Shown: positions 1 through 64,000, numbered from the stretch's first letter. The stretch: DNA of 64,000 bases from Hyaloraphidium curvatum (GCA_025558095.1 JAIVFI010000004.1:558001-622000), one strand, 5' to 3'. The notes: generated by a model not told the origin, from the sequence alone. A program made the numbers and translations.

Positions 1-85
1 TGCGTTTCTGCTCGGGGCCGTCCCTTCCCCCTCGCCGATATCTCGGCGGCGCCCTTCCCTGGACCTTTCGACCGGTGGATTTTGG

Positions 86-723
86 ATGTTAATTCTCGGG
101 AATGGACAACAGGTTCGTGCTCGTGCAGATGGAGTCGTCGGAGCGCCGCCGCCGCCGAGAGACCGGACCGGGCCTTCCAAGGAGACGGTAAGTCGGGAGT
201 TTGCGGTCCTCCCACCGGGCTTCGGCCCACGGCCCGCGCCTGCCTCAGTGCGCGGCCAAGTTCGCTTTTGGAGTGCGCTGACCCGGCGTACGCGAACGTG
301 CGGTGCCTGCGTCGCAAGCTTGATTTTGCCACAGAAACCGAAGGAGTTCCTCAAGGAGCGTATCACGGCTCTGCTCCGCCAGATCGACGAGGGGACCATG
401 ACTCAGGGCGACATCAACCAGATCAGCACGCGGGTCTTGGAAGTCTACGTACTATTCTGCGCGCGTAATGCGTTGCTCCTTTAGTGCAGATGGCCGCGCA
501 GAAGCTGCTCCCAGACGGGGGCACGGGGAACCAAGGCGTGCAGTCCGTCCGCCGGCGGTTGCCGTCCCCTCCCCTTCCCTCCCCGGGCGCCGACCCCGCC
601 CCGCCACACCGGCACCGCTTCCGGCGCCTCCCCCCGCACCTCGCCGGGCCGCTCCCTCCCCCGCCGCGCAGCCCGCGGACGGCGTGCGCGTGTTTGCTTC
701 GGGGCCGCATTGGGGGCTGGTGA
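86..723 (+). CDS. Hypothetical protein, weak three-exon model, possibly 5' partial
   Basis: Not recognised. Exons 86-187, 335-433 and 490-723 all join in phase 0 (donors GTAAGT and GTCTTG, acceptors CCACAG and GTGCAG) and give about 144 residues. The middle exon reads like real protein (KPKEFLKERITALLRQIDEG), charged and helical, whereas the third exon is Pro/Arg-rich and less convincing. The first-exon frame is open back to base 2, so the gene may begin outside the window. The first intron (147 nt) is longer than others here. The model rests only on frame and splice consistency. Confidence 0.3.
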
Positions 724-1073
724 CCGCGGGCGGTCCGCGGGTCTTCCGATCCAAACCAAGCGTTCGCCGCCCGGGTCAGGACGGACGGGAGCGGATGGGT
801 GCGAATGGGGAGCACGGATGGTGGATGGATGCTCCGAAGGAAGTGGATGGGAGGGATTGGGGCTGGATGGTGGGGACGGGGAGGGAAGGGGACCGGAGGG
901 AGACGGTGGCGGGGTGGGGAGTAGATCGAGGGACCGGGTGGCCGTTTGGGGCCAGCGGGACGGCAGATGAAATCGATCTCGATACGCAGGAAAGAATCCG
1001 GCACCTCGGCCACGGGTTGAGCGGCGGCACCCTGGATTTCGAGGGTCGGGATACCGTTGCCCAGTTTCGATGA
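724..1073. other. Intergenic, G-rich GGATGG-like tract
   Basis: No convincing gene. Bases around 790-900 are strongly purine-rich on the plus strand, with many degenerate GGATGG/GGATGGG words. The stretch lies directly upstream of the DP-like gene and may be its 5' untranslated or promoter region. No clear TATA element was seen. Confidence 0.35.
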
Positions 1074-1175
1074 TTGGGACCCGCGTACCACGACCGATCC
1101 CATCGGAAACCGTACGGAGGGGCGGGCAGGAGTGGTGCAGCGGCCCGTCCCTGTGCGGCCGCGGGACATCCGGCG

Positions 1176-2142
1176 ATGCGGCAGCGCGGCGCGGGGCCCG
1201 CGGGCCCGTCAGTGGAGGGGACGCGGGACGGCGCCGCGCCGGCCGACGACGAGAACTCGCTGCGCGCGCTGACGCGGGCGGTTGTGCGCGTGCTGCAGCG
1301 GGAGGGCGCCGCGCCGTACGGCGACGTCGTGCGGTGCGCGGCGGTCGAGCTGGGAAGGCACGGCGCGCAGGGGCCGCAGGGAGGGCAGCCCGGCCAGCCC
1401 GCACGCGACGACAAGACGCTGCGCCGCCGCGTGTACGACGTGCTGAGCGTGCTGGCTGCCGTCGGCGCGATTTCCCGCGACGGCCGCACGGTCGTCTGGC
1501 GCGGCATGCCCTCCCCGAACCCCGCTCCCCCGCCTCCCCCTCCCCCGGCCCCCTCCCTCCCCACTGCGGACCTCGCCGCCCTCGTCGCCGAGAAGCGCCG
1601 CGCCCTCCAGCGCGCCCGCGAGGCGCACGACCTCCTGCGCTCGCTCGTCACGCGCAACGCGCTGCGCCCCTCGCCCGACGAGCGCGCGCGGGTGCACCTG
1701 CCCTTCGTCCTGCTCGTGTGCGAAAAGGGCACCGAGGTCGACATACAGACCGCGGACAACTCGCACGAGGTGCTGTTCCAGTTCGACGGCGCGTTCGAGG
1801 TCCTCGATGTGGGTTGCTGCCCCGGCACTGTGGAAAACACCTCCCCTGACCACCTCTCCATTGCTTCGCAATGTTTAGGACGCAGCGACCCTCCGCATGC
1901 TCAACCTCCCTCCCCCCATGGACCTCCCCGCCCCGGACCTCCCCCATCCCTCCCCCGCCCCACCGGATCCCGACCCCGCCCCGCTGGACCCCGATCCCGG
2001 CCCGCACGGCTTCGCACACGACCCGGCGGAGCTCGCGGCGCTCGCCGCCGCGCTGGATCTGGACCCGTTCCTGAACTTTGGCGGGCTGCTGGGGGGCGAT
2101 GGGATGCTGTTTGGCGGGGACGAGGGGCTGTGGGCGGGGTGA
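1176..2142 (+). CDS. DP-like (E2F dimerisation partner) transcription factor
   Basis: Likely nuclear winged-helix subunit that pairs with E2F to control cell-cycle genes. Exon 1 runs to 1808 and exon 2 is 1879-2142 (70-nt intron, phase 0), giving 298 residues from the ATG at 1176; an in-frame ATG at 1074 would add 34. The DNA-binding region ends in the family signature LRRRVYDVLSVLAAVGAISR. After a Pro-rich linker comes a leucine/arginine helix and the DP-type dimerisation and C-terminal core (VHLPFVLLV, VLFQFDGAFEVLD), and splicing restores the expected continuation DAATLRMLNL. The C-terminal tail of about 70 residues is Pro/Asp/Leu-rich and could be an activation region. DP and E2F share RRRVYD-type motifs, but the HLPF...F.F...FE.LDD block favours DP. 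No E2F partner is in the window. Confidence 0.82.
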
Positions 2143-2385
2143 GCCGTGCGGTGCGGAGTAGAGGCTCTGGGTTGACCTGTGGCAAATTGTATGTCAGGGA
2201 CTCGCAAGCACTGCTTGCTCTTTTCTGCTGCTTCGCGCAAACTAGATCAGGACCATTCTCGCACGGATGGCGCGCCACCCTATCCTGACGCGGGCCTAAA
2301 CAACATTGTCAGGGGAGCTTCCTCTACTCGGACAACCAAAATGACAGGCCTAGTCCCACAGTCCATGTCTGCCCCAAACAATGGC

Positions 2386-3168
2386 TCATTGTCCCCAGTT
2401 GAGAAATTGCTGCTGGTCAGCAGCATCAAAAAGATCGGGATTCAATGGTGGAAGGCCCCCGCCAGCGAGGAGGTTTTCAAAGTCATCCACGTTGAAGTCT
2501 GCTGCTTCTTGCTGCTGTTCAACCACAGCATCTAAATTGCCAGGAAAGGCGGCCAGCAGGGCCTGGTCTTGCTGTTGCTGTTGATCGATTCCACCCACGT
2601 TGGCTTGCTGGGCTCTCGCCAACTGCACTATGATGACCGTGAGCAGTTTCCGAATGACCCGATGTTCCATTTTTTTCAAATGCAGGATGGTACTTCTGGC
2701 AAGATTGGCTGGATTTTGGGGTGCTGTAAGATTTCCGTGAGGTTTTCAAGGAACAAAAGAATACCCACTGTTGTCACTCCAAGGGGGCCTGATGACTTCG
2801 TCCCACTTCTGTGCAGGTTGGTCAATTCCGCACCATGGGCAGAAAAAGTGCGTCCTGAGACCGTTTCCCACTGCCACCACAAGGTCAGGGAGGTCTTCCA
2901 AACCATCATTGAAATCATGGACCTGGATCACATCGAAGTCCAGCCGAACCACATCGTATGGATTCAAAAAAGCTGGGTTCCAGGCGTCCCCCATCAGACC
3001 AATGTGCCTATAGCCGTTCAGGGTGTACGGTCCAATAGTGAGCCCTTGGGGCCACATATTTGTGAACCAGTCATCAAGATTCGGAAATGCCACGAGTTCA
3101 TGCAACGTTGTCTGCTGGACGAACGTGTTCAGCACCGTAGCGACCGGCGCCGGCGGGACAGCTACCAT
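2386..3168 (-). CDS. Hypothetical protein, two exons, Gln-rich C-terminus
   Basis: Not recognised. Exon 1 is 3168-2769 and exon 2 is 2723-2386; a 45-nt GTGGGT...TTACAG intron in phase 1 removes an in-frame TGA and gives 245 residues. The N-terminal half has normal composition with several aromatic residues (for example WFTNMWPQGLTIGPYTLNGY) and one CPWC pair, suggesting a folded domain. The C-terminal half carries runs of Gln and an acidic stretch (ADFNVDDFENLLAG) that resembles transcriptional activation segments; that is inference from composition only. It is convergent with the DP-like gene (243 bp between stops). An upstream frame remains open to 3375, but MVAVPPAP at 3168 is the first start followed by protein-like sequence. 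Confidence 0.55.
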
Positions 3169-3541
3169 CTTGGCTCGACGACCGACGATCTGGTCGAGCG
3201 CGTCGCCCCGTCCCGCACAACAGAAAAGGTCTAACCAGTGCCGATACGGAAGCACTGCGGATGGCTCGCTGCAGCCCCGCCTGGCTTCAAGTTTGTCGCG
3301 CGTGGCGCTACGGGGCCTGCGTGTATAGTTAGTGTAGATCGATCGATCGAACCCCGCCCATGATCGGAGAAACATGCGCGTTTCTGGGGAGCCAGAACAC
3401 AGCTGTCCGAACTTGGGCAGCTAAAAGAGCAAGGCATCGAAACCGATCTTTCCAGCAGCCAGAATAGGCCCGCGAGGTCGGTGGCGGACATGGTTTCGCG
3501 CGCTCTTCTGACGCGGCTGCTCGGCTCCCAGGAACCCAGCT
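3169..3541. other. Intergenic region upstream of the array founder gene
   Basis: No gene seen. It contains a short GATC tandem (3337-3350) and lacks the spacer sequence that precedes every other member of the array. It probably holds divergent promoters for the minus-strand gene and for the founder gene at 3542. Confidence 0.4.
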
Positions 3542-4842
3542 ATGGTCGCCGGACTCATCGCCGGGGCCGCCAAGGCCGTCCTGGGCGGAGGCGGCGGCGG
3601 AGGTCCGAGCGCCGCCCCGACGTCGGTCAGCACGGCCACGCTCATCCACAACTACGTGTACGACGTCGGCAAGGCGACGGTCGAGGCCCGCGTGGCCAAC
3701 GAGGGCGCCGTGACCGGCCAGCAGGACGCCGCACTCTCCAACCGCGAGGCCGCCGACGTCGCGGGCTCGCAGCACGGCTCCGTGATAGGCATGCAGTCGC
3801 AGGCCGCTGACTTCTCGCAGGCGGCCCCGTTCGAGGCCTCGCTGGCCACCACGGCTATCAACATGGCCCACGGCAGCCACGCCATCGCAGATGCGCAGGC
3901 TAAGGCGCAGCAGGCCCTGCACGAGGCTCCACGGTCGGAGGCCAGCCGCGCTCCTGCTCGGGCGGACGGCGTTCTCGGAGCTGCCGACGAGGAAGCCATC
4001 GCGGGCCTGTTCACCGTGGTCAAAGACCTCAGCAACCGGGTGGGTGCTGGGGTGCTTGCACGGTGTCACCTGCGGTGCCGACCGCGCTGATGCAATACCC
4101 GGCCGACAGGTCACGGCCCTTGAGGGCGAGCTCCGGACCAAGGATGGCCTGGTCTGTGCTACTGCACCTACGGCACTGTGCCGCCCTTGATGATAACCTC
4201 CTGTCTTAGATAATGACGTTAATGGAGGAACTCTCTAAACTCAAAGAACAGAACCAGAAAGTCCAGCAGATGGAAGCACATTTTGGACAGGTGTTCACGC
4301 TTGACAGTTCAGGTGAGCAGTGGCCCAGGGCTTGATTCCTTTCACCGCTTTGATTTACTCATAGTTCTCATACAGGCCAGCTCAAGGTCCGCGCCGATTT
4401 GGTCAAGGCACACCAAATTGAAGTCGATTTGGTCAAGGCACACCGAATTGAAGTCGAACGGGTCAACGCACACCTGGTCAAGGCACGCCAAATTGAGGTC
4501 GATTCGGTCGAGGCACACCGAATTAAAGTCGATGAGGTCAAGGCGCACCGCCTCCAGCTGGGCAACTTCACACTTCGGCCTTCCCGCGTCAATCCAACTG
4601 AGCACCTGGAAATCTCCCAGGTCCGCCCTGCTATGGGCGACTTCACCGAGTACCCGATCGCCCTTTTCGGCGGGCTCCTTCCTGGTATGCCGAAGCTCAT
4701 GCTATACCTCAACGGCCGTATTGCTGGTTCAGACAGCACCCTGAGCTTCTTTGAGGTGGCGGCAAACGGGAACACTCGCGTTGTCCTCAAGCCCCGCGAG
4801 AAAACACCGCCCAACCACGAGGTCGGGGGCGTGACGTTTTAG
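3542..4842 (+). CDS. Array family type A, divergent founder-like copy (A1)
   Basis: Family not recognised. Exons 3542-4039, 4110-4151, 4210-4312 and 4376-4842 give 369 residues; introns of 70, 58 and 63 nt sit at the same positions and phases (0, 0, 1) as in the array copies. Introns 2 and 3 contain stops, so splicing is required. Order of parts: hydrophobic Ala/Gly N-terminus (MVAGLIAGAAKAVLGG plus a Gly run), an Ala/Ser/Gln/Asn-rich region, a short coiled coil, a 10-residue repeat block (4396-4560), and a C-terminal domain from about FTLRPSRVNPTEHLEISQV to the tail EVGGVTF. No signal peptide or enzyme motif is evident. It differs from the array copies throughout yet keeps every feature, which suggests function. 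Codon choice is less GC-biased in exons 3-4 than in the later copies. Confidence 0.72.
4396..4560 (+). repeat. In-frame 30-bp (10-residue) coding repeat in gene A1
   Basis: About five and a half degenerate units of the pattern (D/E)xVKAHxIEV; one unit lacks four residues. The array copies have only about one and a half units in the same place (VKAILVDVVKAARVEL), so the block expanded in A1 or shrank elsewhere. Confidence 0.75.
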
Positions 4843-6585
4843 ATGTCGTCTTCCAACCAGCAGCAGCAGCCGAGGACGTGAGCGCCGCGGACTCGCGCAC
4901 GCGTACGACCTGACCCCCCGAGTCCCGCAGGCGCTGCGAGCCAAGGCCGGCGAGACGAGCACCGGTAGCGGGGGTGTGGGCGGGATGGTTGGCCGGCGGA
5001 GGATTGGCCGCACATCCAGGGACTTAAGGACGTTGTTTGGGGGGAACCGGTGGGTGGGGCGTGTCGAAGGATGGCTGGCGCCGCATCCAGGGCTGGGTTT
5101 GTTGAGGGTCGCGAATAAGAGCTCGTCTCGCGAGGTTGAGGCGTTGTTGCGAGTTGACCGCGGCCGGCGGGGACCGGCGTCACCAACGGATCGACTCTCC
5201 GGCCTCCCACTGCTGCCCGGGGCGCTCGTCCGTATTTTTCCGGGCGCCCCGCACCGCGCCCATGGGGCTGCCGGGCACGCCGGGCCGAATGCCGCGTCCA
5301 GCGTCGGCGGCGGGCGGACCGGGCGCGGACTGTTTGCGCGGTGTTCCTCTCGGCCTGTGCGCCCGCAGGGACGCTGCGGTCACGCTGGAAGGCCAATTCT
5401 GCGGCCCGTTTGGCTCGGAGCGTGGACGGGCGGGGGAGACCACGGGCGCCTGCGGATGGTTCCCCTTCTCGGCCGGCGCGGATTGGAAACTGCAACTGAG
5501 GACCGGGCATCCCCCTGCCGGCGCTGCGGGGACCCGCTGCTCGAAAGCAGCCTCCCGTGGTCCTCCGTGCGCCGCGCTCCCTTGCTCGGCGGGTCTTCTG
5601 TTTCCGTGTTCTCTTGCTTCGAAGGCCGAACTCCTCGACAGGCAGAGCTAGGACGAGCTGACCCGCACTCATCCTATCGGACTCAAGGTGGACACGGACT
5701 CGCGCTGGAGCACGCCTGGGCTTTCTTGATGGTGCTGCGGGACAGCAGGAGATGATGTTCTCGTGGTTTTCGCGGCCAGCAAGGATCCCGGCCTGGCTTC
5801 GTCGAGCGCGACCTGGTCCCACCCCTCAACCAGCGCTCCTTCGGCTCGTTGCCGCCGCCCACATTGTTCTGCACTGCGGACGGAGTATTTCATGTGCCGT
5901 ACTTCGAAGGAACGCTATCCTGTGCTGAGTTGGCCGGCTTGCTTGAACTGGCGAGCCGCCGTACCTTCTGGATCACATGCCCGTCCCCTTGTCGGCGCCG
6001 CAACGGGATGGGGACGTACGAGAGTGTTATTGCCCTCGGGCATCGACTCGGACTTGGTTTGCTCGCTTTCCTTGGCGTTGGACGACTCGCGCCGTTTCAA
6101 GGATTGACCTTCGCGTCCCGGCTCACCCCCGAATCGCTCCGGAGCCCCAGCGGATCCCTGTTCTGCTGCTCCGGAACGTATTCGTCGGTGTTTCGATGGC
6201 AGTTTGTTATGCCGGTGCCGGCGGCCGCGTCGGAAACGCGGGTGTGCCGCGTGAGCGACGAACCATTTTGCAGTTCCCGACGGACCGATGCACGATCTAG
6301 CCCTAGGGATGCCGGCCAGCACCGTGGACGGATGACGATGGCGGATGCGGCCTCAGCCTTGCCCTCGTGCGGGGTGTGCAGAAGCTCGATGGGCGGAACC
6401 GGTGGCGGGGTCGGGTCCCGGCCCAGGTTCGGCCCCGGCCGGCTGCACCACATTCGAACCGAACCGCCGGACGGGCCCCGTCCGCCCGCCCGACGCCGCA
6501 CCGCCGAGGTGAAGTGCAACGCGGCTCGCGTCGCGCCCGCTGACCGCCCCGCCGCAGCCCCGCACGCACCGCACGCCATGCTCGT
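4843..6585 (+). repeat. Array spacer S1, followed by a lost gene
   Basis: Full spacer start (CAG microsatellite just after the stop), then the common core from 5026. About 200 bp are missing at 6441, between the GGCCCCGGCCGG and CACCACATTCGAACC words that flank this segment in S2. The spacer ends in ATGCTCGT (6578-6585), the first bases of a B-type gene, fused directly to the core of the next unit. No gene product is possible here. Confidence 0.85.
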
Positions 6586-8338
6586 AAGGACGTTGTTTGG
6601 GGGGAACCGGTGGGCGGGGCGTGTCGAAGGATGGCTGGCGCCGCATCCAGGGCTGGGTTTGTTGAGGGTCGCGAATAAGAGCTCGTCTCGCGAGGTTGAG
6701 GCGTTGTTGCGAGTTGCCCGCGGCCGGCGGGGACCGGCGTCACCCACCGGATCGACTCTCCGGCCTCCCACTGCTGCCCGGGGCGCTCGTCCGTATTTTT
6801 CCGGGCGCCCCGCACCGCGCCCATGGGGCTGCCGGGCACGCCGGGCCGAATGCCGCGTCCAGCGTCGGCGGCGGGCGGACCGGGCGCGGACTGTTTGCGC
6901 GGTGTTCCTCTCGGCCTGTGCGCCCGCAGGGACGCTGCGGTCACGCTGGAAGGCCAATTCTGCGGCCCGTTTGGCTCGGAGCGTGGACGGGCGGGGGAGA
7001 CCACGGGCGCCTGCGGATGGTTCCCCTTCTCGGCCGGCGCGGATTGGAAACTGCAACTGAGGACCGGGCATCCCCCTGCCGGCGCTGCGGGGACCCGCTG
7101 CTCGAAAGCAGCCTCCCGTGGTCCTCCGTGCGCCGCGCTCCCTTGCTCGGCGGGTCTTCTGTTTCCGTGTTCTCTTGCTTCGAAGGCCGAACTCCTCGAC
7201 AGGCAGAGCTAGGACGAGCTGACCCGCACTCATCCTATCGGACTCAAGGTGGACACGGACTCGCGCTGGAGCACGCCTGGGCTTTCTTGATGGTGCTGCG
7301 GGACAGCAGGAGATGATGTTCTCGTGGTTTTCGCGGCCAGCAAGGATCCCGGCCTGGCTTCGTCGAGCGCGACCTGGTCCCACCCCTCAACCAGCGCTCC
7401 TTCGGCTCGTTGCCGCCGCCCACATTGTTCTGCACTGCGGACGGAGTATTTCATGTGCCGTACTTCGAAGGAACGCTATCCTGTGCTGAGTTGGCCGGCT
7501 TGCTTGAACTGGCGAGCCGCCGTACCTTCTGGATCACATGCCCGTCCCCTTGTCGGCGCCGCAACGGGATGGGGACGTACGAGAGTGTTATTGCCCTCGG
7601 GCATCGACTCGGACTTGGTTTGCTCGCTTTCCTTGGCGTTGGACGACTCGCGCCGTTTCAAGGATTGACCTTCGCGTCCCGGCTCACCCCCGAATCGCTC
7701 CGGAGCCCCAGCGGATCCCTGTTCTGCTGCTCCGGAACGTATTCGTCGGTGTTTCGATGGCAGTTTGTTATGCCGGTGCCGGCGGCCGCGTCGGAAACGC
7801 GGGTGTGCCGCGTGCGCGACGAACCATTTTGCAGTTCCCGACGGACCGATGCACGATCTAGCCCTAGGGATGCCGGCCAGCACCGTGGACGGATGACGAT
7901 GGCGGATGCGGCCTCAGCCTTGCCCTCGTGCGGGGTGTGCAGAAGCTCGATGGGCGGAACCGGTGGCGGGGTCGGGTCCCGGCCCAGGTTCGGCCCCGGC
8001 CGGCCGTGCAGCGAATCCGCCGCCGACGACGCGCCGGCCGGCCGGCCGCAGCCTTTGGCGCCTCTGTGGACGGGGATCGAGAGAGATTCGGCGTGATGCG
8101 AGGGGATGTTGGGCCGATCATGTCTCCCCGCCACACAAACACACGCGTTTTCCCGCCGGGCCCGGACATGCGGGGGCCGAGCGGCGCAAGCCGCTCTTGC
8201 GTCTGCCACCACATTCGAACCGAACCGCCGGACGCGCCCCGTCCGCCCGCCCGACGCCGCACCGCCGAGGTGAAGTGCAACGCGGCTCCCGTCGCGCCCG
8301 CTGACCCACCCGCCGCAGCCCCGCACACGTCGCACGCC
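6586..8338 (+). repeat. Array spacer S2, upstream of gene B1
   Basis: Common core without the CAG-containing leader. It includes a GC-rich palindromic stretch (CCGGCCGGCCGG) near 8031-8047 and a hairpin GAGCGG-CGCAAG-CCGCTC at 8179-8196. Overlapping long frames exist on both strands, but none can be shown to be coding. The last few hundred bases presumably hold the promoter of B1. Confidence 0.85.
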
Positions 8339-9093
8339 ATGCTCGTCGGAGGAAGCTTTGCTCCCGCTACCGCTCCCGTCGATGGCTCGTCCGCCCCGAC
8401 GCCGGCCCAGCCGACGACGATAAACGTCAACGTCACCTTCCAGGAAGTAGGCACTGGCGTGGACAGCCGCCTGGCAAACGACGGCACGCCGGCCGACCAC
8501 CAGGGGGCAGCCGTGCACGACAGCACACGCTCGCAGAGCGCCGACGCCTCGCAGGCCGCCTCGACCGAGGTCACGCAGGCCACCACGGCGACCAACACCG
8601 CTCAAGGCGGCCGCGCGACCGTCTCCGTCCAGGTTACGGTCCATCTGGGTCAGCCGCAGACCCAGCTGCAGAGCGAGCTGCCGGACCAGTGCCAAGCTCC
8701 GCCGTCGGAGGCTTGCGACGCTGCTTTAAGGGCCGAAGCCGTCCTCTCGGCGGACGATTACGATGCGCTCGTCGATATGATGTACGGCTTGGGCCAGCTC
8801 AAGGACAGGGTGAGTCGTGGTGCTCGAGTGGCGGTGGCATTGGACGGGATGCTGATTTCATTTGCTGCGATAGGTCGACGACGTTGCCGCCGAGAATCTG
8901 GCCAAGCACGCGGAAGCCGCCGCCCGGGTGAGATCCTCGCTCAGAGCCGTGGGCCGCCGTATTCTGACTTCTCGGCCCGCAGATCGAGGATCTTGCTCGT
9001 GAGCTCGAGGCCAAGAAGCTTCGCCTTGCCGAACTCGAGTTCGGGATACAGGACCACGTGGCCCGGTGCGCGTGCGGCGGCGTGAACTTTTAG
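8339..9093 (+). CDS. Array family type B, short copy (B1)
   Basis: Family not recognised. Exons 8339-8809, 8874-8927 and 8983-9093 (introns 64 and 55 nt, phase 0) give 211 residues. The N-terminus (MLVGGSFAPATAPVDG) differs from type A, but the design is shared: an Ala/Thr/Gln-rich exon 1 with TTINVNVTFQEV replacing the A-type opening, an exon 1 that ends in a helical segment (SADDYDALVDMMYGLGQLKDR) like that of A (SAADEEAIAGL...DR), then short coiled-coil exons. It stops at GGVNF, next to a CAG-repeat leader like that after type A stops. It therefore lacks the large C-terminal part seen in B2, and a recombination event grafting an A-like 3' end is the likely cause. Confidence 0.62.
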
Positions 9094-11025
9094 GTCTCAT
9101 CTTACAAGCAGCAGCAGCAGCAGCCGAGGACGTGAGCGCCGCGGACTTGCGCACGCGTACGAACTGACCCCCCGAGTCCCGCAGGCGCTGCGAGCCAAGG
9201 CCGGCGAGACGAGCACCGGTAGCGGGGGTGTGGGCGGGATGGTTTGCCGGCGGAGGATTGGCCGAACATCCAGGGACTTAAGGACGTTGTTTGGGGGGAA
9301 CCGGTGGGCGGGGCGTGTCGAAGGATGGCTGGCGCCGCATCCAGGGCTGGGTTTGTTGAGGGTCGCGAATAAGAGCTCGTCTCGCGAGGTTGAGGCGTTG
9401 TTGCGAGTTGCCCGCGGCCGGCGGGGACCGGCGTCACCCACCGGATCGACTCTCCGGCCTCCCACTGCTGCCCGGGGCGCTCGTCCGTATTTTTCCGGGC
9501 GCCCCGCACCGCGCCCATGGGGCTGCCGGGCACGCCGGGCCGAATGCCGCGTCCAGCGTCGGCGGCGGGCGGACCGGGCGCGGACTGTTTGCGCGGTGTT
9601 CCTCTCGGCCTGTGCGCCCGCAGGGACGCTGCGGTCACGCTGGAAGGCCAATTCTGCGGCCCGTTTGGCTCGGAGCGTGGACGGGCGGGGGAGACCACGG
9701 GCGCCTGCGGATGGTTCCCCTTCTCGGCCGGCGCGGATTGGAAACTGCAACTGAGGACCGGGCATCCCCCTGCCGGCGTTGCGGGGACCCGCTGCTCGAA
9801 AGCAGCCTCCCGTGGTCCTCCGTGCGCCGCGCTCCCTTGCTCGGCGGGTCTTCTGTTTCCGTGTTCTCTTGCTTCGAAGGCCGAACTCCTCGACAGGCAG
9901 AGCTAGGACGAGCTGACCCGCACTCATCCTATCGGACTCAAGGTGGACACGGACTCGCGCTGGAGCACGCCTGGGCTTTCTTGATGGTGCTGCGGGACAG
10001 CAGGAGATGATGTTCTCGTGGTTTTCGCGGCCAGCAAGGATCCCGGCCTGGCTTCGTCGAGCGCGACCTGGTCCCACCCCTCAACCAGCGCTCCTTCGGC
10101 TCGTTGCCGCCGCCCACATTGTTCTGCACTGCGGACGGAGTATTTCATGTGCCGTACTTCGAAGGAACGCTATCCTGTGCTGAGTTGGCCGGCTTGCTTG
10201 AACTGGCGAGCCGCCGTACCTTCTGGATCACATGCCCGTCCCCTTGTCGGCGCCGCAACGGGATGGGGACGTACGAGAGTGTTATTGCCCTCGGGCATCG
10301 ACTCGGACTTGGTTTGCTCGCTTTCCTTGGCGTTGGACGACTCGCGCCGTTTCAAGGATTGACCTTCGCGTCCCGGCTCACCCCCGAATCGCTCCGGAGC
10401 CCCAGCGGATCCCTGTTCTGCTGCTCCGGAACGTATTCGTCGGTGTTTCGATGGCAGTTTGTTATGCCGGTGCCGGCGGCCGCGTCGGAAACGCGGGTGT
10501 GCCGCGTGCGCGACGAACCATTTTGCAGTTCCCGACGGACCGATGCACGATCTAGCCCTAGGGATGCCGGCCAGCACCGTGGACGGATGACGATGGCGGA
10601 TGCGGCCTCAGCCTTGCCCTCGTGCGGGGTGTGCAGAAGCTCGATGGGCGGAACCGGTGGCGGGGTCGGGTCCCGGCCCAGGTTCGGCCCCGGCCGGCCG
10701 TGCAGCGAATCCGCCGCCGACGACGCGCCGGCCGGCCGGCCGCAGCCTTTGGCGCCTCTGTGGACGGGGATCGAGAGAGATTCGGCGTGATGCGAGGGGA
10801 TGTTGGGCCGATCATGTCTCCCCGCCACACAAACACACGCGTTTTCCCGCCGGGCCCGGACATGCGGGGGCCGAGCGGCTTGCTTGCGTCTGCCACCACA
10901 TTCGAACCGAACCGCCGGACGCGCCCCGTCCGCCCGCCCGACGCCGCACCGCCGAGGTGAAGTGCAACGCGGCTCGCGTCGCGCCCGCTGACCCACCCGC
11001 CGCAGCCCCGCACGCACCGCACGCC
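9094..11025 (+). repeat. Array spacer S3, upstream of gene A2
   Basis: Full-length spacer with five CAG units after the stop. The hairpin GAGCGG...CCGCTC found at the matching place in S2 and S4-S8 is absent here (sequence GAGCGGCTTGCTTGCG near 10874), which accounts for most of the 7-bp shorter interval to the next unit. Confidence 0.85.
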
Positions 11026-12334
11026 ATGGTCGCCGGACTCATCGCCGGGGCCGCCAAGGCCGTCCTGGGCGGAGGCGGCGGCGGAGGCCCGAGCGCCGCC
11101 CCGACGTCGGTCACCACGGCCACGCACATCCACAACTACGTGTACGACGTCGGCAAGTCGACGGCCGAGGTCCGCGTGGCCAACGAGGGCGCCGTGACCG
11201 GCCAGCAGGACGCCGCCGTCTCCAACCGCCAGGCCGCCGACGTCTCGGGCTCGCAGCACGGCTCCGTCTCGGGCTCGCAGTCGCAGGCCGCTGACTTCTC
11301 GCAGGCGGCCTCGGTCGAGGCGTCGCTCGCCAACACGGCCACCAACACGGCCCACGGCGGCCACGCCACCGCAGACGCGCAGGCCAAGGCGCAGCAGAGC
11401 CAGCACCAGGGCCAGCACCAGGTTCAGCAGCAGAGCCAGCGTCAGGCGCAGGCCCAGCACCAGGCCCCGCCGTCCGAGGGCGGCCGCGCCCCTGCTCGGG
11501 CGGACGGTGTGCTCAGCGCCGCCGACGAGGAAGCCATCGCCGGCCTGTTCCCCGCCGTGCAGGGCGTCGGCGACCGGGTGAGTGCGGCGACTCCTTGGCG
11601 CCTTGCCGGCCACGCTGATGCAGTGCTCCGCGCGACAGCTCACCGCCGTCGAGGGCGAGCTCCGGACCAAGGACGCCGTGGTCGGTGCTGCTGCTGCTAC
11701 CGGCGTGTGCGGGCATGCTGATGTCTTCCCGCGGCAGATCGCCACGCTCAGCGAGACGGTTGCGGCCGTCGAGCGCCGCCTCGCCGAACTTGAGGCGCAG
11801 AAGACGGCCGACGCCGCGCTCCAGGCGGCTCTGGAAGCAGGCGCCGCCCAAGCCGACTCCAGGATCGGCGAGCTCTTCGCCAAGCTCCAGCGGATGGAGG
11901 CTCTTCTCGCTCAGGTGTTTGTGACGGACGGGCCCGGTGAGCAGCGCCCCGACTCCCCTGCGACTGCGACTGATGGAGGCATCCCGCTTCGTGCAGGCCG
12001 CCGCGTCAAAGCCATCCTTGTCGACGTGGTCAAGGCCGCCCGCGTCGAGCTCGGGAACTTCGCCATTCAGCCCTCCCGGGTCAACCCCACCGAGCACCTC
12101 GAGATCACGCAGGTCCGTCCCGCCACTGGCAACCACACCGAGTTCCCCATCGCCCTGTTCGGCGGGCTCCTCGGCGGCATGCCCAGGTTCAGGGTCTACC
12201 TCAAGGGCCGCGTCGCGGGTTCGGCCGACACGCTGACCTTTTACGAGGTCGGCGCCGACGGCGAAACCCGCGTCGTAGTCAAGACCCCCGCCCAGACCCC
12301 GCCCAATCACGAGGTCGGGGGCGTGACCTTCTAG
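11026..12334 (+). CDS. Array family type A, copy A2
   Basis: Exons 11026-11577, 11639-11680, 11738-11936 and 11997-12334 give 376 residues. Visible parts: Ala/Gly N-terminus with a seven-Gly run, an Asn/Gln/Ser/Ala-rich region, a Gln/His tract (QSQHQGQHQVQQQSQ) near residue 130, a coiled coil in exon 3 (VERRLAELEAQKTADAALQ), and the C-terminal domain ending in HEVGGVTF. Introns 2 and 3 (57 and 60 nt) are multiples of three without stops, so unspliced reading stays open. Exon 2 begins CTC, where A3-A5 have GTC. Function unknown; a structural or surface role would be a guess from composition only. Confidence 0.72.
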
Positions 12335-14270
12335 ATCTCATCTTTCAAGCAGCAGCAGCAGCCGAGGACGTGAGCGCCGCGGACTTGCGCACGCGTACGA
12401 ACTGAAGCCCCGAGTCCCGCAGGCGCTGCGAGCCAAGGCCGGCGAGACGAGCACCGGTAGCGGGGGCGTGGGCGGGATGGTTGGCCGGCGGAGGATTGGC
12501 CGAACATCCAGGGACTTAAGGACGTTGTTTGGGGGGAACCGGTGGGCGGGGCGTGTCGAAGGATGGCTGGCGCCGCATCCAGGGCTGGGTTTGTTGAGGG
12601 TCGCGAATAAGAGCTCGTCTCGCGAGGTTGAGGCGTTGTTGCGAGTTGCCCGCGGCCGGCGGGGACCGGCGTCACCCACCGGATCGACTCTCCGGCCTCC
12701 CACTGCTGCCCGGGGCGCTCGTCCGTATTTTTCCGGGCGCCCCGCACCGCGCCCATGGGGCTGCCGGGCACGCCGGGCCGAATGCCGCGTCCAGCGTCGG
12801 CGGCGGGCGGACCGGGCGCGGACTGTTTGCGCGGTGTTCCTCTCGGCCTGTGCGCCCGCAGGGACGCTGCGGTCACGCTGGAAGGCCAATTCTGCGGCCC
12901 GTTTGGCTCGGAGCGTGGACGGGCGGGGGAGACCACGGGCGCCTGCGGATGGTTCCCCTTCTCGGCCGGCGCGGATTGGAAACTGCAACTGAGGACCGGG
13001 CATCCCCCTGCCGGCGCTGCGGGGACCCGCTGCTCGAAAGCAGCCTCCCGTGGTCCTCCGTGCGCCGCGCTCCCTTGCTCGGCGGGTCTTCTGTTTCCGT
13101 GTTCTCTTGCTTCGAAGGCCGAACTCCTCGACAGGCAGAGCTAGGACGAGCTGACCCGCACTCATCCTATCGGACTCAAGGTGGACACGGACTCGCGCTG
13201 GAGCACGCCTGGGCTTTCTTGATGGTGCTGCGGGACAGCAGGAGATGATGTTCTCGTGGTTTTCGCGGCCAGCAAGGATCCCGGCCTGGCTTCGTCGAGC
13301 GCGACCTGGTCCCACCCCTCAACCAGCGCTCCTTCGGCTCGTTGCCGCCGCCCACATTGTTCTGCACTGCGGACGGAGTATTTCATGTGCCGTACTTCGA
13401 AGGAACGCTATCCTGTGCTGAGTTGGCCGGCTTGCTTGAACTGGCGAGCCGCCGTACCTTCTGGATCACATGCCCGTCCCCTTGTCGGTGCCGCAACGGG
13501 ATGGGGACGTACGAGAGTGTTATTGCCCTCGGGCATCGACTCGGACTTGGTTTGCTCGCTTTCCTTGGCGTTGGACGACTCGCACCGTTTCAAGGATTGA
13601 CCTTCGCGTCCCGGCTCACCCCCGAATCGCTCCGGAGCCCCAGCGGATCCCTGTTCTGCTGCTCCGGAACGTATTCGTCGGTGTTTCGATGGCAGTTTGT
13701 TATGCCGGTGCCGGCGGCCGCGTCGGAAACGCGGGTGTGCCGCGTGCGCGACGAACCATTTTGCAGTTCCCGACGGACCGATGCACGATCTAGCCCTAGG
13801 GATGCCGGCCAGCACCGTGAACGGATGACGATGGCGGATGCGGCCTCAGCCTTGCCCTCGTGCGGGGTGTGCAGAAGCTCGATGGGCGGAACCGGTGGCG
13901 GGGTCGGGTCCCGGCCCAGGTTCGGCCCCGGCCGGCCGTGCAGCGAATCCGCCGCCGACGACGCGCCGGCCGGCCGGCCGCAGCCTTTGGCGCCTCTGTG
14001 GACGGGGATCGAGAGAGATTCGGCGTGATGCGAGGGGATGTTGGGCCGATCATGTCTCCCCGCCACACAAACACACGCGTTTTCCCGCCGGGCCCGGACA
14101 TGCGGGGGCCGAGCGGCGCAAGCCGCTCTTGCGTCTGCCACCACATTCGAACCGAACCGCCGGACGCGCCCCGTCCGCCCGCCCGACGCCGCACCGCCGA
14201 GGTGAAGTGCAACGCGGCTCGCGTCGCGCCCGCTGACCGCCCCGCCGCAGCCCCGCACGCACCGCACGCC
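12335..14270 (+). repeat. Array spacer S4
   Basis: Full spacer, 1,936 bp, with four CAG units. It carries the GGTGCCGC variant (near 13487) shared only with S5 and S6, and CGTGAACGG (near 13816) shared with S5-S7. Confidence 0.85.
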
Positions 14271-15579
14271 ATGGTCGCCGGACTCATCGCCGGGGCCGCC
14301 AAGGCCGTCCTGGGCGGAGGCGGCGGCGGAGGCCCGAGCGCCGCCCCGACGTCGGTCACCACGGCCACGCACATCCACAACTACGTGTACGACGTCGGCA
14401 AGTCGACGGCCGAGGTCCGCGTGGCCAACGAGGGCGCCGTGACCGGCCAGCAGGACGCCGCCGTCTCCAACCGCCAGGCCGCCGACGTCTCGGGCTCGCA
14501 GCACGGCTCCGTCTCGGGCTCGCAGTCGCAGGCCGCTGACTTCTCGCAGGCGGCCTCGGTCGAGGCGTCGCTCGCCAACACGGCCACCAACACGGCCCAC
14601 GGCGGCCACGCCACCGCAGACGCGCAGGCCAAGGCGCAGCAGAGCCAGCACCAGGGCCAGCACCAGGTTCAGCAGCAGAGCCAGCGTCAGGCGCAGGCCC
14701 AGCACCAGGCCCCGCCGTCCGAGGGCGGCCGCGCCCCTGCTCGGGCGGACGGTGTGCTCAGCGCCGCCGACGAGGAAGCCATCGCCGGCCTGTTCCCCGC
14801 CGTGCAGGGCGTCGGCGACCGGGTGAGTGCGGCGACTCCTTGGCGCCTTGCCGGCCACGCTGATGCAGTGCTCCGCGCGACAGGTCACCGCCGTCGAGGG
14901 CGAGCTCCGGACCAAGGACGCCGTGGTCGGTGCTGCTGCTGCTACCGGCGTGTGCGGGCATGCTGATGTCTTCCCGCGGCAGATCGCCACGCTCAGCGAG
15001 ACGGTTGCGGCCGTCGAGCGCCGCCTCGCCGAACTTGAGGCGCAGAAGACGGCCGACGCCGCGCTCCAGGCGGCTCTGGAAGCAGGCGCCGCCCAAGCCG
15101 ACTCCAGGATCGGCGAGCTCTTCGCCAAGCTCCAGCGGATGGAGGCTCTTCTCGCTCAGGTGTTTGTGACGGATGGGCCCGGTGAGCAGCGCCCCGACTC
15201 CCCTGCGACTGCGACTGATGGAGGCATCCCGCTTCGTGCAGGCCGCCGCGTCAAAGCCATCCTTGTCGACGTGGTCAAGGCCGCCCGCGTCGAGCTCGGG
15301 AACTTCGCCATTCAGCCCTCCCGGGTCAACCCCACCGAGCACCTCGAGATCACGCAGGTCCGTCCCGCCACTGGCAACCACACCGAGTTCCCCATCGCCC
15401 TGTTCGGCGGGCTCCTCGGCGGCATGCCCAGGTTCAGGGTCTACCTCAAGGGCCGCGTCGCGGGTTCGGCCGACACGCTGACCTTTTACGAGGTTGGCGC
15501 CGACGGCGAAACCCGCGTCGTAGTCAAGACCCCCGCCCAGACCCCGCCCAATCACGAGGTCGGGGGCGTGACCTTCTAG
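14271..15579 (+). CDS. Array family type A, copy A3
   Basis: Exons 14271-14822, 14884-14925, 14983-15181 and 15242-15579, 376 residues. Same protein as A4 and A5, and differs from A2 by few residues (for example Val for Leu at the start of exon 2). Start chosen at the conserved ATG after the CGCACGCACCGCACGCC leader. Confidence 0.72.
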
Positions 15580-17515
15580 ATCTCATCTTTCAAGCAGCAG
15601 CAGCAGCCGAGGACGTGAGCGCCGCGGACTTGCGCACGCATACGAACTGAAGCCCCGAGTCCCGCAGGCGCTGCGAGCCAAGGCCGGCGAGACGAGCACC
15701 GGTAGCGGGGGCGTGGGCGGGATGGTTGGCCGGCGGAGGATTGGCCGAACATCCAGGGACTTAAGGACGTTGTTTGGGGGGAACCGGTGGGCGGGGCGTG
15801 TCGAAGGATGGCTGGCGCCGCATCCAGGGCTGGGTTTGTTGAGGGTCGCGAATAAGAGCTCGTCTCGCGAGGTTGAGGCGTTGTTGCGAGTTGCCCGCGG
15901 CCGGCGGGGACCGGCGTCACCCACCGGATCGACTCTCCGGCCTCCCACTGCTGCCCGGGGCGCTCGTCCGTATTTTTCCGGGCGCCCCGCACCGCGCCCA
16001 TGGGGCTGCCGGGCACGCCGGGCCGAATGCCGCGTCCAGCGTCGGCGGCGGGCGGACCGGGCGCGGACTGTTTGCGCGGTGTTCCTCTCGGCCTGTGCGC
16101 CCGCAGGGACGCTGCGGTCACGCTGGAAGGCCAATTCTGCGGCCCGTTTGGCTCGGAGCGTGGACGGGCGGGGGAGACCACGGGCGCCTGCGGATGGTTC
16201 CCCTTCTCGGCCGGCGCGGATTGGAAACTGCAACTGAGGACCGGGCATCCCCCTGCCGGCGCTGCGGGGACCCGCTGCTCGAAAGCAGCCTCCCGTGGTC
16301 CTCCGTGCGCCGCGCTCCCTTGCTCGGCGGGTCTTCTGTTTCCGTGTTCTCTTGCTTCGAAGGCCGAACTCCTCGACAGGCAGAGCTAGGACGAGCTGAC
16401 CCGCACTCATCCTATCGGACTCAAGGTGGACACGGACTCGCGCTGGAGCACGCCTGGGCTTTCTTGATGGTGCTGCGGGACAGCAGGAGATGATGTTCTC
16501 GTGGTTTTCGCGGCCAGCAAGGATCCCGGCCTGGCTTCGTCGAGCGCGACCTGGTCCCACCCCTCAACCAGCGCTCCTTCGGCTCGTTGCCGCCGCCCAC
16601 ATTGTTCTGCACTGCGGACGGAGTATTTCATGTGCCGTACTTCGAAGGAACGCTATCCTGTGCTGAGTTGGCCGGCTTGCTTGAACTGGCGAGCCGCCGT
16701 ACCTTCTGGATCACATGCCCGTCCCCTTGTCGGTGCCGCAACGGGATGGGGACGTACGAGAGTGTTATTGCCCTCGGGCATCGACTCGGACTTGGTTTGC
16801 TCGCTTTCCTTGGCGTTGGACGACTCGCGCCGTTTCAAGGATTGACCTTCGCGTCCCGGCTCACCCCCGAATCGCTCCGGAGCCCCAGCGGATCCCTGTT
16901 CTGCTGCTCCGGAACGTATTCGTCGGTGTTTCGATGGCAGTTTGTTATGCCGGTGCCGGCGGCCGCGTCGGAAACGCGGGTGTGCCGCGTGCGCGACGAA
17001 CCATTTTGCAGTTCCCGACGGACCGATGCACGATCTAGCCCTAGGGATGCCGGCCAGCACCGTGAACGGATGACGATGGCGGATGCGGCCTCAGCCTTGC
17101 CCTCGTGCGGGGTGTGCAGAAGCTCGATGGGCGGAACCGGTGGCGGGGTCGGGTCCCGGCCCAGGTTCGGCCCCGGCCGGCCGTGCAGCGAATCCGCCGC
17201 CGACGACGCGCCGGCCGGCCGGCCGCAGCCTTTGGCGCCTCTGTGGACGGGGATCGAGAGAGATTCGGCGTGATGCGAGGGGATGTTGGGCCGATCATGT
17301 CTCCCCGCCACACAAACACACGCGTTTTCCCGCCGGGCCCGGACATGCGGGGGCCGAGCGGCGCAAGCCGCTCTTGCGTCTGCCACCACATTCGAACCGA
17401 ACCGCCGGACGCGCCCCGTCCGCCCGCCCGACGCCGCACCGCCGAGGTGAAGTGCAACGCGGCTCGCGTCGCGCCCGCTGACCGCCCCGCCGCAGCCCCG
17501 CACGCACCGCACGCC
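15580..17515 (+). repeat. Array spacer S5
   Basis: Full spacer, same length as S4. It shares the GCACGCATAC variant just after the gene with S6 and S7, whereas S3 and S4 have GCACGCGTAC. Confidence 0.85.
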
Positions 17516-18824
17516 ATGGTCGCCGGACTCATCGCCGGGGCCGCCAAGGCCGTCCTGGGCGGAGGCGGCGGCGGAGGCCCGAGCGCCGCCCCGACGTCGG
17601 TCACCACGGCCACGCACATCCACAACTACGTGTACGACGTCGGCAAGTCGACGGCCGAGGTCCGCGTGGCCAACGAGGGCGCCGTGACCGGCCAGCAGGA
17701 CGCCGCCGTCTCCAACCGCCAGGCCGCCGACGTCTCGGGCTCGCAGCACGGCTCCGTCTCGGGCTCGCAGTCGCAGGCCGCTGACTTCTCGCAGGCGGCC
17801 TCGGTCGAGGCGTCGCTCGCCAACACGGCCACCAACACGGCCCACGGCGGCCACGCCACCGCAGACGCGCAGGCCAAGGCGCAGCAGAGCCAGCACCAGG
17901 GCCAGCACCAGGTTCAGCAGCAGAGCCAGCGTCAGGCGCAGGCCCAGCACCAGGCCCCGCCGTCCGAGGGCGGCCGCGCCCCTGCTCGGGCGGACGGTGT
18001 GCTCAGCGCCGCCGACGAGGAAGCCATCGCCGGCCTGTTCCCCGCCGTGCAGGGCGTCGGCGACCGGGTGAGTGCGGCGACTCCTTGGCGCCTTGCCGGC
18101 CACGCTGATGCAGTGCTCCGCGCGACAGGTCACCGCCGTCGAGGGCGAGCTCCGGACCAAGGACGCCGTGGTCGGTGCTGCTGCTGCTACCGGCGTGTGC
18201 GGGCATGCTGATGTCTTCCCGCGGCAGATCGCCACGCTCAGCGAGACGGTTGCGGCCGTCGAGCGCCGCCTCGCCGAACTTGAGGCGCAGAAGACGGCCG
18301 ACGCCGCGCTCCAGGCGGCTCTGGAAGCAGGCGCCGCCCAAGCCGACTCCAGGATCGGCGAGCTCTTCGCCAAGCTCCAGCGGATGGAGGCTCTTCTCGC
18401 TCAGGTGTTTGTGACGGATGGGCCCGGTGAGCAGCGCCCCGACTCCCCTGCGACTGCGACTGATGGAGGCATCCCGCTTCGTGCAGGCCGCCGCGTCAAA
18501 GCCATCCTTGTCGACGTGGTCAAGGCCGCCCGCGTCGAGCTCGGGAACTTCGCCATTCAGCCCTCCCGGGTCAACCCCACCGAGCACCTCGAGATCACGC
18601 AGGTCCGTCCCGCCACTGGCAACCACACCGAGTTCCCCATCGCCCTGTTCGGCGGGCTCCTCGGCGGCATGCCCAGGTTCAGGGTCTACCTCAAGGGCCG
18701 CGTCGCGGGTTCGGCCGACACGCTGACCTTTTACGAGGTTGGCGCCGACGGCGAAACCCGCGTCGTAGTCAAGACCCCCGCCCAGACCCCGCCCAATCAC
18801 GAGGTCGGGGGCGTGACCTTCTAG
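17516..18824 (+). CDS. Array family type A, copy A4
   Basis: Exons 17516-18067, 18129-18170, 18228-18426 and 18487-18824, 376 residues, apparently identical in protein sequence to A3 and A5. It lies exactly 3,245 bp from each neighbour. No difference useful for judging selection was seen. Confidence 0.72.
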
Positions 18825-20760
18825 ATCTCATCTTTCAAGCAGCAGCAGCAGCCGAGGACGTGAGCGCCGCGGACTTGCGCACGCATACGAACTGAAGCCC
18901 CGAGTCCCGCAGGCGCTGCGAGCCAAGGCCGGCGAGACGAGCACCGGTAGCGGGGGCGTGGGCGGGATGGTTGGCCGGCGGAGGATTGGCCGAACATCCA
19001 GGGACTTAAGGACGTTGTTTGGGGGGAACCGGTGGGCGGGGCGTGTCGAAGGATGGCTGGCGCCGCATCCAGGGCTGGGTTTGTTGAGGGTCGCGAATAA
19101 GAGCTCGTCTCGCGAGGTTGAGGCGTTGTTGCGAGTTGCCCGCGGCCGGCGGGGACCGGCGTCACCCACCGGATCGACTCTCCGGCCTCTCACTGCTGCC
19201 CGGGGCGCTCGTCCGTATTTTTCCCGGCGCCCCGCACCGCGCCCATGGGGCTGCCGGGCACGCCGGGCCGAATGCCGCGTCCAGCGTCGGCGGCGGGCGG
19301 ACCGGGCGCGGACTGTTTGCGCGGTGTTCCTCTCGGCCTGTGCGCCCGCAGGGACGCTGCGGTCACGCTGGAAGGCCAATTCTGCGGCCCGTTTGGCTCG
19401 GAGCGTGGACGGGCGGGGGAGACCACGGGCGCCTGCGGATGGTTCCCCTTCTCGGCCGGCGCGGATTGGAAACTGCAACTGAGGACCGGGCATCCCCCTG
19501 CCGGCGCTGCGGGGACCCGCTGCTCGAAAGCAGCCTCCCGTGGTCCTCCGTGCGCCGCGCTCCCTTGCTCGGCGGGTCTTCTGTTTCCGTGTTCTCTTGC
19601 TTCGAAGGCCGAACTCCTCGACAGGCAGAGCTAGGACGAGCTGACCCGCACTCATCCTATCGGACTCAAGGTGGACACGGACTCGCGCTGGAGCACGCCT
19701 GGGCTTTCTTGATGGTGCTGCGGGACAGCAGGAGATGATGTTCTCGTGGTTTTCGCGGCCAGCAAGGATCCCGGCCTGGCTTCGTCGAGCGCGACCTGGT
19801 CCCACCCCTCAACCAGCGCTCCTTCGGCTCGTTGCCGCCGCCCACATTGTTCTGCACTGCGGACGGAGTATTTCATGTGCCGTACTTCGAAGGAACGCTA
19901 TCCTGTGCTGAGTTGGCCGGCTTGCTTGAACTGGCGAGCCGCCGTACCTTCTGGATCACATGCCCGTCCCCTTGTCGGTGCCGCAACGGGATGGGGACGT
20001 ACGAGAGTGTTATTGCCCTCGGGCATCGACTCGGACTTGGTTTGCTCGCTTTCCTTGGCGTTGGACGACTCGCGCCGTTTCAAGGATTGACCTTCGCGTC
20101 CCGGCTCACCCCCGAATCGCTCCGGAGCCCCAGCGGATCCCTGTTCTGCTGCTCCGGAACGTATTCGTCGGTGTTTCGATGGCAGTTTGTTATGCCGGTG
20201 CCGGCGGCCGCGTCGGAAACGCGGGTGTGCCGCGTGCGCGACGAACCATTTTGCAGTTCCCGACGGACCGATGCACGATCTAGCCCTAGGGATGCCGGCC
20301 AGCACCGTGAACGGATGACGATGGCGGATGCGGCCTCAGCCTTGCCCTCGTGCGGGGTGTGCAGAAGCTCGATGGGCGGAACCGGTGGCGGGGTCGGGTC
20401 CCGGCCCAGGTTCGGCCCCGGCCGGCCGTGCAGCGAATCCGCCGCCGACGACGCGCCGGCCGGCCGGCCGCAGCCTTTGGCGCCTCTGTGGACGGGGATC
20501 GAGAGAGATTCGGCGTGATGCGAGGGGATGTTGGGCCGATCATGTCTCCCCGCCACACAAACACACGCGTTTTCCCGCCGGGCCCGGACATGCGGGGGCC
20601 GAGCGGCGCAAGCCGCTCTTGCGTCTGCCACCACATTCGAACCGAACCGCCGGACGCGCCCCGTCCGCCCGCCCGACGCCGCACCGCCGAGGTGAAGTGC
20701 AACGCGGCTCGCGTCGCGCCCGCTGACCGCCCCGCCGCAGCCCCGCACGCACCGCACGCC
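18825..20760 (+). repeat. Array spacer S6
   Basis: Full spacer. First unit with the linked variants CCTCTCACTG (near 19190) and TTTTTCCCGG (near 19219), which also mark S7 and S8 but not S1-S5. Confidence 0.85.
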
Positions 20761-22069
20761 ATGGTCGCCGGACTCATCGCCGGGGCCGCCAAGGCCGTCC
20801 TGGGCGGAGGCGGCGGCGGAGGCCCGAGCGCCGCCCCGACGTCGGTCACCACGGCCACGCACATCCACAACTACGTGTACGACGTCGGCAAGTCGACGGC
20901 CGAGGTCCGCGTGGCCAACGAGGGCGCCGTGACCGGCCAGCAGGACGCCGCCGTCTCCAACCGCCAGGCCGCCGACGTCTCGGGCTCGCAGCACGGCTCC
21001 GTCTCGGGCTCGCAGTCGCAGGCCGCTGACTTCTCGCAGGCGGCCTCGGTCGAGGCGTCGCTCGCCAACACGGCCACCAACACGGCCCACGGCGGCCACG
21101 CCACCGCAGACGCGCAGGCCAAGGCGCAGCAGAGCCAGCACCAGGGCCAGCACCAGGTTCAGCAGCAGAGCCAGCGTCAGGCGCAGGCCCAGCACCAGGC
21201 CCCGCCGTCCGAGGGCGGCCGCGCCCCTGCTCGGGCGGACGGTGTGCTCAGCGCCGCCGACGAGGAAGCCATCGCCGGCCTGTTCCCCGCCGTGCAGGGC
21301 GTCGGCGACCGGGTGAGTGCGGCGACTCCTTGGCGCCTTGCCGGCCACGCTGATGCAGTGCTCCGCGCGACAGGTCACCGCCGTCGAGGGCGAGCTCCGG
21401 ACCAAGGACGCCGTGGTCGGTGCTGCTGCTGCTACCGGCGTGTGCGGGCATGCTGATGTCTTCCCGCGGCAGATCGCCACGCTCAGCGAGACGGTTGCGG
21501 CCGTCGAGCGCCGCCTCGCCGAACTTGAGGCGCAGAAGACGGCCGACGCCGCGCTCCAGGCGGCTCTGGAAGCAGGCGCCGCCCAAGCCGACTCCAGGAT
21601 CGGCGAGCTCTTCGCCAAGCTCCAGCGGATGGAGGCTCTTCTCGCTCAGGTGTTTGTGACGGATGGGCCCGGTGAGCAGCGCCCCGACTCCCCTGCGACT
21701 GCGACTGATGGAGGCATCCCGCTTCGTGCAGGCCGCCGCGTCAAAGCCATCCTTGTCGACGTGGTCAAGGCCGCCCGCGTCGAGCTCGGGAACTTCGCCA
21801 TTCAGCCCTCCCGGGTCAACCCCACCGAGCACCTCGAGATCACGCAGGTCCGTCCCGCCACTGGCAACCACACCGAGTTCCCCATCGCCCTGTTCGGCGG
21901 GCTCCTCGGCGGCATGCCCAGGTTCAGGGTCTACCTCAAGGGCCGCGTCGCGGGTTCGGCCGACACGCTGACCTTTTACGAGGTTGGCGCCGACGGCGAA
22001 ACCCGCGTCGTAGTCAAGACCCCCGCCCAGACCCCGCCCAATCACGAGGTCGGGGGCGTGACCTTCTAG
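20761..22069 (+). CDS. Array family type A, copy A5
   Basis: Exons 20761-21312, 21374-21415, 21473-21671 and 21732-22069, 376 residues. Last intact type A copy. Its full C-terminal domain and GGVTF tail contrast with the broken neighbour A6. Confidence 0.72.
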
Positions 22070-24005
22070 ATCTCATCTTTCAAGCAGCAGCAGCAGCCGA
22101 GGACGTGAGCGCCGCGGACTTGCGCACGCATACGAACTGAAGCCCCGAGTCCCGCAGGCGCTGCGAGCCAAGGCCGGCGAGACGAGCACCGGTAGCGGGG
22201 GCGTGGGCGGGATGGTTGGCCGGCGGAGGATTGGCCGAACATCCAGGGACTTAAGGACGTTGTTTGGGGGGAACCGGTGGGCGGGGCGTGTCGAAGGATG
22301 GCTGGCGCCGCATCCAGGGCTGGGTTTGTTGAGGGTCGCGAATAAGAGCTCGTCTCGCGAGGTTGAGGCGTTGTTGCGAGTTGCCCGCGGCCGGCGGGGA
22401 CCGGCGTCACCCACCGGATCGACTCTCCGGCCTCTCACTGCTGCCCGGGGCGCTCGTCCGTATTTTTCCCGGCGCCCCGCACCGCGCCCATGGGGCTGCC
22501 GGGCACGCCGGGCCGAATGCCGCGTCCAGCGTCGGCGGCGGGCGGACCGGGCGCGGACTGTTTGCGCGGTGTTCCTCTCGGCCTGTGCGCCCGCAGGGAC
22601 GCTGCGGTCACGCTGGAAGGCCAATTCTGCGGCCCGTTTGGCTCGGAGCGTGGACGGGCGGGGGAGACCACGGGCGCCTGCGGATGGTTCCCCTTCTCGG
22701 CCGGCGCGGATTGGAAACTGCAACTGAGGACCGGGCATCCCCCTGCCGGCGCTGCGGGGACCCGCTGCTCGAAAGCAGCCTCCCGTGGTCCTCCGTGCGC
22801 CGCGCTCCCTTGCTCGGCGGGTCTTCTGTTTCCGTGTTCTCTTGCTTCGAAGGCCGAACTCCTCGACAGGCAGAGCTAGGACGAGCTGACCCGCACTCAT
22901 CCTATCGGACTCAAGGTGGACACGGACTCGCGCTGGAGCACGCCTGGGCTTTCTTGATGGTGCTGCGGGACAGCAGGAGATGATGTTCTCGTGGTTTTCG
23001 CGGCCAGCAAGGATCCCGGCCTGGCTTCGTCGAGCGCGACCTGGTCCCACCCCTCAACCAGCGCTCCTTCGGCTCGTTGCCGCCGCCCACATTGTTCTGC
23101 ACTGCGGACGGAGTATTTCATGTGCCGTACTTCGAAGGAACGCTATCCTGTGCTGAGTTGGCCGGCTTGCTTGAACTGGCGAGCCGCCGTACCTTCTGGA
23201 TCACATGCCCGTCCCCTTGTCGGCGCCGCAACGGGATGGGGACGTACGAGAGTGTTATTGCCCTCGGGCATCGACTCGGACTTGGTTTGCTCGCTTTCCT
23301 TGGCGTTGGACGACTCGCACCGTTTCAAGGATTGACCTTCGCGTCCCGGCTCACCCCCGAATCGCTCCGGAGCCCCAGCGGATCCCTGTTCTGCTGCTCC
23401 GGAACGTATTCGTCGGTGTTTCGATGGCAGTTTGTTATGCCGGTGCCGGCGGCCGCGTCGGAAACGCGGGTGTGCCGCGTGAGCGACGAACCATTTTGCA
23501 GTTCCCGACGGACCGATGCACGATCTAGCCCTAGGGATGCCGGCCAGCACCGTGAACGGATGACGATGGCGGATGCGGCCTCAGCCTTGCCCTCGTGCGG
23601 GGTGTGCAGAAGCTCGATGGGCGGAACCGGTGGCGGGGTCGGGTCCCGGCCCAGGTTCGGCCCCGGCCGGCCGTGCAGCGAATCCGCCGCCGACGACGCG
23701 CCGGCCGGCCGGCCGCAGCCTTTGGCGCCTCTGTGGACGGGGATCGAGAGAGATTCGGCGTGATGCGAGGGGATGTTGGGCCGATCATGTCTCCCCGCCA
23801 CACAAACACACGCGTTTTCCCGCCGGGCCCGGACATGCGGGGGCCGAGCGGCGCAAGCCGCTCTTGCGTCTGCCACCACATTCGAACCGAACCGCCGGAC
23901 GCGCCCCGTCCGCCCGCCCGACGCCGCACCGCCGAGGTGAAGTGCAACGCGGCTCGCGTCGCGCCCGCTGACCGCCCCGCCGCAGCCCCGCACGCACCGC
24001 ACGCC
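22070..24005 (+). repeat. Array spacer S7
   Basis: Full spacer that mixes variants: CCTCTCACTG like S6 and S8, CGTGAACGG like S4-S6, but GGCGCCGC and GTGAGCGACG like S1 and S8. The mosaic fits unequal exchange or gene conversion. Confidence 0.85.
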
Positions 24006-25284
24006 ATGGTCGCCGGACTCATCGCCGGGGCCGCCAAGGCCGTCCTGGGCGGAGGCGGCGGCGGAGGCCCGAGCGCCGCCCCGACGTCGGTCACCACGGC
24101 CACGCACATCCACAACTACGTGTACGACGTCGGCAAGTCGACGGCCGAGGTCCGCGTGGCCAACGAGGGCGCCGTGACCGGCCAGCAGGACGCCGCCGTC
24201 TCCAACCGCCAGGCCGCCGACGTCTCGGGCTCGCAGCACGGCTCCGTCTCGGGCTCGCAGTCGCAGGCCGCTGACTTCTCGCAGGCGGCCTCGGTCGAGG
24301 CGTCGCTCGCCAACACGGCCACCAACACGGCCCACGGCGGCCACGCCACCGCAGACGCGCAGGCCAAGGCGCAGCAGAGCCAGCACCAGGGCCAGCACCA
24401 GGTTCAGCAGCAGAGCCAGCGTCAGGCGCAGGCCCAGCACCAGGCCCCGCCGTCCGAGGGCGGCCGCGCCCCTGCTCGGGCGGACGGTGTGCTCAGCGCC
24501 GCCGACGAGGAAGCCATCGCCGGCCTGTTCCCCGCCGTGCAGGGCGTCGGCGACCGGGTGAGTGCGGCGACTCCTGGCGCCTTACCGGCCATGCTGATGC
24601 AGTGCTCCGCGCGACAGGTCACCGCCGTCGAGGGCGAGCTCCGGACCAAGGACGCCGTGGTCGGTGCTGCTGCTGCTACCGGCGTGTGCGGGCATGCTGA
24701 TGTCTTTCCCGCGGCAGATCGCCACGCTCAGCGAGACGCTTGCGGCCGTCGAGCGCCGCCTCGCCGAACTTGAGGCGCAGAAGACGGCCGACGCCGCGCT
24801 CCAGGCGGCTCTGGAAGCAGGCGCCGCCCAAGCCGACTCCAGGATCGGCGAGCTCTTCGCCACGCTCCAGCGGATGGAGGCTCTTCTCGCTCAGGTGTTT
24901 GTGACGGACGGGCCCGGTGAGCAGCGCCCCGACTCCCCTGCGACTGCGACTGATGGAAGCATCCCGCTTCGTGCAGGCCGCCGCGTCAAAGCCATCCTCT
25001 TCGACGTGGTCAAGGCCCTCCGCGTCGAGCTCAGGAACTTCGCCATTCAGCCCTCCCGGGTCAACCCCACCGAGCACCTCGAGATCTCGCAGGTCCGCAC
25101 CGCGTCGGGCAACGCCACCGAGTTCCCCATCGTCCTGTTCGGCGGGCTCCTCGGCGGCATGCCTAAGTTCAGGGTCTACCTCAAGGGCCGCGCACCTCGA
25201 GATCTCGCAGGTCCACACCGCGTCGGGCAACCCCACCGAGTTCCCCATCGCCCTGTTCGGCGGGCTCCTCGGCGGCATGCCTAA
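24006..25284 (+). pseudogene. Array family type A, broken copy A6
   Basis: Exons 24006-24557, 24618-24659 and 24718-24916 are intact, as is the start of exon 4 at 24977. Exon 4 is interrupted after LKGR: a second copy of a 101-bp segment (25074-25174 repeated as 25192-25292) is inserted out of phase and reading ends at a TAA at 25282-25284. The last third of the C-terminal domain, including the GGVTF tail, is gone. Exon 4 also has several residue differences from A2-A5 (FDVVKALRVELRNF, ISQVRTASGNATEF), so this copy is older than the central ones. It could still make a truncated protein. Confidence 0.8.
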
Positions 25285-27072
25285 GTTCAGGGCGGGATGG
25301 GCTGCGCATCCAGGGACTTAAGGACGTTCCTTGGGGGGAACCGGCGGGCGGGGCGTGTCGAAGGATGGCTGGCGCCGCATCCAGGGCTGGGTTCGTTGAG
25401 GGTCGCGAATAAGAGCTCGTCTCGCGAGGTTGAGGCGTTGTTGCGAGTTGCCCGCGGCCGGCGGGGACCGGCGTCACCCACCGGATCGACTCTCCGGCCT
25501 CTCACTGCTGCCCGGGGCGCTCGTCCGTATTTTTCCCGGCGCCCCGCACCGCGCCCATGGGGCTGCCGGGCACGCCGGGCCGAATGCCGCGTCCAGCGTC
25601 GGCGGCGGGCGGACCGGGCGCGGACTGTTTGCGCGGTGTTCCTCTCGGCCTGTGCGCCCGCAGGGACGCTGCGGTCACGCTGGAAGGCCAATTCTGCGGC
25701 CCGTTTGGCTCGGAGCGTGGACGGGCGGGGGAGACCACGGGCGCCTGCGGATGGTTCCCCTTCTCGGCCGGCGCGGATTGGAAACTGCAACTGAGGACCG
25801 GGCATCCCCCTGCCGGCGCTGCGGGGACCCGCTGCTCGAAAGCAGCCTCCCGTGGTCCTCCGTGCGCCGCGCTCCCTTGCTCGGCGGGTCTTCTGTTTCC
25901 GTGTTCTCTTGCTTCGAAGGCCGAACTCCTCGACAGGCAGAGCTAGGACGAGCTGACCCGCACTCATCCTATCGGACTCAAGGTGGACACGGACTCGCGC
26001 TGGAGCACGCCTGGGCTTTCTTGATGGTGCTGCGGGACAGCAGGAGATGATGTTCTCGTGGTTTTCGCGGCCAGCAAGGATCCCGGCCTGGCTTCGTCGA
26101 GCGCGACCTGGTCCCACCCCTCAACCAGCGCTCCTTCGGCTCGTTGCCGCCGCCCACATTGTTCTGCACTGCGGACGGAGTATTTCATGTGCCGTACTTC
26201 GAAGGAACGCTATCCTGTGCTGAGTTGGCCGGCTTGCTTGAACTGGCGAGCCGCCGTACCTTCTGGATCACATGCCCGTCCCCTTGTCGGCGCCGCAACG
26301 GGATGGGGACGTACGAGAGTGTTATTGCCCTCGGGCATCGACTCGGACTTGGTTTGCTCGCTTTCCTTGGCGTTGGACGACTCGCGCCGTTTCAAGGATT
26401 GACCTTCGCGTCCCGGCTCACCCCCGAATCGCTCCGGAGCCCCAGCGGATCCCTGTTCTGCTGCTCCGGAACGTATTCGTCGGTGTTTCGATGGCAGTTT
26501 GTTATGCCGGCGCCGGCGGCCGCGTCGGAAACGCGGGTGTGCCGCGTGAGCGACGAACCATTTTGCAGTTCCCGACGGACCGATGCACGATCTAGCCCTA
26601 GGGATGCCGGCCAGCACCGTGGACGGATGACGATGGCGGATGCGGCCTCAGCCTTGCCCTCGTGCGGGGTGTGCAGAAGCTTGATGGGCGGAACCGGTGG
26701 CGGGGTCGGGTCCCGGCCCAGGTTCGGCCCCGGCCGGCCGTGCAGCGAATCCGCCGCCGACGACGCGCCGGCCGGCCGGCCGCAGCCTTTGGCGCCTCTG
26801 TGGACGGGGATCGAGAGAGATTCGGCGTGATGCGAGGGGATGTTGGGCCGATCATGTCTCCCCGCCACACAAACACACGCGTTTTCCCGCCGGGCCCGGA
26901 CATGCGGGGGCCGAGCGGCGCAAGCCGCTCTTGCGTCTGCCACCACATTCGAACCGAACCGCCGGACGCGCCCCGTCCGCCCGCCCGACGCCGCACCGCC
27001 GAGGTGAAGTGCAACGCGGCTCCCGTCGCGCCCGCTGACCCACCCGCCGCAGCCCCGCACACGTCGCACGCC
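25285..27072 (+). repeat. Array spacer S8, upstream of gene B2
   Basis: The leader with the CAG repeat and about 170 bp are missing; the duplicated A6 fragment joins directly to GCGGGATGGG and then the core at 25320, whose marker word is altered (GACGTTCCTTGG). The remainder matches S7. Confidence 0.85.
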
Positions 27073-28466
27073 ATGCTCGTCGGAGGAAGCTTTGCTCCCG
27101 CTACCGCTCCCGTCGATGGCTCGTCCGCCCCGACGCCGGCCCAGCCGACGACGATAAACGTCAACGTCACCTTCCAGGAAGTAGGCACTGGCGTGGACAG
27201 CCGCCTGGCAAACGACGGCACGCCGACCGACCACCAGGGGGCAGCTGTGGACGACCGCACACGCTTGCAGGTCGCCGACGCCTTTCCGACCGCCTCGACC
27301 GAGGTCACGCAGGCCACCACGGCGACCAACACCGCCCTCGGCGGCCGCGCGACCGTGTCCGTCCAGGTTACGGTCCATCTGGGTCCGCCGCAGGCCCAGC
27401 TGCAGAGCGAGCTGCCGGACCAGTGCCAAGCTCCGCCGTCGGAGGCTCGCGGTGCTGCTTTAAGGGCCGACGCCGTCCTCTCGGCGGACGATTACGATGC
27501 GCTCGTCGATATGATGTACGGCTTGGGCCAGCTCAAGGACAGGGTGAGTCGTGGTGCTCGAGTGGCGGTGGCATTGGACGGGATGCTGATTTCATTTGCT
27601 GCGATAGGTCGACGACGTTGCCGCCGAGAATCTGGCCAAGCACGCGGAAGCCGCCGCCCGGGTGAGATCCTCGCTCAGAGCCGTGGGCCGCCGTATTCTG
27701 ACTTTCTCGGCCCGCAGATCGAGAATCTTGCTCGTGAGCTCGAGGCCAAGAAGCTTCGCCTTGCCGAACTCGAGTCCGAGATGCAGGACCAATTGGCCCG
27801 GTGCGGCGGCTTCCCCATCCAGCCGTCGCAGGTTGACGACAAGTTCGAGCATCTGGAGGCCAATAAGCGCGCCACATTGCGCCGTGATCTGGATCGACAG
27901 CTTGCTCTCTTCGGCCTTCATGTTGTCGGAGACATGGTCGTCGTCGACGACCGTTCAATTCCTCGTGCCAACAACCTGGCCCCTCCAGTGGCCCCGGCCG
28001 TGATTCTGCCTGACTTGTTTGAGCACCTGACGGCCTTGCTGCCCATCCTCCGCGACCAACCTGTACAGCCCTCGCATTTCGATCTGAGGGAAGCTGAAGC
28101 TAGGCGTGATGCCTCGCCCACTCGTTTTGGCGACGTCTCCCTGGATGAGGGGCTGGGCTCATTTGAGCACGCGAAAGCGAAGTGGGACCCATGTCTTGCA
28201 CTCGCGAGATTAGCAATCCTACTCACAAAGCCTTTTCTGGCTTTTCCAACAGCATCGCTACCAAGCCTACTTCTAGCGTACCGACCTGGCTCCTCAAGCG
28301 CAAGTGGCGTGTTGATGACCCCTTGGCCCCTCTCTATGACAGCTTCGCCAAAGCCCTTGCACCTGCACCGGCCGACAGCCCGGAGACTGATGCTCTTAGT
28401 GTCACTTGCATGGGCAACAGCGGGGCACCTGAAGACCACGACCCCGATTCGTTCAGCGATGCCTAA
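27073..28466 (+). CDS. Array family type B, long copy (B2), 3' end uncertain
   Basis: Exons 27073-27543, 27608-27661 and from 27718 match B1 in structure (introns 64 and 56 nt). Exon 3 continues past the point where B1 ends into a helical, charged region (for example FEHLEANKRATLRRDLDRQL) and a segment with VVGDMVVVDDRSIP. The frame used by exon 3 degrades after about 28180, while the next frame reads protein-like sequence (TWLLKRKWRVDDPLAPLYDS) to a stop at 28466. A 74-nt intron 28135-28208 (GTCTCC...GCGAG) would connect them and give 399 residues; a one-base frameshift is the alternative. Function unknown. It closes the array on the right. Confidence 0.5.
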
Positions 28467-28935
28467 GGTAGCGACTGACGCTCCACCGGGATTCTAATCT
28501 AACTATTCACCTGCCGGTCTTCGCCCATGCAGGAGTCTAAAGCTGTAAATATGCCCGCATAACGTCAATGCAGTCTTTTTTTGTCCGTCGCTTCTCCGTT
28601 TGTGCGAATTGGTTGGTTTCCTATTGTGGTCGCACTGCATAGTTACCATCGTGTCTGTCCATTTCTTATGCGGAGATCACGCGGATGTCTGGCCTCATTG
28701 GTCTTTTGCCCTACCAAGACGTGTGCCAAGATGCTGTGTGCGCCACTGTTCGACCGCGCGCCCTGGAAGTCGGGGCACGAGGAGGCCTGAAAACCGCAGC
28801 TCCACTTCGTTCCAGGGCATGGCGGGGCACATGAGGGATGGTTAACCTATCTCGCAGATTTGCAATGGCTTCAGCTTTGCGTGGGTTCTTTTGCTCTCCA
28901 CAATTTTTGCGATCTATTTCCGACCCACTCTCTCT
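28467..28935. other. Intergenic, no feature recognised
   Basis: This stretch separates the array from the minus-strand gene to the right. It is less GC-rich than its surroundings with short T runs (near 28570). No coding frame, tRNA or repeat was identified. Confidence 0.4.
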
Positions 28936-29865
28936 TCAATCATCCCCCAACGCCTTCACCATCTTCCAGGACTCGTCCATCGTCTCCTCGAACTCCATCG
29001 TCGCCTCGAACCCCGCGAGCCACCACGGCAGCACAGCCGCCCTCAGCTCCCTGAGAAGCCGCCTCACGGCACGCTGCACGTCGTCCGGTCCGCCCGCGGA
29101 AACCAGGTCGCCCAGCGGAAACCGGAGCTTCCTCGTCAAGTCTTCGACGGCAAAGAAGACCCCGTACGGGTCCGAGGCGCGGCGTTCGGCGGCGACGAGG
29201 TCCGCGAGGACTTCGCCGAGGTCGCGGAGCCCACCGTCGCCCGTACTCATCGCCGCCACCAGGACGGGCGATATCGAAATGTTCTGGATGATGACACGCA
29301 TGCCCGCGATGCGGTCGAGGAGGAAGGGATGCGTGCGGTCGAGGAGGGCGAAGCGCGGGCGCGGGGGTGTGGGAGGCGGGGTGAGGGGAGGCATCGGGGT
29401 GTTGTCGGTAGTTTGAAGCTCGCCGGCGACGTCGGCAGCGTCGGGGATGGAGGCGACCGAGGGGCGGGAGGGCGTCGGGGCCGCGGACGCTGCGACGGCG
29501 ATGCTGGCGAATGCGGGCGGCGCGCCGCCGTCGGCAATTGAGAAAATGTCCTCGATGCTTGCGATGGACTGATGGAGAAAGCGAATTCAGCGAATGCGGG
29601 GCGGGAGGTATCTGCGCAGCGACGCACCTGTCGCATGGCAGCTGTCACCTGCAGCCCGCGGAAACCGAACGTTGCTCCGGGCCACCGCATCGCGGGTGCA
29701 ACTATCTTGAAGTACACGTCCACTTGCGCCCCTTTGCGGCCGGGCTGCGAGCGGCGCGGGACGGTGAGCTCTAGTCGCGGAACCCTGGACAGTCGGGCAC
29801 ACCTTGGCGCCCATCGCGCGGGCAAAGAGCCACTCCGACGCCGCGGGCATCGACAAAACCGCCAT
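28936..29865 (-). CDS. Hypothetical protein, three exons
   Basis: Not recognised. Exons 29865-29803, 29744-29649 and 29568-28936 join in phase 0 (introns 58 and 80 nt; acceptors GCTCGCAG and CATCAG) to give 263 residues. The short N-terminal part has basic and aromatic residues (VDVYFKIVAPAMRWPG). A Pro/Ala-rich linker follows, then a C-terminal helical domain beginning RFALLDRTHPFLLDRIAGM and ending with an acidic tail (TMEFEETMDESWKMVKALGDD). No signal peptide, membrane segment or catalytic motif was seen. The model is supported only by consistent phase and by protein-like composition in all three exons. Confidence 0.6.
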
Positions 29866-30836
29866 GTCTGCTTAGGTCTTGGCGGGCGAAGCGGGGGAAG
29901 CGGAATTGACTGCCGCAGAGGGAGCGGGATTCGAGCGCGGATGGCGTGTCGGTGCAGCGCCCGCAAGGTCGCCACAATCACCGAGGCGCCGTCTGGCTGC
30001 CGTTCCCGGTTTCGCGGCTCAGATGCCGCGACGGTGCCCATGGTTCCAGAAATAGCTCGTGTTCAGTGCCCGCAGGGGCCGCAGAGGGTGGCGGAACGCG
30101 CAGTGGAGCCGCGCCCCCCGGCCCCGTCCCGCACCTCGCTTGCGGCGGCTTGCGCAGTCCTGGAATCCGACAAGCTTGCCGCGTGCGAAATGGGCCTCCT
30201 TCGACCGGGCCGAAACGGGAGGCGACCAGTGGCGTTCGCGGCAGACCGGCACGCCGACCGCGCGCCCTGCCAATGGCGCGGGCCGCTCATGCTTCTCGGG
30301 CGAATGTCACGTGCGGCATCTCCCAGGATCACAAGGTTTGGCGGAGAGACGCGTCTCCCTGGGCCCGGGACGCGCGTTCGACGTCTTCTTTCGGAACGCG
30401 GCGCTTCCCGCTTGGCAGCGCGGTCGAGCGGGGCACACCAAGCTCGATGGTGCCCCTACATTCGAAGGCACGCGAGATGGGATTACCAGCGCGAAACGGT
30501 TTGATCCGAGGGGATATTTGGAGCGCCGGCGCCGCCTTGATCAAGGGCTGGTGAAGGGGACGGTCGACGTGGTCCAACGCCTCGGATGACCGCCGCCCGG
30601 ATGCGAATCTCTGCCGGATCTGCTTCCCAGGAGCGTCCTCGGCGAGTTCTGGACTCGTTGACTCGCTGCCGGTCGGCCCGGTCGGTCCGGGCATTTCAGA
30701 TAGCCCCGGGCACAGCCACCCGGGCGTCCCGGGGTCGGGCTGGGCAGCACCCGGGCCCCTGTCGATTGCCCCGCCGGCACGTCCCTCGAAATCCCCGGAC
30801 AAAGCAGCTTCCACCCCAGTTCGGTATAAATGCCGC
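29866..30836. other. Intergenic, no gene recognised
   Basis: Long overlapping frames exist on both strands but all are Arg/Pro/Ala-rich shadows. A TATAAA word at 30826-30831 lies just before the hydrolase fragment. The missing N-terminal half of that hydrolase (including the nucleophile elbow) was looked for here and not found. Confidence 0.4.
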
Positions 30837-31365
30837 GTGCAGCCCGTGATCGGCCAGTGCCCGCTGATGGACGGCTTCGGCGCCGTCATCCAGGCCGTCA
30901 AGTACGCCGGCCTGTGGCACGTCATGAAGCTCGGCTGCCACGCCACCCTGGACATCTTCGCGGCGCTGTTCCGCATGGACCCGCACTTCATCCCCGCGGC
31001 GGGCCGGCCCGGCGAGGTCGCCGCCATGACCTCGGCCGACTCCTTCTCGGGCTACGGCGCCCCCCGAAGGCGTCGACACCCGCGTCGCCGCCAGGGTGAT
31101 CGCCCTCCTCCCCTTCCACCGCCCCGTCTCGGACGCCCGCCGCGTGGCATGCCCGGCCTTCCTCCAGATCTGCGACAAGGAGACGGTGGCACCGATCCCC
31201 GCGGCGCTCGAGGCGGCCAAGCGGATGCCTAGGGCCGAGGTGAAGCACTACGACCTCGGGCACTTCGACATCTACCAGGGGGAGGCGAGGGAGGGGTCGA
31301 TCAAGGACCAGCTGGAGTTCCTGGGCCGCCACATGCCCGTGGGAGCCAAGCCGGCCAAGATCTGA
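30837..31365 (+). pseudogene. Alpha/beta-hydrolase fragment, 5'-truncated and frameshifted
   Basis: Two adjoining frames together resemble the C-terminal half of a serine alpha/beta-hydrolase. The first has a family-like stretch (QCPLMDGF...AAMTSADSFSGYGAP); the second resumes EGVDTRVAARVIALLPFHRP and holds the expected late acid and histidine regions (CDKETVAP, HYDLGHFDIY). The break falls in a run of six C at about 31070, where removing one C restores the frame. The nucleophile GxSxG half is absent upstream. It could be a decayed gene, a transferred fragment or partly an assembly or sequencing error at the homopolymer. The GHFDIY histidine is still present. Confidence 0.6.
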
Positions 31366-31484
31366 GGCCGCGGAGTTGGGGATGCGGGAGCGGACTGTGG
31401 AGGATGGAGCGTTGCAAACTTGTAGCTGAATCCGCAAATGCACCGATTCTGTTTCAGAAGAACTTCGTACAGTCCAGCGAGCCT

Positions 31485-33825
31485 CTACTTGCCGCGGAGC
31501 TGCAGGATCTCTGGTCCGTCGGTCGCCAACGGGAGGGACACGTGGGATAGCAGCCTGTTCAGCAGGTCCCCGAGCATAGGCTCACCCTTCCACGCCCTGG
31601 CCATGTCGTCGAGAAAGTGCCGGTGAAGCTCAACCTTCGCCTTTGCCTCGGCGGCCAACTTTCGCACTGCAGGATCGGCCACCTTGGGCAGCAGATTGCG
31701 CAGGATCAGCAGCTCGATCAGGGCCGCCTGGAACACCAGGAACATGGCCGCCGGGTGCAGACTGACGAGCTTACGATCCGGCTGGGCGAGGAGGGTGGTA
31801 ACGAGACCGGCCATGGTTTCGGCACTCTCGGCGCACCGCACGAAGGACTCGCTCGCGAGCCAGACCGCGTCCCTGGCCATCTCCTCCAGCCTCCGTGGTC
31901 GGTGCAATACGATGCAGATGCCGTGGAAGAACAGGTGTATGAAGACCGTGTGGTAAGAATGGTCGCGGGCGTTCGCGCCCGGCATCCGCTGGGCCCCCAC
32001 TTTGACCCTTTGCACCGAATCGGGATCATTGGATCGGATGAGCACACGTGATCGGAAGACGGCATCTAGAGCGATGATGCGCCACCAATCCGGCAGCGCC
32101 GCCATCCAGTCCATGAGCGCGGCATCGAGCGTGCGCAACCGCGAGCGCGTAGCGTGCGGGGCATCGGGCGCGAAGGGGTTGATGCCGCCCGCGAGGCACT
32201 GCGAGTGGAAGGCGTGCACCTTGCCGTAGATGTTGACCAGGATGATGTAGTGCGTGAAGCTGCGGCAAAGGGGCATCAGTCCCGGCGAGGGCATCCTCGG
32301 ACGCAACCCACGAGTCGAGCCTCGCCCCCTTTCCGCGGATAGGGTTCAACCTGCTGACAAGATTCTCCTCCGGAGCATCCATCCAAGTGAGTGCATTCTC
32401 GGCGAACTCCTGGAGGTCGCTTTCGGGGAAAACGACGTAGGCACCCCCATCGCCGACTGCACCGTTGAGGGACTTGAGCCCAACCACCTTGGCAAGCTCG
32501 TACGCGTCCGGGATCATCTTCACGTATCCCCCGTCGTCCCCCAATGTGCCTTGCCATACTATCTCGCTGATGGGAAGCCGCAGCTGACACTCTCCGTCTT
32601 TGACCGCGGGCGGCCTGTTGCCCGCTACGGTCTGCAGACGGTCCGTGCCGTATATGGTCCAAAACACGCGGCGCCGCGTCTCGCTGGCCAGGAATCCCAT
32701 ATCCCTGGGCGGCTCCTGGTTGAGCCCGAGCTCGAAGCACACGCGCGTCGCCAGGGACGAATAGATGTACGAGAGCGAGCCCAGTCCACCTGAAGCCATG
32801 GAATAGAGCGTCAGGACATGCAGCGCCTGGGCGAGCGCCAAGCTGGGGCCTAATTCCAGCTCGCGGCCCAGCTCGTCTTTTGCTTTCTCGAAGAACTCCG
32901 CCGCGTTGGCCAGGGGGTGCGGCGAGCTCTTGGCTGCCAGGGCCATCATGGCGTACAACACCACGGGGGGCTGGCGATCGACCGAAGAGAGGAAGGTGGT
33001 TGGCTGAAAGATGCCGCATATGCTGTAGCAGTTTTCAAAGAACGTCACGAGGAGCGACTGCACGAGTTCCGGCGGGTAGGATTCCAGCACGGCGTTCCGC
33101 GAATTCAACGGAAGCGAGAACGTCACGGGGAAGCCCGGCGTTACGGTGACGGGCGGAAGGCGAGCCGCAAGATCCTCGCTGCCACCGTCCGAACGTCCGG
33201 ACCAGGAAATCGAGCCCGAAATGTGGTCGTCGAAGCTTTCGGGGGAGTCCTGGGGGAACAGGTCGGCCAGGGCGTCCTCGACGGAGAGAACCGGTTGCTG
33301 CAGCTGGGGAAGAACGACCGGCGTAAACTGAAGCGGCTGCGCTCCCGTTATCGAGCGGGACATTTGCTCGCTGAGGAGCGACCAGTTCGGGCCGGGCTGA
33401 TCGAAGGTGCCCAGGAGGTCGGGAACGAAGGCGAAGTCCGAAACGGGGGAAAACATCGGAGCGGGCGGCGTGACGGGCGGCTCGAATTGCCTGGGCGCGG
33501 CCGAGAACGGCGCCAGGGCCGCCTCGGCGGCCGGCAGGGGGCTGAACTGGCCGCCGAGCCCCCCTGCGAGCAGCGCTTTGTTGGCCTCCATGTTGGCGCG
33601 GGGCATGTCCTCCAGCATCCGCAGCCGCTTGTGGACCGCGCTCTCGGAGCCCTTTGGCACGCCGCGCTTTTTGGCGACGCGGTCGAAGCGGCAGTCGTGG
33701 GGGCTCCTGCGCGCCACGCACGAGGAGCACGGCTGGTTGCCGTCGCACTTGGTGCGCTTCGTATAGCACGCGTTGCAGGCCTTGCCCGCCGGCCGGGCGG
33801 GCCGCGGCTCCTCCGCGTCCGCCAT
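31485..33825 (-). CDS. Zn2Cys6 fungal-type transcription factor
   Basis: Nuclear DNA-binding regulator. Residues 17-45 hold the six-cysteine cluster C-x2-C-x6-C-x5-C-x2-C-x8-C (CNACYTKRTKCDGNQPCSSC...C), followed by a basic linker and short helix. The middle matches the fungal-specific transcription factor domain (LLVTFFENCYSICGIFQPTT; LYSMASGGLGSLSYIYSSLA; ETRRRVFWTIYGTDRL). The frame changes near 32280: a 43-nt intron (32302-32260, GTCCGA...GCCGCAG, phase 2) joins exon 33825-32303 to exon 32259-31485 and gives 765 residues; a single-base frameshift is the alternative. The second part continues the domain (DWMAALPDWW, IVLHRPRR). Target genes unknown. Confidence 0.88.
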
Positions 33826-34220
33826 GAAGGTGGGGATCAGGGCGAGCGCTGCGCCCCGTCAAAGCCCAGGCCCCATTTCGTCGCAACTGATTACCCGCAC
33901 ATGCAGCGCGAATCTAATACGCGGTTTCAAAGTTTGCCTTGGCTCGTGACCTTCCGCTGTACCAGGGGACGATCGATCTTTGGTCATTCATCGCTGGATG
34001 CTGGGGACGCGTGGCCGCCTTGAGACGATTCCGTCGGCATCCCCTGAAATAACAATACGTCGTACATACAGATCAAATGCAAAATGCGGTAGAAAGCGGT
34101 GAATCTATCTATTCGCAGCTGGCATCCAGATGAGCGCCGTCGGGAGCGGGTGGACGAGGCCCGCGGACAAGTCAAGCTTTGTCGCCGCCCCGAATTCACG
34201 CTTGTGTCCCGGCCAAGACC
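33826..34220. other. Divergent intergenic region
   Basis: It separates the Zn2Cys6 gene (-) from the MYND gene (+) and presumably holds both promoters. It is locally AT-richer around 34030-34115. No clear TATA box or repeat was found. Confidence 0.35.
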
Positions 34221-35633
34221 ATGCCGCGGCCCGCATTCTCCGTCGCTGCGGACTCCTTCCCCCTGTGGGAGGGCTCCGCCGAGTACCGGTGGCGGCTCCT
34301 GCGGTATCCCCACGAGCCGGTGGAAGTCCAGCGCGGCGCCGGGGCCGCGTCGCGCGTCATGCCGCCGCTGCACTTCGCGGCCAGCATCGGCGACGCGGCA
34401 GCGGTGCGCGAGCTGATGCGCTACGGCGCCGAGGCCGACTTTTGCTTCGAGCACGCGGGCCACGCGTCGACGCCGCTGGGCGAGGCGTTCTCGGCGCTGC
34501 TGGCAACCAGACTCCAAAGCAGGCTGCTGCAGGACGGCAACGACGGGGCGGCCGAGCAGCGGTACCTCGCAGCCGCACGCGCGCTGCTCGAGTGCGGCGC
34601 GGACCCGGAATCGTTCGCGCTCCCGGCCTGCTCCTGCACAACGTGCCGCGCCAACCTCGTCCCGCAGCTCTTCCCGGGCGGCGTGCGGTGCCTCCACGCC
34701 GCCGCCATCGCGGGCAGTCCCGCCGCGGCGGCGCTGCTGCTCGAATTCGGCGCCGACGCGGACCGTAGGGACCCCGGGGGCAAGCTGGCCGCCGAGATAT
34801 TCCGGCCCGCGGCGCGCAGGGCATTCCTCGCGGCCGTGATGAAGTTCCGCGGGCGACCGCGCCCGGAGAAGCTCTGCCCGTGTGCCTCGGGCCTGCCTCA
34901 TGCTTCGTGCCACGCGGAAAGGCGGCCCGAGGGCCACCCGTTCCCGGACGACATGCTGTGTCCGTGCGGGTACCGCTACGGGCAGAGCTACGGGAGCTGT
35001 TGCGGCAAGCGCGGGATCAAGTGGGCGCAGGACGACGTCCTGGCCGTGGGCAGGGTGCAGAAGATCGCCCCATTGTCGGCAGAGCTGCTCACCGCGGTCA
35101 AGGAGGAGCGTGAGCGCGAGCTCGGGCGGCCCCTCCGCCCGGACGACCGTCTTTTTTCGCCGGAAGTCGTCGGCGAAGAACGCGTGGCGCGGACAAAGGC
35201 GCTTCTGGCGGAGATGGGGTGCCATCCGGCCTACGTCCACTGCCAGGCGGTGTGTGATTTTCAGTGGCTACCGGGCAACATGCACCTCGTCGACCGCGGG
35301 GACCTGGCCAAGCGGGTCGGGGAGTGGAACGAAGCTTTGGAGGGCTTCCTGGAAGGACGGAAGCGCGCCGGCGCCTCCATGGCCGATATCGAGGATATCC
35401 GGCGGCGCTTCTCGGTCTCGCTGCAACTCCCCTGCGGCGGCTGCCGGCGGACCGAGCCGAAACCTTGGGCGTTCAAAAAGTGCGGCGGGTGCTGGGTGCG
35501 CTACTGCTCCGCCGAGTGCCAGCGCCGGGATTGGAGCTCGGGACACAAGGATGCGTGCCTGCGTGGCAAACCGATGACGCTCGAGGTTGCCGAGGCATGG
35601 ATGCGGGAGGGGTGGGCGGTGCCGCCTCCGTAG
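34221..35633 (+). CDS. Ankyrin-repeat, SEC-C-like and MYND-finger protein
   Basis: Single exon, 470 residues from the ATG at 34221 (an in-frame ATG at 34179 adds 14). The N-terminal half has degenerate ankyrin repeats (PPLHFAASIGDAAAVRELMR; RALLECGADPES; CLHAAAIAGSPAAAALLLEF). Two cysteine-rich motifs follow, CPCASGLPHASC and CPCGYRYGQSYGSCCG, resembling the SEC-C zinc motif. The C-terminus is a MYND zinc finger (CGGC...KKCGGCWVRYCSAECQRRDW...H.DAC) with all expected ligands. Such proteins usually mediate protein-protein contacts; the partner is unknown. The reading frame is uninterrupted, unusual among the larger genes here. Confidence 0.85.
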   Translation: MPRPAFSVAADSFPLWEGSAEYRWRLLRYPHEPVEVQRGAGAASRVMPPLHFAASIGDAAAVRELMRYGAEADFCFEHAGHASTPLGEAFSALLATRLQSRLLQDGNDGAAEQRYLAAARALLECGADPESFALPACSCTTCRANLVPQLFPGGVRCLHAAAIAGSPAAAALLLEFGADADRRDPGGKLAAEIFRPAARRAFLAAVMKFRGRPRPEKLCPCASGLPHASCHAERRPEGHPFPDDMLCPCGYRYGQSYGSCCGKRGIKWAQDDVLAVGRVQKIAPLSAELLTAVKEERERELGRPLRPDDRLFSPEVVGEERVARTKALLAEMGCHPAYVHCQAVCDFQWLPGNMHLVDRGDLAKRVGEWNEALEGFLEGRKRAGASMADIEDIRRRFSVSLQLPCGGCRRTEPKPWAFKKCGGCWVRYCSAECQRRDWSSGHKDACLRGKPMTLEVAEAWMREGWAVPPP

Positions 35634-35713
35634 GAGTTTGATTTCTTCTGCATTGCTCCATGGATGCCACTGCTGTTCAATGTCTACATCCTGCACGAGT
35701 CCGTTCCCGTCCA

Positions 35714-36212
35714 CTACCGCTCGTCGTAAAGCAGCACTGCTTGCCTCGAGGCACAAATGTAGTACCCTTTCCTGGTAAAAAAGCTCAGCGAAATGCCTAA
35801 TTCCTTTGTGCCGAGCTGCTATGTACCTGTTTGGGGGGTTGTGTGTCGCACACAGTGGTACAAGGTAGCACCCATAAATGCCCGACTGAAAGACCACATG
35901 GCCGCCCTGCGAACCCCTGTTGGGGCATCTCTTGCCGGTGTTATTGATGTAGGAGCACCTCTCGTCCGGGATCATCCCCGCATCCATAACGGCATTTCGC
36001 CAATCTCCAATCCACGTAGAACGGCGGTCTTTGCCAGAGTCGGCGAGATTCATGACACAGCTCCCAGAGAGATCGTGAACATTAAGAATCTTCTTGTCGA
36101 TGCGGAAGTGAGCTTCGCCCCATCTGAGCTCCGCTGTGTTGTCGGATGGTCTTCTGTCGATAGAAGAAAACCGTGGCTGCAACAACCTTGCCGACTTGAG
36201 GCTGAGGTCCAT
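35714..36212 (-). CDS. Small zinc-motif protein resembling HNH-type folds
   Basis: Exons 36212-35827 and 35771-35714 join in phase 2 through a 55-nt intron (GTACAT...TTTTTTACCAG, with a CGCTGAG branch-like word) to give 147 residues. The C-terminal half has CSYINNTGKRCPNR, then QGGHVV, then YLVPLCATHN, that is C-x8-C, a His and a C-x2-H pair, laid out like treble-clef/HNH zinc sites. After splicing the protein ends KGYYICASRQAVLLYDER. The N-terminal half is not recognised. I infer a zinc-bound fold; nuclease activity is not shown. It is convergent with the MYND gene, with 80 bp between stops. Confidence 0.6.
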
Positions 36213-36835
36213 AGTAGAGAAAAGAATGGGATGTCTGCGGAGATGTTGTTACTCCAATGTCCCGTCGGTGGAAGCAAGCCTAATACCGACTCCACCTGAC
36301 AAGGTGATATGATATGCGGGATGAAACTCTAAACGGGAGCGCCGGATTCTGCTGAAGACGATGTGTCTTTACAGCGGACGCACTCCCGCTTATATGCCTA
36401 CTACGCGTTCCCACTGCGCCTCGTGTGACTCCGACTGTCCGACCGACTGCGCTATATCACGACTTCGCTAATACTGCGCCACATCGATCCCAATATCGCT
36501 CTCCGCTCTTTTGAGCCACGTGCGCCACGATAGCTATATATCAGAAACAAAAATTGCTTTTACTTTGAAAATCAGCTCATTCCGTCTGGCTCGTGGCGAT
36601 GAGTGAGCCTGAACTTGTTGGCCACCGGTCGTCGCTAATGCTGCACAGGTGCAACCGTTCCTTAGCCATCCAGTCGTCAGTACCATCATCAGCACAATCT
36701 GTAGATGTTACTCACCGACGCGTGGGTGGAAGATGGCAGCGCTGTCTTTTGGTGATCCCTCTCGGTGCTCGCTGGCGCCGCCGCCAGTCGCATCCGCGCT
36801 GTGACCAACGTCCCTTTTCCGGCAGCTCGCGGCCG
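36213..36835. other. Upstream region of the GT4/GT2 gene
   Basis: AT-richer than the average of the window, with repeated pyrimidine-rich CACTCCGC/CTGCGC words around 36380-36500. An in-frame ATG at 36599 exists, but the 79 residues it would add look like untranslated sequence. Confidence 0.4.
36534..36541 (+). promoter_or_regulatory. Possible TATA element
   Basis: CTATATAT stands out in a GC-rich neighbourhood, 65 bp before the ATG at 36599 and about 300 bp before the preferred start at 36836. Confidence 0.3.
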
Positions 36836-39738
36836 ATGGCACGCCGGTCGCTCCTCTCCGCGTGCTTCCGCACGTGGTTCCTGCCGCCGGCGCGCGACCG
36901 GTGGTGGGCGGCGGCGGTGCGGCAGGCCGTGCTCGTCGCGCTCGCGTACTTCCTGGGGTCGGCTGCGCGCGACTGGCGCGACGCGGGCGGCGGGCTGCCG
37001 GGGCCGCTGCTGGATTTCATAGACTTCATTGGCCTGGGGCCGGACATCTCGATTGCGCCGCGGAGTTATCCGGGCAGCCTGGTGGACCTGCACCCCGTGC
37101 CGCGCGTCGCCCTGACGCCCGAGGAGGACGCGCGCGCCGCCGGCGGGAAGTGGCCGCCGCGCAAGGGCCCCCCGCGCCGCGTGCTGTTCCTCACCTACGA
37201 GGTCGCCGGCCCGCACATGAACGGCGGTATCGGCACCGCCTTCCGCAACCTCGCCGAGGCGCTGGCCGCGCGCGGGCACAACGTCACCGTCGCGCTGCTC
37301 ACAGGAGCGCACGCCAACCGCAACAGCGGCAAGACGTTCGACGGATGGGTCGCCGCGTTCGCCGCGCGCGGCGTGCGGCTGGAGGCGCTGCCGGACCACC
37401 CGGGGCACTGGGCGGCCGCCCGCGTCTCGTACGACGTGGCCAAGGCCCGCCAGGCCTACGAGTGGCTCAGAGACCGCGAGCACGACTACGATTTCGTGCA
37501 CTTCCACGAGTGGCGCGGCGCGGGGTACTACGCCATGGAGGCCAAGCGCCTGGGTCTGCGCTTCCAGAACACACTGCTGGTCGCCGGCGCCCACGGCCCG
37601 GACCTGTGGGCGCAGCTGGCGTCCATGAGCTTTCCTGGCGAGGACTCGCACGAGCCGGCCTACATCGAGGCCAAGACCATCGAGCTGGCAGACGTGCTGG
37701 TGAGCCCGTCGCGGTACATGGTCGAGTGGATGGACAAGCTTAGGTGGCCGCTGCCGGCGCGGATCGTCGCCGTGCCCAACGTGCTGGGCGGCGCGTTCGC
37801 CGCCGCCCGCCCGCGCAAACCAACCACCGTGAGAGCCAAGGAGTTTGTATTTTTCGGTCGGCTCGAGATGCGCAAGGGCCTCATCGTCTTCCGCGACGCC
37901 ATGCTCCGCCTCCAAAAAGACCTCGGCCTCTCGGCCTTCAAGGTCTCGCTGATCGGCAAGGTCGAAAAGCGCTCCCTCGTTGACGACCTCCCCCGCGATT
38001 GGCTCGTCATGACCAACCACTCGATCGAGACCGCGCACGCGTACCTCCTCGGCGGCACCGGCCGTGTGGCCGTCGTCCCCAGCCTGGTCGACAACTCCCC
38101 TTACACGGTGCTCGAGTGCCTCGCGGCGGGGGTGCCGCTGCTGGCCTCGGACTCGGGGGGCACCGCGGAGCTGTTCCGCAAGGACTTTCTGGCGACGAAC
38201 ACGTTCAGGCCCGACGAGGCGGGGCTGTACGAGGTGGCGAAAAGGGCGGTGGAGGAGGGGGTGCCGGTCGCGGCGCCTGCGGCCGAGCCGGGGGAGGTGG
38301 CCGAGGCGTGGGGGCGTTGGCACGAGTCGGTCCCCGTGCGGTCTTCGCCTCCCTCGCGGGACGTCAAAATCTCGGTGGTGGCGAGCGCATGCAGGGTCGG
38401 CGCCGCCGAGGCGGTGGCGGCGATGCGCGGGCCGCTGGCGGGTGCTGGGGAGGTGGTTTTGGCGCACAAGGGGCCGGCGCCAAAGGGGTTGGACCTGCCC
38501 AGGTGGTGGAAGCTGGTGGAGATGGACGCTTGGGACACGGCCAAGGCGTGGAACGCGGGGGCAAAGGCGGCCAAGGGGGAGGTGCTGCTTTTTTATGACA
38601 TCGAGTCGATGCGTGGGTTGGCCTGCCGGCGCGTGGGGCCGACTATATTACTGACCTTGTCTTCTTTGCAGCCGAGATCGACTTTGCCCCGATCAAGAAA
38701 GCGTTCTCGCAGCCCAACGTCGACCTGCTCACCATCGCGAGCTACCCCAAGGGCAACGACACCCTCGCCTTCTCCTCGATCGTCCCGCAGGCCTGCGGCG
38801 CCTCCACCCTCCTCCTCACCGAGCGTCACGTCCGCCGCGGGCGCTCCCTCGCCGTGCGTCGCGCCCTGTTCGACCGCTTCGGCGGCTTCGACCTCGGCCC
38901 GGACGACGCCCAGGCGGTGCTCAACTTCCTCGTGCGGGCCGAGGTCGCACGCCTGCCCTTGCACCTTCTCCCGGACCCCGTGCCGGGGCGCGAACTGCCC
39001 CCGCGGTTCTGGGGCAAGCTGTTGCCCAACGAGATCAAAATGGCGGAAAAGGCTATCGCGTACAACGCACTGGCGAGGTACTTCCCGCAGGATCTGGGGC
39101 TGGCCGTCATCGTGGCGGACCAGAAGGCCAAGCGGGACAAGTACCTCGTCGCCGACTCGCGCAAGGACTTTTCGCAGCACCAGGGGTTCAAATCGTGGTG
39201 GTACGGGTACCGCTCCCGCGACCCGGGCACGGGCGCGATCGGCGAGCTGGAGCTGCTCAACTCGAGCCGCAAGGTGTGCTTCAACGACTGGGACTGCGAG
39301 CTGCGGCACGACATGGGCGAGCGCGCCGAGCTGGGCAACATCTTCATCGGGGACAGGAAGCAGCACCCGATGGTGCACTTCCCCCGGGGCAGGGCGCCGA
39401 CGGCCTACATGGCCGTGCGGGCGTGGGTGGCCACGACGCAGGGGGACAAGGCGGTGCACGTGACGATCAAGCGGGTGCCGGGGAGCAGCTGCGGGGACGG
39501 GGTGGACGTGCGGCTGGTCCGGGAGGGGGAGCTGGTCATGGACAGGCTCATGGCGCTGGATCTCGAGGACAAGGAGATGATCGACGACGTGGCCGAGTTC
39601 CACGTGCGGGTGCCGATGGAGATTGGGCAGCTGCTGGAGCTGCAGGTGGACCCGAGAAAGAACCACGATTGCGACGGGATGCTCGTCGACATTGTGATAC
39701 GGGACATGAAGTGGGACCTCGATGAGGAAGACCAATGA
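36836..39738 (+). CDS. GT4-family glycosyltransferase fused to a degenerate GT2-like domain
   Basis: Exons 36836-38612 and 38672-39738 (59-nt intron, phase 1) give 947 residues. A hydrophobic segment near residues 25-45 suggests a membrane anchor. A GT-B/GT4 domain follows: LFLTYEVAGPHMNGGIGTAF near 115, GRLEMRKGL near 343 and the nucleotide-sugar motif YTVLECLAAGVPLLASDSGG near 423-442. From about 509 a second module starts like a GT2 fold (DVKISVVASA; AKGEVLLFYDIESM) but has YDIES where an active enzyme would have a DxD-type motif, so it may be inactive. The last 150 residues look beta-rich (FPRGRAPTAYMAVRAW; GMLVDIVIRDMKWD), possibly a carbohydrate-binding sandwich. Donor and acceptor are unknown. 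Stop codons of this gene and the helicase are 42 bp apart. Confidence 0.8.
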
Positions 39739-39780
39739 ATGATGCGACAAAGCTCTATGTTGCTAGTGCGTCGGGGTTGT

Positions 39781-42197
39781 TCAATGGCCGGCAAAAGCGG
39801 AGAACCAGCGCCGGCCGGAACCGCGGTCCGAAAACCACGAGTCCCCGCCGTCACCTCCGCCCCTCTTGCTTCCGCCCCGGTCGCCGAACCCGCCCCGGTC
39901 GCCGAAACGGCCACGTTCGCCGCGGTCGCCGAACCCGCCGCGGTCGCGGAATCCCCCGCGGTCGCCCCACGAACCTCGATCGCCAAACCCGGCGCTCCGC
40001 CCGAACCTCCCACCGCCGCCGAAGCTGCGCCCGCCGCCGAAGCCGCGCCCGCCGCCGAAGCGGTCAAAGTCCGCCGGCCGTGCTGAACGGAGCTTGCCCG
40101 TGACCTCGTCCACTTCCTCTACGACAAGGTCCTGCAGCTTGTCCATCACGTCGTCAGCCTGGTCCGAAGGCACCTCGAAGATGATGGCGACCTGCTGCTC
40201 GTCGCGGTACTGGGCCACCGCCGAGCTCATGATGGCCGACGTCAGCTCGCTCGAAAGCCCGGCAGCCTCGCACGCCGAACGGAGCTCCCTCGTGCTGTGG
40301 CACTCTGTCACCATGAGCCCAGTGAAACCGTCGCGCCCGGTGAGGACGCCGCGCGTGTGCGCAGCGCCGACCTTGGCGTGCTGGTGCTGGTGGCTGGAAC
40401 CGACGACCGCGGCGAGCGCCATCGAGACGGCGACCACGGGATCGTGCGACGCCTTCCTCTCGAGCAACTTGCGGGCGAACTCTTCGTAGGGCTTGGCCCC
40501 CTGCGGCGAGATTTTGTTGATCTTGTCCAGGGCCTCCTGCGCGACTTCGGCGATGATGTCCTTGGGCTGCACCACCGTTTGCGTGAAGGTGATGCCGGCG
40601 AAATCCGCCAGCGAGTACAGCGCCTTCTCTTCGACGTTCTTGGGCTTGAAGAGGGTGATGGAGGTGCCCGTGGTGTTGGCGCGGCCGGTGCGGCCGGACC
40701 GGTGCACGAAGCTCTCCTGGTTGTTGGGCGGCGTGAAGTGGACCACGAGATTCGTGGCCGGAATGTCCAGTCCCCTGGCCGCCACGTCCGTGGCGACCAT
40801 GATCGGCACGCTGCCGTCGCGGAAGGACCTCAGGATATGCTCGCGGCGCGACTGGTCCACGTCGCCGTGCAGGCCGGCGACGCGCTGACCGACGACGCCC
40901 GCGGCCTTTCCCTGCAGCGCCTCGACGATGAGGTCGACCTCGCGCTTCGTGTTGGCAAAGACCAAGGTGCGATCGCCCTTGGCAAAGGCGCGGATTGCTT
41001 CGGCTAGGGTCTGGCACCGCGCGGTGAGAGGGTCCAGGGAGGAAGACGCCACGGGGATGGCATAGTGGGTGATGGTGTCGGCCATCTTGTTGTCCGAGTC
41101 GCCCACGAGGTCGATCGTCACGTGATCCTTGCGCAGGAACCGCTTCGAGGTCTTCTTGACCCAGTCGGGAAACGTCGCCGAGAAGAGCAGGACCTGCAGA
41201 GGGTCCGTTCCGCTTTCTTCGCCAGACTGCCCCGCAGCCTGCCGGGAATCCTTGACGGCCTTGATCACCTCTTCCATGTCCTCAACGAAGCCCATGTCCA
41301 GCATCATGTCGGCCTCGTCCATGACGAACGAGTCTACGGCATCGAGGCGCAGGGTCCTCCGCTGGAGATGGTCCAGCAAACGGCCGGGAGTTCCAACGAC
41401 GACGTCCACACCCATGCGGAGGGCACCCTCCTGGGGTCCGAATGGGGAGCCCCCGTAGACGGCCAGGACCCGCAGGTTCAAAGGTTGGCAGAGGAAGTTG
41501 AACTCGGAAGCAATCTGCTTCGCAAGCTCGCGCGTCGGACACATGACGAGGACGCGCGGAGCGCGCCCCCGCGCCGGTCCGGCGGCGCGCTCGGTCGAGA
41601 TCATCTTCTCCACGAGCGGGAGGGCAAAGGCGAGCGTCTTGCCCGTTCCGGTCTCTGGAGCGACAAGAAGCGTCAGAAACGACTTCGAACAATCAACAGC
41701 GAGCGCAACCGACTTGCTCGGCCGACGAGATCCTTGCCGTCCAGGACCGTCTCCAAACAGGCGGCCTGGATAGGGAAGAGGCTCACGATGCCCCTCTCCC
41801 GCTTCAGGATGTCCTTGATCCTGTTCGAAAGCTGGAACTGCGAAATAGGGACGGAGCTTTTTGCCGCCGCCTCTGTTGCCGACTCTTCGGCGTCGGCAAG
41901 TTCGGCTGGTCCCGGGACGCGGCCTCGGCGGGCGGTCGTCCTGCCCTTTGCCTCGGCTTCCATGCCGAGCAGGTCGAACTCTGCCTCAAAGTCCTCATCG
42001 TCCTCCTCCGGTTCGCGCAGCCGGGCCTGCTGAAGCTTCGGGGCGGCGTGCGACACTGCGCGGCGCGACTCGGCGAGAGAACGTCCATCGGTGCGCCCCA
42101 GCACGTTGGGAACCGCCGCGACAGCAGCCGCCCTGACTGGCGCCGCCGAAGCAAGGCACAGGCGCGCCGTTGCGGCAACGACTCGCGGTGCGCTCAT
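39781..42197 (-). CDS. DEAD-box RNA helicase with Gly/Arg-rich tail
   Basis: ATP-dependent RNA helicase, 785 residues from exons 42197-41714 and 41654-39781 (59-nt intron, donor GTCGGT, phase 1). Motifs in order: Q motif FPIQ (near 144), AKTGTGKT (161-168), PTREL (201-205), GTPGRLLDH (about 249-257), DEAD (274-277), SAT (321-323), TLVFANTKRE (about 391), RGLDIP and HRSGRTGRA (479-487). A conserved region after the core resembles the GUCT domain of the DDX21/DDX50 group, and the tail has FGGG/DRGG repeats for RNA binding. The Ala/Arg-rich N-terminus could be a mitochondrial presequence. The gene lies 87 bp after the cyclase stop on the same strand. Confidence 0.9.
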
Positions 42198-42284
42198 GGT
42201 GGAGAGCGGTGGAAGTCTGTGGCGTTTTTGTCGCGTGTGCTTGTTTGACGACTCGGGCCAGCAGCCAGCATCATGTCGCTTCAA

Positions 42285-43562
42285 TCAAGCAAGCTCCACG
42301 CCCAAGCCGATACATTCCACGACGAAGCTATCGGTTCCCGGCACAGCTTCCACCGTCCACTTGACCCCGCATAGGCGCTCGGCGAGCCACATCGCGGTCC
42401 TCGTGTGCGAAGTGATCGGCCCCGTCCGGTACCTGCTGATCCCCTCGGCCAGCGTGGCGAAAATAACGAGCTGGTCCTGGAGGTACTCGTCCACGCAGCC
42501 ACCCTCGGCCCAATTGCGGCACAGCTCGTCCATGGCGCTGTTTGCGACGTCCTCGGGCTTTGTCCGGAACGTGCCCAACGACGACCCGGCGATCCGGCAC
42601 GACGTCGACGTGCGGATGACGATCAAGCAACCGTAAGCGTCGTCTCCCTGTGCGGAATCGGTGACGACCGATGTCTCGCACGGAACGCCCGGGAAACGGA
42701 AAGCCAGCTCGCCCAAAGCCTTCAAAAGGCGAGCCTTGGTGGTGTTTTGCGAGTGCTTTCCCGAGGTGAAGGCGTTTATCGTGATCCCCGTTGCCTCTCC
42801 CCTGTCCAAGATCTCCAAGGCTTGGAGCCGGCGACGGCCCGCGGCGCGGAATGCCGACGGCCTGACCCGCAGCACGCAGTGACCGGCTCCTTTGGGGTAG
42901 TATCCCCGCGAGATCACCTGGAGCTCAATCGCCTCGGCCGGGAAACCTCCAAACCGCCGGAGGACGGGCAAGAGTACGTCCGTGAAATAATCCAAAGGAG
43001 GTGCGAGCGTCGCGTGGGTGCCTCCGCGAAGGGACACCTCGCTGTCGCCGGGAGCAAAGAGGAGGACCGGCAGGGCGCCCTGGATCAGGAGCACGATCGA
43101 TCCCGCGGTGCCGGTGTCCGCCACGAAGCTCCCCGAGGATAGCTTGGTCGGTCGGAACTCGATTTCCGTGCTCCCGACCTCCAGGCCCCGGCAGCCGGCT
43201 CCGGAAATGGATTGCAGGAGCCGGAGCCCCGCCAAATGCTGCGGGCGGAGTCCGATCCTGTCGCGTTTCTTCCGGATGCTGGATACGGCGAGTGGGACGC
43301 CGAGGATCGACCAGTACGACGAGCCGTTCCGGAGAATCTGGCCTCCGCCTTCATCCTGCGAGCCGTCGATGTGAATGGTCTTATTTCGGGCAGAAGGAGG
43401 CGCGGGCCGTCCTTCGCGACGGGGCGAAGCGTCGTTCGTCCCCTCCGCGGAAGACGCGGCCGCCGTTCCTCCTGGCTCCTCAAGTTCCTCATACGACGCC
43501 TTCAGAGTATCAAGGGCCATTGGAGGCCCGCTACCGTCCGCCTTGGGCCGACACGCGACCAA
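42285..43562 (-). CDS. RNA 3'-terminal phosphate cyclase
   Basis: Converts RNA 3'-phosphate ends to 2',3'-cyclic phosphate through an enzyme-AMP intermediate on histidine. Single exon, 425 residues (411 from the second ATG at 43520). Family signatures: IHIDGSQDEGGGQILRNGS near 68, RIGLRPQHLAGLRLLQSI, GSFVADTGTAGSIVLLIQGA, YYPKGAGHC, and near the C-terminus ITSHTRTAMWLAERL, which supplies the expected active-site histidine. Bases 43563-43652 form a 90-bp divergent promoter with the GFA-type gene. The N-terminal 60 residues are low-complexity and probably not part of the fold. It could be the catalytic RTCA type or the non-catalytic RCL1 type; the retained His favours RTCA. Confidence 0.88.
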   Translation of the reverse strand: MVACRPKADGSGPPMALDTLKASYEELEEPGGTAAASSAEGTNDASPRREGRPAPPSARNKTIHIDGSQDEGGGQILRNGSSYWSILGVPLAVSSIRKKRDRIGLRPQHLAGLRLLQSISGAGCRGLEVGSTEIEFRPTKLSSGSFVADTGTAGSIVLLIQGALPVLLFAPGDSEVSLRGGTHATLAPPLDYFTDVLLPVLRRFGGFPAEAIELQVISRGYYPKGAGHCVLRVRPSAFRAAGRRRLQALEILDRGEATGITINAFTSGKHSQNTTKARLLKALGELAFRFPGVPCETSVVTDSAQGDDAYGCLIVIRTSTSCRIAGSSLGTFRTKPEDVANSAMDELCRNWAEGGCVDEYLQDQLVIFATLAEGISRYRTGPITSHTRTAMWLAERLCGVKWTVEAVPGTDSFVVECIGLGVELA

Positions 43563-43652
43563 GGAAGTTGGCCGCGTCGCCGCCCCGCCACTTGCCCGCC
43601 ACCCGTCTCAAAAAGTGTCGGGAACGTCGCCGCGCTGTCTCCCTTTCAAACC

Positions 43653-44287
43653 ATGGCCGCCACCGACATCGTCCGCGGAGGTTGCAACTGCGGCCAGATC
43701 ACCTACGAGATCCGCCTGCCCGTGGGGCCGGTGGCCATCTGCCACTGCCGCAACTGCCGGCGCACGGGCGGGTCCTTCTTTTCCGTCAACCTCGTCGTCC
43801 CGAACGTGGGCTCCACAAGCTGCCATGGCACCTCGACGGAGCGCTGATGGTGGTCGTGTCCAGGATCGTATCGACATGAAGGGCGAGCTCGCGAATTACG
43901 ACGACGGCGACACGTACCACGGCCAGGCCGTGCACCGCAAGTTCTGCGCGCGGTGTCACAGCCAGATCGGCAACGTCAACGACAGCATGCCCGGGGTGTG
44001 GATCATCAAAACCGGGGGGATCGAGGACGCGGACAGGGTGGGCTGCCGAACCGCCCCGAGGGCCGGTGTTCAATCGCAAACTCACACCGATCGACGTGCA
44101 GCCCAAGCTGCCGAAACCCAGCGTGGAGCTGTGGACCGATTCGGCGGTGTTCAGCCCGGACTTGCGTGGGTTGCGGGGCCGTTTACTCTGTCTGTTCCCA
44201 GCTGATGCCCCGGGCACAGTCGCCGGCGTCACCAAAATTCCGAGGCAGGAGCTCCCGGCAGGATCGACGGGGAATCCAAGGGCTTGA
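43653..44287 (+). CDS. GFA/CENP-V-type zinc-binding protein
   Basis: Exons 43653-43805, 43864-44037 and 44102-44287 (introns 58 and 64 nt, both GTGGGC donors, phase 0) give about 170 residues. Zinc ligands of the family are all present: GGCNCGQ (C-x-C), ICHCRNCRRTGG (C-x-C-x2-C) and FCARCHSQIG (C-x2-C). Named after glutathione-dependent formaldehyde-activating enzyme; most members have no proven activity. Exon 3 gives the usual late segment (KPSVELWTDSAVFSPDL), after which composition changes, so the true C-terminus may differ. The intron 2 model avoids two frameshifts that an unspliced reading would need. Confidence 0.78.
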
Positions 44288-44785
44288 GCCTGCACAGGCT
44301 TGTTCGCGGTACATGGAGTGAGGGGCCGGGAGGAGAGTGACGGGCATTAGTTGACCGCTATGGAACTAGCCGCCTCTGCCCGAGGAGCTCTCCGACGCTT
44401 GACCGAGCACTGCACTACCAGACGTGGCTTGGGAGAGGCGATGCGCGGGCGGATGGCCGTTCCTGGGCGCGCGGTGGCTGTCGGCTTGGTAATGCTCGAT
44501 CGGGCTGTGGGACCCGTTTTTCCTCCCACTGCCCCTCACGCCCCAGGAGCGACGTTTCCGGCCCCCAAAAGCCGCGGCCTTTCATTAGCATCTTATCTCC
44601 TGTTCCGCGGGGGCATCGTTGTCGTCTCCTCGTTCCCCTTTGTCGCGTCGGGGGTTGTCGACGTCAATCGGCTGCGCCTCGCGGGCGGCTGGCTTTACAA
44701 CCTCGACCTCCGCCCGCTTCGCCCCTTCTAGAAACCGCGGCGGCCGGCCAAAAGGACGCGGCCGCCGAGTCGCCGCGTCATCGAA
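44288..44785. other. Intergenic, no feature recognised
   Basis: It contains the 5' flank of the Cys-rich secreted protein gene. A 126-residue plus-strand frame (44351-44731) lacks any recognisable domain and was not called. Confidence 0.35.
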
Positions 44786-47700
44786 ATGCGCGCCCATCGG
44801 AGCCCCGTGCTGCTCGCGCTCGCCCTCGTCGCCATCGCGGCCACCGCCGACGGCGCGGCCGTCGCGCGCCGCCAGCTGCTCGCCGACCTCTCGCGCGACG
44901 CGCGGCCGCCGCGGCCCGGCACTGCCGAGGAGGCCGCCGCCGCCGCCCTGCCCCCCGCGCGCGCCTGCGCCCTCGCGAAGGACTGCCCGACCGGCTGCTG
45001 CCTCCACGGCCTCTGCCTGCCCGACGCCGCGTGCCGCAACGCCCTCGCGACCCTGACGCCGGCCCAGGGCGCCGCGCTCAACGCCTCGTGCAGCGCGTCG
45101 ACATACCGCCAGTGCACGTCCGGCTGCTGCGTCGGGGGCCGCTGCGCCCCGCACGACGTCTGCTGGGGCGCCCTGGGCACGAACCACCTCGCGAGGGTGA
45201 GTGGAGGTCGTGGGCCTATCCCAGTGGGCCTGAACTGACGTCGATGCTCGATGATCGCGCTCCTCCCCGCAGTGCGAGGCGTCGACCTTTGAAGAGTGCG
45301 ATTCCGGCTGCTGCTTCGAAGGCCGGTGCCATCGCAGCGATGCGTGCTTCCCGCGCGGCCAGGGTGCCCCGGTGGGATCGGCGTGCTCGTCGGCCAACGC
45401 CACCGAGTGCGCGAGCCGCTGCTGCTCCGCCGCCGGGCAGTGCGCGGACCCAACGACCTGCTGGCCGGGTCTCAGGCTCGGTTCCCTCCGCCCATCGACG
45501 TCGACGCCCGTGTCGGCCAGGCAGGTCGGAAGCTGCCAGAACGAGCGCCCGTGCCGCACCTCAGCCGGCGTCGGCTGCCCCTGCGACCACACCTGCGTCT
45601 GCGGGCGCTGCGTGCCCGAGAACAGCGACGTAGCCCGGCGCATCGGCCCCGCGCTTTCCAACGCCACGCAGTGCGCTTCGTACGACCAAGCCGTGTCGGC
45701 CATGATCAACACCTTCCCCGAAGCGGACGGCGACATGATCGAGAAGCTTTTCGACCAGCAGGACGAGCTCAGGAACAAGGCCGTGCAGGACAACAAGATC
45801 GACGCGGCCGAGACCTGCATCTATGCGCTCGGCTCCGCGCCGTTCTACAAGGACTGCTCGGGCGGCAAGGTGTGCGATCCGCGCACTTGGACCTGCGTGG
45901 ACAGGAAGGACTTTGACGTCACCATGAAATACGTGTGGGACGCTTGCCCGACCGGTGAGCTGTACACCGAGACGTGGGAGGTGGACGGCGCGAAGTTCAA
46001 GTCGACCCTGGGCTGGGACCTCCCCAAGTACTCGTGCGTCAAATGCCTGCGGCCGTGGGCCGCCGACAACAGCAAGAGCATCATCGCGTTCGACTGCCCG
46101 CAAGGGACCCTGTGCGACGTGGTTGGCACCGAGTCTACCGTGGCCAGCGGCCTCTGCCTTCCGACCACGCGGGACCAGGACCGCGCGCTGGCGCAGGGAT
46201 CGCTGCCGTGCTCCGGGACGGCGCAGATCGGGGCCCAGGTCGCGTCCCACGCCGAGTGTTCGAGCTGCTACTGGAACTCGAGGGCCAAAACGTGCATCGA
46301 GGCGCCGCCCAAGTTCCCCGAACACATCCGGGACATGGCCAAGGGCCTCGCATCGCCCCTGGTGGACGTCAGCAAGCCCGTCCGCAGCGACGCCGAGCTC
46401 ACGGGTTATCCCGATTACCGGTCGTACCCCAGCAAAGGATCGCAGCTCACCTACGAGTACCTGTCGTGCCTCGCTTCCCGTGGCACCACCGCGGACCTAC
46501 GCGGGGATCGATACGGCAACGACTTTATGCTACAGTCGGACGCCTGGTATCAGCGCTACACTTCGACGATCTGGTCCAAGCCCGCGTCGTGCAACGCGGC
46601 CTGCACCGTGCGGTCGCCGACCGGGCAGACCGTCGCGCCCAACGTGGGCGGGTTGGGCGTGGCGACGGCCTGCCAGCCGTACGTGGACTCGATCGGACAG
46701 CCGCTCCCCGACGCGAGCGGGACCGTGGAGAAGCTCGGCGGCGCCTTCGACTGCAGCGTCTACTGCCACCTCGTCCAGGAGGCGGACTGGATCAGCAACA
46801 GCGCCAAGCCCATGATTGAGACCAACAACGTAGCACTCGTCGCCACCTTCCAAAAGGCCAAGGATGCTCTGCAGGCTGCGCAGGACCTGTTCAAGGACGC
46901 GCCGCTCTTCGTGCCAAAAGAGGAGGAGTCGACCGCCAAGGTCTTCTTTACGACCCTGTTCTCGTTCATCATGGAAATCGTCAGCATTTTCTTCCCCGAG
47001 GAGCTAATTGTCGAGAAGCTCACCGAGGAGTTCATCGAGGCCGCCGCGAAGCTGATCGCCAAGTCCGTCGCGGCTTTCATCGAAACCTCGGCCGCAGTGA
47101 TCCGCTACGGCGGGGAAGTGAACGAGCAGGTCAATCCGGAGATCGAGATCACGAAGGCGTTCGGCTCCGCGGCCGGGACCGACCTCAAGGCAGAGCAGCT
47201 CCGCGATTCCTTCGCCCGGTCGCTGGACAACACGCGCCTGGCCTTCAATGTCGGAGTCTATTCCATGATCAAGGACCGTGCGAAGCTCTTTTACCTGTCC
47301 CGGCTCACGGACGCCAGCGGCGTCAACTTCGATGGCCAGATGCAGAAGGCCATCACGGACAACCTCGCGCCGCTCGACCAGGGGATGAAGATCAGCTTCA
47401 TCAAGCAGCTCATGGTCACCAAGTTCGATCTCTGCGCCGTCGACGAGACGCCGGACTGGCCGCAACCTTATCCGAGCCTGGTGTGCACCAAGGCCTTCAA
47501 CGACGACGATTGCCCGGCGTGGTGCGAATACCTGGATGCTGCGGAGCCGGATAGCTTTGGAAAGGGACAGCCCGAGATCAAGACCCGCAACGCCTTCTTC
47601 AGTTGGCAGACCATGGGGCTTAGAAGCCCGTACCTGAGCGCGCAAGGCAACGACGTCCCGACCAGGTTCGGCGACGTGACCTACGCCAAGGACATGGCGA

Positions 47701-48044
47701 TGGTCCGCACCCGCTTCTGGCTCTGCGACAAGAAGAGCCGGGCGCAGACGCCCGACACGGTGTTCTGGGAGCAGGTGCTCAACTGCACGTGGGTCGGGGC
47801 CGAGGAGGCGGAGGACGGCGAGCCTGCGGGGCGCTACCTGTGCGAAGCCGGAGCCGGAGGCGCCCACGTGCTCGACGGGCCTCAGATGGCCTTCGATGCA
47901 AGTTATTGGCCCAACCTCGAGAACAAGCCCAAACGAGCGGGCGCCACCGCGCTCTTCGGATGGCCGCGGCTTACCGTGCACGACCCCACTGTTGGCCGTC
48001 AGTGCGTCGCCTACAAAAGCGAGAGCAGCTTCCCGATTGGGTGA
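44786..48044 (+). CDS. Large secreted cysteine-rich protein
   Basis: Not recognised. Exons 44786-45196 and 45273-48044 (76-nt intron, phase 0) give 1,060 residues. A clear signal peptide (MRAHRSPVLLALALVAIAAT) is followed by at least four modules of about 35 residues with the pattern C...C-x3-CC-x4-C (CPTGCCLHGLC; CTSGCCVGGRC; CDSGCCFEGRC; CASRCCSAAGQC). Further Cys-rich sequence follows, then a long helical region around residues 700-760 (FFTTLFSFIMEIVSIFFPEE; AAKLIAKSVAAFIETSA) that is amphipathic or hydrophobic. The C-terminal part again has paired cysteines. Extracellular or wall-associated localisation is likely; the function is unknown. Confidence 0.75.
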
Positions 48045-48148
48045 TGAGTGGATAGGCAAGGCAATTGCGCCATGTGTTGCGGGCATAATCTATTGTCTAT
48101 TTCGAATCTGTTGCGGCCGTCGCCAACTGCGTCCGTCGCAGGCATAGT

Positions 48149-48787
48149 CTATTGCAAACAGCCTTCGTGGGGATACACTTCACGAGCGTGCAAGTCCCAC
48201 CAAACCGCAAACTCCGCCCCCCGTGCGCCCCACCACAGGCCCGAGACTTCGATCCACGGTCCGTCGACCCGCACGCCGTACACGCTGGCCTTGCTGGTGG
48301 ACACGCTCGACGTGCCTGTCCGCAGGGAAAAGTCGAAGAGGTGGAGCGGGCAGAGGATCACGGGTTCCGTGCCCGCGGGGGAGCCGTCGTCGCCCAGCGC
48401 GACAATGTCCTCGATGTCCCCGAGCTCCAGCTCGCCCCCCGCATGGGGACAATCGGGATCGAGGGCATGGAAGCGGAACAATCGGCCGTCGATCGTCGTC
48501 AGGTGGTCCGTCCCGGCCGAAAGAGCCCCTCCGCCGACAGCATCGGCGCGCGGTTCGAGTGCCAGCAGCAAGACCTTGGCAGGAAGCCAAGGCGCGTGTT
48601 CGGGCGCGTCCACGGCTCCTGTGGCCTCGGGGTCCCGCAGCGGGGAGGTCCGTTTGGCAAACTGTAGGATGACACGCTGACGCGGGGCACGCGCGATGCG
48701 CGCCGACAGCTCGGGACCTTCAAGAGCGCGGACGCGCAGAGCTTTCGCGGTGAACTCCCCGCTGACGGGAATGCCGTCCATTCCCAT
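48149..48787 (-). CDS. Rieske [2Fe-2S]-domain protein
   Basis: Single exon, 212 residues. The Rieske ligands are CPH (in DPDCPHAGGELELGDIEDI) and CPLH (in VILCPLHLFDFSLRTG), giving C-x-H and C-x2-H separated by a spacer of the usual kind with an insertion (ALGDDGSPAGTEP). The rest is beta-rich with Trp pairs (WWGARGAEFAVWWD). No membrane segment or catalytic oxygenase domain is present, so it resembles the stand-alone RFESD-type ferredoxins. Likely an electron carrier; the partner is unknown. Divergent from the lipase gene across about 200 bp. Confidence 0.8.
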   Translation of the reverse strand: MGMDGIPVSGEFTAKALRVRALEGPELSARIARAPRQRVILQFAKRTSPLRDPEATGAVDAPEHAPWLPAKVLLLALEPRADAVGGGALSAGTDHLTTIDGRLFRFHALDPDCPHAGGELELGDIEDIVALGDDGSPAGTEPVILCPLHLFDFSLRTGTSSVSTSKASVYGVRVDGPWIEVSGLWWGARGAEFAVWWDLHAREVYPHEGCLQ

Positions 48788-48991
48788 TGGTCATCGCGTC
48801 GCGGTCCCCGGAATCAGCACATCAATCTTCGAAACATGAAAGCTATCGAGCGCGCCGGCCGCTGGAGGTCGCAACGCACGGGGAGTCGGCGGGAGGCCGG
48901 AAGCGACGACGCGTGACCGATCAGACCGATCGCCTTGGGCCATCCACGCCCACGCCTCGCAACACCTCGCAGTGCCAGCAGCTCCTCCGCC

Positions 48992-51352
48992 ATGTCGTTC
49001 GTGGCCTCCGTCAACCCCTCCTTTCCCGATCTGAGCACCCCGAACGGCCGTGCCTTCTTCTCGGACCACCTGGCAGTCACCGTCAGACGCGTGCAGTTCC
49101 GCGCGCCGGATACGCCCAAAGCGTTCAAAGTGCGCCTGACTCTTCGCGACGTGCGTCAGACGACGTCGTCGATAGACTCGGCGGCTGGGTCGGTCGATGC
49201 TGCTTTCCACTTTGATGTCCGCTTCTCTCCGCTGCTCTTTGCGCGGATCAAGTTCGACATTCTGGCCAAGAAGCTCCTGATCGAGGACAAGGTGGCTCGC
49301 GGACGCAAGCGCGTGAGGGAAATGGTCGACTCTCTGCTCGCCCGCGAAGCATTTGATCCGGCAAAGGGCATATCGGGGGAGTTCTCGCTTCCCGTGTACC
49401 GCCCGCCCGAGGAGCCCATCTTTCCCCGCCTCGGACTGCAGGCAGAGCCCTACGCGGTGATTCACTTCACCCTCTCCTTGCGGCACAGTGCCTCCGCCAT
49501 CCTCGGGGACCTGAGCCCCGCTTCACCCTTCGCCGATTGCGTGCAGGTCTGCGATTCGTACGCCGACTTCCTGCAGTACGATCCCGCCCTGAAGGAGAGA
49601 ATCATGCGCGCATTCCGCACGACGGAAACTATGGCGGCACGGACTGGAGAGGAAAGGCTGGCTCAGTTTTCCGGCAAGAAGGAGCGCGAGTCCGGGGCCG
49701 GATCGGGGCCCATCGGGTCCATGACCCTCACATTTGACGATGCTTCCGCAACTGAAGTGGAGGGTGATCTAGGCGGAGAGCCGGCCTCGCGGAGCATCTC
49801 GCCGACTCCTTCTGTGGATGTGGACACGGGGCGAAACGGGGAAACGGGGGAGTGGAGTGAAGCTGCGGCGTCGCATGATCATGCTTCGCACGGCGGGATC
49901 GCGATCACTACCAGCACCCGTTTCCGCATGCGCGGCATTACCCGCGCCGGCGACGCCGCGCACGGCATCGTGAACGGGGTCATCTCTGGGCTGCTCAGGG
50001 ACGGGCTACGCGCGGAGATCGGATCGCCGGACTATTTCCGCGCGCGTGCACTGCTGGACGAGGCCTACGAGGATGTGCGGCGGGACCTCACCTACAATGC
50101 GGTGACGTCGAAGGATCTGCCGCTCCTCAAGGTCGCCAACCACTTCCTCCGCTTTGCTTTCGCGGTCTACGGCTCTTTCATCACCAACCTGCTCACGACC
50201 CGGTTCGACAAGCTCTTTCTCGATGCCTTCCAGTTCCGCTCAGACCTTCGCCGCTTCTCCCAGTTCTGCGGTGTCCCGCTAGCAGACATTAAGCTCTGGT
50301 CGCGCGCATCGGGCCCGCTGAATCAGCTTAATGGCGGCGACGACGTCTTTGCCCCTGTCTTTGCCCTGTTCTGGGACGCCAAGTCCGAGTCCGTCGTCAT
50401 TGCCATCAGGGGCACGCACGATCTGAACGCGGCCATGACCGATTTGGCCGCAAACGTCACGTACACGGGTTCGATCGGCGCGCATGACGATCTTGCCTCG
50501 CACTTTGGGTTCGCCGCATCGGCATGGAGGATCCGCTCGAGGTACTATGACATCATCAAGGACTTTGTGAGGGAGAAGCAGGCAGCGAGGCTAGTGCTAA
50601 CGGGCCATTCTCTCGGGGCGGGAGTGGCCAACGTGCTGTTCGTATACCTTCTTCCGCACCTCGAGGATCTCCGGACCGCCTCGGGCCGCGGAGCCGTGTT
50701 CGACATCCGCGTGTTTGGATTCGGCACACCGGCTTGCGTGGAACCTGCTGCCGCAGCACGCCGTCGCGACCGGGTGCTCAATTTCGTCAACCACCGGGAC
50801 GCGGTGCCCTCGATGTGTCTCGGCAGCCTGATGGACAAGATCCGGATCTTCCAGGCCTGCAGCTACCTCGCCAACGACGCCGCGGGCGATCCCAAGTGGG
50901 GCAAGGCGGACAAGCAGGAGAAGCTGCGGGTCGTAGGGGAAGCGATCGTGGCCGCGCGCGCCAAGGGCGAGCCCAAGCTCCATGTGCCCGGTCGGATCGT
51001 CTACCTTTTCCCTGCCGTGGACTATGTCGGCATCAACTCCTGGCACCCGCCAGAGGACAGCCCGTGGCGCCATTACGTTCCAACGGACCCGGAGCTCAGC
51101 CTCGCAGAATGGTCGGAACCGGAGCGCTTTGCCTCGTTCGACATGAGCATCGTGTCGCTGGCGTGGTGGGTGGAATACCACTTGCCGGACCTGTACCGGC
51201 TGCACCTTGTGCGGGCGATCGCAGCGGTGGAAAAGGGCGGGCTGGGCGTCGATGGGAAGGAAGCGGGGTGGGGCGAAGCCAACGCCGAACGGAGGGCACT
51301 ATGGGATCCAGCGGCGGAGGCGGGGCAGTCATTCGATCCGGCGTGTTGGTAA
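48992..51352 (+). CDS. Class 3 lipase, diacylglycerol-lipase-like
   Basis: Single exon, 786 residues from the ATG at 48992 (the frame is open from 48935). The N-terminal 100 residues resemble a C2-type beta domain (LAVTVRRVQFRAP; AAFHFDVRFSPLLFARIKFD). A variable Ser/Gly/Glu-rich linker follows, then a helical region and the lipase 3 fold: VVIAIRGTHDLNAAMTDLA, nucleophile elbow VLTGHSLGAGVANVL with Ser540, GFGTPACV, and the acid region NFVNHRDAVPSM. A late histidine (SWHPPEDSPWRHYVP) is a candidate third member of the triad. No signal peptide is seen, so an intracellular membrane-associated enzyme acting on acylglycerols is inferred. Confidence 0.85.
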   Translation: MSFVASVNPSFPDLSTPNGRAFFSDHLAVTVRRVQFRAPDTPKAFKVRLTLRDVRQTTSSIDSAAGSVDAAFHFDVRFSPLLFARIKFDILAKKLLIEDKVARGRKRVREMVDSLLAREAFDPAKGISGEFSLPVYRPPEEPIFPRLGLQAEPYAVIHFTLSLRHSASAILGDLSPASPFADCVQVCDSYADFLQYDPALKERIMRAFRTTETMAARTGEERLAQFSGKKERESGAGSGPIGSMTLTFDDASATEVEGDLGGEPASRSISPTPSVDVDTGRNGETGEWSEAAASHDHASHGGIAITTSTRFRMRGITRAGDAAHGIVNGVISGLLRDGLRAEIGSPDYFRARALLDEAYEDVRRDLTYNAVTSKDLPLLKVANHFLRFAFAVYGSFITNLLTTRFDKLFLDAFQFRSDLRRFSQFCGVPLADIKLWSRASGPLNQLNGGDDVFAPVFALFWDAKSESVVIAIRGTHDLNAAMTDLAANVTYTGSIGAHDDLASHFGFAASAWRIRSRYYDIIKDFVREKQAARLVLTGHSLGAGVANVLFVYLLPHLEDLRTASGRGAVFDIRVFGFGTPACVEPAAAARRRDRVLNFVNHRDAVPSMCLGSLMDKIRIFQACSYLANDAAGDPKWGKADKQEKLRVVGEAIVAARAKGEPKLHVPGRIVYLFPAVDYVGINSWHPPEDSPWRHYVPTDPELSLAEWSEPERFASFDMSIVSLAWWVEYHLPDLYRLHLVRAIAAVEKGGLGVDGKEAGWGEANAERRALWDPAAEAGQSFDPACW

Positions 51353-51445
51353 AAGTGAAAAGCCCGAAAGGGACGCACGGCCACCAGCGGCCGGGCCGGT
51401 GTCAGCTCCGCCGCACGGCCCTTGTGCCAAAGCCGACCGCTCGCT

Positions 51446-53239
51446 ATGGGGCCTCGATGGGGCCTCGTCGGCCCCTTCCTGCTTTTTTATGTGGCCTTTT
51501 TGGCACCCGTACGGGCCCAGATGACGAGTTTTTGCCCCGTCTACGAGCGATGGCGTGCCGACGGAGGGGACCTCAAGCTGGCGCTGCAGGGCCTCTCCCC
51601 GACCATGGCCGTCTTCAGGAGCTCGGGTGCCGCTTACATGAAGGTGACGGAGCAAGGTCCCCAGAGCGGGTTCTTGTACGACAGTGGGTTGGCCTGTCCC
51701 TTCTGCGTTCCTTCCCTCATGAACCTCTGATTCCGTTTCGGCACAGTCCTGGAGAAAATCGCCCGCTCGGGCCGCTTCAGCTGGAACTATACATTGATAC
51801 CCGACCAGCTTCCCGAGCAGACCGACGACCTGTGGTTCGCGAACGTGACCAGGAACTTCGACAGCGTCGCCCGGGTCGGCTGGGATACTTCCATTAGGAG
51901 ATCTCTGGGGCTGGCGTTCACTCCGGGCATCATCGATGCCTCGGTCATAATGATTGCCAATCGGGACACGGATCTTACGGAGCAGACCACCAATTTCGTG
52001 ATTTGGATGTATCCCTTCACGTGGGAGCTCTGGGGTGCGGTGCTCGGTGCGCTCGTGCTCCATGCGCTCGCGCAGCTTGCCATGGAGCACCTGTACTTTG
52101 ATGGGTGGAAGCCCAGGATCCGGCATTGGAACGCGGTCGAGAACTACCTGTACCTTTCCTTCAGCAACTTCACGGGAACGGACGCGCTCCAGGCTAACAA
52201 GCGCACGTCGAGGGCGTTGTTGCTCGTTTTCTCCTTTGTTGTCTTTGTTATCGTTGCATCCTACGCTGCCAATTTGACTTCCGCTCTGCTGTTGGCGAAC
52301 TCGACCTCGCTTAAAATCATTGACATGAGCGACGCCAACATGAAGCGAGCGAGGGTGTGCTTCCGCAAGACCTCGGCGGCCATCGCCATCGTGACTTCTC
52401 GTTTCACCCAGATCCAGCCCGTGATCACGGTGAACTCGAGCAACGCCGAGGTGCTGCAGATGCTCCAGGACGGGCAATGTGACGTGGCCATCCTGGCACA
52501 GAACGATTGGGAGCTTCTCGAGGGTTCGGATGTCAACATCCGCTGCAACCTGGAGCCGCGGGGTCCCCCGGTCCGGCAGCTTGCCGTGACCTTGCCCTTC
52601 CAGAACGACATTGCCGCGCACTGCACCTCCTTCTTCGGTCAGGTCCTTTCTGCCCTTTTGGTGGCCGAGAACGAGCTCCAGCAGACGCAGATGGCTTGGG
52701 CGGCGACCGTCAAGGCCGGACAGCGCGTCGACTGCAAGGTCGTCGCTGCGGCCCAGACGGATCTGTATTCCGGCAGGCTGGGCATCAATTTCCTCTACGG
52801 GCTCTTCGTGCTGTACGCGGCCTCCACGGTCGTCATCCTGGCCGTGCACTTTACGGACTGGGAGTGGATCGGGCGCAAGTGCGCGGGCTGCTGCGGGAAG
52901 CGCGGAGGGAAGGCAGCCAATGGCGGGGCGGACGGGCTTCCTGGCGAGCATGCTGGGTCCAGCAAGGCCGCAGTAGACGGAAATACGGCCGCCGAAGCGG
53001 GGATGGAATCGGGGCTTCCGTCAAGCGAATCACTCGACCGGAAGGACCCGGACGACCGGTCCTCGGGCGCCACGATTCTGACGCCGGGCCAGGAGGTGGA
53101 GGCCGCGAGACGCGCGGTGATGGCTGCCATGCGGGACCTGGAGCTGGCAATGGAGGCCAAGTTTCTGGCGGACCTGGAGAAGGAGGCGCCGGCGGGGGAG
53201 GCGAGCAGGAGGAAGCCGAGGAGGCACCTGAGGATCTGA
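51446..53239 (+). CDS. Ionotropic-glutamate-receptor-like channel
   Basis: Exons 51446-51683 and 51747-53239 (63-nt intron, phase 1) give 576 residues. A signal peptide (residues 1-25) is followed directly by the ligand-binding S1 lobe (GFLYDILEKIARSGRFSWNY), so the large amino-terminal domain of animal receptors is missing. The membrane layout is the family's: M1 near 170-197, a re-entrant pore segment (NAVENYLYLSFSNFTGTD) near 208-225, M3 with the gating motif ASYAANLTSALL (250-261, compare SYTANLAAF), the S2 lobe, and M4 (FLYGLFVLYAASTVVILAVHF) near 427-447. The cytoplasmic tail is charged and coiled. The agonist is unknown, and the usual S1 arginine could not be placed with confidence. 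Plasma membrane location inferred. Confidence 0.82.
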
Positions 53240-53579
53240 ACCTGATGCCCATCGGCATGGGCTTGGTCATGACAACTGATAAGTGTTCTTATTTCTTTGA
53301 GATTGCTTGTGCACCGGTTTGTACATGCAGACGACATAATGGAGATGTCAAAGAGGTGGCACGAAGAACAATCCACAGCGAGAGTCTGCATGTGCCACTT
53401 TCCACATTGCAAAGCATTTACCTGCGTGCTATCGCATTCAACTGGCATCGTCCAATCGGCGGATGGTTGATGGGGCGGTTGTGGGGGACCAGTCGCCGCA
53501 GTCAGCCAAACTTCCTTTCCGGTTTCCCGGTCGCGCCCCCGGCCATCGCGCCGGCCATCGCGGCCATCGCGGCACGGCG
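53240..53579. other. Intergenic, no feature recognised
   Basis: AT-richer stretch between the channel and the GT49 gene. No coding frame of note, TATA element or repeat was identified. Confidence 0.35.
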
Positions 53580-55506
53580 ATGGCGGCGCACCACCGGCAC
53601 GCGCACCCGTTCCGCACGGACAGTGCGACGCCGCCGCCCGAGCCGCCGCTCGTCGCGCCGCTGCCGACGCCGCCGTTCTTCACTGCGCGGGGCGCGGCGT
53701 ACAGCTCGGCGCCGCCGTCGCCGATCGCGCCGTCGCCGTCGGGGCATTTGCTCGCGTCGCTGCCGAACCGCATCGCGTCGGGGTCGCCGGCGATCTCCGA
53801 GGACGACGAGGCCGAGAAGAAGGGCCGCCGCCGCGTGTACCCGGTGCTGGCCCACGCCAACGGCAAGCCGCCCACAGCGAGCCTGTTCGGCGACGCGAAC
53901 TACTCGCCGAAGGGGAAGCGGCGTTCGCGCTTTTTCGGGGAGCGATGGCTGGTCGGCGGCCTCGGGGCGCTGCTGCGGTGGGCGCTCACGCTCTACGTGG
54001 CCGCCGCCGTGCTGGCCTTCACGGCGTGGCTCGTTTCCGGGTTGCTTTGGGGAGGCAGCAATGCCGGTGGGGCCGCACCGCTCGCTGCGGGCAGCTGGTG
54101 GCCGTGGGGCGGCAGGACACGGGTCGACGACGTCAGCGTCGCGGTTGATGGCGGCGCCGGGGGCCGCCACAAGGACAAGGACGGGGCTCCGCAAAATCCG
54201 CTGCCTCCGGCCGGACCGGATGTGCACCCGCCGGTGCCGCAGCTGCCTTCCTCCGTGTTTCACGTTCCCTACGACCCCGCGTACATGTTTGGCCATCTGG
54301 CCGACACTCTCGGCGCCCGGACCGTGGAGCAGAAGCTGTTCCAGTACGCGCTCAAACCGTTCGCGGTCATGGCCTTCTTCACGCGCGCCATGACGGCGCC
54401 TGCAGAGGGCGCGATCAGCATCGCCACGCTGATCGACCCCTCGCGCTACCAGCGCCTCTCCACCCTCGCCCGGGCGTGGAACGGCCACCTGAGCGTGGCG
54501 CTGCACCTGCGGCCGGATGAGGTCGACCGACAGGTCGCCAAGCTCGGCCAGCTGATCCAGTCGGACGCCGCCATCCGCGACAAGTGCGACATCCATCTCG
54601 TCATCACTCCCCACCCGCGCCAGCTGAACCTGATGCGCAACGTCGCCCGCCTCTACTCCCGCACGGACCTCGTGGTGCAGCTCGACGCCGACTTTGTCGC
54701 CACCACCGACGTCGCGCGCCACGTGGACGAGCTCGGCTTCCGGTCCCGGCTCGAGGCCGGCGAAATCGCCCTCGTGATCCCGGCCTTCGAATGGGCCGAC
54801 GATTCCGTGCCTGGCATCTCCCATGATCCCCGTGACCCCGGCCGCACCGACCCTTCCCTCTCGTCGTGGCCGACAACGAAGCGCGAGGTCGTTTCGCACT
54901 TCCAAAACTCTCGCCTCCTCGTCTTCCACCACCAGTGGGCCGTCGGACACGGCGCCACGGACTACCAGCGGTGGCTGGCCGCCGACGAGCCCTACGAGCT
55001 CGATGGGGAGCACCACCACAGCTTCGAGCCGTACCTGGTGATGCGCAGGGACTACGACGGCTCCGGCATGCCGTACTGCGACGAGCGTTTGGTCGGCTAC
55101 GGCGGCAACAAGGTGAGGCGGTTGTGCAGCGTGATTTGTCGCGGCAGCTCATTGTCCGCGCATTGTTCAGGCCGCGTGCGTGTTCGAGGGACACCTGGGC
55201 GGCGTCAAGCTCATTGTCCTGCCCAACGACTGGGTGATCCACCAGAGGTGGGTCGCTTGGCGCGTCGACGCCCTTTCGTCGCTCATTTTGTCGCGCAGGC
55301 ACTCGTATCCCGAGCTCGAGCGCCGATCCGAGCGCTCATACAACCGGCGCCTCTACGAAAACATCCGCGAGGAGATGTGCGTGCGGTACAACCGCATGCA
55401 GACCGTGGACGACGCCGCCGACGGGTCGGTGGGCGAGGAGGACTCGATCGGGTGCACGAGGCACTGCGGGCCGGCGAGGAAGGGCGGAGAGCGGAAGAAG
55501 AAGTGA
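53580..55506 (+). CDS. GT49 (LARGE/B4GAT1-type) glycosyltransferase
   Basis: Exons 53580-55112 and 55171-55506 (58-nt intron, phase 0) give 622 residues. A type II membrane protein layout: cytoplasmic Pro-rich stretch, one membrane segment near 131-157, then a lumenal catalytic domain. Signatures include STLARAWNGHLSVALHL, the metal-binding LDADF (Asp369, Asp371), a HHSFEPYLVMRRD block and CDERLVGYGGNK, with exon 2 supplying VLPNDWVIHQRW. In animals these enzymes add glucuronic acid in matriglycan-type chains; here the substrate is unknown and a Golgi site is inferred. The short basic tail (GGERKKK) is unusual. Confidence 0.85.
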
Positions 55507-55682
55507 GGCGGGAGGTCGCGGGCGGCCTCGGACGGGCGGGACGGGTCGCTGGGCGACGCTAAGGGCCACCGAGTTTCTATGGCTGATTATGCTGGGCTGA
55601 CCCGGGCCGATACCACGTGCATCCCATGTACAGACTGCACGCGAGATGTAGATAGCCACGCTTTCTCCTTTCTGCGTCGTTT

Positions 55683-57179
55683 TCACCCCTGCGAGACCGC
55701 ATCCCCGTGTTCCGATCCCGATCCCGGCATGGCCAGGGAGATGTTCGGCTGGAACAGGCTGGCGAGCTGGGCAAGGAGAACCTGCTGCACGAGGTCGACG
55801 GGCGTTTCGGGCGTAGGCCTGCGGCACACTGCGGAGCGCATGGCACGGCGTCGGCACCGCTTCCTCGGGCCGCCGGTTGAAAGCGGGGCAAGCTCGCCCT
55901 CCAAGGGGTTCAGGGTGGGGAGAGGGGGCAGGAAGGGGATCCCGGGCTGCGATCCGGCGGGAGGCAGGAGCCACAGGTCCGCAGCGAGCGCCGAGTCGGG
56001 CGGCAGAGGTTCCGGCTCTGCAGTCTGCAGGGGTCCGAGGAGCATTCCCGGAAACAGGTTGCCCGCAAAGGGATCCCAGGGTGTGTCCTGGAGGGGCGAC
56101 CAGAGAGTCTCGGAGGAGGAAGCAAGGGAGCTCGACAAGAGATCTTCGGCGGGCTTGGGCGGGAAGTCGGCGAGCAGGTCATGGTCTCCGTCGAGGTCGT
56201 GCAGAGGGTTGTCCGCGGCGGTCTGGGGGATGGAGGGCGAGTGCAGGGAAGACGACGAGGCCGAGTTTTCCCGGGAGATGTTGCCGATGAAGAACTTGGG
56301 AGGGCGGGTCGGGGGAGGAAGCTGCGAGACATCGCCCGAGACACAACGCATCAGCTGGAAGTAGCGCCGGGTACTGACGGTACGACGTCAGCATCCATCG
56401 GGACATCATGCGACGGGCACGGAGCACGTACACAGCTGCGTCCGGGGGCATGTAGTCTGCGTCGTGCTTCTCCCGGATGTGGTGCGTGAGCGAGGTCCGC
56501 CGCGTGTAGTCCTTTTCGCAGTCTGGGTAATCGCACTTGTAGAGGCCGACGTGCTCGTGCGTCCGCCGGTGACGCGCCAAGGAAGAGGACTGCTTGGTGT
56601 CAGCCTCGCTGCAGTACGAGATAGATGGTGCACTCACATCGCCGAACATCCTGGTGCATCCTTCCCAGTCGCATGCGTACGGCCGTTCCCCGGTGTGCTG
56701 CCTCAGGTGGACGGCCAAGGCCGAGTTCTGGATGAAATCGCGTCCACAGACATGACCTGATAGCGAGATGCGTAAGTTTCAGTCTCATAGCGCTGCCGGC
56801 TCTGGTACCAACACTCAAAGGGCCGCGACCCAGTGTGGATCCGGACGTGCCGGGCGAGGTCGCTTCTTCGGCCAAAGACCTTGTTGCACCCTCGGCAACC
56901 GAACTGCCGGCGCCCGTCGACGACTTGAATGTCGTAGAAGTCCTCCTCGGCCAGCTCGGCTCGGTCCGAGGCGGGGTTGGCGGAGGCCATCGAAGTCAAG
57001 CGAAACTGTCGGCAGGCGCAGCGTGCGAGCGCCGCGGTCGGGCAAGGTGAAGACCCGGCTCGCGGGGTTGGAATGGTATCGAGCTGCAGGACAGTTCCCG
57101 CGGCGTTGCGTCGGGGTCCGCTTTCCAGAATTGTCAGGAGACCCGTGAGGTTGGTTGGCTCGAAACCGGGCGTGATCAT
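55683..57179 (-). CDS. Four-finger C2H2 transcription factor, fungal type
   Basis: Exons 57179-56813, 56756-56638, 56589-56432 and 56373-55683, with introns of 56, 48 and 58 nt. Splicing is required by the fingers themselves: it completes FECHVCGRDF (finger 2) and the exact C-x4-C-x12-H-x3-H spacing of finger 3 across GD|SSSLARH. Fingers: [48 protein letters not shown]...[17 protein letters not shown]...[12 protein letters not shown]. The [34 protein letters not shown] order recalls a conserved fungal regulator family. The tail (about 230 residues) is Pro/Leu/acidic-rich with a late basic patch (RKRCRRR). The start may instead be 56990 (381 residues); 57179 adds 63. Confidence 0.87.
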
Positions 57180-58139
57180 GAGGACCCTCCACAGCCGAAC
57201 TCCGACGCAAGCGCGGCGGCCGAAATCCAGATGTAAAGAATGCAAAGCAATCTAATGAGCTTGTTCGGATGGATTCGCTTTGATTTCGTGCGCTGCCCTG
57301 CTAGATCATGCATGCTGGAGTTGCATTTTCAAGCACGCACGAGCCAGCGGGCTGCACCCGTTGCCGGCCCCCCGGTCGACGCCAAAAATGGCAAATTCGG
57401 TAGGACGATTGGCGAAGAGGATGTTGCATTGTCGTGGCAGTGCAGTTGGACTGGGAAGCAAGTCTCTTCCGACCACGCTTTCGCTCCTTGTTCTGGCTAG
57501 GTCACGGAGCGCATCCTGCCGAAGATGCTTTCTTCTTGTTCTTTGCTACGGAAACCATGCTGTTTTGCGGTGACAAACATACCTTTCGACGTATTCACAT
57601 GAGAGGGGGGATGTGTCCGGGGCCCCAGCCACTCGCCACTAAAGATCCAAACACAGAGCTCCAAAGACCCACGGGCATCGGTGGGCATCGGCCACCGAGG
57701 ACGCCATAAGCACCGCCGAAAACTCATTAATTGTGACAGCAGATTCGTTCTGCCGCCTTCCGGTCGCACCTGCCCGACGCATCGCGGACTGCCGAACTGC
57801 TCCGCGAGCGCACCGCTGACACCAGTACCACAAGAGGTTAGCATTGCCGCCCGGCACGTCGCGATGCGGCACGGGAGAGCTCTCTTCAACGGGTTTTGGG
57901 AGCGGAGGCACGATCGAAAGGGCTCGGCCGCCGCCACGAGAGCGCGGCGGCCTTGTTTGGATCGTCGCCCGCGCCACCACGGCCACCCCAAACGGGCCGC
58001 CACGACCCGTTCGGCGCCCGTCGGGGTGTTATTTGGACCTGTTTATTGCGGCTCCGGTGTCGGTCTGTCCCAGGAGCCCTTCCTGACCTCTACGCGTATC
58101 TCTGCAGGGGGCCGGCCCGACCTCGACCGAGTCAGCACG
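57180..58139. other. Divergent intergenic region
   Basis: It lies between the C2H2 gene (-) and the ankyrin gene (+) and presumably carries both promoters and 5' leaders. Only short shadow frames were seen. No tRNA, repeat or clear core promoter was identified. Confidence 0.35.
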
Positions 58140-61100
58140 ATGATGCGCAACGTGACCCTCCTGCACAGGAGGAAAAAGTCGGACTCGCCCGGGAAGCTCA
58201 CCAAGCAGCTCGCGGGCGGCGAACCGACTTCGTCTTCCATGGGCGACCGCTCCACCAACGCGTCGGCCATCTTTCCTTCGAACAACAACTCGACGGCCAA
58301 CCTTTCTCGCGTTCCCACCCTGGTCGGCGCGCATGGCCTTGCAAGGAGCGCTATTTCCGTTCCCGGATTTGAGATGAACCTCATCAAGCCCAGTGCCGGC
58401 GACTTCGAGAACGATTCGGCGAAGGCGTGGTGCGAAGCCCTCACCAACGGCGACATGGCCGCTCTTACTTCGCAGCTGAAGAGCGAGAACGGTTGCGAAG
58501 TCGACCGGATTGTCGACGACGTGAGTGGCCTGGGACTTGGGATGCGACGCTCAGCCTCTCATGTTCCGTCGTCACCGACCAGCAAAACCATACTGGCCTC
58601 ATGTTCGCCGCCCAGGAAGGGCGTGACGATATCGTGCGTCTGCTCCTCAACAACCGGGCGGATTTGAAGAATGTGGACATCGAGGGAAGGAGCCCGCTGA
58701 TTTGGGCTGCAAGCTGGGGCCGCGAGTCCAGTGAGCTGTCGATGAGCTCGGTTTGTTGTCCGCCATCTCACTCCATCATTTTAGCTGTGACCATGCTCCT
58801 TGACCGCGGCGCCATCGTGGATCATGTCGACAAGCGGGGCTGGACCGCCATCATGTACAGTGCCAGCCTCGGGTTCGAGGGCATCGTGGACCGGCTGCTC
58901 GACTCGGGTGCCAAATACCTCACCGCGGATAGGAGGCTGCCGTCTCCCCTGCAGCTGGCTGCGCGCAATGGGTTCACCGCGTACGTGCTTCAACTCAATC
59001 TCCCGCTCTGTGCCTTGTTGACAGATGGTCTTCCATCGCAGCGTCGTACAGACTCTGGTCGATCGCTACCCCCAAGTCGAGCACCTCAACTGGGCCGATT
59101 ATCGCGGGTGGTCCGCACTCACCGAAGCTGCTGCGAACGGCAGGCTCGATGTTCTGCGCCTTCTGCTGGACCGCGGTGCCGACATCCTCACCACGGACGA
59201 GAACCGCCGCACGATCATTCACGTTGCCTCGCTGCGCGGTCACATCGATATCGTGCGCTTCATTCTCAACCTGAAGAAGGAGATGATTGACGCCGTGGAT
59301 GCTTTCGGAGCTACTCCTCTTCTGGTTGCCCTGGATCAGAGCCGCGTGGACGTTGCCGGCCTTCTCATCATCAAGGGTGCCGATCTCAAGAAGCAGGATC
59401 GGGAAGGATTCACCCCCGCCCACGTCGCTACTCTGGCCGGTTCGGTGGAGACCCTCAAGGTCCTCTGCAAGTCGGACAAGAACATTTTGGAAGCATGGGA
59501 CTTCCGTGGGCGGACCCCGCTGCTGCTTGCGGCCGGGCAGGGGAACCTGGAGGTGAGTTGCTTCAAACAATCATGTCGAGGCTACGGCTGACGCGACGTC
59601 CGGAATCAGGTGGTCAAGTTCTTGGTCAACGAGGGCGTGAACACCAAGTGCACGGACCAGCTTGGTCGCAACGCCATCATGCTGGCAGCCATCGCAGGCC
59701 ACAGTGCCATCGTCAAGTACCTGCTTGAAAAGCAGCCAGCCCTGATCAACGTGACGGACAACAACTGCAACCCGCCCGTGGACTTGGCCGGCTCGGAGCA
59801 GGTCCGGACCCTTCTCTCCGCAACCCCTTACAACACCGAGCACTACGTCACGGAGCGCCTGGACAAGATCAACCGGCGGACCAGGGAGCTTGCGTCGTAC
59901 AAGCCCGGAGTCTTCGAAAGCTGCGACGAGGAATTCAGCGTCATCCGTAGCACCATGCGCAAGTCCCGCCCGGACAAGGTCCTCAAGTTCGTGACCAAGG
60001 TCCTGGCCTCCGCCGTCACGAGGCCGCTGTGTGATTTCGACACCGTCGATCCCCCGGCCATGAAGATCCAAGCTCTCGTCAACCGCATCACTGCGGAGGA
60101 GCAGGCGACGGAGCCCTCGATCGAGGAGCAGGTCGACGCCGTGCGGCACAGGGGCAGGCTTCTGATCATGATGAACGAGCGCTGCCACCGCAAGCGCGAA
60201 GTTATGGACGCCGTTGCTGGCCGTATCGAACAGGACTCCATCAAGCCGGTCGTTGCCAGCATCCAGGATTTGGAGGGCCAGATCGCATGGTGGCAGGAGC
60301 AGAAGAAGACCCTTGCTGAGGAGCGCGAGGCATACAGCGAAGGCCTCCAGAACCTGGTTCAGCTCATCGAGCCCATCAAGATCCGCTTCGGATTCCAGAA
60401 CGACGGCGTCGAGCTCAAGTCCCTGGAGCTCTTTGAGAAGGAGTTCAACAGACAGTCCGACATTTTCCACAGCAACTTTTCCGAGAAGACTTCCGACGTA
60501 GGGCCAGGTTGCGCCGCCGTAGACGCCAGCACCTGACACCTCTCCCCCTTGTTCAGCTTTCGGAAGACGTCAACATGCTGCAGATCGTCCTCCGGGTGAT
60601 CGAGACTCAGACGTCGCAAATGGGCGCCAAGTTTGGCGAGGAGCTTTCTGCTAGCATCAAGGAGTTCGACCAGGCCAGGGGATCCTACAACGAAGCGTGG
60701 GTGTCAGACTCCCGCTCCCTTTGGATTTGCTTGACCGTGCATCGCAGCTGGAGCAAGGTCCACGCCCAGGTCGAGGCCGCGTTCAATGCCGTCTCCAAGC
60801 AGCTTGCAGACACGCAAGCCCAATTCGAGCTCATCAGCGCACAGAATCCGCTCGGCGAGATCCGGAAGAGCTATCTTACAGTTCTGAACAGGCTCGACGC
60901 CGAGCGCGCGTTCCACGAGCGTCTTCTCCAGAGGCTCTCGGCTGTCCAGGAGGACGTGGCGCTGCTGGCGCCCCCGGCCATGGCAAACTCCAACGCAGTG
61001 CAACAGCAGGAGGTGGATGGTGCAGAATCGATTGTGGCTGCGGCCGAAGGCACGGAGACGGCGGACAGCGCCCCGCCATCCAACGAGCAGGCCGCCGAGG

Positions 61101-61732
61101 AGGCGCCTGTGCCGCGCGAGACTGCGTTCGACGCCGCCAAGGCAGCCGAGCGCAGCGACAAGTACAAGTCCCTCTTCTTCTTCGAGCAGGACACGCTTAG
61201 GGCAGCCGAGGGCGAGGATTCCCAGGGGTCGGCGTCGTCGAGGATTGCCCCGGTCTTGAAGGCTTCCAGCGTCACCGAGATGGTGGTTCCGCCGGAGCTG
61301 GTGGTGGAAGTTCCGATCGTCACCGCCTCGGATGCTGGTCTCGGTGTCGCCGGCGATTCGATCCCGGTGGTTGCCATCACCCCGTTCTCGAGAGGCTCCT
61401 CGCTCCAGGACATTGTGGTCCCTGATGCTGTCGGAGAATCGCCCGTATCGGAAGCATCGGACGCGACGCTGCTGAAGGGCTCGGCACCGAAGGTGCCCGC
61501 CAGGCCGCGGAAGGCCAGCGCTGGCAAGGGACCCGAGGGTGTCCCTTCCATCATCCCTGCGCGCTTCGTGCAGTCGCTTGCCAACGCGGAGGCCGGGAAG
61601 TCAGCCTCCATCCGGGCCATGCGGGACTCGCATTCGGTTTCGAAGATGTTGAAGCAGTTTGAGCAGGCGTCGGTCGCGGACGAGTCGATCCCGTCTCCCC
61701 GCTCTCGTTCGGTTTCCGGCCAGCGGCCGTAG
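58140..61732 (+). CDS. Ankyrin-repeat protein with long coiled-coil region, seven exons
   Basis: Exons 58140-58520, 58583-58730, 58785-58980, 59042-59552, 59610-60497, 60557-60696 and 60748-61732; introns 51-62 nt; 1,082 residues. Each join repairs an ankyrin repeat or helix, for example RNGFTA|VVQTLVDRYP and GNLE|VVKFLVNEG. The N-terminal 110 residues are Ser/Asn-rich. Ankyrin repeats span roughly 120-460 (HTGLMFAAQEGRDDIVRLLL; GRTPLLLAAGQGNLE). A helical region of about 350 residues follows (RELASYKPGVF; DLEGQIAWWQEQKKTLAEER; EAWSKVHAQVEAAFNAVSKQ), which could be a coiled coil or BAR-like dimer. The Ser/Pro/Thr-rich tail is probably disordered. A cytoplasmic scaffold is inferred. Confidence 0.85.
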
Positions 61733-61835
61733 AGTCAGATACCAGATACCACGATACCCCAATGATATTGATTCGGACGTTGTGAACAGATGTAGCAGAC
61801 CTTCAAGATCGAGATCGGAATAGATCGACAAGAGA

Positions 61836-62265
61836 TCACTTCCATTCCTCGCCCATCAGAGGCCCCTTGATGCCCTCGACATCCATGCCCAAGATCCTGT
61901 CCCCATCCATCGGTGCCTTGATTTGGTTGTCGATCTGAGCGTCAGGTGGTCAGCGGTGTCTGGGAGCAGAAAGGGTGCGAAGGCGACCTGGACGTTTTGT
62001 TCTCCGCTCTTGCCATCCCACTCGTATCCAGCAATATCTTCCGCCCGGTGGTTCAAATATGGCCGATGGAGCCTCGAGTGGGGAGGCTTTGAAGTGGTTT
62101 GGATCCGCGATCCTGCGTCAAGTGAGTGAACGACTTTGCGACCGCCAGACACCGCCTACCGCCTTCCGTTTCGGTGATCTTGTTGAGAACTCCACCGGGC
62201 GCGCTCGGCATGCTGGCGGGGGTACCCTTGAAGCCTTTGCCGGCCTCCTCGGGTTCGGTCCCCAT
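61836..62265 (-). CDS. Hypothetical small protein, three exons
   Basis: Not recognised. Exons 62265-62160, 62112-61988 and 61934-61836 join in phases 1 and 0 (introns 47 and 53 nt, the second with a GTCGCC donor and a CGCTGAC branch-like word) to give 109 residues. The sequence starts MGTEPEEAGKGFKGTPASMP, has a basic middle (SRIQTTSKPPHSRLHRPYL), and ends with an acidic, Gly-rich tail (DGDRILGMDVEGIKGPLMGE). No membrane or catalytic motif. The frame is open upstream (RDFTWIFRVGSDGKRKETK), so an additional 5' exon is possible. It is convergent with the ankyrin gene (about 100 bp between stops). Confidence 0.5.
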
Positions 62266-62878
62266 CTTGGTCTCCTTCCGCTTTCCATCGCTCCCGACAC
62301 GGAAGATCCACGTGAAGTCTCGCTCAGACCTCTGACGGAGGCACAGATCGGAAGTCGGACCCGGCGGAGGGCAAGGAGGCGGCTCATTCCTTTTACGGTG
62401 ATGAGCTGGCACCGCGCCCGGCGGACACCGGTACAACAAGCGAACGCGCTGATCGAGCGTCCACTCCAACGAGCCAACACGCTGATCGAGCGTCCATCCC
62501 CAACGTTGTCTTCCCCGTGTCCGCATTCACTAGCTGGCATCCCACATGGCGAGTTCGTCGCTAGGAAACGCCTACATCCCATGCACCCCGGAAGGGTGAA
62601 AGCAGACAGGATGGAGATGGCACGACCGAGTCAGAACATATGAATAAACAGTTCTCAGTGTTCGATTGCTGGCGAATAGACACCGCTGTGAACCTCCGGA
62701 ATGACGAAATGGCACTGCTATGTGGTGTTCGAAAACGGGCTGAGCAGTATTACCCGCCGCGGATCTTCCACCTGGACCCGGTGCGGCCCCGCCGCAGCAC
62801 GCCGGGCCACATAAAAGCGGTACGGCGACACTGCTCTCCACCGCGCGACACACTCCGCCTCGCTCTCCGCCAACCGCA
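62266..62878. other. Intergenic region with possible TATA element
   Basis: It separates the small minus-strand gene from the plus-strand helical protein gene. A direct repeat of CTGATCGAGCGTCCA with the preceding AACGCG/AACACG (62447-62498) is the only visible structure besides the TATA-like word at 62811. Confidence 0.4.
62811..62817 (+). promoter_or_regulatory. Probable TATA element
   Basis: ATAAAAG in GC-rich surroundings, 62 bp before the ATG at 62879; the spacing suits a core promoter. Confidence 0.4.
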
Positions 62879-63489
62879 ATGGGTCTCTACGATGATGATA
62901 ACGCTGATATCACGAGCGGCGACCTCGTCGACGTTGGTTACTGGCAGGTGAGCGCGTCGCGTCGCGGCGGAGTTGACCAGCGGACTAAACGGGTGTTCCG
63001 CAGGCCAAATTCGAGGCCGAACGGCTCGAGGCAGCGCTGAAGAGCAAGCAGAACGAGGGCTACATCCGCACCCTCCTCCCATCCGTGATCTCGCTCTCGG
63101 CGGACGTGCTGCGCACCTACCCGAACCACGCCGCCGTCAAGGGCTGGAAGGAGAAGGCGGAGAAGATCCAGCCGAAGATCAACCCCAGTGCTCTTGAGGA
63201 GCCAGTCAAAGATAACTTCAAATATTGGAAAGTTCAATGTCGACCGCTCTCTGTGATCGCGGCCCCTGACACACGCTGCAGGGGTCAGCACAGCTACGAG
63301 GCTGGCTACCGGCACTCCGGCATTGCTCGCTGCGCTGCCGCCGACGGCCAGGGGACCCTGGCAAAGTCGCACGCGCGCGACGCTGTCACCCAGCTCACCC
63401 GCGCCGAGGCCGCCATGGAGAGCTGGCCCGAGGACGTGCAGGCCTGGGTCAAGAGCACGCTGGCGGAGATGCAGAAGATCGTGGGCTGA
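62879..63489 (+). CDS. Hypothetical small helical protein
   Basis: Not recognised. Exon 1 is 62879-62947 and exon 2 starts at 63004 (56-nt GTGAGC intron, phase 0). The last exon is less certain: a GTTCAA...GGTCAG intron (63232-63288) gives 165 residues, and a longer intron ending at CGGCCAG (63351) is also possible. The protein opens MGLYDDDNADITSGDLVDV (acidic) and then is helical and charged (FEAERLEAALKSKQNEGYIR; KGWKEKAEKIQPKINP; WPEDVQAWVKSTLAEMQKIV). No targeting signal or known domain. Confidence 0.6.
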
Positions 63490-63567
63490 GAGTGATGGGC
63501 TGGATGCCGCCGAAAAAGCTCGTGATACCTTGTATCCCATCGTTGATCTCCGTAATCTATTGATCCT

Positions 63568-64000
63568 TTACCGCTTCGCCTTGCGGGCAAACTTGACCTT
63601 GGACGACGCCTTCTTCACCCCCCGCTGCGCGGCGCCGACGATCTTCTTGAACGTCGCTGCGGCCTTGACGCCCTTTCGCTTGTTCCCCACGATCGTCCGC
63701 GTCAGCGGGATGTAAGCGTGCGGATCCGGCATCCCCGCGCGCTTCACGTCGCCGCTGGCCTTCTTGGCCTTGTATTGCTTGCCCAGCATCCGCGCGACGT
63801 CGGGATTGTCCAGCAGCTTGGACTTCTTGGCCGCGCGCCTCGCGTCGAACGCGTTCTGTCGCTGCTCGGGCCAGGCTCCCTTGCCGGGCTTTTCAGGGTC
63901 GGCGTCGAAAGTCTCGGCCGCCTTGCCCTTCTTCTTGCCCGTCGAGAACTTGACCCTGCCCTCGCTCGTCCGCGCAAACGACGCCTCGCCCGTCATGGCT
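63568..64000 (-). CDS. RRP12: RRP12-like ribosome biogenesis protein, C-terminal part
   Basis: The 3' end of a gene that runs off the right edge; the Met at 63996 is probably internal. The C-terminal 140 residues are Lys-rich and match the conserved tail of Rrp12, a nucleolar HEAT-repeat factor needed for pre-rRNA maturation and export of both ribosomal subunits: GRVKFSTGKKKGK, YKAKKASGDVKRAGMPDPHA with YIPLTR after it, then KRKGVKAAATFKKIVGAAQRG. The PDPxAYIPL word is the strongest sign. The domain that would prove it lies outside the window. Confidence 0.75.
   Translation of the reverse strand, partial: AMTGEASFARTSEGRVKFSTGKKKGKAAETFDADPEKPGKGAWPEQRQNAFDARRAAKKSKLLDNPDVARMLGKQYKAKKASGDVKRAGMPDPHAYIPLTRTIVGNKRKGVKAAATFKKIVGAAQRGVKKASSKVKFARKAKR

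What the first reader, a model, noticed from the sequence alone, without database searches (positions are those of the whole stretch)
3542..28466. Undescribed tandem gene family with 3,245-bp units
Seen directly: seven surviving genes plus one deleted unit in the same orientation, with a repeat interval of exactly 3,245 bp for the central copies and near-identical 1.9-kb spacers. The proteins share an Ala/Gly N-terminus, a low-complexity Asn/Gln/Ser middle, a coiled coil and a conserved C-terminal domain ending GGVTF, and match no family I can name. Dosage, phase or antigenic-type variation, or a secreted or structural product needed in bulk, are possible roles but are inference.
Basis: partly seen in the sequence, partly recalled or inferred. 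Interest (0 to 1): 0.8.

Follow-up and report, generated by a model that had tools for sequence, protein, structure and literature searches.

The report
Tandem array of an orphan fungal gene
A fungus carries eight copies of an unnamed coiled-coil protein gene in a row, four of them intact and virtually identical and bearing the codon signature of a heavily used gene; this looks like ordinary gene-copy amplification of a lineage-specific protein whose job is unknown.

Summary
The array is real. Nine slots in one orientation (window 3542 to about 28.1 kb) hold eight gene copies and one deleted gene: A0, (deleted), A2a, four intact A1, a damaged A1', A2b. The five A1 start codons are exactly 3,245 bp apart. 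A further, dispersed paralog lies on contig C38. The genes have conserved exon structure, codon periodicity and short GT-AG introns; the roughly 1.9-kb spacers show no coding periodicity. Spacers are about 98-99.9% identical even where flanking genes share only 42-66% amino acids and introns no more than chance, so the spacers have been homogenised by unequal exchange or gene conversion while the gene types stayed distinct. That pattern is already described in trypanosome arrays.

No profile or structure library, prokaryotic genome, phage or viral collection gave a credible homolog; eukaryotic proteomes could not be searched. Only the amplified A1 type shows strong codon adaptation (z 5.0-7.5). 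Its copies encode the same protein, which argues against antigenic variation and for dosage, although neutral amplification is a serious rival because other exact tandem arrays occur in this genome. The most likely product is an abundant self-associating coiled-coil protein with a conserved C-terminal domain. Molecular function is inferred, not shown.

The parts
3542..4842 (+). Gene A0: 369 aa, 4 exons (3542-4039, 4110-4151, 4210-4312, 4376-4842), intact, ends GGVTF; exon 4 carries decapeptide-like repeats (VKAHRIEVD) before the conserved domain; no array spacer upstream
   Evidence: dN/dS vs A1 about 0.24 in C-terminal part
4843..6584 (.). Spacer S0 with an internal deletion of about 200 bp; ends with the start-codon remnant ATGCTCG of the deleted gene
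6585..8338 (.). Spacer S1; lacks the first ~182 bp because the slot-2 gene plus the start of this spacer are deleted
8339..9093 (+). Gene A2a: 211 aa, 3 exons (8339-8809, 8874-8927, 8983-9093), C-terminal domain lost, ends GGVNF
9094..11025 (.). Spacer S2
11026..12334 (+). Gene A1 copy 1: 376 aa, 4 exons; one aa change V185L
12335..14270 (.). Spacer S3
14271..15579 (+). Gene A1 copy 2: 376 aa, 4 exons
15580..17515 (.). Spacer S4
17516..18824 (+). Gene A1 copy 3: 376 aa, 4 exons
18825..20760 (.). Spacer S5 (used as the reference unit with the following gene, 3,245 bp); no codon periodicity
20761..22069 (+). Gene A1 copy 4: exons 20761-21312, 21374-21415, 21473-21671, 21732-22069; 376 aa; GC by codon phase strongly skewed
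22070..24005 (.). Spacer S6
24006..25284 (+). Gene A1': damaged copy, C-terminal domain truncated by a local rearrangement and frame change (366 aa by reading frame)
25285..27072 (.). Spacer S7 (recognisable from 25295); first ~150 bp replaced
27073..28497 (+). Gene A2b: A2-type exons 1-2 (27073-27543, 27608-27661) and coil, then an open frame without the conserved domain; coding periodicity fades past about 28.1 kb; probably decaying

Best explanation
This is a lineage-restricted tandem gene array. SHOWN: a small old gene family (types A0, A1, A2 and the dispersed C38 paralog) in which one type, A1, has been recently amplified in exact 3,245-bp units; the spacers of the whole array are nearly identical while the gene types between them are different; copies at the edges are decaying. 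[quoted passage not shown] INFERRED: the amplification is kept because it raises the dosage of the A1 protein. INFERRED: that protein is a self-associating coiled-coil product (hydrophobic Ala/Gly N-terminus, low-complexity Ala/Gln/Ser stretch, coiled coil, conserved C-terminal domain ending GGVTF, no Cys or Trp) made in large amount, most likely structural or assembly-forming.
For: Exact 3,245-bp spacing and 99.1-100% identity of A1 units. Coding nature: GC by codon phase range mostly 0.3-0.45 in exons against 0.04-0.19 in the spacer; conserved exon structure with GT-AG introns across A1, A0, A2 and C38; purifying selection on the C-terminal part (A1-A0 dN 0.25, dS 1.05; A1-C38 dN 0.37, dS 0.83). 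Spacer-specific homogenisation: spacer pairs differ by 0.1-1.8%, although A1-A0 is 66% and A1-A2a 42% identical in aligned amino acids and their introns are no more alike than shuffles; many of the differences cluster within about 80 bp after stop codons and 60 bp before start codons. A0 exon 1 has dS 0.12 against A1 but about 1.0 in later exons, a conversion mosaic. Dosage: A1 codon adaptation to EF1A and histone exons is z +7.5 over background usage and z +5.0 after matching G/C-ending codons, while A0, A2a and C38 give -1.7 to +1.6 and eight neighbouring genes -2.9 to +4.4 (unmatched) or -2.5 to +2.1 (matched). Coiled coil: heptad a/d hydrophobicity 0.88 from about aa 188 of A1 and aa 155 of C38.
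Against: No expression data. The codon reference set is small (about 310 codons) and so is the background (eight window ORFs, cores approximated). Two AlphaFold2 runs on the C-terminal exon gave low confidence (mean pLDDT 48 and 43), so the fold is unknown. Other near-perfect tandem arrays of 1.2-2.0 kb units occur in this genome, so amplification need not be adaptive. A structural role for the conserved C-terminal domain is not tested.
Confidence: 0.5

Rival explanations
1. Neutral amplification: this genome readily builds kb-scale tandem arrays, and the A1 block is one of them, with copy number of no consequence; the family is an ordinary orphan gene.
For: A single reverse-transcriptase query exposed three other arrays in this genome with units of 2,029 bp (99.9%), 2,011 bp (99.6-99.7%) and about 1.2 kb (mostly 91-99%). 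Copies at the edges of the A1 block are broken.
Against: Those arrays concern reverse-transcriptase-bearing, transposon-like sequence; A1 alone in its family shows strong codon adaptation, and its four copies keep the same protein, although recent copying explains that as well.
Confidence: 0.33
2. Diversity generator: the array is a reservoir of variants (antigenic, allorecognition or phase-variable) that exchange cassettes between fixed spacers.
For: Distinct gene types sit between identical spacers, and exon 1 of A0 looks converted by A1.
Against: Four of eight copies encode the same protein; the diverged A2 copies have lost the conserved domain and evolve at dN/dS about 1; no switching feature was found and no convincing signal peptide by inspection.
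Confidence: 0.06
3. Assembly artefact: part or all of the tandem copies are mis-assembled reads.
For: Central units differ by only 2-4 bases in 3,245, so exact copy number cannot be certified without reads.
Against: Units carry private substitutions, indels and deletions, gene types alternate, and the array ends in unique flanks; the multi-copy structure does not rest on identical units alone.
Confidence: 0.05
4. The spacer, not the gene, is the selected or selfish unit (a hidden gene, RNA or mobile element in the 1.9-kb spacer).
For: The spacer is the most uniform part of the array.
Against: No codon periodicity in the spacer, no Rfam match in the window, no copy found outside this array in the genome.
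Confidence: 0.04

Closest known systems
Yeast CUP1 tandem array (PMC4232551)
   Same: Gene-plus-spacer units repeated head to tail in a fungus; copy number altered by unequal exchange; dosage is the accepted benefit.
   Different: CUP1 encodes a metallothionein; here several diverged gene types share one spacer and the protein is an orphan. No homology is claimed.
Trypanosoma brucei tandem arrays with diverged coding and uniform non-coding sequence, e.g. Tb93 BARPs, Tb24, Tb62a (PMC1855330)
   Same: The unusual pattern of non-coding parts more conserved than coding sequence (BARP coding distance 0.335 against 0.073 and 0.038 in UTRs) and diverged end copies; explained there by gene conversion.
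   Different: Trypanosome arrays are transcribed polycistronically; these fungal genes have their own introns. Unrelated proteins.
Dinoflagellate tandem arrays of highly expressed genes (PMC2488372)
   Same: Association of tandem arrangement with high expression (14 of 15 highly expressed genes in tandem arrays).
   Different: There expression was inferred from cDNA abundance; here only from codon usage.

Membership tests
Dosage-type tandem gene array (CUP1-like in behaviour) | Head-to-tail repeats of the same gene with near-identical units | tested here: met
   Five A1 units spaced exactly 3,245 bp, 99.1-100% identical
Dosage-type tandem gene array (CUP1-like in behaviour) | Copies encode the same intact product | tested here: met
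   Four of five A1 copies: 376 aa, one substitution in one copy; A1' is damaged
Dosage-type tandem gene array (CUP1-like in behaviour) | Signature of high expression of the amplified gene | tested here: inconclusive
   Codon adaptation z 5.0-7.5 for A1, not for A0, A2a, C38; no RNA or protein data
Dosage-type tandem gene array (CUP1-like in behaviour) | Copy number varies between strains and changes a phenotype | not testable with these tools
   Only one genome of this organism is held
Antigenic or other variant-surface gene family | Intact copies encode diverse products | tested here: not met
   Intact A1 copies are the same; diverged A2 copies lack the C-terminal domain; only A0 is both intact and different
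Antigenic or other variant-surface gene family | Secreted or surface-anchored product | tested here: inconclusive
   Short hydrophobic N-terminus, peak 19-residue hydropathy 1.3 at residue 1, no Cys; no signal-peptide predictor available
Any described protein family (Pfam, NCBIfam, PHROGs, PDB) | Profile or sequence match above the curated cut-off | tested here: not met
   Only coiled-coil or low-complexity hits below cut-off
Any protein family in eukaryotic proteomes outside these libraries | Homolog in other fungi or eukaryotes | not testable with these tools
   No eukaryotic proteome collection on hand

The most novel reading that the evidence does not exclude
A1 is the subunit of a previously undescribed abundant fungal assembly (fibre, coat or matrix) built from a coiled coil capped by a new C-terminal domain, with array length tuning its amount.
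Probability: 0.15. Interest if true: 0.55.

Novelty: new member of a known kind. Interest (0 to 1): 0.3.

Why it matters
It is a clean natural case of spacer homogenisation with retained gene diversity in a fungus: introns serve as an internal neutral control, and the amplified type alone carries codon adaptation. The protein is an orphan family, in the collections searched, with a conserved C-terminal domain that could be solved. Beyond that it is one more lineage-specific tandem array.

Tried and rejected
Viral origin: no relatives in IMG/VR contigs or phage records. Prokaryotic origin: none in genome contigs. Hidden spacer gene or RNA: no codon periodicity, no Rfam hit. PDB sequence matches: a GCN4/trimeric adhesin construct, huntingtin fusions, antibodies and reovirus sigma-1 at E 0.01-1, judged coiled-coil, poly-Gln or chance. 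Pfam RAP1 E 4e-4 and NCBIfam SMC E 9e-4 are below their cut-offs and come from low-complexity or coil stretches. Fold searches with the two AlphaFold2 models gave no match at E below 0.1, as expected for models of pLDDT 48 and 43. A C9 hit (E 0.025) to the N-terminal exon was too weak to count and its neighbourhood showed no coil or C-terminal domain hit. 5.8S and 18S rRNA searches meant to identify the organism failed; IFT46 search gave nothing but its control was silent too; species guesses were not confirmed in the literature.

Full report
OBSERVATION. The window lies at 558001-622000 of contig C4 in a 31.9-Mb, 55-contig genome; the window is 66% G+C. Nearby genes (transcription factor DP with E2F_TDP domain; Zn2Cys6 plus fungal-specific transcription-factor domain) point to a fungus; from general knowledge E2F/DP proteins are not a Dikarya feature, so an early-diverging fungus is likely but not proven.

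The array is real and larger than described. Blastn of one unit against the window finds eight spacers and eight genes in the same orientation: A0 (3542), a deleted slot (junction at 6584/6585), A2a (8339), A1 at 11026, 14271, 17516 and 20761, a damaged A1' at 24006, and A2b at 27073. The five A1 start codons are exactly 3,245 bp apart. One more paralog sits alone on contig C38, with no array spacer.

GENE MODELS. Exons were placed by comparison between copies. A1 has four exons (552, 42, 199, 338 bp) and introns of 61, 57 and 60 bp, all GT-AG; A0 has the same structure, C38 lacks the second small exon, A2 shares introns 1 and 2. The four intact A1 copies give 376 aa, identical but for V185L in the first. 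In exon 1, G+C at the third codon position reaches 0.95-0.99, and the phase range is 0.3-0.45 across most exon windows, against 0.04-0.19 in the spacer. The C-terminal part is under purifying selection (A1-A0: dN 0.25, dS 1.05; A1-C38: dN 0.37, dS 0.83). These are real genes; the spacers do not look coding.

ANATOMY OF THE PROTEIN. N-terminal hydrophobic Ala/Gly segment (MVAGLIAGAAKAVLGGGGGGG in A1, MVLGMIAGALAGGGSGG in C38), an Ala/Gln/Ser/His-rich stretch (Asn only 2.7%), a heptad-patterned coil from about aa 188, and a separate C-terminal exon (aa 265-376) that is 50-68% identical between A1, A0 and C38 and ends GGVTF in all three. A0 has an expanded VKAHRIEVD-type repeat before this domain. 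A1, A0 and C38 contain no Cys and no Trp. AlphaFold2 on the C-terminal exon with three or four sequences failed (mean pLDDT 48 and 43), suggesting only that the domain is mostly strands.

DECAY AT THE EDGES. A2a runs from the coil straight into a GGVNF ending, having lost the domain. A2b keeps the N-terminal part and coil but not the domain. A2a and A2b differ with dN 0.064 and dS 0.059, a ratio of about 1, so they look unconstrained. A1' is broken by a local rearrangement inside the domain.

SPACERS. The eight spacers differ pairwise by 0.1-1.8%. The genes between them do not match this: A1-A0 66% and A1-A2a 42% amino-acid identity over aligned positions, and introns of A1, A0 and A2a are no more alike than the best shuffles, whereas A2a-A2b introns are 98-100% alike. 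Introns and spacers should both be near neutral, so the spacers have been homogenised specifically. Many spacer differences cluster in about 80 bp after the stop codon and 60 bp before the start codon, as expected if conversion or crossover tracts run through the identical spacer and fade near diverged genes. Exon 1 of A0 has dS 0.12 against A1 while later exons have about 1.0, which reads as a conversion tract starting where homology starts, at the ATG. The inferred history is an old small family in which A1 was recently amplified and unequal exchange through the spacers kept them uniform. This pattern is not new: in Trypanosoma brucei, arrays such as Tb93 (coding distance 0.335 against 0.073 and 0.038 in UTRs), Tb24 and Tb62a show it, and gene conversion was proposed (PMC1855330).

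WHY AMPLIFIED. Codon adaptation measured against EF1A, H3 and H2B exons of this genome is 0.53-0.55 for A1, 0.33-0.34 for A0, 0.35-0.36 for A2a, 0.43-0.44 for C38 and 0.31-0.46 for eight neighbouring genes. Controlling for amino-acid content gives z +7.5 for A1 (next highest +4.4); also fixing the G/C or A/T class of each third base gives z +5.0 (next highest +2.1). This suggests that A1, and not its relatives, is translated heavily. The reference and background sets are small and no expression data exist. Tandem arrangement and high expression go together in other organisms (14 of 15 highly expressed dinoflagellate genes, PMC2488372), and yeast CUP1 is the standard fungal dosage array (PMC4232551). 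Against a purely adaptive reading, three other exact arrays turned up in this genome from one reverse-transcriptase search (units 2,029, 2,011 and about 1,239 bp), so tandem amplification may be a general habit here.

KNOWN FAMILIES. No curated cut-off was reached in Pfam or NCBIfam, and PHROGs gave nothing significant. PDB sequence hits were coiled-coil, poly-Gln or antibody noise. No relative was confirmed in IMG/VR, GTDB species genomes or phage records. Eukaryotic proteomes could not be searched, so 'orphan' means orphan in these collections.

VERDICT. A genuine tandem array of a lineage-restricted gene, evolving by concerted homogenisation of its spacers. The best reading is dosage of an abundant self-associating coiled-coil protein (0.5), with neutral amplification next (0.33). 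As a kind of thing it is known; the protein is unassigned.

Noticed in passing
G000:C12:482000-491999 (L069), G000:C37:306000-315900 (L071), G000:C36:184500-193500 (L070): Reverse-transcriptase-bearing segments lie in near-perfect tandem arrays with units of 2,029, 2,011 and about 1,239 bp, up to 99.9% identical; kb-scale tandem amplification seems a general habit of this genome (or of its assembly).
   Followed up: partly
window 51794-53236 (+): ORF with a ligand-gated ion channel domain (Pfam Lig_chan, E 6e-11), of glutamate-receptor type, in a fungal genome; unusual for fungi as far as I know.
   Followed up: no
window 1074-2288 (+): Transcription factor DP with E2F_TDP winged helix (E 3e-10 and 5e-9), suggesting a fungus outside Dikarya.
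   Followed up: no
window 2749-3375 (-): ORF of 209 aa next to the array, with codon-phase skew but no Pfam match.
   Followed up: no
window 6565-6592: The deleted slot keeps an A1-type 5' flank joined to a start ATGCTCG that resembles the A2 type, a possible recombinant boundary at the start codon; too short to be sure.
   Followed up: partly
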